Shown here: one piece after another, positions 1 through 22,974 of the stretch
How the letters are laid out: each line of letters begins with the position of its first letter
Position numbering within the stretch: the stretch's first letter is position 1
Origin: a virus
Virus record (IMG/VR): IMGVR_UViG_3300025655_000310
Span: 1-22,974 of that record
Reading direction: 5' to 3' (one strand)
Length of the DNA stretch: 22,974 nucleotides
Translations under genes and position numbers: made by a program
Notes under the pieces: generated by a model
Databases searched by the model: none
What the model was told of the DNA's origin: nothing
What the model saw: the letters and a program-made list of their open reading frames with translations, nothing else

Positions 1-358
1 CATCAAAAAACGCGTTGTTAACAGATGCTGAAGCCTTAAATCTAATTTCCAATATAATACGGTCTTTTTCATTAATTGCCACTAATTTATTGGTGGTCGC
101 GTTCCACATGCCACCGCTAAAATCAAAGGGCAAATTTCCGTCTACAATAGTGCCATTATCACACGTTAATTTTGTTCGGACACCTTCTTCTATAACAAGC
201 GGGCTACCTATTTTATAAGTTTCATCAAAGTAAGACGCGCCACCTGTATAGTTTTCTACATTAAAAAAGTTTTGGTTTATTTTTTGCGCTCCGTTTCTTA
301 AATCATCGCCTAAGCCGTCGTTCGGTTCGCTCCCTATTTCTATGTCTAGTAGTGCCAT
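1..358 (-). CDS. Partial phage tail/fibre-type structural protein (N-terminal part)
   Basis: The reading frame opens with ATG at 358 and stays open for 119 codons to the window edge, so the C-terminus is missing. The start reads MALLDIEIGSEPNDGLGDDL and continues with RNGAQKINQNFFNVE. This resembles the short G-x-x-x-DG-x-GD-x-LR...KIN-x-NF element found near the N-terminus of many phage tail, fibre and baseplate proteins, where it is thought to be an attachment segment. It begins 3 nt after the stop of the upstream 754-aa tail protein, so the two are probably co-transcribed. No promoter of the late type is seen at this start. The virion role is inferred from this motif and from position; the exact organelle is not known. 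Confidence 0.7.
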   Translation of the reverse strand, partial: MALLDIEIGSEPNDGLGDDLRNGAQKINQNFFNVENYTGGASYFDETYKIGSPLVIEEGVRTKLTCDNGTIVDGNLPFDFSGGMWNATTNKLVAINEKDRIILEIRFKASASVNNAFFD

Positions 359-360
359 TG

Positions 361-2625
361 TTAAAATGTTATGTTTGTATTATCAAAAGTTATTTCGTTG
401 CTATCAAAAGCAAGTTTTCTAAAATCGTTAAAAGGTTGAAGCACTACAAAAGTAGGGTCGCTAAGACCGTCCTGTATTTGAATAACCCCAACCCTATCTG
501 CAAGCGTGGCGTTTTCTGATAGTGTAAAGCTAACTAGTGGCGGCTGGCTATCTATTGTAATAAAATCATCATCTGTAAAGGCTATTGCTATTTGCTCGCC
601 ACCTACGTAATAGAATGACCCAGCGTCATTAAACACTCCAAATTTCTCGCTTAATGTGCTGCTTGTTTCTGTTTTTATTAGCGTTTCAAATAAATCATTA
701 AGCAAAGTAAGCTTAGTTTTGCCTGTTATTAGGTCGGTATCAATGTTATCTATTACATATCGCTCACCTTTAATAATTAGCCTATCATTTATTTCTATTT
801 TTGAGAATAGTAACGGTGGGAAAGCTGCATCAAATGAGTACTTTCTACGCTTAGGACTAAATAAGTCATCAAAATAATCTTTGTAAAAACGTGAATAAAA
901 GTTATCTGATAGCGAAGTCCTGTTGTATTCGCTAAATTCATCTGCAAATTGCGCGGTAAAACCACCCGAAAGCGTGATTGAATGACTAGGCACGTTGGCT
1001 TGGTTTAAAGCGATATAAGAACTGTCCGTATTAAAACCTATCCTATTACTTCTATCTAGTAATAACGTCGGCAAATAGGCTAAAAATGGCTTATTATCGT
1101 AAGGTGCAAGTTCACCATCTACAATGTAAGCGTATTGCACTAAACTGCCTGTTATGCGCTCAAATTGTGGGTTTTCAAAAGGTAGCTTTACTTCTAAGGT
1201 GTCATCGGTTGCAAGCCCTAAAAGGCTTATTTCCTCCGCGCCAAATTGCTTCCCGAAAGTAGATTCATATTCTGCCGCTAGTATTTGCGGAGTGTCCTCG
1301 TACTTAAAGCTAATCTCTTTAAATAGTTCCCCGCGCGATACTTGTAGCGTGCTTATATCTATGTAATCGGTAACGTCTAGTATTGCACCTTGTCTGTACC
1401 AGCTATTTAGGTCATTAACGTAAAGCGTGCCATCTGGCTGCGGTACTATTACTAGGTTAAAAGACTTTAATATAGCTGCAAACCAATCTAAAACCTTTAT
1501 GTTTGCTATGGTTTCGCTAACTTTAAAGGTAGGGTTTAGTGTGGTAATTGATACCGTTTCGTCTATTAGAGTTGAACTACCTAATGGAAAATTAACACTT
1601 TCCAATCTTAATCTAGGGGTCACATTCATAGCGCGCTCCGCTTCAATGTAGTACTTTACATTATAGTTGCCAGTGGGCGCGTTTTGTTGTGTAAACCTTA
1701 CATTTATATTACCTCTTACTATATCAGTTTGAAAAAGAACATCTCCGTTTACCTCTATTTTAAGCCTATAATCAACTGCTTGATTTGATACTGGCATATT
1801 TATAATGTAGGAATTCTGAATATAATTAGAACCCGAACCCCTAAAAACCACCCTATCATATTCGCCTAGCAAGTTTTCAGAAAGTAATTCTCTCGTACTC
1901 TTACCATTTCCTAAACTCATGTAGAGCTGTTGAAATTCAGCACGCCCAAAGAAGTCGCGGCTAAATGTAAACCCGTACTCTTGCTCTATTGCATCAATGA
2001 TTTTACTTACCTTAACATACCCTTTTAAATCCTTCCAATCAATACCGTTAGTATAAGTAGGCTCGTACTTTATATTTACGCTTTCTGGCGTGTTTACATT
2101 GCCGTCGCTATTGAATAGAAAGCGCTTTGCGTATGAAGTCAAACTAAAAGAAACGTTTGCATTTGTTTCTAACCTAGCTCGCACGTTGCTATCGGTATAT
2201 TCAAAATCCAGCGCATCAAGTGTATCTAAATCTCGTAGCGTGTCATCACCTACTAAGTCCTTAATGTCAATAGTATTTCCAAAGAATTGAATGTCGTAAA
2301 ACTCGGGTTTGTTGGATTTAATACCTACCGAGTTTAGTTGCATTTTGCCCAGCTTAAAAGTAATGCCGTTAATTTCTATGCGTGCCTTTCTTTTTGTCCT
2401 AGCATCGAAGCCGTCATCTATTTGCGACTGGTAGTAATGCTTAAACGTCGCGTTATTGCTATCGCTTGCGGGAACTTTAAACGACTGAGTGAAGTCGGTA
2501 AAAACTTTAGTAAGGTCGCGGAGTGATTGTATCGACTGGTTTAAATTTATAGTATCGGACGGGAATAAGTCTATTTTTCGCTCGTTTATTCCTTGCTCAT
2601 CTGATATGTAAATCTGTAAGTTCAT
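361..2625 (-). CDS. Large virion structural protein, probable tail tip/baseplate component
   Basis: A 754-aa protein that is a long beta-rich sequence without recognisable catalytic motifs. The N-terminus includes a conserved-looking segment around residues 40-55 (KVFTDFTQSFKVPAS) that I associate with large tail-tip or baseplate proteins of Bacteroidota phages, and a region around 85-130 on how elements map to the feature (INGITFKLGKMQL). There is no signal peptide or membrane segment. The start ATG at 2625 lies 6 nt after a CGTTAATA late promoter box. It is the first gene after a plus-strand small gene, and the partial fibre-type gene follows 2 nt behind its stop. Function is inferred from size, composition and location among tail genes; a host-adhesion module at the C-terminus is possible but not shown. 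Confidence 0.65.
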   Translation of the reverse strand: MNLQIYISDEQGINERKIDLFPSDTINLNQSIQSLRDLTKVFTDFTQSFKVPASDSNNATFKHYYQSQIDDGFDARTKRKARIEINGITFKLGKMQLNSVGIKSNKPEFYDIQFFGNTIDIKDLVGDDTLRDLDTLDALDFEYTDSNVRARLETNANVSFSLTSYAKRFLFNSDGNVNTPESVNIKYEPTYTNGIDWKDLKGYVKVSKIIDAIEQEYGFTFSRDFFGRAEFQQLYMSLGNGKSTRELLSENLLGEYDRVVFRGSGSNYIQNSYIINMPVSNQAVDYRLKIEVNGDVLFQTDIVRGNINVRFTQQNAPTGNYNVKYYIEAERAMNVTPRLRLESVNFPLGSSTLIDETVSITTLNPTFKVSETIANIKVLDWFAAILKSFNLVIVPQPDGTLYVNDLNSWYRQGAILDVTDYIDISTLQVSRGELFKEISFKYEDTPQILAAEYESTFGKQFGAEEISLLGLATDDTLEVKLPFENPQFERITGSLVQYAYIVDGELAPYDNKPFLAYLPTLLLDRSNRIGFNTDSSYIALNQANVPSHSITLSGGFTAQFADEFSEYNRTSLSDNFYSRFYKDYFDDLFSPKRRKYSFDAAFPPLLFSKIEINDRLIIKGERYVIDNIDTDLITGKTKLTLLNDLFETLIKTETSSTLSEKFGVFNDAGSFYYVGGEQIAIAFTDDDFITIDSQPPLVSFTLSENATLADRVGVIQIQDGLSDPTFVVLQPFNDFRKLAFDSNEITFDNTNITF

Positions 2626-2631
2626 GCACTT

Positions 2632-2662
2632 TATTAACGTGAAAACACATTTTTTTGTTTTT
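2632..2662 (-). promoter_or_regulatory. Candidate phage late (ECF-type) promoter 1, for the 754-aa tail protein
   Basis: On the minus strand AAAAAC (2662-2657) is followed by exactly 17 nt and then CGTTAATA (2639-2632). The ATG at 2625 begins 6 nt further on. The same layout occurs before four other late genes in the window. AAC near -35 and CGT near -10 with a 16-17 bp spacer is the general form of ECF sigma promoters. Confidence 0.7.
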
Positions 2663-2666
2663 ATAC

Positions 2667-2697
2667 TTGCGTAGTATTATAAAATGGTTTATATTTG
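2667..2697 (+). promoter_or_regulatory. Host-type Bacteroidota promoter for the small plus-strand gene at 2734
   Basis: TTG at 2667-2669, 20 nt spacer, then TATATTTG at 2690-2697. This matches the Bacteroidota housekeeping consensus TTG / TAnnTTTG. The predicted leader is an A/C-rich CAAA-type stretch without secondary structure or Shine-Dalgarno site, as is common in this phylum. It lies back to back with late promoter 1. Confidence 0.75.
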
Positions 2698-2733
2698 TAC
2701 CAACAAAGAAACAAACAAACAAAAACAAACATT

Positions 2734-2928
2734 ATGAATACTTTAAAACTAGAATTAATAAAACAAGAGTTAAGCGAAGTAAACTTTCACAAAATTATTG
2801 AAATTGCAACTATGAATTTTTCAAACGCTTGTCACGAAATGGGTTTATCAGTAGAGGATGCCAGAAGAATAATGATAAGCAAAGAGGGTCTGGACGTGAT
2901 AGCAAAAGAAGCGGCTAAATTAATATAA
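2734..2928 (+). CDS. Small antisense accessory (moron-like) protein, 64 aa, unknown function
   Basis: Not recognised. The ATG at 2734 is chosen over an upstream in-frame TTG at 2695 because that TTG lies inside the -7 promoter box. The product is 64 aa, acidic to neutral, predicted mostly helical, with a Cys-His pair around residues 32-33 (NACHEMG) and a charged C-terminus. It is one of three small plus-strand genes that sit alone between minus-strand tail genes, each behind its own host-type promoter. That layout is what is called a moron in lambdoid phages: an accessory gene expressed independently of the lytic programme. Late transcripts from 4503 leftwards would run through it as antisense. 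A role in host fitness, exclusion or regulation is possible but unsupported by homology. Confidence 0.7.
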   Translation: MNTLKLELIKQELSEVNFHKIIEIATMNFSNACHEMGLSVEDARRIMISKEGLDVIAKEAAKLI

Positions 2929-2937
2929 GTAACATCA

Positions 2938-3019
2938 ACCCCTAAAAAGAAAGGAAACCTTTGTTGTCGCAAATGTAGGACGTGTTAATGATTGTATCGC
3001 TAATCCGATTTTAGGGGGT
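2938..3019. other. Structured non-coding segment with long-range 9-bp stem and inner hairpin
   Basis: The 150 nt between the small gene (ends 2928) and the end of the 474-aa gene (3079) contains CCCCTAAAA at 2939-2947, which pairs perfectly with TTTTAGGGG at 3009-3017. Inside lies AAAGG-AAA-CCTTT (2950-2962). A further hairpin ACCTT...AAGGT lies at 3058-3075 and is followed on the plus strand by ATTTTAA. No ORF fits. It could be the 3' end of the plus-strand transcript (terminator or small RNA) or a barrier to late antisense transcription. The pairing is seen; the role is inferred. Confidence 0.45.
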
Positions 3020-3078
3020 ATTAAGTCATAGGGATTAAATTAACATAAGACTGGCTGACCTTGAAAAGCAAAGGTATT

Positions 3079-4503
3079 TTAAACCACTTGCACCAAATCA
3101 CTACTATATTTAAAAGCAATTTCGTAGTTTATTAGCTTGTCAACTATGCGGGTCTTTTTATCCACGCTATTAGTATCGACTTCCATAGGCTCACCGTTTT
3201 CTAAATACACATAGTCGCTTAATAGTAAGTCATCAATAGCTGCGTTTTGCTGCTCGCTAATGTAGCCCGTTGTAAGTTGTAACGACCTACGCGCGTTCGT
3301 GTCCGTATTGCGATATAAATGGCGCGTAGTGTCATAAGTGCCACCGTTAACGTAGTTGTTCTTAAAATTCCCCTCACGAGTTACCTGCAAACTTTCTTTT
3401 TCGGCTTTAAAGAATGTAAGGTTTTCCCATACACCGTACCTATTTAAGAAACGGACTGGTTGTGTTTTATACAAGCACTCATCTATCAACTCAAAAATAT
3501 GTGTTCCGTTTACTTCTACAAAGTCATCGGTAAGCCCCGCAGTAGAAAAACAAACATATTGTATCTGCTTAGTTATATCACCGCTTGCTATTAATGTATA
3601 TAACCCTAAAAAATCGCCAGCTGGATTGGTAAATACTATTGAAGTTGTAACCGCGTTTGTATTTACTGGTACTATTATAAGTTCACCGCGCTTAACTTGG
3701 TGGCGTTGCGAACTCAAAAGAATAAGCTGGCTATATTTAGGCGTTGCACCTTGTTGGTAGGTTGCATAGCCTAGTGTGGTAACCGCTTGATTTAAAATAG
3801 GCTGGTCTATTGCTTCCAGATTGTTACGTACAGATATGCTGCTAGTAATTACAGACCCCGCTACGCTATCAACTATTCCAGCCGTGAACGTTGGAAGTTT
3901 AGGCGTTATAAAGTCGCGTGCGTATTGCGTTATCGCTAGGTCAAAATTCTCCCAGTTTGCACTTGGTCGTAGTTGAGTAGATTGATAATCTGGTGTGCGT
4001 TGCTGGTAGTCGGGGTCTATTAGGTCTGAATTGAACCACATCTTAACCGTTTGACTAACCACGTTGGGGTCTACAATAGGACGCGTTACGTAGTAGTTAG
4101 AACGCGCTGGAATGATACCTTCCGTTCGTGGTATATTTATCGCATCGTTATTTATAACAAAAGTAGCACGGCTTGTGTTCGGTTGCCCTATTACTAAATC
4201 GGTGAATGATATTTCCTGCCTTAGGCTACCTATTGTAACATTGTTGCCTATTATAGATACCTCATATTCCAAAGGGTCGAGGTCTAAATCAAGCGCGTCT
4301 TTATACAATCCAGCTTGCGTAACGTCATCCGTACCAGTTGAAAACTCGCCAAATTGCGTGCGGGTTGCTACTACCCTTTCGACTACAACCGAAAGACCAG
4401 CGTTTTGAATTGAATCAAAAGCATTAATAAAGATTAATGGCGTTGCTGTATTTGGCTCGAAAGCATCTGAGAATTTAATAGTAATTGTTGAGAATACTGG
4501 CAT
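3079..4503 (-). CDS. Virion structural protein, probable tail/baseplate component (474 aa)
   Basis: A 474-aa beta-rich protein with no enzyme motif, signal peptide or membrane segment. The segment around residues 350-385 (FLNRYGVWENLTFFKAEKES) is of a type I recognise from structural proteins of Bacteroidota tailed phages; no closer function can be named. The ATG at 4503 is 4 nt downstream of the CGTTAATA box of late promoter 2, which fixes the start. It is flanked by two plus-strand small genes, so it forms a one-gene late unit that then reads leftwards toward the 754-aa tail protein. Assignment to tail rather than head is from its place after the tail-completion genes. Confidence 0.6.
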   Translation of the reverse strand: MPVFSTITIKFSDAFEPNTATPLIFINAFDSIQNAGLSVVVERVVATRTQFGEFSTGTDDVTQAGLYKDALDLDLDPLEYEVSIIGNNVTIGSLRQEISFTDLVIGQPNTSRATFVINNDAINIPRTEGIIPARSNYYVTRPIVDPNVVSQTVKMWFNSDLIDPDYQQRTPDYQSTQLRPSANWENFDLAITQYARDFITPKLPTFTAGIVDSVAGSVITSSISVRNNLEAIDQPILNQAVTTLGYATYQQGATPKYSQLILLSSQRHQVKRGELIIVPVNTNAVTTSIVFTNPAGDFLGLYTLIASGDITKQIQYVCFSTAGLTDDFVEVNGTHIFELIDECLYKTQPVRFLNRYGVWENLTFFKAEKESLQVTREGNFKNNYVNGGTYDTTRHLYRNTDTNARRSLQLTTGYISEQQNAAIDDLLLSDYVYLENGEPMEVDTNSVDKKTRIVDKLINYEIAFKYSSDLVQVV

Positions 4504-4504
4504 A

Positions 4505-4533
4505 TTGTATTAACGAAAAATGTTGTATATTTG
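4505..4533 (+). promoter_or_regulatory. Host-type promoter for the small plus-strand gene at 4556
   Basis: TTG 4505-4507, 18 nt, TATATTTG 4526-4533. The final G (4533) of the -7 box is the complement of the invariant C of the late promoter 2 -35 box on the other strand, so the two promoters physically overlap. Confidence 0.75.
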
Positions 4534-4538
4534 TTTTT
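4508..4538 (-). promoter_or_regulatory. Candidate phage late (ECF-type) promoter 2, for the 474-aa structural protein
   Basis: Minus strand AAAAAC (4538-4533), exactly 17 nt, CGTTAATA (4515-4508), then 4 nt to the ATG at 4503. The core boxes and spacer match the other four copies. Confidence 0.75.
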
Positions 4539-4555
4539 ATTAAGACGTTTTGAAT

Positions 4556-4759
4556 ATGCAAATAATAGACACGCAACACAATATAGGTGAACTAGTTTTC
4601 CTTATAACCGACCCAGACCAGTACCCGCATTTAGTAACTGGCTACCTTGTTAGGAATGACGGCATAAGGTACGCGCTATCAATGAAAGGAAGCGAAACGT
4701 ATCACTATGACTTTGAAATTATAAGCGAAAAAGATATTATTAAGGCGTTATCTGAGTAA
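4556..4759 (+). CDS. Small antisense accessory (moron-like) protein, 67 aa, unknown function
   Basis: Not recognised. ATG at 4556 is preferred over an in-frame TTG at 4550. The 67-aa product starts MQIIDTQHNIGELVFLITDP and has an alternating beta-strand pattern with a central GYLVRNDGIRY segment. This resembles the size and strand pattern of small SH3-like beta-barrel domains, but I do not claim homology. It has its own Bacteroidota-type promoter 23 nt upstream. Its 3' end overlaps the convergent minus-strand tail-completion gene by 12 nt, so late transcription from 5695 would be antisense to it. Second of three genes of this layout. Confidence 0.7.
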   Translation: MQIIDTQHNIGELVFLITDPDQYPHLVTGYLVRNDGIRYALSMKGSETYHYDFEIISEKDIIKALSE

Positions 4760-5242
4760 CGTCCTATCCAGTTCCAACCCATACGCTTCTATTAACGCAT
4801 CTGGCAAAGCTTTAAAGGCTTTTTCAAATGGACGTGTTATAAAGTTCTTTGGTTTGATACCTTTCCTAAATACGCTATTTGCAACCGCAAAGCCGAAACT
4901 TTCATAGGATGTAAACCGCCCATTTTTACCACGTGGCTTAATTCCCTTTTGCTTTGCCCAGCTTATAAATACGCTTGCTGGTGGCTTCTTACTTTTGTAA
5001 CTAAAAGGGGTTTTAAACTTGCGTTGCGTTCCACTCACCCCTTGATCTTGAAACTTGGAGTATGGCAAAGTAGAGCCGAAACTAAACTGGAATGAATTAG
5101 GGCTTACTTTTAAATCGTAGCCAATAGACTTGTAAAGTTCACCGCTTGCCTTTACCTTTTGTTGTGTAAGGCTACTGCGTGAAGCTTGTACTAATCGCTT
5201 TCCGAATTTGTCTAGTTCTATTTGTACTTCGCTGTTATTCAT
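4748..5242 (-). CDS. Tail completion / HK97 gp10-like neck protein
   Basis: A 164-aa basic protein. The middle contains SFGSTLPYSKFQDQGVSG (residues ~54-71) and the C-terminal half FGFAVANSVFRKGIKPKNFI followed by TRPFEKAF. The pattern 'Y+..QE/DxG...' followed by a C-terminal 'RPF' element is characteristic of HK97 gp10-type head-tail connector or tail completion proteins in siphoviruses, which join the tail to the head. It starts 3 nt after the stop of the upstream 149-aa gene, consistent with one late transcript that begins at late promoter 3. Its end overlaps a plus-strand small gene. The family assignment is from pattern memory, not alignment. Confidence 0.65.
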   Translation of the reverse strand: MNNSEVQIELDKFGKRLVQASRSSLTQQKVKASGELYKSIGYDLKVSPNSFQFSFGSTLPYSKFQDQGVSGTQRKFKTPFSYKSKKPPASVFISWAKQKGIKPRGKNGRFTSYESFGFAVANSVFRKGIKPKNFITRPFEKAFKALPDALIEAYGLELDRTLLR

Positions 5243-5245
5243 AGC

Positions 5246-5695
5246 CTAGCAGAAACGCATCACACTATCCGAAATTTCAACAGTCAAAGTCATAGACCAG
5301 CCGATAAGGTTATTTTCCACGCGTTCCGTTTTCTGTATGTTTGCATCGCCTAGAATAGAAATGCCATCGCTAACGCTTAGCTTGTTATAAACGCGCCTAA
5401 GTACGTAGAGCGTTGTGTTGTAAACGTCCTGCTCGTTATCGTTACCTATAAACTTCTGCCCGTTCTCAATCTCTTTGCTAAAATCTACCTGGTCAAGGCT
5501 AAACAACTCTAAATTAATCTGAATCACGTTATCTAAAAACGTTCCGTCGTTTGCTTCTATATGTGCAAGCGGGTAGATGTCTTTACGGTTTAGGTCGGTG
5601 CTACTCAAGTCCACGCCAGTAGTAACCGTATTGCAATCTACGTCGGCATCCAGCAAACTCTTAATGTAGTCTAGTAATAAATAGTATCCGTTCAT
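5246..5695 (-). CDS. Probable tail terminator/completion protein (149 aa)
   Basis: A 149-aa acidic protein beginning MNGYYLLLDYIKSLLDADVD. It carries a segment PLAHIEANDGTFLDNVIQIN (residues ~42-61), an N-D-N-E-Q-DVYNT element and a C-terminal NNLIGWSMTLTVEIS. Such short alpha/beta proteins with an N-terminal helix and a C-terminal W-x-x-x-x-x-V strand occur beside gp10-like proteins in Bacteroidota phages and are usually taken to be tail terminator or completion proteins (gpU-like). ATG at 5695 lies 4 nt after late promoter 3. The role is inferred from size, place and pattern. Confidence 0.55.
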   Translation of the reverse strand: MNGYYLLLDYIKSLLDADVDCNTVTTGVDLSSTDLNRKDIYPLAHIEANDGTFLDNVIQINLELFSLDQVDFSKEIENGQKFIGNDNEQDVYNTTLYVLRRVYNKLSVSDGISILGDANIQKTERVENNLIGWSMTLTVEISDSVMRFC

Positions 5696-5699
5696 AGTA

Positions 5700-5729
5700 T
5701 ATTAACGTGAAATAGCTTATATTTGTTTT
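5700..5729 (-). promoter_or_regulatory. Candidate phage late (ECF-type) promoter 3, for the tail completion genes
   Basis: Minus strand AAAAC (5729-5725), exactly 17 nt, CGTTAATA (5707-5700), 4 nt, ATG at 5695. G5725 is shared with the -7 box of the opposing plus-strand promoter. Confidence 0.75.
5718..5725 (+). promoter_or_regulatory. Host-type -7 box for the small plus-strand gene at 5742
   Basis: TATATTTG at 5718-5725, 16 nt before the ATG. No clean TTG is found at the expected -33 distance, so the promoter is weaker on paper than those of the other two small plus-strand genes. It overlaps the -35 box of late promoter 3. Confidence 0.6.
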
Positions 5730-5741
5730 AAATTCAATAGC

Positions 5742-5984
5742 ATGATAGTCAAAATTAAAAGCCGCGCGCATAACGATAAAGTTCAAGAGTACTTAATTAA
5801 TAAGGGCTATAACATTCACACCATACCATTTAGGAATGGTGAGTTATATTGCTACACTTATACAGGTAACTTTTACCACCCTTACGACCCGCCAAAAGAA
5901 AGCGAGTTGACCAACTTATTTAATGACGATTTTGAACTAGACTTACAACTTAAAGAACGATTGATTAAGCACTTTAACTCTTAG
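5742..5984 (+). CDS. Small antisense accessory (moron-like) protein, 80 aa, unknown function
   Basis: Not recognised. An 80-aa protein starting MIVKIKSRAHNDKVQEYLIN with a GYNIHTIPF segment and a Tyr-rich middle (LYCYTYTGNFYHPYDPP), ending in an acidic then basic helix. The -7 box TATATTTG lies directly upstream. Its last 11 nt overlap the end of the frameshifted tail chaperone extension on the opposite strand. It is the third copy of the same arrangement: a single plus-strand gene placed between late units, with its promoter overlapping the next late promoter. The three proteins share no visible sequence similarity, so the arrangement rather than the gene is what recurs. Confidence 0.7.
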   Translation: MIVKIKSRAHNDKVQEYLINKGYNIHTIPFRNGELYCYTYTGNFYHPYDPPKESELTNLFNDDFELDLQLKERLIKHFNS

Positions 5985-6668
5985 GCGCGTTCAATTTAGT
6001 AACATCGCTTTGATATGCTAGGAAGTAAAGTATTGCACCTAGTGGCTCTTTTTCAATGCGCTCAAGCTTAAAGTAATCGCCGCCAGCCATAACATTAAAA
6101 GTGTGATACCAGCCCCACTTTAAGCCAAAGCCCTCGACCATATCCGCGTTGGTTTGCTTGCTGCTTACGCTGTAGAGTTCTGGATAAAGTTCGTTAAGTC
6201 GTTGCCTAAATGATAAAAAAAAACCACACTACTCGTATAAGCCGAAAGCGGTGCATCTAGCATTTGAGTAACCCGATCCGCTGCAAATGGCTTAACTGAA
6301 TAGAACACGCCTGCCTTGCGCTTAATAGGTCTGTACATTGCATTAACAAATTCCGCTGCCGTTGTTACGTCCTGTATTGAACTTTCGGCAATAGCAAACG
6401 CGCCACTTTCTATCTGGTCCAAATTAGGTACAAAGCCATACTCCACCCCATTTAGTGTAAACCGCTTTACGTGAGTATCTTGCTCCGATTGTAAAGCCGT
6501 AACTATGCAAACTAAAGCTTCGTCATAAACGGACTGCGGTAACTCTGCAAGCGTTTCTGGTGTAATGTTTAGGTATATTGCCATTTGCTCGCGTTCGGGC
6601 TTCTCTTGCGCTTCTATGTACTGCCTTAACGTTATATCGTTTTGGCTTGTTGGGATTCTTAGTTTCAT
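5974..6668 (-). CDS. Tail assembly chaperone, -1 frameshift fusion product (about 231 aa)
   Basis: If ribosomes slip -1 on the U9 run at 6223-6215, translation leaves the short frame after residue 151 and continues for 80 codons (LSFRQRLNELYPELYSVSSK ... KLNAPKS) to a TAA at 5976-5974. The extension holds a WGWYHTFNVMAGGDY segment and a LGAILYFLAY segment, which look like conserved protein sequence rather than random frame. Siphovirus tail chaperones are commonly made as a short form and a -1 fusion (lambda gpG/gpGT), which bind the tape measure during tail assembly. Without the shift this 190-nt stretch would be the only unexplained space here; with it, the stop packs against the convergent small gene. 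A homopolymer assembly error would look the same. Confidence 0.65.
6165..6668 (-). CDS. Tail assembly chaperone, short form (gpG-like)
   Basis: The 167-aa zero-frame product begins MKLRIPTSQNDITLRQYIEA and includes FTLNGVEYGFVPNLDQIESG (70-89) and MYRPIKRKAGVFYSVKPF (111-128), a pattern seen in small tail chaperone-like proteins of Bacteroidota phages. It would ride with the tape measure during tail assembly. The ATG overlaps the TGA of the upstream 52-aa gene (ATGA), so it is translationally coupled. The last 16 codons after the slippery run are the alternative C-terminus. No catalytic motifs. The chaperone call rests on the frameshift, the small size and the location between terminase and tail completion genes. 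Confidence 0.6.
   Translation of the reverse strand: MKLRIPTSQNDITLRQYIEAQEKPEREQMAIYLNITPETLAELPQSVYDEALVCIVTALQSEQDTHVKRFTLNGVEYGFVPNLDQIESGAFAIAESSIQDVTTAAEFVNAMYRPIKRKAGVFYSVKPFAADRVTQMLDAPLSAYTSSVVFFYHLGNDLTNFIQNSTA
6215..6223 (-). promoter_or_regulatory. Slippery run (U9) for -1 ribosomal frameshifting
   Basis: The message reads GUU UUU UUU UAU in the zero frame, giving a classical U-UUU-UUU heptamer. A shift by -1 here opens an 80-codon extension. I see no strong hairpin directly downstream. Confidence 0.6.
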
Positions 6669-6823
6669 TCGTTAAAGTATTGTTGTGCAAATTTTAAAGC
6701 GTAATCTAGCTTTGCCAAATCCATGCCGTCGTTAAGTTTAATGTTACCGATATCCACGCCTTTAAACTCGTGAATGTATCTCCTAACTAGCATTACCTTT
6801 TGCTCGATGTCAGTCCTAAACAT
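6665..6823 (-). CDS. Small 52-aa protein between terminase and tail chaperone
   Basis: Not recognised. ATG at 6823-6821, TGA at 6667-6665. The product starts MFRTDIEQKVMLVRRYIHEF and ends LDYALKFAQQYFNE; it is charged and probably all-helical. The start overlaps the end of the large terminase gene by 8 nt and the stop overlaps the start of the tail chaperone gene as ATGA. This double coupling strongly supports a real gene despite its size. The location is where small head-tail joining or chaperone accessory proteins are often found, but no function can be named. Confidence 0.7.
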   Translation of the reverse strand: MFRTDIEQKVMLVRRYIHEFKGVDIGNIKLNDGMDLAKLDYALKFAQQYFNE

Positions 6824-8015
6824 AGTACTTTCCTTTATGAGGATTATCTAAATGGTAAGTCACGTTGTACCTAATTCCGTCCAGTAAGTGATTCCAGTCA
6901 TCTATGTACAATTTGCTTGCTCTATCTGAATAGGTGTAGTTATTTAATTCCTTTGCTAAATTACTACTTTCTGGTGAAACAACCAACTTATAGTCTAACA
7001 ACATTTGAACACCGCTCTCGATTGTGCCTTTTTTGACCGCTTGTATATTTGCACCTCTACTTTTTAGGTCGGCAATAAGTCGCGGCTCAGCACTATCTGC
7101 AATGATTAAGCGTTTGTCTGTGATTGCATTTAGTCGCTCACTAAGAACGTTGGTCTGTAAACCTTTCTCATAAATACACTCCCTTAAATATATCACCCTT
7201 TTAGTCTTATCTATTGCTACTTCGGTCAGTGCATCTGGGTCAATACTAAAACCAAAGTCAAGCCCGAAACTAGTCTGTAATCCGTCTGGGTTAAAGTCGC
7301 CAAATTCCCAATTCTGGAATACAACGCCCTCTGCCTTATCTAGCCAGCCCCCCATAATCTTATGTTCAAACTTGCTTAGATTGGTTCGCTTTAAACGCTC
7401 GATGTCCTTAATGTAGCTAGGGCTTAGATTGGTAGAGTTGTCTAGGTATGTCGTATGTATGTAATTCACGTCCTCCTTAGTTCCGTTCCAACCACCCGAA
7501 ACGCCACGCTCCTGGAAGAACCTGCGATATATCCAATGCTCTTTTGTAGTAGGGTTCATCATTAATATAACGCGGTTCTGTACGCCCTTTTGCCTTACCG
7601 ATAAATTGATAGTGTCGAACTTATCTTCGTCCATAAGTTCCTCCGCTTCGTCTAGTACCCACGTGCTTAATCCTGTAATGGATTTTAGGTTTGCCGTCTG
7701 GTCACCGCTAGAGGTTTTGATACCTCTAAATAGAATCCGCGTGCCAGACTTGCGGTTTATAATCTCATCCTTAGTAACGGCAAAATCACCATCACGCCCT
7801 AGTAGTTCTATTTTCTCCAGGAACTCGGGAATGATACTAATCGCGGCAGACCTTAAAGTGTAACGCGTGAAAAGTATAGTATGCCCACGTTCGTAGCTAA
7901 GCAAAAGCGTAAGCAAGGCAACCCCGAAAGATTTGCCCGACCCACGCCCACCTGTTACTATGCTAAATTTACTATCCGTCCCTAGTAGTTCATATTTCGG
8001 GCTAAGTGTTACCAA
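6816..8015 (-). CDS. terL: Terminase large subunit (packaging ATPase and nuclease)
   Basis: A 399-aa protein with the full terminase layout. Walker A GGRGSGKS is at residues 22-29, Walker B with catalytic carboxylate STWVLDEAEEL at 117-127, and the coupling motif MMNPT at 152-156. The RNase H-like nuclease domain shows acidic positions GLDFGFSID (D253), IIADSAEP (D307) and HLLDGIRY (D379). It cuts concatemeric DNA and pumps it into the prohead at the portal. Length is at the short end for TerL but complete. The start overlaps the small terminase gene by 14 nt and the end overlaps the 52-aa gene, so it belongs to the late unit that begins at 8672. Confidence 0.95.
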   Translation of the reverse strand: MVTLSPKYELLGTDSKFSIVTGGRGSGKSFGVALLTLLLSYERGHTILFTRYTLRSAAISIIPEFLEKIELLGRDGDFAVTKDEIINRKSGTRILFRGIKTSSGDQTANLKSITGLSTWVLDEAEELMDEDKFDTINLSVRQKGVQNRVILMMNPTTKEHWIYRRFFQERGVSGGWNGTKEDVNYIHTTYLDNSTNLSPSYIKDIERLKRTNLSKFEHKIMGGWLDKAEGVVFQNWEFGDFNPDGLQTSFGLDFGFSIDPDALTEVAIDKTKRVIYLRECIYEKGLQTNVLSERLNAITDKRLIIADSAEPRLIADLKSRGANIQAVKKGTIESGVQMLLDYKLVVSPESSNLAKELNNYTYSDRASKLYIDDWNHLLDGIRYNVTYHLDNPHKGKYYV

Positions 8016-8283
8016 ACTGAATGAGGTCTTTAAAGTTTATTGCACCACCGTCTGAGGTGATGTCTAGGCTGTCTTTTGGTTTGCCTACATAGTATTCCAA
8101 AAATAGCTTAATCGCTGGTACGTCACCTGTGCTTGCTACCTCTTTTAGCTTTACTATTACGTCCACAACGTCATCAATGGTTGCCGCTTGTTTAAGTGCA
8201 TCCTTATACTCGTTCTTACGTCTGTCTATGCCACCAGTTGCCTTAGTGCTATTGCCTCCGTTATTTCGTCTGTTATCATTCAA
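8002..8283 (-). CDS. terS: Probable terminase small subunit
   Basis: A 93-aa protein: a polar, Asn/Arg-rich N-terminus (MNDNRRNNGGNSTKATGG), a helical middle (DDVVDVIVKLKEVASTGDVP) and AIKLFLEYYVGKP at about 57-69. The last element, 'A-x-K-x-x-x-E...-Y-x-x-GKP', is typical of small terminase-like DNA-recognition proteins that count the number of prior steps in oligomer helices. It directly precedes and overlaps terL, the standard position. No classical helix-turn-helix is obvious, so the call leans on position and this motif. Confidence 0.75.
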   Translation of the reverse strand: MNDNRRNNGGNSTKATGGIDRRKNEYKDALKQAATIDDVVDVIVKLKEVASTGDVPAIKLFLEYYVGKPKDSLDITSDGGAINFKDLIQFGNT

Positions 8284-8303
8284 TGTGTTTGCAATTATTG
8301 ATT

Positions 8304-8672
8304 TTACTTATACTTACTAGCTATACTATCAATTGCCATTATAAGCTGCGACCATGCACTAGCACCGCAAGTCCTGCAAGGTGATACGTTGGTCTGCCTT
8401 ATTGAATTATAGGTGTCCTCTATTAATGTCATATCGTCATCCTTGAGCGTGTTACCGTTCCACTCTTTGCCCCATTGTTCCCAGCTTTGGAATTGCTCTT
8501 GTGTCATTTCGTCTTTAACCGAGTTGTAAGGGATTAGCTTGTTAAGCTTGTTCTGTCGCTTCTTACATGATTCACATGGTTCAATGCCTGCCCATTTAGT
8601 AACCTTTGCGATTGTATCGCCTAGACCCTTAGAGGCTGGCTTGGTTGCTTTCTTTTTCTTAGGTGTTGCCAT
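8304..8672 (-). CDS. Conserved CxxC protein upstream of the terminase genes (122 aa)
   Basis: Function unknown. The N-terminus is Lys-rich (MATPKKKKATKPASKGLGDT). Residues 33-36 form CESC followed by KKRQNKLNKLIPY, and a second pair CRTC occurs at 99-102, so it probably binds a metal ion with four cysteines. The GLGDTIAKVTK...C..CKKRQ..LN pattern is familiar to me from small proteins next to terminase genes of Bacteroidota phages. It is the first gene of the packaging block and its ATG lies 4 nt behind late promoter 4. It might be DNA-binding or a head accessory protein; neither is shown. Confidence 0.65.
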   Translation of the reverse strand: MATPKKKKATKPASKGLGDTIAKVTKWAGIEPCESCKKRQNKLNKLIPYNSVKDEMTQEQFQSWEQWGKEWNGNTLKDDDMTLIEDTYNSIRQTNVSPCRTCGASAWSQLIMAIDSIASKYK

Positions 8673-8676
8673 ATTA

Positions 8677-8706
8677 TATTAACGTTAAAGTGTGGTTTTT
8701 TGTTTT
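8677..8706 (-). promoter_or_regulatory. Candidate phage late (ECF-type) promoter 4, for the packaging block
   Basis: Minus strand AAAAC (8706-8702), exactly 17 nt, CGTTAATA (8684-8677), 4 nt, ATG at 8672. It lies directly after the stop codon of the sigma-like gene and its -35 box touches it, so a promoter of the class the sigma may recognise follows the sigma gene itself. Confidence 0.75.
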
Positions 8707-9184
8707 ATATCTCCCCATTTTTTAATTGCTCATAAGCCTGTTTTAAATCCTTGCGCTCGCTTAATTCCTCCTTTGCAGCCTTTACCTTAGACCAAAGTTT
8801 ATACGCGCTGTAACCCATTTTCCGTGCCGAGCTGCGCACCGTGTAATCCATGTTAATCATTACCGCTTTACTCGTGCTAGGGTCACCTAAATCGCTTAGT
8901 GCCTTTTGCATCAAAACCTCTATGCAGTCGCTATCGGTTTCTTCGGTGCTTACATCAATGTAGTCTAGCGTGGTTTGCTTTTTAGTACGTCGTAGTTCGT
9001 CTATAAATAGATTGTGGATAGTTCTGTAAACGTAACGCTTATTCCAGCTAGGAGGGTTGCGCTCGTATATTTTTAAATACATATCCTGCACCAAATCATC
9101 TGCTAGTAAATGACAGCCGCAAATGGTAAAGGCTAGGTTTCGCCAGTAGGTATCTAGTTCGGCTAGTTTTAAAAGCTGCTGCAT
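8705..9184 (-). CDS. ECF-like RNA polymerase sigma factor, candidate late-gene activator
   Basis: A 159-aa protein. Residues ~12-66 resemble sigma region 2: LADDLVQDMYLKIYE (27-41) and then YVYRTIHNLFIDELRR (51-66), which matches the 'YRIARNLxxDxLRR' core that binds RNA polymerase and melts the -10 box. A C-terminal part at ~108-140 (MINMDYTVRSSARKMGYSAY...KAAKEEL) fits a degenerate region 4 helix-turn-helix for the -35 box. Length suits the two-domain ECF class. No anti-sigma factor is seen. It overlaps the VRR-NUC gene by 16 nt, at the end of the DNA metabolism block and immediately before the first late unit of the packaging/tail block. I infer that it directs the AAC-N17-CGTTAATA promoters. 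Confidence 0.8.
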   Translation of the reverse strand: MQQLLKLAELDTYWRNLAFTICGCHLLADDLVQDMYLKIYERNPPSWNKRYVYRTIHNLFIDELRRTKKQTTLDYIDVSTEETDSDCIEVLMQKALSDLGDPSTSKAVMINMDYTVRSSARKMGYSAYKLWSKVKAAKEELSERKDLKQAYEQLKNGEI

Positions 9185-9516
9185 AGTATTGTAATTATGT
9201 GTTTAAATTCCTCAACGCTGCGAACTAAATAGTAACTAAATCCTTGCGCTTCAATTAATGACTGCCATTGCTTTTGCTTTGCGGATTGCGTTCCCTTTGC
9301 TGTTTTCCATTCAATCATAAAAGCTTTGCCGCTTAGGTACAAAACCATATCGGATCGCCCCTTTTGCAAACCCATTGCTTTATTCTTTGCGCCCTCTATT
9401 ACATTGCGGCTGTTGTTGTGGTTGTAATTAAGCAAGCCGCGTAAGTGTGGGTAAGTGTTATGAAACCAACGATAGGCGTCTGCTTGTAGTCTGTCCTCTC
9501 CGCTTGGTAAACTCAT
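9169..9516 (-). CDS. VRR-NUC family nuclease (small, stand-alone)
   Basis: A 115-aa single-domain nuclease of the PD-(D/E)XK fold. The core GLQKGRSDMVLYLSGKAFMI with EWKTAKGTQSAKQKQW follows: D56, E69-x-K71 and Q83 are the predicted metal and catalytic residues. The C-terminal GFSYYLVRSVEEF matches the usual ending of the family. Stand-alone phage VRR-NUC proteins are thought to act as structure-specific nucleases, for example on recombination junctions. It starts inside the stop region of the upstream 71-aa gene (4-nt overlap) and overlaps the sigma gene, so it is part of one operon. Confidence 0.85.
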   Translation of the reverse strand: MSLPSGEDRLQADAYRWFHNTYPHLRGLLNYNHNNSRNVIEGAKNKAMGLQKGRSDMVLYLSGKAFMIEWKTAKGTQSAKQKQWQSLIEAQGFSYYLVRSVEEFKHIITILCSSF

Positions 9517-9728
9517 AAATTTAAAGCAAAATCTTCAGCCTCTTCTATTGTTTCAAAATAGCCATCGTGCATCTTAATGTAAAAAGGACACAAAGGCGTT
9601 TCGGCTACCACCTCGTAACCTTGTGCTTTGTGCGTTATGTTGTAATAGCTAGGTGGAATATATCCAAAATATGCAGCGGCTAAATAAATAAAGTAGCCTA
9701 TTGCTATGCTTGTTAGTATTAGTGTCAT
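9513..9728 (-). CDS. Small membrane-anchored protein, 71 aa, unknown function
   Basis: Not recognised. Residues 1-24 (MTLILTSIAIGYFIYLAAAY...) form one hydrophobic segment, so it is probably anchored in the inner membrane with the rest outside or in the cytoplasm. The tail has FYIKMHDGYFETIEEAEDFA, which looks like a short beta-alpha element. It is preceded by a host-type promoter-like sequence and overlaps the nuclease gene by 4 nt. No lipobox is present. Confidence 0.65.
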   Translation of the reverse strand: MTLILTSIAIGYFIYLAAAYFGYIPPSYYNITHKAQGYEVVAETPLCPFYIKMHDGYFETIEEAEDFALNL

Positions 9729-9748
9729 GTCGTTTTCTTTTAGTTAGC

Positions 9749-9777
9749 GCAATATACACCTTTATTTTAATATGCAA
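9749..9777 (-). promoter_or_regulatory. Possible host-type promoter for the 9728-8705 gene group
   Basis: Minus strand TTG (9777-9775), 18 nt, TATATTGC (9756-9749), about 20 nt before the ATG at 9728. The -7 box departs from TAnnTTTG in its last three bases, so it is a moderate match. If real it would drive the nuclease and sigma genes separately from the interrupted helicase. Confidence 0.4.
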
Positions 9778-9787
9778 GTAAAAAACG

Positions 9788-11230
9788 TTATTTATTTCTT
9801 AACTGCATTTGATACTCCACCCACTTAGGTGAATATCCTTTGTATTTAGCGTAATCTTTTAGTTGCTCTTTGTTTTGCAAATTGTAAAATATCCAGTTTT
9901 TAGAGTAACCTTTTGCCGTTGCAAGCTGTTCTAGTTCCTCAAAACTTGCGCCCTGTGCTGCTTGCTTTACTTGGTCATATGAAAGTAGTCGCAATTCAGC
10001 TATTACCCTTTCCTGTATTTCTGCTTTGCTAGGCGGGAATACATGACCGCAATACTCGCACTCCTTTGCTTGTGTCGAAAGATACGCGTTGCAATTAGGA
10101 CATTCCTTTATAGGGCTAACTCCTAAACTTTTACGCGCTCGCTTTGGCGGCTGTAAAGACCATTCCCTATCCTGTTCCCAAAATCCATGCGTGGCTATGT
10201 TGTTTCCAAAATCTAGGATAGTGAAGGTGCTTTTAGTGGGTGTGGTTCTGCTTCCTCTACCTACCATTTGTAGGAATAAAGGCAGCGACTTGGTAGCGCG
10301 GTAAAGTATCACCACCTCGATAGTCGGCTCATCAAAACCAGCCGTTAGTATTCCCATGTTACTAAGTAGCGCGTTGGGTGTTTCCTTAAACCATTGCAGC
10401 GTTTCCCTACGTTCCTTTGTTGAGGTATTGCCGTCTAGGTGCTTAGCGGGAAGCCCCTTATCTTTAAGCGATTGCACTAGGGTCTTGCTACTTTCAATGC
10501 TACTTGCGAAAATGATAGCTTTCTGATTAGGCGTGTGCTTAATGTAGTTTTCATAAACCCCGTGATACAACTTAATCTCATCCATCCTTTTGCCGACTTG
10601 CTGGCTATCCCAGTCGCAGCCTTTGGTTTTCACCCCACTTAGGTCTATGCTTATGCCGTAAGACTTTGGGCGCGCTAGTTTGCCTAACTCGATTAGGCGC
10701 GAAACCTGTGCAACCTCCACCATTGACTGGTAAAATGCGTCCAGCGCGGGCTGGTTCTTTTCACGGTGTGGGGTTGCCGTTACACCTATCACTATAACAT
10801 GAGGTGGTAGTGCTGCAAGTAGCGTATTAAAATCGCATCGATGGCACTCATCAACTATTACCACATCCAGACCATTAGCGAGCCATTGCGCATATAAGGG
10901 CTTTTTAAAGCGTCTTACAAGCGTTTGTGTCATCGCCACGTATAAACTACCTGCTAGCGTTTTGGGTGCGTAAGAGGGCTTTATGTGAATCGGGCTGAGG
11001 TTAAAATGTTCTAGCGTTCCACCAGCTTGGGTGAGTAGTTCGCTGCGATGCGTTAATATTAGTACGCGCTTTTGGTTTGCTATTATGCGGCTGGTGAGGT
11101 AACTGAACATGACAGTTTTTCCTGCGCCAGATTATGTAGGGGCGCATAGTACCAATCTACTCGCGCCCCCTTTTATTTTATCTCTTAAATCTTGTACGGC
11201 TTGTTCTTGATACGGATATAACTTTATCAT
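9788..11230 (-). pseudogene. SF2 DEAD/DEAH-type helicase interrupted by a stop in Walker A
   Basis: From ATG at 11230 (MIKLYPYQEQAVQDLRDKIK, then GGASRLVLCAPT) the frame meets TAA at 11134-11132, then resumes SGAGKTVMFSYL and stays open for 440 more codons from Met at 11110 to 9788. Helicase motifs after the stop are intact: DECH, VTATPHR, QMVGRGSR, and a C-terminal CPNC...CEYC zinc ribbon. Removing the six bases TAATCT restores APTGAGKT, the canonical motif I. A protein started at 11110 would lack the ATP-binding loop. It would unwind DNA during phage replication or recombination. The frame is otherwise undamaged, so the lesion is recent, suppressed, or a sequence error. An HNH endonuclease gene ends 1 nt before the ATG. 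Confidence 0.8.
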
Positions 11231-11231
11231 T

Positions 11232-11639
11232 TTAAATGTTATCAGTTATATTTTTGATGCAGTATTTGTTCCTTTCATCAAAAGCGCCATTATCAAAAGC
11301 GTGTCTCATGTTTTCTTTGTTAGTCATCCACTCTAAATTAGAAACTTTATTATCTAACTTATCCATGTTTATATGATTTACTGTAGGTTTATTTTCTGGA
11401 TTAGGTATAAATGTTTCCGCTACCAATCTATGAACTGATTTAGTATATTTTTTAGATGCTAACGATAAATAAACACGCTTATAACCTTTTTTATTAAAAC
11501 CAGCTTTTAATATGGTTTGAGAAAAGTTAGCAACCCTACCATCTTTATAAATAGTTTGCGACTTCTTTCTTCTTATTCTTCCTAAATCGCTCGCCTCATA
11601 ATAGCCAGCAAAAGAGGGTATGTCTTTCCATTTTTCCAT
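11232..11639 (-). CDS. HNH homing endonuclease with NUMOD4 domain (free-standing)
   Basis: A 135-aa protein. Residues 1-30 (MEKWKDIPSFAGYYEASDLG, RIRRKKS) are a NUMOD4 DNA-binding motif. Residues 68-115 include SVHRLVAETFIPNPENKPTV then NHINMDKLDNKVSNLEWMT, an HNH_3 catalytic core with H70, N88-H89 and the NLEW signature. It would cut a related, endonuclease-free phage to copy itself. It is clearly richer in A+T than its neighbours and sits between a 23-codon remnant of the helicase start (11748-11677) and the second helicase start (11230). A TATATTTA box lies just upstream of its ATG. Confidence 0.9.
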   Translation of the reverse strand: MEKWKDIPSFAGYYEASDLGRIRRKKSQTIYKDGRVANFSQTILKAGFNKKGYKRVYLSLASKKYTKSVHRLVAETFIPNPENKPTVNHINMDKLDNKVSNLEWMTNKENMRHAFDNGAFDERNKYCIKNITDNI

Positions 11640-11676
11640 AGTATAAATATACGATTTTTTATTTAATTAATAACGA

Positions 11677-11748
11677 TTATTTCCCTTGCGCTATTTCCTG
11701 CCTTAGTTCTTTTACTGCTTGTTCTTGGTATGGGTAGAGATTAATCAT
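11677..11748 (-). pseudogene. Remnant 5' end of the helicase gene (23 codons)
   Basis: ATG at 11748 opens MINLYPYQEQAVKELRQEIA then QGK and a TAA at 11679-11677. It aligns residue for residue with the start of the downstream helicase (MIKLYPYQEQAVQDLRDKIK) but with many synonymous and some amino acid changes. It is cut off just where the helicase continues toward its ATP-binding loop. Its ATG overlaps the stop of the upstream 43-aa gene, as a real operon start would. I read it as the original 5' end, displaced when the homing endonuclease arrived. Confidence 0.75.
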
Positions 11749-11872
11749 TCTCTAAATCTGATACAACTTCAACTCTTTCAAAGCATCCGCAATTATGACC
11801 GCAACTATCCATGAAACATCCATTTCCATCGTTTCCTGTGCACTCTCCTATGTATTTGTATTTCTTTACCAT
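11741..11872 (-). CDS. Small Cys-rich protein, 43 aa, unknown function
   Basis: Not recognised. ATG at 11872-11870, TAA at 11743-11741. The product starts MVKKYKYIGECTGNDGNGCF and continues MDSCGHNCGCFERVEVV; five cysteines (11, 19, 24, 28, 30) and H26 could hold one zinc ion. The stop overlaps the start of the helicase remnant by 8 nt, which supports translation of both in the ancestral operon. The upstream 20-45 nt carry a 27-bp dyad. A zinc-binding accessory to replication is conceivable, but only the position suggests it. Confidence 0.6.
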   Translation of the reverse strand: MVKKYKYIGECTGNDGNGCFMDSCGHNCGCFERVEVVSDLEND

Positions 11873-11890
11873 TTGTTAAGTTTTTAATCG

Positions 11891-11917
11891 GTTGTTAATA
11901 GTATTACTATTGACAAC
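11891..11917. promoter_or_regulatory. 27-bp near-perfect dyad, possible operator
   Basis: GTTGTTAATAGT (11891-11902), ATT, ACTATTGACAAC (11906-11917) pair at 11 of 12 positions. It lies 19 nt upstream of the 43-aa gene. No T-run follows on the minus strand, so it is not an intrinsic terminator; a protein-binding site is more likely. Confidence 0.4.
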
Positions 11918-11939
11918 CTCGCAGCCCTTTGATAGTGCG

Positions 11940-12055
11940 GGTTACAAGGTTACAATAGAAACTCTAAAAGTTTTATATATTTTATATATAGTTGGTGCAA
12001 AAAAATGTTTTCCCATATAGAAGTTTTCGCCTTTTTTAGGTGTAACATTGTAACC
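11940..12055. other. Candidate replication origin: GGTTACAA iterons flanking an A+T-rich core
   Basis: The 198 nt between the primase gene (12071) and the 43-aa gene (11872) hold no convincing gene. GGTTACAA occurs twice in tandem (11940-11947, 11948-11955) and again inverted at 12048-12055, with a related TGTAAC at 12041-12046. Between them is an A+T-rich core (about 11970-11990, TTTTATATATTTTATATATA). Repeats in both orientations around an easily melted core next to the primase-helicase gene is a common origin layout. Function is inferred only. Confidence 0.4.
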
Positions 12056-12070
12056 GTTGCTACCATTGGG

Positions 12071-14323
12071 CTAATTGCCGTAAGGTTGCCAACTCGGATT
12101 GATAACCTCACCTATTTTTTGCACTAGATAACCTCCTTTTGTATTTCCGTCAACTTTTTTGTGCGATTTTTCGTACCCCAACTTTTTAAGCACCGAACCA
12201 AATTTGTAAACGTTCAGAGGTATTTTGGTCATACTTCGCGCTTGAATATAGTTTACTATTTCCGTTGTCGATAAAAACTCACCGTTAAACGAGTCAGTAG
12301 GAAGCGTAAAATACTGCATAATTAATTCTTCCTCTGGGCTTGGCGTTTCGTTTAGTGTCGTGTAAGACTGCAATAATGCTATATCCTCTTTGCTAAGCAT
12401 CCAGTCCTCACCTACTTGCTGCCATTCGCGGTAAAGTTCCATAAATAGTTCATTCTTATCTATGCGCGCCAAAGCTGCAAAGTCGATGCTGCTAACTCTC
12501 AAAGGAATTATACGCCTGTTACCTGTGGGGTCGTTTATAATTTCGTCATCGTTGCTAGTGCCAGCCAAAACGGCATACCGCTTTATATCCTCGTTGCGTT
12601 TTCCGTACGGTGGTCGTATATTAAAGAACTGCTTGCTCGAAAGGTTCTTTAGTTTCTTAGCGTCCTTTTTAGACTTGCCGCCAAACTCATCATCTAGCAA
12701 AAGAATCTTTTGCGTCATAAGCAATTCGTCATCTTTGCCTTTGTCTAGTTCGGTTTCACCATAGTATCGCATTAAATCTTCTGGCAAAAGGTTACGGAAA
12801 AACTTAGTTTTGCTAGTTCCTTGACCGCCTGTAAGTACCAAAATAAGTAGTGAGTAAGTGCCGTTCATTGCGCTAATCATTCCTAGTAACCATTTTTTAA
12901 GATATACTTCTAAATAGTCGCTACCGCCTTGCTCGTGTTTTATAGCCTTGCATAATGCAGCAAAGTTGCCGTTACTTGTCCTGTGCTTATTGCGTTCAAA
13001 GTATGCTAGGAATGGGTGGTAGCTTGTAACCTTTTCACTCCTTACAATCAGCTCAAAGCGTTGCTGCGTTATCTTGTCGTTAACAACCTTTAGCGCATCA
13101 ATATAGAGGTTATTCCAATCGCGCTCGCGCATATCTTCGCCCTCATATTCGTAGTGCATTGTTACTTCATTAAACTTCAAAGGCAGACCCTCTACAAAGA
13201 TTTCTAAATCCGTAAGGACATCACCTGTGTTTTGGTTTAGTTCCGTTTCTGTTAGTTCTAAGACCTGCTCGGCAACCTCTCTAATACTTACTTCATCATA
13301 CCCCTTTTGCTCAACTAGAAAGCGCTCCGCATCTTTTACAGCATCCTCTTTGGTCGCAGCCCCGCCGTTCGTGTTCACAGCCTTGACCCGTTGCTTTACC
13401 ACGCTTTCAATGTCGCGCGTCTTTGGTGTCTTAATTTCCACGCCTGCATCCTTGGCTAAATATAAAAGCGTGCCTATGCTCACATCTGAATACTGGGCTT
13501 TGCTCACCGCTGCATATTGGTCGTCGCATTTCTTGCCGTCGTACTTCGCGCTGTTTTGGCTCACTAAGTGAAACAGGTCTAGACCTTTTTGCCCTCCGTA
13601 GTGATTTGAAAGCGCCATAGCGCATCTAAGCCAGTCATAATAGTCTGGACATATGTCATAACCATTTTGCGCTATCTGCTGCCATACGTGGTCTAAATCC
13701 TCTGAGGTGTGGATATACGTGGCGCGGTTCGGGTTTGGCTTCTCCTCTTTTTTAAGGTAGGTCTTAAACGTCTTTGAACGTGCGTTGTAGTATAAATCTG
13801 GGTCATAGCTTACAAACCTAAAACGGCTCACGTCCTTACAACTTTTATCTATAATTACACCGTACTCGTTAGCGAAGTGCCTTTCAAGCCCTAAGAACGC
13901 ATCCTTATGACGTTTTGGGTCTATCTTAACATAAACTACCATGCCGCCATTTCCGCTTGCGCTTTCGTGTACTGCTTGCGTGTAGCCGTCCTGCATTAAA
14001 CGTACTCGCACGTGGTCTAAACGTAACCCATCTATTTGGTCGTGCTTATCAATGTCAATCGCGATAGTTCCGCTAGGCTCTTTAATTGCATTTGCAGCGC
14101 GCTTTGTAAACGTTCCGCATGGTGTTACGCCCCTAAGCTGGGTCTTATCTATTTTGCCTGTGCGGTATGCCAATACTTCATCTTGCCAAAATCCGTCCTT
14201 TATATTATCAAAGTAGGTTTCTAGTGGTATATCCTGTTCTGGTATGCGTGCTGGCGCAAATTTGCTAGGATCATCTTTTGTCGGGAATCCCTTTGGGAAT
14301 ACTGATATACTAGACATGCTCAA
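12071..14323 (-). CDS. Primase-helicase of the BT4734/VirE type
   Basis: A 750-aa two-part replication protein. Residues 1-190 are a BT4734-like primase domain: TIAIDIDKHD (86-95, catalytic acids), VHESASGNGGMVVYVKI (118-134) and DVSRFRFVSYDP (164-175). A PriCT-like linker (~205-295, DYYDWLRCAMALSNHYGG) follows. Residues ~470-650 are a VirE helicase domain: Walker A LTGGQGTSKTKF (498-508), Walker B KILLLDDEFGG (539-549), AGTSNDDEIINDPTGNRRII with sensor residues. It would make primers and unwind DNA at the phage origin. M3 is an alternative start. It begins inside the DUF3310 gene (14-nt overlap). Confidence 0.9.
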   Translation of the reverse strand: MSMSSISVFPKGFPTKDDPSKFAPARIPEQDIPLETYFDNIKDGFWQDEVLAYRTGKIDKTQLRGVTPCGTFTKRAANAIKEPSGTIAIDIDKHDQIDGLRLDHVRVRLMQDGYTQAVHESASGNGGMVVYVKIDPKRHKDAFLGLERHFANEYGVIIDKSCKDVSRFRFVSYDPDLYYNARSKTFKTYLKKEEKPNPNRATYIHTSEDLDHVWQQIAQNGYDICPDYYDWLRCAMALSNHYGGQKGLDLFHLVSQNSAKYDGKKCDDQYAAVSKAQYSDVSIGTLLYLAKDAGVEIKTPKTRDIESVVKQRVKAVNTNGGAATKEDAVKDAERFLVEQKGYDEVSIREVAEQVLELTETELNQNTGDVLTDLEIFVEGLPLKFNEVTMHYEYEGEDMRERDWNNLYIDALKVVNDKITQQRFELIVRSEKVTSYHPFLAYFERNKHRTSNGNFAALCKAIKHEQGGSDYLEVYLKKWLLGMISAMNGTYSLLILVLTGGQGTSKTKFFRNLLPEDLMRYYGETELDKGKDDELLMTQKILLLDDEFGGKSKKDAKKLKNLSSKQFFNIRPPYGKRNEDIKRYAVLAGTSNDDEIINDPTGNRRIIPLRVSSIDFAALARIDKNELFMELYREWQQVGEDWMLSKEDIALLQSYTTLNETPSPEEELIMQYFTLPTDSFNGEFLSTTEIVNYIQARSMTKIPLNVYKFGSVLKKLGYEKSHKKVDGNTKGGYLVQKIGEVINPSWQPYGN

Positions 14324-14501
14324 GTTCCCTTTTAATGCAGTCGATAGCCTTGTTTAAATCGCTCTCTTTGCTTTCACCGTTTTTTTTGCCTGCTCGTGCT
14401 ATGTATTTAACCGCGTTGCCTAGCGTAAAATTAAGGTCGTATTTTTTATTAAAATCTATCACGTCGGGTCTGTCTCCGTAGTGGTTTAATTCTGGTCGCA
14501 T
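14310..14501 (-). CDS. DUF3310 family protein (63 aa)
   Basis: The 63-aa sequence MRPELNHYGDRPDVIDFNKK with YDLNFTLGNAVKYIARAGKK matches the DUF3310 signature: an H-Y start and 'F-x-L-GNA-x-KYI-x-RAG-x-K'. These small all-helical phage proteins are often near nucleotide metabolism and replication genes and are sometimes annotated as nucleotide kinase-like, without firm biochemical proof. It is complete. It overlaps the primase gene downstream by 14 nt and the 43-aa gene upstream by 16 nt, all co-directional. Confidence 0.9.
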   Translation of the reverse strand: MRPELNHYGDRPDVIDFNKKYDLNFTLGNAVKYIARAGKKNGESKESDLNKAIDCIKRELEHV

Positions 14502-14617
14502 AATTCTCTATATTTTCTATTAATTTCGATTAAGAAAGGGTTATCGGGGTGGACTGAGCCACTCCCGATTGTTTCCCTTATTGCTTGCAGTTGCTCCTCC
14601 TTAGAATGGTAAGTCAT
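14486..14617 (-). CDS. Small 43-aa protein between ssDNA-binding protein and DUF3310
   Basis: Not recognised. ATG at 14617-14615 lies inside the end of the ssDNA-binding gene and TAA at 14488-14486 lies inside the DUF3310 gene. The product begins MTYHSKEEQLQAIRETIGSG and ends KYRELCDQN; it is polar and probably helical. Overlaps on both sides (17 and 16 nt) match the tight packing of the whole block and fill the only gap there. A strong TAAGGAGG sequence occurs early in the gene but has no start codon behind it, so it is probably coding only. Confidence 0.65.
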   Translation of the reverse strand: MTYHSKEEQLQAIRETIGSGSVHPDNPFLIEINRKYRELCDQN

Positions 14618-14933
14618 CGCTTGCTTGTATTTGCGTTGCTGGTGCTGCTTGCCCTTGAGCCGAAACTGCTATCCTCCAGCCTGCTATCGTATTAAAATAC
14701 TTAGTTTCACCCTGTGGTGATTGCCACTCTCTGCCGCGTAAGTTTATACCGATTGTAACAGTATCGCCTACGTTTATGTTGTCCAGTAAGTTTACTTTGT
14801 CTTGAACAAATTCCACTCCTATTACTTGCGGGTATTGCTCAGTAGTTTCTACTGCAATAATTCTCTTTTGAAAACTTCCCGATCCTACTGTTTCGGTTGC
14901 TCCTACGTACTTTGTTGTTCCTGTTAATTCCAT
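14601..14933 (-). CDS. DUF3127-family single-stranded DNA-binding-like protein
   Basis: A 110-aa OB-fold-like protein: KRIIAVETTEQYPQVIGVEF (23-42), VQDKVNLLDN, then NLRGREWQSPQGETKYFNTI (64-83) and AGWRI. This is the DUF3127 signature from Bacteroidota phages, a family seen where other phages carry SSB. The C-terminus ends SDDLPF, very similar to the acidic tip by which bacterial SSB recruits partner proteins. It lies between the exonuclease and primase genes in a recombination-replication operon. It should coat single strands made by the exonuclease; that activity is inferred. Confidence 0.85.
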   Translation of the reverse strand: MELTGTTKYVGATETVGSGSFQKRIIAVETTEQYPQVIGVEFVQDKVNLLDNINVGDTVTIGINLRGREWQSPQGETKYFNTIAGWRIAVSAQGQAAPATQIQASDDLPF

Positions 14934-15517
14934 TTGTTAATTGTGTTTAAATAGTTATTACATTGTTCGACCCGTTCCTTTATTTTTTCAATCGCAGCGG
15001 GGTCATACGCTACATCGAAACTTTTTATCTTTAAACTTTCTGGCACGTCCTTATATAAAGGTTGCTCGTCATCGGTTTCAGTTAGGCAATATACAACTTT
15101 TCCCGAACTTGTGCCTGTAAGCCACATATAAGCTTGTAATTGCCAGTAATAATCCGTATTAGGTAGGTCAGTTTCGAATAGTGGAAACGTGAACGCATCC
15201 CAGCTACATTTTACATCTATTACGCTATCTGCTAAAATGATGTCGGGCGTGCCGTGTACCCAGTCATTTTCAAACCAATCCTCATTCTTTAATAACATCG
15301 GGTGGTTTAAAGTGTGGGCTGCCATTTCGATAGCGATATCCTCATTGTCGTTTCCTTTGTCTATGTACTTGCTGTAAATCTCGCGTCGCGTTCCGTATAG
15401 CTTTTCTTTGAGCCATTCCTGCACGAAAGTTTCGCCAGTCTTACCTAGACCACGCGCGCCCATTATTTTACCTAATCCAGACGCGCGGCATCTAAATCTA
15501 AATTTGCCCTCTAACAT
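14924..15517 (-). CDS. PD-(D/E)XK exonuclease, partner of the Erf recombinase (YqaJ/lambda Exo-like)
   Basis: A 197-aa nuclease. The N-terminal RASGLGKIMGARGLGKTGET (11-30) is followed by an acidic helix, then HGTPDIILADSVIDVKC (88-104): D92 and D101-x-K103 make the metal site. DYYWQLQAYMWLTG (122-135) is the conserved Q-x-x-x-Y helix. These enzymes resect DNA ends to single strands for annealing. The gene sits directly behind and overlaps erf by 20 nt and runs into the ssDNA-binding gene by 10 nt, giving the classical exonuclease / annealase / SSB trio. Confidence 0.85.
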   Translation of the reverse strand: MLEGKFRFRCRASGLGKIMGARGLGKTGETFVQEWLKEKLYGTRREIYSKYIDKGNDNEDIAIEMAAHTLNHPMLLKNEDWFENDWVHGTPDIILADSVIDVKCSWDAFTFPLFETDLPNTDYYWQLQAYMWLTGTSSGKVVYCLTETDDEQPLYKDVPESLKIKSFDVAYDPAAIEKIKERVEQCNNYLNTINKWN

Positions 15518-16004
15518 CGTATTTATTTTTGATTGCTTCTAGCGTTATAGTACCAGCTTTTAAGGCTGCTTTTGCTTGCTGCCATTTTGGGTGGTTTTCG
15601 TCTAGCACTTCCTTTTTAGGAGTTGCTGGCTTTGCTGCCCTGTTTCCGTCATCATCTTCAGCCTGTAAACCTAAAAGGCTTTGGAGGGAGTAGCGACGGT
15701 AGTAGGTTATGCAGCTGCCTAATTTTTGGGGGTCTGTAATTGCCGGCAAAGCTATCTCACATTCTACTATGTCATCGCTATCAATGTCCAGGATTTCAGT
15801 CTTAACGCTGCCAGCAATAATAGGTTGCAATAATAAAAGGCGGTGCTTGTTTAAAATTGGCTCGACGTGTTCCAAAAGTGAGTTTACATCAAAGTACTTG
15901 CTTTTAAAAAATGGGTTTGTACTATCCTTTGAAATTTTGCCTATTTCAGACTTTGCATTAAATAGCTTCTCTCTTAGGCTTGTTGTTGTTTTTGTTGTTG
16001 CCAT
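15498..16004 (-). CDS. erf: Erf-family single-strand annealing recombinase
   Basis: A 168-aa protein. The core NPFFKSKYFDVNSLLEHVEP (30-49), KHRLLLLQP, and SCITYYRRYSLQSLLGLQAE with DDDGN (97-121) is diagnostic for the ERF family: 'N-x-F-x-x-x-Y-x-x-L...Y-x-R-R-Y-x-L...D-DG'. It anneals complementary single strands during phage recombination. A flexible Pro/Lys-rich linker and a C-terminal ~40-aa segment (HPKWQQAKAALKAG...) follow. The start overlaps the DnaA-like gene by 31 nt. Confidence 0.9.
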   Translation of the reverse strand: MATTKTTTSLREKLFNAKSEIGKISKDSTNPFFKSKYFDVNSLLEHVEPILNKHRLLLLQPIIAGSVKTEILDIDSDDIVECEIALPAITDPQKLGSCITYYRRYSLQSLLGLQAEDDDGNRAAKPATPKKEVLDENHPKWQQAKAALKAGTITLEAIKNKYDVRGQI

Positions 16005-16441
16005 TGTTCTTGTCTTTGTTTTTTGTTAATGTTTGATTTGTGGTATAATTCTATTCGTGGTAAAAATTCTATTACTTCTAGTTCTGTCATTTCGCTTAAA
16101 ATCTTAACAGCTTTCTCGATTGGTTTAGATAGCTTAAAATCTTCTAAGTCTTGAGTTTTTACGCCCGTGTTAATTTTAAAATGTATTAAAGCATCTTCAT
16201 AGCATTCTCTGACACTTGCGCTATCCTTATGGTACATATCAAACTTTTTTAAGCTATTTATAACAGTAGCATGATTAACGCCAACTGAACGCCCTATTTC
16301 GTTTAATGCTAAATTTGTGTTTTCGCGTATTAATTTAAAATAGGTTGCTCTTGCATTTATGTTATTAGTTTCCCTGTGTCGGCTTCTTAAATTTGCTCTA
16401 AAGTAATCTTCTACAAATGACTTAACCTCTGATAACCTCAT
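15974..16441 (-). CDS. Stand-alone DnaA domain IV-like DNA-binding protein
   Basis: A 155-aa protein. Residues ~18-68 (NINARATYFKLIRENTNLAL, NEIGRSVGVNHATVINSLKK) match the DnaA domain IV helix-turn-helix, in which the 'DHTTV' signature binds the DnaA box; here it reads NHATV (56-60). There is no AAA+ ATPase domain, so it is not a full initiator. The remainder is a charged helix ending in a Gln-rich tail (QEQWQQQKQQQA). It may bind a phage origin, hijack host initiation sites, or repress. It lies second in the operon driven from 16745-16774. Confidence 0.75.
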   Translation of the reverse strand: MRLSEVKSFVEDYFRANLRSRHRETNNINARATYFKLIRENTNLALNEIGRSVGVNHATVINSLKKFDMYHKDSASVRECYEDALIHFKINTGVKTQDLEDFKLSKPIEKAVKILSEMTELEVIEFLPRIELYHKSNINKKQRQEQWQQQKQQQA

Positions 16442-16721
16442 GCGCTATAACTTTAATCTGGTTTAACCTTTCTTGTGAATCCTGTACGTGTTTAGCTTGA
16501 GCGGTTTCAATTGCCTTAACGCGCTCCTTTAATTTTTCGGGTTTATCGCTGTGTAAGTAGTTAGGCAATTTAACACCCGTAGCTATTGCAGCCGATTGTT
16601 TAACGCCAGCACTTGCAAGGTCGTAAACTTCTTTTAGTTTGTCCTTAACGGTGATTGTGGTAACGCCGTTTTTATTTTCGTGTATAGTAGTAACACGTGG
16701 GAAATGTTTAATTTGTTTCAT
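16422..16721 (-). CDS. Small basic protein at the head of the replication operon, unknown
   Basis: Not recognised. A 99-aa Lys/Glu-rich protein beginning MKQIKHFPRVTTIHENKNGV with a probable helical C-terminal half (KLKERVKAIETAQAKHVQDS). It has no cysteines and no membrane segment. It is the first gene behind the best host-type promoter in the block, 23 nt from the -7 box, and it overlaps the DnaA-like gene by 20 nt. Being first suggests an early regulatory or host take-over role, but nothing in the sequence proves this. Confidence 0.7.
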   Translation of the reverse strand: MKQIKHFPRVTTIHENKNGVTTITVKDKLKEVYDLASAGVKQSAAIATGVKLPNYLHSDKPEKLKERVKAIETAQAKHVQDSQERLNQIKVIAHEVIRG

Positions 16722-16744
16722 ATCATTTTTGAATTAGTGATATG

Positions 16745-16774
16745 CAAATATAAACCTATTTATAACTTATGCAA
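16745..16774 (-). promoter_or_regulatory. Host-type promoter of the replication/recombination operon
   Basis: Minus strand TTG (16774-16772), 19 nt, TATATTTG (16752-16745), a full match to the Bacteroidota housekeeping consensus. It stands 23 nt before the ATG at 16721. It is expected to be read by the host polymerase early in infection. Confidence 0.8.
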
Positions 16775-16807
16775 CCCTATGCCTTTACTTTAACATAATT
16801 TTAACAT

Positions 16808-17524
16808 TTACAATTCCATAGGTACATTAAACGAAGTGTGTCCACCTATTGTAACACCACAACCAATAGCGGGCTTTTTACCACGCTTTGCATAGGCTAG
16901 CGCGTAAGCATCGTGATCAACTCCGCAGCCGATTTGCTTACCAAAAATTTTAAAGTTTGCACCTACTGCCCATTCTACATACATCTGCGTGTGCAAATGA
17001 CCTTGTACCGTACTCATCATATCTGACTTGCATTTGCTGCGTGCCGTTCCAGCTTCACCATGTACGTATTGAACACCGTCGTATATTACGCGGTCTACAA
17101 AGTTCCACCCTGGAGTACCTAAAACCTCGCTAAAGCCTTTTATCCACCGCTTAGGAATCCCGCCACTAAAAGCCTTGCGCATTATAATACGGTCATGGTT
17201 TCCTATCATTACATCAGCAACGGGGAACGCTTTGTAGTATTTCTGTAAGCGGTTTATTGCTACGTCCAACTCATCACTTCCACCCATTCCGTCGGGGTCT
17301 TGTTCGTGAAAACTAGAGTAGTGGTTATCTATTACATCGCCAATAAATACAACTTGATTGCAGTTGTAGTTGTTATACGTATCTATGCAATGCTGGAGGT
17401 ACGCATCTAAATCAAAGGGACAATGTAAATCGCCTATCTCTAAAATCCTACGCTCTGGCTTTGTGATATGTAGGTGCGCGTGTTTTTTACCGTTTTCTAA
17501 TCGTGGTCTGATTTGTTTTGACAT
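16808..17524 (-). CDS. Calcineurin-like metallophosphoesterase
   Basis: A 238-aa single-domain enzyme with all five family motifs: EIGDLHCPF (D32, H34), FIGDVIDNH (D63), MIGNHDR (N109, H110), YVHGEAG (H155) and QGHLHTQM (H176, H178). It should hold a two-metal site and cleave phosphomonoesters or diesters; substrate is unknown (phage members act on nucleic acid ends or cyclic nucleotides). It stands between the late terminator and the replication promoter, with a 5' leader that contains the terminator hairpin. No host-type promoter is obvious upstream. Confidence 0.9.
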   Translation of the reverse strand: MSKQIRPRLENGKKHAHLHITKPERRILEIGDLHCPFDLDAYLQHCIDTYNNYNCNQVVFIGDVIDNHYSSFHEQDPDGMGGSDELDVAINRLQKYYKAFPVADVMIGNHDRIIMRKAFSGGIPKRWIKGFSEVLGTPGWNFVDRVIYDGVQYVHGEAGTARSKCKSDMMSTVQGHLHTQMYVEWAVGANFKIFGKQIGCGVDHDAYALAYAKRGKKPAIGCGVTIGGHTSFNVPMEL

Positions 17525-17554
17525 TTGTTTGTTTTTTTAGGTAGTTCTTTGTTT

Positions 17555-17584
17555 AAAAAAAGCCTACTCGGTCAAAAGTAGGCT
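17555..17584 (-). terminator. Intrinsic terminator after the lysis genes
   Basis: On the minus strand AGCCTACT (17584-17577), 8-nt loop, AGTAGGCT (17568-17561) and then a run of seven T (17561-17555). It is 38 nt after the end of the spanin gene, so it closes the structural and lysis transcript before the replication block. Confidence 0.9.
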
Positions 17585-17622
17585 CAAAAAACAAAAAACA
17601 AATGAAAGATTAAAGTGCAATA

Positions 17623-18099
17623 CTACGAAATTTTATTTAAAACCGCAAGTATTTGTGAACTTTGTTTACTCATAGCCCAAAAAAACGCGCCAATAGCTAT
17701 GGCAATAAGCAACGCAAGCCCTGCAAATGCGTATAAAATTACCTCACTTTGGAAGCTGGTTTCTTTTGTGCTTTCTTTTTCTTTGCTAGTATCTGAAAGC
17801 GTTCTAATTTCTTCGCGTAGTTCGTTTATTTCCGCGCTTATACATTCTACTGTGGCGTTGCCGTTTGTGTCGTATGCTATGCGCGCTTCGGTACGGTTAA
17901 TGTAGTTCGTTTTAACGATAGTTGTGTCCTTAAATGTAACTTTAGGCACTTGCAAGCGCAAAGTGTCACCAGCGCGCTTAGTTTGCGTTTTGATTGTTTC
18001 GCTGGTTTGTACGTCGCGCTTAGTTTTCTGAGCCGTTTTAAGGCTATCGCACCCAACTAGAACCGCAAGCAGTAAAGCAAGTAGTAAAGCCCTTACCAC
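17623..18099 (-). CDS. Probable unimolecular spanin (lipoprotein with C-terminal membrane segment)
   Basis: A 158-aa protein with an N-terminal lipoprotein signal: MVRALLLALLLAVLVGCDSL, lipobox LVGC with the cysteine at 17. The periplasmic part is charged and contains a probable coiled coil (~88-112, SAEINELREEIRTLSDTSKE). Residues ~119-142 (VILYAFAGLALLIAIAIGAF) form a membrane helix. A lipid anchor at one end and a transmembrane helix at the other is the layout of one-piece spanins (T1 gp11), which fuse inner and outer membranes at the last step of lysis. It overlaps the endolysin gene by 7 nt and follows the holin. No sequence homology is claimed. Confidence 0.75.
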   Translation of the reverse strand: MVRALLLALLLAVLVGCDSLKTAQKTKRDVQTSETIKTQTKRAGDTLRLQVPKVTFKDTTIVKTNYINRTEARIAYDTNGNATVECISAEINELREEIRTLSDTSKEKESTKETSFQSEVILYAFAGLALLIAIAIGAFFWAMSKQSSQILAVLNKIS

Positions 18100-18464
18100 C
18101 TCGCACGTGTTTTACGTATATCGTAATGCACAAACGTAGGATATACACCTATTCCGCCCTGTAACATATCGCCACTTGAAATTAGCGTTTCAATCGCCTT
18201 TGCTACGTCCTTTGGCTTCATTCCAGAAACCACTATGTCTGCTGCCGTTCCTTTTACGTGCTGGCTATTTCTAACACCTCCTATGCGCTTATTATGCGCT
18301 GGCGACCTGTACCCGCTATTTATAGTAATTGAACGCCCTAAAACGTCGCGGAGTGCTTGCAGTTGATTAGCTACCTTTTGGATATTGTGCAATACGTCGG
18401 CTGGCATAGTTGAGCCGTCTTTACTGTCAAACTCCTCACGCGTAAAATTCTTAGTTAGTTTCAT
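18093..18464 (-). CDS. Endolysin: peptidase M15 (zinc D-Ala / peptidoglycan peptidase)
   Basis: A 123-aa single-domain M15A enzyme. NSGYRSPAHNKRIGGVRNSQ with HVKGTAADI (49-77) carries the first two zinc ligands (H69, D76) and FVHYDIR (111-117) the third ligand H113. It cuts peptide cross-links of the cell wall. There is no signal peptide, so it depends on the holin to reach the wall. It starts 3 nt behind the holin stop and overlaps the spanin gene by 7 nt, forming a complete lysis cassette. Confidence 0.9.
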   Translation of the reverse strand: MKLTKNFTREEFDSKDGSTMPADVLHNIQKVANQLQALRDVLGRSITINSGYRSPAHNKRIGGVRNSQHVKGTAADIVVSGMKPKDVAKAIETLISSGDMLQGGIGVYPTFVHYDIRKTRARW

Positions 18465-18467
18465 AGG

Positions 18468-18908
18468 CTACTTCACTATTTCGTTAATATCCTTTTTTAA
18501 ATCTTTGAGCCTGCCCATTAACTTTTTAACGACTGCATAAAAAGAGGGGTTTCCCATTTTTACGCTGGTTTCGTCTATGCTTTTAACTTCTATGTAAATC
18601 CAGAAAATAGTAGTTAGTTTAGCAATTAAAAGGTTCACGCCTAGTATAGTGTTATTGCTTACTACGTGAGTATCTATAAAATAGGCAAAGATTATAGTTC
18701 CAAAATAAAAGAACGTCTTAACAACTACATTAAAAAGCTTTGTACTTTTAAAACTATCCCAGCCCGCTGTTTTTACTGAATAGTACACCGCAAAAATAGT
18801 GTCCATTAAGACTGCAAGTCCAGCGATTAGTAGTAAGCCCTGTATGGGCGCAATAAGTGTTAAAGCGTAGAGTGCTATAAACTTCATAAATGTTAAGATG
18901 TGGTTCAT
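18468..18908 (-). CDS. Holin-like membrane protein
   Basis: A 146-aa protein with about four hydrophobic segments (~6-38, 63-85, 88-110) beginning MNHILTFMKFIALYALTLIA. LIAGLAVLMDTIFAVYYSVK and a Lys-rich C-terminus (KKLMGRLKDLKKDINEIVK) fit the phage holin families with a D-x-x-F/Y...K pattern after the first pair of helices. It would form the timed hole for the endolysin. It is directly upstream of the endolysin and directly downstream of a fibre gene (6 nt). Confidence 0.8.
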   Translation of the reverse strand: MNHILTFMKFIALYALTLIAPIQGLLLIAGLAVLMDTIFAVYYSVKTAGWDSFKSTKLFNVVVKTFFYFGTIIFAYFIDTHVVSNNTILGVNLLIAKLTTIFWIYIEVKSIDETSVKMGNPSFYAVVKKLMGRLKDLKKDINEIVK

Positions 18909-18914
18909 TTTTAA

Positions 18915-19472
18915 TTATACTATTTTTAGCGTTCCCGCGTCGTTCCATACATCGCCAGCACTTAATCCTGTGGCGCTTGTTGGAAGCCCTGTAAAGTTTA
19001 TGCTTGTTGCTTTTATTTTGCCGTTCACATGGAGTTTTTCCGTTGGTGCGGTTGTGCCTATTCCTACGTTGCCGGTTAATTTGTCTATTATAAATCTAGA
19101 AAACCCTGTTGCACTATTAAAATGACTTGCTATTTCAAATTTACCATCTGCAGAGCTAGTGCCAGCTCTCCAAGAGCTTACAGAAAATCCATATAAATCC
19201 ACACTTGATGTAGGAAAAGTTATGGAAGTTCTACCTTCATTATTTATTGTGCTGCTAGTTAATTTTAGGCTTGGATTTGTGAAGTCTACTCCAGAAGTTT
19301 GAGGTTTATTAATTTCCAATTTTCCAGCTGGCGTGGTTGTGCCTATTCCTACATTACCATTTACCGTAGCATTTCCCTCAACTTGCAATTTATTTGTGCC
19401 GTCAACTGGAACTACTCCAATGCCTACGTTATCGTTGGTTAAACTTTGACCTATGTTTGATTTTATTCCCAT
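18915..19472 (-). CDS. Short tail fibre protein with GIGTTTP repeats
   Basis: A 185-aa protein. Three repeat units of the type NVGIG-x-x-P-x-x-KL-x-V occur: NVGIGVVPVDGTNKLQV (~15-31), GNVGIGTTTPAGKLEI (~39-54) and GNVGIGTTAPTEKLHV (~134-149). The C-terminus SINFTGLPTSATGLSAGDVW with NDAGTLKIV is a widespread phage fibre ending. Such repeats form trimeric beta-helix stems. It is separated by 6 nt from both neighbours. It is most likely a fibre or an accessory to the large fibre protein upstream. Confidence 0.8.
   Translation of the reverse strand: MGIKSNIGQSLTNDNVGIGVVPVDGTNKLQVEGNATVNGNVGIGTTTPAGKLEINKPQTSGVDFTNPSLKLTSSTINNEGRTSITFPTSSVDLYGFSVSSWRAGTSSADGKFEIASHFNSATGFSRFIIDKLTGNVGIGTTAPTEKLHVNGKIKATSINFTGLPTSATGLSAGDVWNDAGTLKIV
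19050..19352. repeat. Repeat in fibre gene: 18-bp identical copies of the GIGT unit
   Basis: GGTTGTGCCTATTCCTAC occurs at 19050-19067 and at 19335-19352, encoding the two best GNVGIGTT units on the minus strand. These repeats could allow recombination that changes stem length or swaps tips. Confidence 0.6.
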
Positions 19473-19478
19473 GTTGTT

Positions 19479-19763
19479 TTAATTAAAGCCTGCAAAGCTG
19501 TGTTTTGGACTCGTTACTTGTATCTCACTTTCAAAGACTATCTCATCGCTAGTCATTACGTCGTAGTGGTAGCCGTCTGCATAAATAGCTGGAGTAATTT
19601 CATTGCCTTGCTCGTCGTAAGTCGCATCTGTTTGAACTATTTTGCCAATGTCTACCACTGCTTGCGTTGCGTTGGTGTAACCCTGCTCATCAATAACACC
19701 CTTATCTATTAAATCAGCGATTGCAGTTTCTTTGTCTGTATAAACTAGTTTGTATATGTTCAT
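19479..19763 (-). CDS. Small virion-associated protein, 94 aa, unknown function
   Basis: Not firmly recognised. Starts MNIYKLVYTDKETAIADLID and contains GYHYDVMTSDEI (~64-75). A short acidic protein between two fibre genes, transcribed with them (1 nt gap upstream, 6 nt downstream). Proteins of this size and start (MxIYKLVYxD) are common near the tail fibres of Bacteroidota phages. It may be a fibre chaperone or a decoration protein. No membrane segment. Confidence 0.6.
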   Translation of the reverse strand: MNIYKLVYTDKETAIADLIDKGVIDEQGYTNATQAVVDIGKIVQTDATYDEQGNEITPAIYADGYHYDVMTSDEIVFESEIQVTSPKHSFAGFN

Positions 19764-19764
19764 A

Positions 19765-21408
19765 TTATAGTGTTGTTAAGGCTGCTAGTTCGGTGTCTGT
19801 TAAGGCTGTTTTGTAGAGTTGAAAACTTTTAACATTTCCATCAAATTTATTATTTCCGTTTCTATCTGAAAAATTTATTATGCTCATGAAATTTTCCGCT
19901 GGAGGTATGCCTAGTGTATCTTCAGAAACCTTACTACCGTTAACCCAAATTTCAAACCTATTTAATGCCCAGACAAAAGCCATTTTATTATATTCTGACT
20001 GGCTAGTTAAATCAAAATTAATGTTGCATTGAAGTGCTGAATTTGAATAAACAGAATACGCTATCCTATTTGAAAAACCCTCATACCTAATAAATATATT
20101 GTTTGTAAGGCTGACCGTGTTTCCTCTTAATTCTATAAACCTTGCAGATGTGTTATTAGCTAGAGCGGCTGAATTTAAAAATATAGTACCCTCTTGACCA
20201 TTTATCAAATCACTAATCCCAGTCTTACTAATCACATCAGCATTTCTAGTTACCGTACTTGCAACCGTTGGAATGTATGAAGTAGCGTTTGAGCCTTGTT
20301 CTACTTGTGCGCCGTATATGTAATTAAATGAACCTGACAAAGTATTTACATCAGTTGCAGAATCTGCATTATAAATTCTAAAATTAAAAGATGTGCTTAT
20401 TGTTGGAGTAAATGTGATAGAACACCTCCACCAACCGTCACCATAATTTTCAATTTTGGATATTGTTGTTATATTTGAAGAAATTGTAGAACCTAAAGCC
20501 CCATTTAAAATATCAAAAGTTGAAGCCGCTATATTAGTAGAGCCAATTGCAAGTAAGTAACACCAATCCATTATCCCTTTTTTTACAAAAAAAGAATATG
20601 TATAAGGCACACCAGAAGTTAATGAGATGTTTTGGGATATATATCGCGCTCCATTAGAAAAATTTTCTAATTTATCAGCGTTTAACGTGCCATCTGGCGA
20701 AGTAATTTGATTAGGAGTTATGGTTATGCTAGTTTTGGACCAACTCGCATTATCAAACTCCTCACTCCTTAACAACAAATTAGTCCTTTGCGGCTCAACT
20801 AAAATACTACCAGCTCCGTCTTTATAATCAACTCTAGGCACGTTTGCGGCAACGCTTTCAATAAGTCCGTCCTCGTTTACCCTTGTGGCGGTTGTAGCTC
20901 TTACAACGGTTAAATCACCCGCTGCATTTTGTGGCTTAATCGCGTAAAGTTTAGATGCTTTGGTTGCGCTAGGCGTTACTATTAAAGATGCCTTTTGCAG
21001 CAAGTCATTTTGCTTTAAATTTGCTAACTCAAAAGCCGACGTGCTAGGGTGCGAAGTGCCTAAATCGTTTAAAATTCTTGTTCTAAAATTGTCTAGGTAA
21101 GATTGCCCGTAAGCGAGGTTTTCGTTTTGTATTAAAAAAGAAGTGCTATCCACACTACCGTCCGCTTTAAGAAACTCCGACGAAGTTCCACCTGCTTTAA
21201 TAAATGCTTCCGCTTGCAAAGTACTTTCAACTATCTGGTCAGTAGCACCTGTTTTTTGCACGGAATTAGCAACGGTTGCAAATAAGTCAACATCCAACCT
21301 TTTTGGTTCGGTTGCACCACCTGTTTGCACCAATAATTTACCACCAGCGGGAACGCTTCCTGTTTCCGTTTTCTCGTTAAAATAATCTCTGAATAATTTA
21401 TCTGCCAT
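19765..21408 (-). CDS. Large tail fibre / receptor-binding protein with concanavalin-like C-terminus
   Basis: A 547-aa protein. The N-terminal ~130 residues (MADKLFRDYFNEKTETGSVP, ...GTSSEFLKADGSVDSTSFL) look like a fibre stem; SSEFLKADGS is a recurring phage fibre motif. A middle domain (~205-390, VEPQRTNLLLRSEEFDNASW...FNYIYGAQVEQGSNATSYIP) is a carbohydrate-binding-like jelly roll. The C-terminal ~150 residues (EGTIFLNSAAL...RFEIWVNGSK...VKSFQLYKTALTDTELAALT) fit a LamG/concanavalin-like lectin fold. It would bind a host surface sugar. It starts at a TAATG junction with the upstream gene (1-nt overlap). Confidence 0.8.
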   Translation of the reverse strand: MADKLFRDYFNEKTETGSVPAGGKLLVQTGGATEPKRLDVDLFATVANSVQKTGATDQIVESTLQAEAFIKAGGTSSEFLKADGSVDSTSFLIQNENLAYGQSYLDNFRTRILNDLGTSHPSTSAFELANLKQNDLLQKASLIVTPSATKASKLYAIKPQNAAGDLTVVRATTATRVNEDGLIESVAANVPRVDYKDGAGSILVEPQRTNLLLRSEEFDNASWSKTSITITPNQITSPDGTLNADKLENFSNGARYISQNISLTSGVPYTYSFFVKKGIMDWCYLLAIGSTNIAASTFDILNGALGSTISSNITTISKIENYGDGWWRCSITFTPTISTSFNFRIYNADSATDVNTLSGSFNYIYGAQVEQGSNATSYIPTVASTVTRNADVISKTGISDLINGQEGTIFLNSAALANNTSARFIELRGNTVSLTNNIFIRYEGFSNRIAYSVYSNSALQCNINFDLTSQSEYNKMAFVWALNRFEIWVNGSKVSEDTLGIPPAENFMSIINFSDRNGNNKFDGNVKSFQLYKTALTDTELAALTTL

Positions 21409-21974
21409 TATGCGTATGTTAATCTGTTTCCAGTCCCGTCTGTTAGTATTTCTAGTAGTTCGCTTAGTAAATAGTTGTTTTCGGTTGCTATGCTAAAACC
21501 AGCTGCCACTAAATCTGTGAAAAGTAACGACTTGTAGCGCTCATTTGCTTCTATGCTAATGGTATACCCGTTTAGGTCATTTTTTGCGCCACCCGTTGCT
21601 GCCGTTGCACTTTCAATTCTACATCCATTTTCAGCACCTACGAGCCTAAATAAGCCATCCCACCCCTCAATAATAAGCCCTAGTTCAATACCTATAAGCG
21701 TTTCTATTTCTATGGTGTCCGATAGCGTTTGCTTTGTCAAAGTCGCGCTAAATGACTGCGACCAATCGCCTAAATCCTGCGCGCGGTTCTCGCTAAAACT
21801 AGACGCTTGCACATTGTAAGCATAAACCAAAGTAGGTGGATAGCTTGTAAGGGAAACGCCCCTTTGCCCTCGTGCCTGCCTTGCTACTTCCTGTGAGTAC
21901 TTGAAAATATACACCCTTTTAACGCCACCTAAACCATCTTTACATGGCTCAGTCCTACCTCGAAATATCCTCAT
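21408..21974 (-). CDS. Conserved virion protein, possible tail component (188 aa)
   Basis: A 188-aa protein beginning MRIFRGRTEPCKDGLGGVKR. A middle region with GLFRLVGAENGCRIESATAA (~110-130) and NDLNGYTISIEANERYKSLL is beta-rich. The pattern 'PC-x-x-GLGGVK-x-VY-x-F' at the start and 'NG-Y-x-I-x-x-E' near the end is one I associate with small virion proteins of Bacteroidota phages. It overlaps the upstream connector gene by 20 nt and meets the fibre gene at TAATG. Head-tail joining or tail tube are both possible; I cannot separate them. Confidence 0.55.
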   Translation of the reverse strand: MRIFRGRTEPCKDGLGGVKRVYIFKYSQEVARQARGQRGVSLTSYPPTLVYAYNVQASSFSENRAQDLGDWSQSFSATLTKQTLSDTIEIETLIGIELGLIIEGWDGLFRLVGAENGCRIESATAATGGAKNDLNGYTISIEANERYKSLLFTDLVAAGFSIATENNYLLSELLEILTDGTGNRLTYA

Positions 21975-22515
21975 GATACCACTTTTTTACCATGCGACCA
22001 GGCAAGTAAAAACCGCCTACTATATTAACATCCCTATTCGGGTGCTGGTCAAAGTCATTCGGCTGGTCGTCTTGATATTCTGGAATTTGCACCCCTACAT
22101 CACATAGCCACTTTTGCAACCTACCTACCCAAACATCTGCCTTAGCTTTGTAGTTATTTGCAAAAAATCTCACTTCGTCAATAGGCGCGCTTTCGCTATT
22201 TGTTGGTAACGCTTTATAAATGCCACTATCCTGTACGTTATACTGACCCGTAAGCACGTACTCGCTAAATACGGCATTGTATAAAATAGGCTTTAAATAA
22301 TTTTCGTGTACTGTTTCATATAAGCCAGTAAGCGGGGTTTGGCTTAGGATGTCCGCTGCAATTTTCTCATATAGTGCCGTGCCTATTATATCCTCAATTA
22401 GATACCTTTGCTGCTCATATATAATGTATATGTAGCGGTCGGTATCTACATTGCCACCAATAGGCGTAAATTTTACGATTTCGGCTGGAGTTATGAAAAG
22501 TGCTTGTTGATTCAT
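21955..22515 (-). CDS. Probable head-tail connector / neck protein (DUF6712-like)
   Basis: A 186-aa protein that opens MNQQALFITPAEIVKFTPIG, GNVDTDRYIYIIYEQQRYLI and DIIGTALYEKI. The 'I-x-x-x-E-I-x-x-x-T-x-I-G-G-N-V-D...I-x-x-x-LG-x-x-LY' pattern is that of small helical connector proteins found next to capsid genes in Bacteroidota phages, analogous to gp6-type head completion proteins. The ATG at 22515 is 7 nt behind the CGTTAATA box of late promoter 5. It overlaps the next gene by 20 nt. The DUF name is from memory and not checked. Confidence 0.65.
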   Translation of the reverse strand: MNQQALFITPAEIVKFTPIGGNVDTDRYIYIIYEQQRYLIEDIIGTALYEKIAADILSQTPLTGLYETVHENYLKPILYNAVFSEYVLTGQYNVQDSGIYKALPTNSESAPIDEVRFFANNYKAKADVWVGRLQKWLCDVGVQIPEYQDDQPNDFDQHPNRDVNIVGGFYLPGRMVKKWYHEDISR

Positions 22516-22522
22516 GTTATAT

Positions 22523-22551
22523 TATTAACGCATTTTGCGTTGTTTTTGTTA
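22523..22551 (-). promoter_or_regulatory. Candidate phage late (ECF-type) promoter 5, for the virion/lysis block
   Basis: Minus strand TAAC (22551-22548), exactly 17 nt, CGTTAATA (22530-22523), 7 nt, ATG at 22515. The -35 box is slightly weaker (ATAAC not AAAAC) and a second AAAAAC lies 6 nt closer. The -10 box is embedded in a hairpin, AACGCA-TTT-TGCGTT (22527-22541). Confidence 0.65.
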
Positions 22552-22552
22552 T

Positions 22553-22974
22553 TTAATAAAGTCTGCCGCCGTTTTTCATATCGTGAGGTCTTTTAGCTAC
22601 TTTTGTAGGATTTTCTGGTAACCTAAATGCTGCCCTATCGCTAGGTTCTAATTCTAAAATTCTGCGCCTTGCTTCGTTTACGCTTATTCGCTTGTTATTT
22701 TTACGTAGGTAAATTCTGCGTTCCCAGAAATGCTTACAGTTAACGCCACCCTTGTAAAGGAATATATTATAAGTGTTTGAACCGTTAGGACCCATTCCTG
22801 CCTGTATTACTTGCGAACTAGCTTTGTCTATGTCCTCTTTACGATACACTTTTTTAGCTGCCATCATATCCCTGCAAAATTTGCGTTCTGGGTTTGCGCT
22901 GCCTTTATAAACATATCTAACCTTAAATAGTCCGTTATCCTGTTCACTTTTGTTATTCGGACTGTTAGATATTG
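22553..22974 (-). CDS. C-terminal part of a phage head protein (NCKHFW domain), partial
   Basis: The frame is open from the right window edge to TAA at 22555-22553, about 139 residues. It therefore starts outside the window, not at the internal ATG at 22867. The conserved stretch FKVRYVYKGSANPERKFCRD, MMAAKKVYRKEDID, GPNGSNTYNIFLYKGGVNCK and HFWERRIYLRK ends in KRPHDMKNGG. I know this Cys/His-containing domain as the C-terminal part of large head proteins (protease-like or portal-associated, sometimes with an XkdF-type protease) in Bacteroidota phages. The role is not proven. It is followed by late promoter 5. Confidence 0.65.
   Translation of the reverse strand, partial: ISNSPNNKSEQDNGLFKVRYVYKGSANPERKFCRDMMAAKKVYRKEDIDKASSQVIQAGMGPNGSNTYNIFLYKGGVNCKHFWERRIYLRKNNKRISVNEARRRILELEPSDRAAFRLPENPTKVAKRPHDMKNGGRLY

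Follow-up and report, generated by a model that had tools for sequence, protein, structure and literature searches.

Bacteroidota phages with probable late promoters for an ECF-type sigma factor of their own

The minus strand of the window (the whole analysed stretch of viral DNA, 22,974 nt) carries five copies of a bipartite site, AAC-N17-CGTTAATA, each located shortly before a start codon. We regard these sites, with high confidence, as the promoters at which an ECF-type sigma factor encoded by the phage drives the late transcription units. They are probably read by the 159-aa ECF-type sigma encoded at 8705-9184 (minus strand). A family of viruses that infect marine Flavobacteria-type bacteria appears to use a promoter and a sigma factor of its own for late genes; this offers a testable account of late transcription, with a named sigma and a consensus, for the poorly known marine Bacteroidota phages.

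Five bipartite sites and a sigma gene in the window

The pattern AAC-N17-CGTTAATA has exactly five matches on the minus strand of the window and none on the plus strand, compared with a mean of 0.06 in shuffled windows (0/100 shuffles contained five). The spacer is 17 nt at 5/5 sites, and the bases between the boxes vary except for a common AACAAA start. A preliminary description of this DNA had reported five copies with an invariant spacer, and the counts bear this out; its statement that they are no duplicated block is likewise upheld, as spacers and flanks differ from site to site and the sites are kept before orthologs. Fifteen CGTTANTA boxes are present in the window: all five with AAC at N17 are followed 3-8 nt downstream by an ATG-started ORF, versus 1/10 of those without AAC. 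A scan of the window allowing two mismatches yielded 19 matches (15.06 expected), i.e. chance level, and no sixth site; the signal therefore consists of the five strong sites. The relevant features of the window are the following.

2632-2659, minus: putative late promoter 1, AAC (-35), N17, CGTTAATA (-10); ATG 2625 after 6 nt
4508-4535, minus: putative late promoter 2; ATG 4503 after 4 nt
5700-5727, minus: putative late promoter 3; ATG 5695 after 4 nt
8677-8704, minus: putative late promoter 4; ATG 8672 after 4 nt; AAC directly 3' of the sigma gene stop codon
22523-22550, minus: putative late promoter 5; ATG 22515 after 7 nt; matrix score 25.2, the lowest of the five
8705-9184, minus: ECF-type sigma, 159 aa, region 2 and degenerate region 4
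8304-8672, minus: first gene of the packaging unit, ortholog of P12024S_35
8002-8283, minus: putative small terminase, from its position before TerL; Pfam match absent
6816-8015, minus: terminase large subunit (TerL), Pfam Terminase_3, 1e-34
5246-5695, minus: first gene of unit 3, ortholog of P12024S_41
4748-5242, minus: second gene of unit 3, weak match to tail completion/Neck1 PHROG 5 (E 0.0034)
3079-4503, minus: unit 2 gene, ortholog of P12024S_44
361-2625, minus: unit 1 gene, possible tail gene, ortholog of P12024S_45 (which has a BACON match below threshold)
21955-22515, minus: DUF6712 protein (PF20459, 3.1e-21), first gene of unit 5, ortholog of P12024S_08

All five units had been described as carrying head, packaging or tail genes. 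This is firm for the unit starting at 8672, which contains TerL, and reasonable for that at 22515 (DUF6712, with the portal gene adjacent); for the units at 2625, 4503 and 5695 the assignment is drawn from position and weak matches.

The 5' end of the sigma gene overlaps the 3' end of a gene for a VRR-NUC-like nuclease, and its stop codon adjoins putative promoter 4. Pfam matches only region 2 of the window protein (PF04542, 34.8 bits, cut-off 24), with no region 4 found in this search. TIGR02937 aligns over residues 15-143 with 32.3 bits, below its cut-off of 42.9; at E <= 0.01 this model is matched by 23/23 aligned sigmas of the family and PF04542 by 14/23; Sigma70_r4_2 matches 2/23. The best PDB sequence match of the family profile is SigW (5wuq, E 6.8e-9), with an alignment spanning both SigW domains. 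The structure model of the window sigma has nine helices in two blocks with a low-confidence linker (residues 70-82); its C-terminal part is helical, the placement of the domains being of low confidence (pTM 0.42). The best Foldseek matches of this model are ECF sigmas (E 7.9e-5), with a whole-chain TM of just 0.3-0.4. ECF sigmas consist of regions 2 and 4 alone in about 160-190 aa, an architecture to which the 159-aa protein conforms. The preliminary description had listed the five ATGs, had drawn no conclusion from their closeness to the sites, and had left the sigma gene unnoticed.

Conservation of the sites in related and distant phages

P12024S and P12024L (Nonlabens phages, close to one another) were picked by protein similarity, not by motif; they are the cultured members of the group and infect Persicivirga sp. 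IMCC12024. Each has seven sites, before genes 1, 5, 8, 35, 41, 44 and 45 (P12024S numbering); the units they precede are those of the head protease, the portal, DUF6712 and the terminase, as well as probable tail units (in P12024S, gene 1 encodes the head protease, 6 the portal, 8 the DUF6712 protein and 37 TerL). Orthologs behind the conserved sites share 52-76% protein identity, and the window sigma is 67-68% identical to P12024S_33. What the sequences themselves show are the sites with their constant spacer, the retention of these sites before orthologs and the homology of the sigma. The recurrence before orthologous late units supports the late-promoter, ECF-type interpretation of the preliminary description, and the scan proposed there (a position weight matrix applied to related phages at orthologous genes) did reveal further sites upstream of late-type units. 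The matrix was trained on ten sites, with 80 simulated strands as background (maximum 17.4 bits). Untrained sites of two relatives (L035/L036) reached 29-31 bits, and the P12024S gene-1 site only 16.2 bits, within the simulated range.

In P12024S/L, an ATG-started ORF lies 3-8 nt behind 12/13 CGTTANTA boxes with AAC at N16-18, whereas only 1/22 boxes without AAC is near an ATG (Fisher 2e-7). The corresponding figures for 19 Inhavirus-type sequences are 53/55 and 5/76, a contrast that is partly circular because 11 of the 19 were fetched by an ATG-containing pattern. Among 38 distinct site sequences of the relatives, 37 have the N17 spacer; rigid spacing of bipartite promoters is an ECF trait, connected here with the sigma by association only. 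The gap between site and ATG is exactly 4 nt in 31 of the 38, 6-7 nt in five and 14 nt in one, and two have no ATG within 8 nt. A strict scan of viral contigs returned 24 stretches, 17 of them relatives; L071, L074, L075, L081, L084, L087 and L088 were chance-like and were rejected. The matches listed from a looser scan were mostly chance-like and were excluded from the counts. De novo dyads were strong in G001, P12024S, L079 and the window, and in distant contigs mostly no better than in shuffled controls.

A distant set of 52 loci (706 kb, many of them fragments) was fetched through protein only. The site layout is kept in 21 of them, and no site of this form was seen in the other 31, many being fragments and doubtful sites being left uncounted. 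Where AACA-N14-16-CGTTA occurs within 24 nt of the ATG of an ORF, the gap is 7 nt in 8/9 cases (permuted 5-mers, at most one); as five of the eight are one ortholog, this corresponds to about four independent sites. Enrichment of single boxes near ATGs is weak in distant phages, and the offset profile of AACAA across all ATGs lacks a clear single peak, so the test for the GTT box was conditioned on the AACA box. After clustering of the loci, GTT was found at -11 in 11/155 cases with AACA at -33 to -29 versus 52/3226 (Fisher 1e-4, a value that is not independent because the same loci had been inspected beforehand), and among offsets -16 to -5 the enrichment given AACA was confined to -11.

The sigma profile detected a member in 20/27 TerL-fetched distant loci and none in the remaining seven, five of which carry too little upstream DNA. 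The other two, L041 (2,184 nt) and L044 (1,514 nt), fall inside the range of 1.4-2.9 kb found at other loci, and may or may not lack the sigma. As far as can be read from the DNA, sigma family and site layout co-occur in distant phages. Exceptions are group D (L011/L012), L052 and L054, which possess the sigma and no convincing site; in group M the -10 box is present and the -35 box unclear. Six unrelated Bacteroidota phages, taken as whole records (475 kb), contain neither an ATG-linked site nor the sigma; the same sigma query and site pattern recover P12024S as a positive control. No site occurs in 19.9 kb of a contig from a Bacteroidetes MAG that encodes a sigma relative (32%). Among the matches listed for host and prophage genomes, this was the one Bacteroidetes relative, and of nine others none was titled Bacteroidota. 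When three distant sigmas were searched against named phages, P12024S alone was matched, by one of the three.

Proposed mechanism, rival explanations and known systems

In the proposed mechanism, early and replication genes would be transcribed first by the host sigma-A RNA polymerase. The phage sigma would then be made from the last gene of the early/replication block (8705-9184, minus) and join the host core RNA polymerase. Recognition would fall to region 4 for TAAAACAAA at -35 (core AAC) and to region 2 for CGTTAnTA at -10 (core GTT), and the packaging, head and tail units would be turned on, starting at the promoter adjoining the sigma gene. Early transcription by the host polymerase, the late timing of the units and reading by the phage rather than a host sigma are what we infer.

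The sites might instead be read by a host ECF sigma, or by the host's RNA polymerase helped by an activator from the phage, the sigma-like protein acting elsewhere. Such a reader would suit the layout, which is the general one of ECF promoters, as well as the degenerate region 4 of the phage protein and the sigma-bearing phages without a site. However, the complete P12024S/L genomes hold both sigma and sites, the family recurs in most TerL-fetched loci, the six unrelated Bacteroidota phages lack both, the sigma gene adjoins one site, and phage 7-11 provides a precedent of a sigma with its own bipartite promoter (cited passages of PMC8948821); we consider a host reader improbable. Still less probable is that CGTTAnTA, four nt before the ATG, serves to mark the start of translation, with an incidental AAC box. 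The nearly fixed distance of the box from the start codon is what one would expect of such a signal, but boxes near an ATG go with AAC in P12024S/L (12/13 versus 1/22), the spacing between the boxes is as rigid as that to the ATG, and in the window and in P12024 the box is missing before the second gene of unit 3, which is coupled to the first. A chance or duplicated origin of the five sites, to which the chance-level two-mismatch count could be taken to point, has a negligible probability given 0.06 expected matches and spacers and flanks that differ between the sites, and is refuted by the conservation before orthologs of 52-76% protein identity.

The phage-sigma promoters have parallels among known systems. 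ECF-type phage sigmas with bipartite late promoters are already known from Salmonella phage 7-11, where the sigma SaPh711_gp47 serves mapped late promoters GTAAtg-(16)-aCTA (PMC8948821, in part). Our family profile (A2) matches the 7-11 sigma with E 5.5e-7, and the latter also matches TIGR02937. The 7-11 sigma steers the host's RNA polymerase to late promoters of two elements, as is proposed here for the present family, but 7-11 has its own consensus, a host of another phylum and another genome size (same passages). These passages disagree on whether 7-11 has a sigma-70 inhibitor of the phi32_gp79 type. Escherichia phage phiEco32 likewise uses a phage sigma, gp36, for middle and late promoters (tAATGTAtA), which in contrast are single-element promoters without a -35 (parts of PMC4281155 and PMC8948821). 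The phiEco32 genome matches TIGR02937 (E 1.9e-6), a shared superfamily model only, and has no match with profile A2. The -10 element of SigW is CGTA. Bacillus subtilis SigW is an ECF sigma with the -35 consensus TGAAAC (TAAAAC here), but it is encoded on the chromosome, acts in stress and is restrained by an anti-sigma, RsiW (PMC6713349, in part). Within the open-licence literature searched, what is new is the occurrence in a clade of Bacteroidota phages, the consensus itself, the coupling of site placement to the start codon and the overlap with divergent host-type promoters; the words 'sigma' and 'promoter' have zero occurrences in PMC8776804, and 'leaderless' is absent from the 7-11 text (PMC8948821).

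Start-codon register and divergent promoters

The register of the sites was set on the solved ECF open complex of sigma-H (PMC6411747, in part), with GTT placed at -11 to -9 from the wording of that text. By this mapping, +1 coincides with the A of ATG, and the late mRNAs are therefore probably leaderless, starting at the A of the AUG or no more than about 3 nt away. If the promoters are locked to the AUG register, a single step would change both the promoters used by RNA polymerase and ribosome loading; if the mRNAs are leaderless, the phage sigma switch would be tied to a switch in translation initiation. The phylum Bacteroidota makes little use of Shine-Dalgarno sequences. In TA-led genes, a -10 element that precedes the start codon by about 10-12 bp has been read as a sign of leaderless mRNA, and Bacteroidetes are named among clades rich in 'atypical' genes; the present sites resemble these in having a -10 element near the start codon, but TA-led genes are host genes with sigma-70-type boxes (PMC3160421, in part). 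That the phage-sigma promoters give short leaders or starts inside the gene, so that the mRNAs are not leaderless, is unlikely, though it deserves weight: in 7-11 and phiEco32 the start varies between 6 and 9 bp from the promoter element (PMC8948821, in part), and some sites lie 6-7 or 14 nt from the ATG. The predominant 4-nt gap (31/38) and the equal register in distant groups fit start-codon-coupled initiation better, as does the sigma-H register with its inferred GTT assignment.

A match to a promoter of host type lies opposite putative late promoter 2, on the plus strand, and overlaps it; a small plus-strand ORF (4550-4759) lies downstream of this match.

4505-4533, plus: host-type promoter match, TTG-N18-TATATTTG

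At several loci the bases of the late -35 element would be common to the -7 box of such a divergent early promoter, so that turning on the late unit would occlude the opposite early gene. We tentatively combine these features into one picture, which is somewhat less likely than not to hold: a mostly uncultured clade of Bacteroidota phages whose late programme would run on leaderless mRNAs, with AUG-registered ECF promoters and early/late promoter overlap. Over eight groups, each with its own sigma, the -10 element varies (CGTTA, GGTTTA, CGTTTA, CGTAT, AGTTA). Together with the matching sigmas, these variants make up a natural series on which sigma specificity can be mapped, and they could yield orthogonal expression parts for Bacteroidota.

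Putative late-promoter sites ("late sites") in the window and in close relatives

The preliminary description had claimed five minus-strand copies of AAC-N17-CGTTAATA, and the window, which is the entire virus record of 22,974 bases, holds exactly five matches, every one on that strand; shuffling predicts 0.06. Each of them lies 4-7 nt upstream of the ATG of a long ORF.

Features of the window
2632-2659, minus: late site 1
4508-4535, minus: late site 2
5700-5727, minus: late site 3
8677-8704, minus: late site 4
22523-22550, minus: late site 5
8705-9184, minus: ECF-type sigma gene, 159 aa; sigma-70 region 2, 34.8 bits (cut-off 24)
4505-4533, plus: complete host-type promoter match spanning most of late site 2

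The only named relatives found were the Nonlabens phages P12024S and P12024L. The comparison of orthologous genes proposed in the preliminary description revealed seven late sites in each of these genomes, located before the same units; the window covers five of the seven unit starts, and all five possess the site.

Late sites by P12024S gene number
Gene 1: head protease (weak capsid match for gene 2)
Gene 5: portal gene next
Gene 8: DUF6712 (tail protein at gene 10)
Gene 35: terminase unit
Genes 41, 44 and 45: site before each

When viral contigs were scanned strictly at the DNA level, 24 stretches matched. Of these, 17 belong to relatives whose sites precede the same genes; in L067 and L082 (two of the records compared) the site apparently directly precedes the portal gene. 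Across relatives the sites follow the consensus TAAAACAAA-N14-CGTTAnTA-N4-ATG, and the bases immediately upstream of CGTT are rich in T; the sixth base of CGTTAnTA varies, and one site has N16. Among 38 distinct site sequences, the distance to the ATG is 4 nt in 31, 7 nt in three, 6 nt in two and 14 nt in one, and one has no ATG. One exception to the 4-nt rule, with its nearest ATG 14 nt off, is a strong site at position 153 of L082.

In P12024S/L, an ATG-started ORF follows 3-8 nt on in 12 of 13 boxes with AAC and in 1 of 22 without it (Fisher 2e-7; the two genomes are close and hence not independent). In 19 Inhavirus-type sequences (11 of them fetched by a pattern that itself contains ATG), such an ORF follows in 53/55 cases with AAC vs 5/76 without. 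As controls we used six unrelated Bacteroidota phages. In 244 kb of them (almost all of two, and 40 kb from the start of each of the other four), none of six AAC-N16/17-CGTTANTA matches precedes an ATG, and their whole records (475 kb) contain neither AAC-N16/17-CGTTANTA-N3-8-ATG nor a match to the sigma profile; P12024S was recovered by the identical pattern and profile. In the matrix scan of relatives that had been suggested (ten training sites; maximum of 80 simulated strands 17.4 bits), untrained sites of L035/L036 score 29-31 bits. Lower values come from the gene-1 sites, 16.2 in P12024S and 21.4 in P12024L, and from an L007 site that contains both core boxes yet reaches just 13.1 bits.

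A putative sigma factor and its distribution

The likely reader of the late sites is, judging from sequence, the protein encoded at 8705-9184 (minus) in the window itself. The ECF model TIGR02937 aligns to residues 15-143 (32.3 bits, below the model's cut-off). In the PDB, a profile built from 23 relatives hits B. subtilis SigW (E 6.8e-9), Bartonella RpoE (8.5e-9), SigR (8.2e-8) and SigL (1.3e-6). The top Foldseek matches of its AlphaFold model (mean pLDDT 80, pTM 0.42, low-confidence linker 70-82) are ECF sigmas (best E 7.9e-5; whole-chain TM 0.3-0.4), and region 2 alone superimposes on SigR over 59 columns at 1.9 Å (E 0.89). The AAC of site 8677-8704 comes directly after the sigma stop codon; thus, the sigma gene ends the replication block and adjoins the packaging promoter. 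The P12024S/L homologues (66-68% identical) are annotated as hypothetical proteins containing Sigma-70 region 2, and they were the sole family members that turned up in the named-phage collection; the family occurs across a sizeable group of phages (L009-L033, L037-L061), hardly any of them named. In the window, an ORF between the helicase and primase genes (11232-11639, minus) resembles by eye a NUMOD4-HNH homing endonuclease.

Furthermore, 52 distant loci were found by protein alone, 25 via sigma and 27 via TerL (terminase large subunit). The sigma-family profile, whose seed includes eight of these loci, detects sigma in 45/52; as 25 carry it by mode of fetching, the informative part is 20/27. 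Five of the seven TerL-fetched loci without a match have too little DNA upstream of TerL; the others are L041 and L044. With Pfam alone, region 2 is recognised at E ≤ 0.001 in 16 of the 20 records chosen, and four score above the cut-off. Of nine AACA-N14-16-CGTTA matches lying no more than 24 nt from the ATG of an ORF, eight (five of them one ortholog) stand 7 nt before it, compared with a maximum of one for permuted words. In clustered loci, GTT is at -11 in 11/155 starts with AACA at -33 to -29 vs 52/3226 (p 1e-4, not independent because the loci had been inspected beforehand); with AACA there, GTT is raised at no other offset. Sites with GTT or GTA at -11 occur in 21/52 loci, not counting one doubtful match each in L059 and in L011/L012. 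The -10 element varies by group: GGTTTA (L040 group), CGTTTA/CGTTAA (L058-L060), CGTAT (L037), AGTTA (L010). Counting against a general association, group D (L011/L012), L052, L054 and the MAG contig L221 possess sigma and lack a convincing site in the sequence examined, and the -35 of group M is indistinct.

Predicted promoter register and known systems

In the sigma-H open complex (PMC6411747), base T-9 of the GTT motif that forms the -10 element is flipped, and the best spacer is 17 bp; we therefore assign GTT to -11 to -9. Counted from the ATG, the late sites give G-11 T-10 T-9, and AACA ends at -29, which corresponds to the sigma-H register and spacer, with the A of AUG as +1. The late mRNAs are thus predicted from the register to be, quite probably, leaderless or nearly so. 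For phages 7-11 and phiEco32, PMC8948821 places the start sites at a distance of 6-9 bp from the promoter sequence (the "upstream" of one sentence is presumably a slip); on that basis +1 of the late sites could fall at about -2 to +2.

Phage sigmas that serve late promoters of their own are already on record: phage 7-11 has gp47 with GTAAtg-(16)-aCTA (PMC8948821) and phiEco32 has gp36 (PMC4281155). The 7-11 sigma is homologous to the present family (profile E 5.5e-7). In our search of open-licence papers, neither a phage-sigma late-promoter system in Bacteroidota phages nor leaderless placement was reported. In the L037 record (G009), two minus-strand AAC-N-CGTAT sites near 9096 and 5271 are followed at nearly the usual distance by ATG-TAA, possibly start-stop leaders; the next ORF starts 49 and 38 nt past the box, respectively.

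Host-type promoter matches

The host-type pattern TTG-N18-22-TAnnTTTG occurs 10 times in the window, where 4.2 are expected, and 17 times in P12024S, where the expectation is 6.7 and two matches overlap; many lie within genes. In a redundant list of 45 late sites, TATATTTG on the opposite strand overlaps 12 and abuts two more; a divergent ORF follows in 13 of these 14 vs 13 of the 31 others. If the late and divergent host-type promoters do occlude each other, this would constitute an early/late switch. Small plus-strand ORFs (2695-2928, 4550-4759, 5742-5984) are wedged among the late units of the window, opposite to their neighbours, and P12024S has small opposite-strand genes (4, 7, 40, 43) at similar positions. 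At several sites (4505-4533 plus/4508-4535 minus; 5700-5727; L065 5379, 23929) TATATTTG lies on the other strand within the late -35 region, where it forms the -7 box of a host-type promoter that would serve a small divergent gene.

Follow-up and report, generated by a model that had tools for sequence, protein, structure and literature searches.

Two junctions of the DNA analysed here, which is from a marine bacterial virus, carry a host-type promoter element and an element of a late phage promoter on opposite strands of the same bases, and this superposition of motifs is confirmed. On balance we favour the explanation that these are superimposed divergent promoters of different sigma specificity, which would exclude each other sterically, and that the small genes beside them are cargo placed on a late promoter. 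The host reader and the virus reader could then probably not use the shared DNA at the same time.

The window, i.e. the whole stretch analysed, is a virus record of 22,974 bases. Its nearest named relatives are the Nonlabens phages P12024L and P12024S (DNA identity 75% and 74%, respectively, over 5% of the window), and the window is a piece of DNA from a phage related to these two. Eight minus strand proteins of the window were compared, and they lie in the same gene order in P12024L and P12024S, in the opposite reading direction. Structural genes occupy the minus strand with three small plus strand genes between them (Table 1). The host-type box at 16745-16752 heads a run of genes, of replication type by the P12024 annotation, that ends with the gene of a sigma protein, and directly behind this gene stands a late promoter. 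An Rfam search of the whole window gave no match, and between 2500 and 6300 neither intrinsic terminators nor sigma-70 sites were found above chance.

Two further features of the window were observed. At 11001-11760 on the minus strand an in-frame TAA stands right before the Walker A motif of a helicase (CAPT*SGAGKT), as it does in the sister phage L006; a 135-aa ORF (11232-11639), which we take to resemble an HNH homing endonuclease, adjoins the interrupted helicase, and a second copy of the helicase N-terminus follows. The 64-aa gene is followed by 150 non-coding bases (2929-3078) with a long-range inverted repeat, CCCCTAAAA ... TTTTAGGGG, that was spotted by eye.

Table 1. Promoter elements, small divergent genes and the sigma gene of the window
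Feature	Position	Strand	Remark
Host-type -7 box TATATTTG	4526-4533	+	Small gene 4556-4759; last four bases are the complement of late -35 CAAA
Late ECF-type -35 AAAACAAA	4530-4537	-	
Late -10 CGTTAATA	4508-4515	-	4 nt before ATG of 3079-4503
Possible host -33 TTG	4505-4507	+	18 bp spacing; missing in two sister phages
Host-type -7 box TATATTTG	5718-5725	+	Small gene 5742-5984; shared register, without -33 TTG
Late -35 AAAACAAA	5722-5729	-	
Late -10 CGTTAATA	5700-5707	-	Before 5246-5695
Host-type -7 box TATATTTG	2690-2697	+	Small gene 2734-2928; 40 bp from late -35, side by side
Late -35 AAAACAAA	2654-2661	-	Before 361-2625
Late -10 CGTTAATA	2632-2639	-	Before 361-2625
Late promoter without divergent gene (control)	8677-8706	-	Between sigma-gene stop codon and start of 8304-8672
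Late promoter without divergent gene (control)	22523-22551	-	Before 21955-22515
Host-type -7 box TATATTTG	16745-16752	-	Before 16422-16721, first gene of the run ending with the sigma gene
Small gene, 67 aa	4556-4759	+	pN/pS 0.07 and 0.15 against two sisters
Small gene, 80 aa	5742-5984	+	pN/pS 0.17 and 0.17 against two sisters
Small gene, 64 aa	2734-2928	+	
ECF-like sigma factor, 159 aa	8705-9184	-	Pfam, PHROG, model, Foldseek

The initial annotation had read TATATTTGTTTT at two junctions as a host -7 box and, on the opposite strand, as the region of a late -35, and both elements were indeed present. The G said to be shared is there as well, G4533 and G5725 each pairing with the C of AAAAC, and at both sites TTTT directly follows TATATTTG. 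The description of the third junction (2632-2697) also held, with the two promoters side by side. The term face-to-face was wrong, because the transcripts diverge; as the directions of transcription point away from each other, a convergent geometry was rejected. From the positions of the consensus motifs we estimate the start-to-start distance at the shared sites to about 32-33 bp, and by this estimate the starts are close enough for mutual exclusion of polymerases, as in bidirectional promoters. The reading of both directions by one holoenzyme, which also characterizes such promoters, is not seen here, as the motifs by their sequence belong to different sigma classes.

The late motif AACAA-N15-CGTTAA has six perfect matches in the window, all on the minus strand; the scan tolerated one mismatch, a tolerance at which 1.43 matches are expected, and six were reached in 1 of 100 shuffles. 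Five of the six sites just precede the ATG of an ORF that is 60 aa or longer, the sixth (6626-6651) is located within a coding ORF, and decoy spacings gave no such sites in the window or in any of the other rows of the comparison. Together the five window sites and six sites of P12024L read (A/T)AACAAA-N13/14-CGTTAA followed by ATG. The distance from the C of AAC to CGTT is 17 bases in 10 of these 11 sites (16 at P12024L 24739), and from the end of CGTTAA to the ATG it is 5-9 bases in all of them; motif, spacing and ATG register are near-invariant among close relatives. CAAA is present in nearly every late -35, the exceptions being one site each in C1195, D and P12024L. With CGTTAA so close to the ATG the late mRNAs should be almost leaderless, which is unusual and counts against our favoured explanation; in Flavobacterium psychrophilum leaderless mRNAs make up 5.5% of the mapped mRNAs (PMC9723704).

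Late promoters without a divergent gene were seen to be packed between genes, often with the upstream stop codon as part of the -35 (TAAAACAAA) and with the start codon a few bases after the -10. Examples are the two controls of Table 1 and the sites L071 668, L073 6004 and L192 2968. In a narrow literature search we found no promoter description for P12024-like phages (PMC8776804 contains neither 'promoter' nor 'sigma factor'). A de novo motif search in TerL relatives with other sigma types gave nothing convincing save AAAACAAA-N12-CGTTAA in L059 and L090, two distant contigs with spacer 13 that were excluded from the counts.

The sigma protein matches Pfam Sigma70_r2 (PF04542) with an E-value of 1.4e-8 and 34.8 bits, against a gathering cut-off of 24, and a PHROGs family annotated as 'RNA polymerase sigma factor' (E 6.7e-5). 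A sequence search of solved structures gave nothing significant, the best match being the ECF sigma SigE (E 0.28). An AlphaFold2 model built from 19 own sequences reached a mean pLDDT of 78.4 and a pTM of 0.42, and all six Foldseek matches at E <= 0.001 were ECF sigma structures, aligned over 143-170 columns with a TM-score of only 0.34-0.39. Low scores of this kind would not be surprising for two domains joined by a flexible linker; a low-confidence linker lies at 71-82 of the model. Region 4 was not detected by Pfam in this protein, and C-terminal helices are present in the model. With its 159 aa and two helical parts the modelled protein appears to hold only regions 2 and 4, without 1.1 or 3, as is the rule for ECF sigma factors. 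ECF -35 elements carry AAC.

In nine distinct records at least one late site occurs together with a full-length sigma like that of the window (53-100% identity), and a tenth with a late site, L036, has a partial sigma of this type. Loci with more distant sigmas have no late site of AAAAC-N17 spacing. Eight late-site loci gave no sigma match (L066, L071, L094, L110, L116, L129, L131 and L136); L094 and L116 are parts of P12024L, where the sigma is present, and the other six are short fragments. The AAAAC-N17-CGTT motif travels with the window-type sigma, and from the motif and this co-occurrence we infer that the phage sigma recognises it. Most of the loci L009-L033, L037 and L039-L061, which are TerL or sigma relatives, were observed to have a small region-2 sigma with a divergent C-terminus and no AAAAC-N17-CGTT; each such group of relatives may have its own late promoter code.

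The late-type promoters might instead be read by a host ECF sigma, as flavobacteria have promoters with a CGT -10 box that are ascribed to ECF sigmas (PMC9723704). We regard this as highly improbable: among phages the motif tracks the type of phage sigma, and in the two flavobacterial records with the stringent motif (one genome per species) it heads ORFs of 3 and 27 codons only. Searches with the stringent motif gave 86 stretches in viral contigs, many of which match by chance, and 14 stretches when one genome from each of 84,980 cellular species was searched. Twelve of these 14 head no ORF of 60 aa, and the two that do are in unrelated lineages.

On the host side, the TTG at -33 that belongs to the flavobacterial primary-sigma consensus was found at a spacing of 17-23 bp in only one of 12 shared-site sequences, at 4505-4507, and these sites as a group lack it. 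The 12 rows of an alignment of shared sites were chosen for having the box and provide no test of it. The exact TATATTTG of both junctions agrees with the TAnnTTTG at -12 to -5 of flavobacterial primary-sigma promoters, for which a variant class TAnnTTGY and a median 5' leader of 24 bases are described (PMC9723704). The gaps from box to ATG of 22, 16 and 36 bases at the small genes fit this leader length. In the window TATATTTG occurs six times in total, against 2.53 expected, a number reached by 5 of 100 shuffles; the number of copies alone is weak evidence, but the placement is not. Four of the six window copies are intergenic, where 4.5% of positions are (p 5.7e-5), and so are 8 of the 12 copies in P12024L, where 6.2% of positions are (p 8e-8), counts that include the junction boxes (three of the window's four and three of P12024L's eight). 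The remaining intergenic copies in both phages precede genes that we presume from their type to be early. The related TATATTGC was observed before two divergent genes of 98 and 100 aa (L004 25978 and L110 2710) and also before the window gene 9513-9728; it fits the TAnnTTGY class SM5 of Flavobacterium psychrophilum (PMC9723704).

For the comparison with relatives, the late-type sites of all loci were gathered (134 raw, 62 unique). After sisters had been collapsed by hand and unrelated matches removed, there were 15 late promoters with a divergent ORF and 22-23 without, i.e. 23 in the test of the shared register and 22 in the 75-bp test, which has one D-clade site fewer. Merged rows were 3300022200_003077 and _005000 with the window, P12024S with P12024L, and L192-L196 together; L082, L086, L087, L119, L122, L138, L148, L151 and L161 were left out as contigs with pattern hits but no recognised relationship. 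P12024 gp46, a 26-aa ORF, and the truncated gene of 3300000418_000042 were scored as 'without' gene.

Among these lineages, which were picked with the sequences already in view and are not wholly independent of each other, an exact TATATTTG on the opposite strand, overlapping the -35 or at most 75 bp upstream of it, was found at 12 of the 15 promoters with a gene and 3 of the 22 without (Fisher p 8e-5; mean in shuffles 0.19). Two of the three remaining promoters with a gene have TATATTGC, and one (L144, 7059) has no recognisable host box. As for the promoters without a gene, one exact box lies in a coding region of the D clade, one in a gap without a visible divergent ORF (L190 3541), and the third, in 3300000418_000042, is the sole exact case in the shared register, kept although only some 11 codons of the small gene remain.

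This last case is also an argument for TATATTTG being accidental, with ATATA as mere late-promoter spacer and the small genes read from elsewhere or by read-through; the DNA is A/T-rich, and nearly every late -35 supplies TTTG, with or without a gene. However, TATA and hence the exact box stand in the shared register at 6 of 15 promoters with a gene against 1 of 23 without (p 0.0096), divergent genes with a box at another offset also mostly have the exact TATATTTG, and TATATTTG is strongly intergenic. Chance sharing was rejected, and we consider an accidental box very unlikely. The looser TAnnTTTG in the shared register gives 6 of 15 against 3 of 23, which is not significant (p 0.065).

A natural experiment that favours a tie between host box and divergent gene is offered by L191, which has CAAATATA at a late promoter together with a divergent ORF of 175 aa. 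In L192-L197 the promoter of the same gp45-type gene (69-73% protein identity) has no CAAATATA and no adjacent divergent gene; at the position of the box five of these loci have CAAAAACA and L197 has CAAAAATA, and in L197 an 80-aa ORF on the opposite strand begins 158 bases upstream. Taken together, the relatives support two superimposed promoters.

The initial annotation had further suggested that each junction could act as a two-way switch. This reading is supported in part: the sequence bears out that there are two classes of promoter, that the phage has a sigma gene, that the small genes are real, and that the elements physically overlap and share a C/G pair needed by both motifs. The shared register, however, is not a fixed device. 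Only 6 of the 15 lineages share the bases, and six others with a gene have the exact box 11-60 bp upstream. A conserved obligatory switch was rejected. Over all lineages the box lies 0, 11, 18-19, 38-40 or 60 bp from the late -35. As the shared register is one of several, the arrangement looks more like early cargo genes borrowing a late promoter than like a conserved dedicated switch.

The varying offsets also fit a reading in which the overlap is economy only: intergenic space is short, the motifs are A/T-rich, and both promoters could be active, without a regulatory role for exclusion. At the gp41 junction of the B-clade phages L035 and L036 there is ample space, and the box lies at a distance of 60 bp. 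At the shared sites, though, the elements coincide and simultaneous occupancy should be physically impossible, and phage late promoters are usually strong; we find this reading rather unlikely. Basal bidirectional promoters of E. coli, which speak for it, are described as showing no measurable competition; it arises there once one of the two directions is strongly activated, and not otherwise (Warman et al. 2026, PMC12825309). The phage sigma would have just this effect on one side.

The 67-aa and 80-aa genes are under purifying selection, as judged by pN/pS from simple counts (Table 1). Neither has a Pfam or PHROG family at E 0.01 or a tblastn match in named phages. The 64-aa gene has no relative by tblastn in loci L001-L185 and L186-L223, and it is absent from a sister sharing the same late gene; a sub-threshold match to PCNA_C (E 0.0025) and a weak PADLOC match (E 0.016) were not believed. 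When 16 small proteins from the window, P12024L and one B-clade phage were compared with each other, a set without the divergent ORFs of the C clade, L191 and 3300000418_000042, there was a single and weak match below E 0.05, between a 42-aa ORF of the B clade and P12024 gp44 (31% over 32 aa, E 8.5e-4 in this tiny set). Both lie at the gp45 junction, and if the match is real, the gene would have stayed in place while its box shifted out of the shared register to a site 18 bp off, or vice versa. Overall, the small genes resemble exchangeable cargo. Outside the sister phages, the only relative of the 67-aa gene that was seen is L011 49-201 (45% over 51 aa), which is near the sigma gene in a phage that is more distantly related.

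Several known systems resemble this arrangement in part. In the bidirectional promoters of E. coli, elements on opposite strands likewise overlap, the two polymerase orientations are sterically exclusive, and repression follows strong activation of one side, but one polymerase form reads a pseudo-symmetrical sequence (PMC12825309), whereas here a host -7 box lies on an ECF-type -35 of the phage. Phage phi29 has its early promoters A2b/A2c and the late A3 on opposite strands of one promoter region, and the early side shuts as the late side opens; it relies on the proteins p4 and p6, which act at promoters read by the host polymerase (PMC3100819), where we predict a phage sigma. Phage sigmas with late promoters of fixed motif, as here, are described for phiEco32 (gp36) and 7-11 (gp47), the phiEco32 type as ECF, with the differing motifs GTAAtg-16-aCTA and tAATGTAtA (PMC8948821, PMC7881722). 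Neither 'overlap' nor 'divergent' appears as a word in the main text of PMC8948821, according to which early transcripts of 7-11 stay constant throughout infection, and therefore a shut-off of the small genes should not be taken for granted. Overlapping divergent promoters of unequal strength form a switch also in Pr/Pc of pLS20, which is a plasmid and has the regulator RcoLS20 and a DNA loop in place of a second sigma (PMC4207663). The present case, a variant form of the bidirectional promoter, is most fairly described as overlapping divergent promoters for two sigma factors.

Under the explanation that we favour, host RNA polymerase with its primary sigma would early in infection read TATATTTG and transcribe the small plus strand gene, and from the box at 16745-16752 it would, judging by the motifs, transcribe the replication operon and the phage sigma. 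The ECF-like sigma would then redirect polymerase to AAAAC-N17-CGTTAATA, giving near-leaderless transcripts of the structural genes in the opposite direction. With start sites only some 33 bp from each other and with overlapping elements, one bound polymerase would exclude the other, and the small gene would be turned off by strong initiation at the late promoter; from this geometry, exclusion with a hand-over from early to late is likely. The overlap could have arisen because the late -35 contains CAAA, the complement of TTTG: a gene landing behind a late promoter would need just TA at two further positions to have a host box. This would explain why sharing recurs without being universal, and it would make the small genes exchangeable early cargo that borrows a late promoter. 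Besides the near absence of leaders, several results count against this explanation: the rarity of the -33 TTG, the late-site loci with no sigma match, the missing Pfam match to region 4, the exact boxes near promoters without a gene, the three divergent genes that lack an exact box, and the non-significant outcome with TAnnTTTG.

Further, we speculate, as a tentative possibility, that the late promoter is a self-timing slot for cargo. As AAAACAAA mirrors half of a host -7 box, an early gene could be added by two base changes and would be shut off automatically when the phage sigma comes, without a repressor. If so, it would be inherent in the promoter code of these phages that small genes are exchanged at one and the same late promoter. 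For P12024-like phages the analysis gives a predicted late-promoter code, AAAAC-N17-CGTTAATA-N4-ATG, together with a sigma gene. The junctions offer a concrete case in which two oppositely directed sigma factors would compete for shared bases. They also suggest how phages could time accessory genes by simple means: the late promoter in front of such a gene has a -35 that already supplies half of a host promoter.

Follow-up and report, generated by a model that had tools for sequence, protein, structure and literature searches.

A phage-encoded ECF-type sigma factor, the last product of the early genes, very probably acts with the host core RNA polymerase to switch on the late gene blocks of this virus through a repeated two-box element. 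The sequence analysed (the window) is a 22,974-base virus record fragment related to the Nonlabens (Persicivirga) phages P12024S and P12024L (genus Inhavirus), and the phage infects marine flavobacteria. All main genes of the window are carried on the minus strand, and the blocks and features discussed below are collected in Table 1. Products of the early block follow in the order phosphoesterase, DnaA-C-like, Erf-like, YqaJ-like, SSB, primase, helicase, VRR-NUC, and sigma factor, as assigned from domain or family matches and from synteny with annotated P12024S. The virion genes belong mostly to PHROGs of unknown function, the named functions being portal, terminase, and tail, with a head maturation protease in P12024S.

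Two further observations were made on the gene order. A terminator-like hairpin (GCCTACTTTTGACCGAGTAGGC followed by a T run) is located at 17525-17622, between the lysis block and the early block. The first codons of the helicase gene (9788-11110) are found at 11111-11231, interrupted by an in-frame stop within Walker A (CAPT*SGAGKT), and similar first codons (MINLYPYQEQAVKEL...) recur, as a second copy, ahead of an HNH-like gene at 11232-11639; the region as a whole (11111-12070) has the appearance of an insertion that split or duplicated the gene start.

Table 1. Gene blocks, genes, and predicted promoter elements of the window.
Feature	Position	Strand	Remarks
Portal end and tail/lysis block	22867 to 17623	-	read along the minus strand
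Early DNA-metabolism block	17524/16721 to 8705	-	
ECF-like sigma factor gene, 159 aa	8705..9184	-	sigma2 ~10-69, linker ~70-83, sigma4 ~84-155
Packaging and further virion genes	8672 to 2	-	
Terminase large subunit (TerL)	6816..8015	-	Pfam Terminase_3 E=1e-34; downstream of predicted late promoter 8677-8706
Predicted late promoter, packaging block (TerS-like, TerL)	8677..8706	-	AAAACAAA...CGTTAATA; 4 nt before ATG 8672
Predicted late promoter before gene 5246-5695	5700..5729	-	exact match; 4 nt before ATG; orthologous sites in relatives
Predicted late promoter before gene 3079-4503	4508..4537	-	exact match; 4 nt before ATG; orthologous sites in relatives
Predicted late promoter before gene 361-2625	2632..2661	-	exact match; 6 nt before ATG; orthologous sites in relatives
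Predicted late promoter before gene 21955-22515	22523..22550	-	exact match; 7 nt before ATG; orthologous site L001 5380-5407
Host-type -7 element TATATTTG (TAHHTTTG)	16745..16752	-	pattern match; ~24 nt before ATG of gene 16422-16721
Host-type -7 element TATATTTG	5718..5725	+	shares bases with -35 box of 5700-5729; faces divergent ORF 5742-5984
Host-type -7 element TATATTTG	4526..4533	+	shares bases with -35 box of 4508-4537; faces divergent ORF 4556-4759

The sigma factor protein

The preliminary description had proposed a two-domain sigma factor with a degenerate region 4, encoded by the last gene of the DNA-metabolism block. The position of the gene was borne out in the window, and the exact 159-aa ORF encodes a two-domain (sigma2-linker-sigma4) ECF-like sigma factor, with a Pfam domain match, a family profile match, and helices of both domains in a structural model. 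Residues 15-69 were matched by Pfam Sigma70_r2 (E=1.4e-8; score 34.8 bits, cut-off 24), a match that includes YVYRTIHNLFIDELRR at residues 51-66. Residues 15-143 were aligned with positions 15-163 of the 165 positions of TIGR02937 (sigma70-ECF) at E=6.9e-8, which is under the curated cut-off. Region 4 gave no separate Pfam match and in this respect is degenerate as described; among close relatives, however, the region 4 stretch is one of the best conserved parts of the protein, and TVRxTAxKMGYSAYKLWSKxKA within sigma4 is strongly conserved in the alignment of Inhavirus relatives. The protein is 66-67% identical to P12024S_33 and P12024L_35; the P12024S and P12024L records carry only the label 'Sigma-70 region 2' on a hypothetical protein, and the promoters are unannotated.

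An AlphaFold2 model built from 13 sequences (mean pLDDT 79, pTM 0.43) contained three confident helices in sigma2, a loose, low-confidence linker at residues 71-79, and five helices in sigma4 (84-98, 102-113, 116-123, 127-142, and 145-155). The best Foldseek matches in the PDB were Mycobacterium tuberculosis SigE, SigH, and SigL in initiation complexes (E 3e-4 to 1e-3, probability 1.00, whole-chain TM 0.36-0.39), and SigW, AlgU, RpoE, and BldN came next. The low whole-chain TM is most likely due to the poorly predicted relative placement of the two domains.

The presence of sigma2 and sigma4 only, a linker of under 50 residues (from Sigma70_r2, the model, and TIGR02937), and a structure related to known ECF sigmas (from Foldseek) are traits shared with bacterial ECF sigmas such as RpoE, SigW, and EcfG, which have the same two domains, a short linker, and AAC/CGT boxes (PMC8103513). 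No match to known anti-sigma families was obtained for the neighbouring VRR-NUC-like nuclease and 122-aa Cys-rich protein, and no box was found before the sigma gene of the window by exact-pattern search, that is, no sign of autoregulation. Positive autoregulation is frequent among ECFs and not strict, exceptions being given in the review (PMC8103513). Whereas the bacterial proteins serve envelope or stress responses, this one is a virus gene that would serve virion genes. As a separate observation, the sigma gene is itself immediately preceded by a box in the related loci L200 (~6238), L222 (~1100), and L224 (~6432), which suggests positive autoregulation there, unlike in the window phage.

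Predicted late promoter boxes and their conservation

The pattern AACAAA-N14-CGTTAATA, seen as one repeated element in intergenic regions, was matched exactly five times in the window, always on the minus strand (2632, 4508, 5700, 8677, and 22523), and not once in any of 100 dinucleotide shuffles of the window. Every match precedes the first gene of a late block and none falls in the early block; the gap between box and ATG is 4, 4, 4, 6, and 7 nt for the genes starting at 8672, 5695, 4503, 2625, and 22515, respectively. The promoter predicted at 22523..22550 heads gene 21955-22515 and, with it, the tail/lysis block as far as 17623. A search allowing three mismatches was uninformative (10 matches, 7.9 expected), so only the exact pattern, its position, and its conservation were counted.

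In the preliminary description the first box was placed directly behind the sigma stop codon, and the boxes were likened to ECF promoters. The box at 8677-8706 is indeed present there and overlaps the stop codon, its first two A being part of TAA; in P12024S and P12024L, unlike the window, another small gene lies between sigma gene and promoter. Orthologous sites with fixed boxes were found in nine relatives (L001, L002, L003, L005, L041, L068, L072, L094, and L113). The arrangement at the late blocks, AAAACAAA-N13/14-CGTTAnTA, has AAC at -35 and CGT at -10, and agrees with the ECF promoter hallmark of AAC at -35 and CGT at -10, CGTT being found for EcfG and TGAAAC within the -35 box of SigW (PMC8103513).

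P12024S and P12024L carry the orthologous sigma and seven sites each of the same promoter at late-block starts, one of which precedes an operon opening with the head maturation protease homologue. No box was found in the early block of P12024S or in its leftward block at 32.4-35.6 kb, and the repeated motif thus stands before late genes only, in five of five cases in the window and seven of seven in P12024S. When IMG/VR was scanned for the exact two-box pattern followed by ATG, 91 stretches were recovered, and those with at least two sites were all Inhavirus-like; a scrambled control pattern in the same scan brought in 67 stretches, none with two sites. A chance origin of the boxes was ruled out by the shuffles and the control pattern.

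Among 35 distinct Inhavirus-like sites, the AAC-to-CGT spacing was 17 in 34 and the C of CGT was located 12 nt before ATG in 30. TT at -4/-3 of CGTTA and T, A at +6/+7, which the search did not require, were nearly invariant. The boxes are fixed and the spacers vary freely across these sites, indicating purifying selection on the boxes with the spacers left free. In all Inhavirus-like contigs that reach the sigma gene (sigma 53-98% identical), the boxes persist with it.

Primary promoters of Bacteroidota contain TTTG/TAHHTTTG, a consensus derived from Flavobacterium johnsoniae (PMC6847099). The minus-strand element of this type at 16745-16752 is a candidate early promoter that may also feed the sigma gene, and its position before the early block is consistent with host-made early mRNA. 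The divergent small ORFs start ~24 nt beyond the opposite-strand TATATTTG elements, and the same overlap with a late -35 box, AAACAAATATA, was found in P12024S (L001) at 5382-5389 and 23932-23939, minus strand. Overlapping back-to-back early and late promoters would be formed in this way, the TATATTTG elements mostly facing small divergent ORFs, and the host and phage holoenzymes could exclude each other at them.

Sigma lineages and box variants in the wider family

At least 232 relatives of the sigma were recovered from IMG/VR by profile scan, nearly all without named relatives, and in INPHARED only P12024S and P12024L were matched, also with distant sigma queries. A common prophage gene was ruled out by a single weak match in 84,980 genomes. 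Gene order (sigma, small genes, TerL, next gene) is widely conserved among the relatives.

The comparison took in about 50 sigma lineages, the most distant at about 26% identity. Upstream regions were taken as one set per lineage, before the gene after TerL and the S01 homologue, with no motif selection; [ACT]GTT[AT] starts exactly at -12 in 31 of these 44 orthologue-anchored regions and at each other position in 0-3. The most enriched fixed-position 5-mer before ATG was GTTAT ending 6 nt upstream (29 against 2.2 expected), a figure obtained from the sigma-selected loci, the TerL-selected set having been left out for its redundant sequences. Most of the regions with the -12 box also have an ACA box upstream of it, at a distance of 15, 16, or 17 nt depending on the lineage, and in distant lineages the AC-to-box spacing is 15-16 nt, not 17.

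Box variants placed on the sigma tree group by clade, namely AGTT(A/T) including AGTTAT, CGTTATTA/TGTTATTA, and CGTTTATA, and a distant sigma lineage carries AAACTAAA...TATTATATA in place of the usual boxes. In L006, whose sigma is 34% identical, the box is found at a different gene boundary than in Inhavirus and at an equal distance to ATG; in L271, L226, and other deep lineages it differs or sits elsewhere. The variable -10 base (position -12) agreed within genomes in 10 pairs against 6.1 expected (p=0.06, chance sites included), which is no more than suggestive. A different two-box element, AAACTAAA then CTATTATATA, was observed upstream of the gene after TerL in L201, L203, L232, L234, L253, and L274, and this element of a deep lineage may be a second promoter type pairing with its own sigma clade.

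The link between protein and boxes, proposed in the preliminary description together with a check for co-variation among relatives, is supported by this comparative evidence: box and sigma persist together in Inhavirus, the -12 box recurs in the unselected regions, and its variants follow the sigma clades, so that recognition of the boxes by the protein is predicted. The opposite case named there, boxes kept with the sigma gene absent, was not found among the contigs examined. Inhavirus-like contigs with boxes and no sigma match were fragments not reaching the sigma gene. When 80 loci were chosen only by TerL, the sigma was present in 43, 0.6-4.8 kb upstream of TerL, and 34 of the 37 loci without it lie on contigs that start less than 3.7 kb before TerL. 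In L206, L220, and L227, 3.8-5.5 kb upstream of TerL was covered with no sigma match; L227 could be the sole real absence, a phage of this family lacking the sigma near TerL. Four Bacteroidota phages without the sigma (Polaribacter P12002L, Flavobacterium 11b, Bacteroides B40-8, and Cellulophaga phi10:1) had no two-box sites in 274 gene starts, compared with seven in each of P12024S and P12024L. The joint inheritance of sigma and boxes within a genome would also result if another conserved factor read the boxes.

The proposed late switch and its alternatives

According to the proposal, the early (DNA metabolism) transcript would be made by the host holoenzyme, with the sigma as its last product. 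The sigma would then bind host core RNA polymerase and direct it to the bipartite promoters, with the -35 AAC box recognised by sigma4 and the -10 CGTTA box by sigma2. Promoters of this kind precede the packaging, head, tail, and lysis blocks, and the late genes would be turned on once sigma accumulates. We infer core binding, box recognition, timing, and transcription start sites from the sequences compared.

With the -10 box 12 nt upstream of the A of ATG, transcription would have to start at the start codon or within one or two bases of it, and the late mRNAs probably have their 5' end at the start codon itself. Leaderless mRNA would be the best explanation of the fixed distance between box and ATG, as transcription begun any further downstream would leave out the start codon. 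The phage sigmas of 7-11 and phiEco32 begin transcription at a distance of 6-9 bp from the promoter element (PMC8948821); 4 nt separate the end of CGTTAATA from ATG, and the same distance would therefore also place the start at ATG or just beside it. Of the transcripts predicted for F. johnsoniae, 87% have leaders of more than 10 nt (PMC6847099).

Phage-encoded late sigmas with bipartite promoters are already known. In the available text of PMC8948821, SaPh711_gp47 of Salmonella phage 7-11 works with host core at late promoters of the form GTAAtg-(16)-aCTA and early genes are left to the host holoenzyme, as proposed here; that text reports no fixed box-to-ATG distance or leaderless late mRNA. 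Phage 7-11 differs in the phylum of its host and in its unrelated boxes, and the likeness lies in the promoters and their use. The phiEco32 protein phi32_gp36 is likewise described in that text as a phage-encoded sigma for middle and late genes acting with host core, but at a single-element promoter (tAATGTAtA) and with no region 4 homology, in contrast to the two boxes and sigma4-like domain of the window phage; phiEco32 also uses gp79, an inhibitor of sigma70.

The boxes might instead be promoters for a host alternative (ECF) sigma, the phage protein doing another job such as binding core for host shut-off. ECF sigmas are numerous in Bacteroidota, and AAC/CGT boxes are typical of ECF promoters in general (PMC8103513), but the co-occurrence of boxes and phage sigma over about 50 lineages, with variants that track sigma clades, renders this reading improbable; phages of related hosts that have no sigma also have no boxes, and a host sigma would not change in step with the phage clade. 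The protein is also unlikely to be a sigma-like activator working in the ArpU/RinA/Ltr-type way, or to depend on a second phage protein, and so to be no complete sigma alone. Genes of the ArpU/RinA/Ltr-type late regulators of Gram-positive phages sit just before the terminase genes, a place that the sigma gene resembles, and region 4 is too divergent for Pfam. Against this, the best-matching part is sigma2, with its core-binding and -10 face, the fold match to ECF sigmas in initiation complexes is full-length, and the sites combine a -35 box with a -10 box, spaced as for ECF sigmas, instead of an operator beside a host -7 element.

A translation-initiation signal in place of a promoter would account for the constant spacing from ATG, and in Bacteroidota an A-rich start context takes the place of Shine-Dalgarno (PMC6847099). 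Translation in F. johnsoniae favours A at -3, -6, -12, and -13 (PMC6847099), whereas the element at standard spacing has C at -12 and T at -6; a second box lies 17 nt further upstream, and the element occurs at block starts only, being absent from internal late genes. A translation signal was rejected as very improbable, the A-6/A-12 rule not being followed. Recognition of the boxes by the phage sigma with host core is retained as the preferred reading.

The fixed ATG distance with its predicted leaderless mRNA, the breadth of the family, and the precedent of phage 7-11 (PMC8948821) had been overlooked in the preliminary description. No description of the family, of its ECF-like boxes, or of ATG-anchored late promoters was found in open-licence PMC papers. 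What is new is that the fixed -12 position predicts leaderless late mRNAs and that the pairing of sigma and boxes would mark a large, nearly uncultured phage family. It is rather more probable than otherwise that this almost wholly uncultivated family of Bacteroidota phages has its own ECF-type sigma and ATG-fused promoters, that all its late mRNAs are leaderless, and that sigma and promoter have co-diversified into distinct pairs. A complete late-gene switch is thereby proposed for a phage group that has hardly been studied by experiment, and leaderless mRNA is predicted virus-wide in Bacteroidota hosts whose own mRNAs are mostly leadered. The dozens of sigma lineages and matching box variants form a natural set for the study of base choice by sigma2 and sigma4, and the start-anchored box would make late operons readable from sequence alone in many environmental virus contigs.
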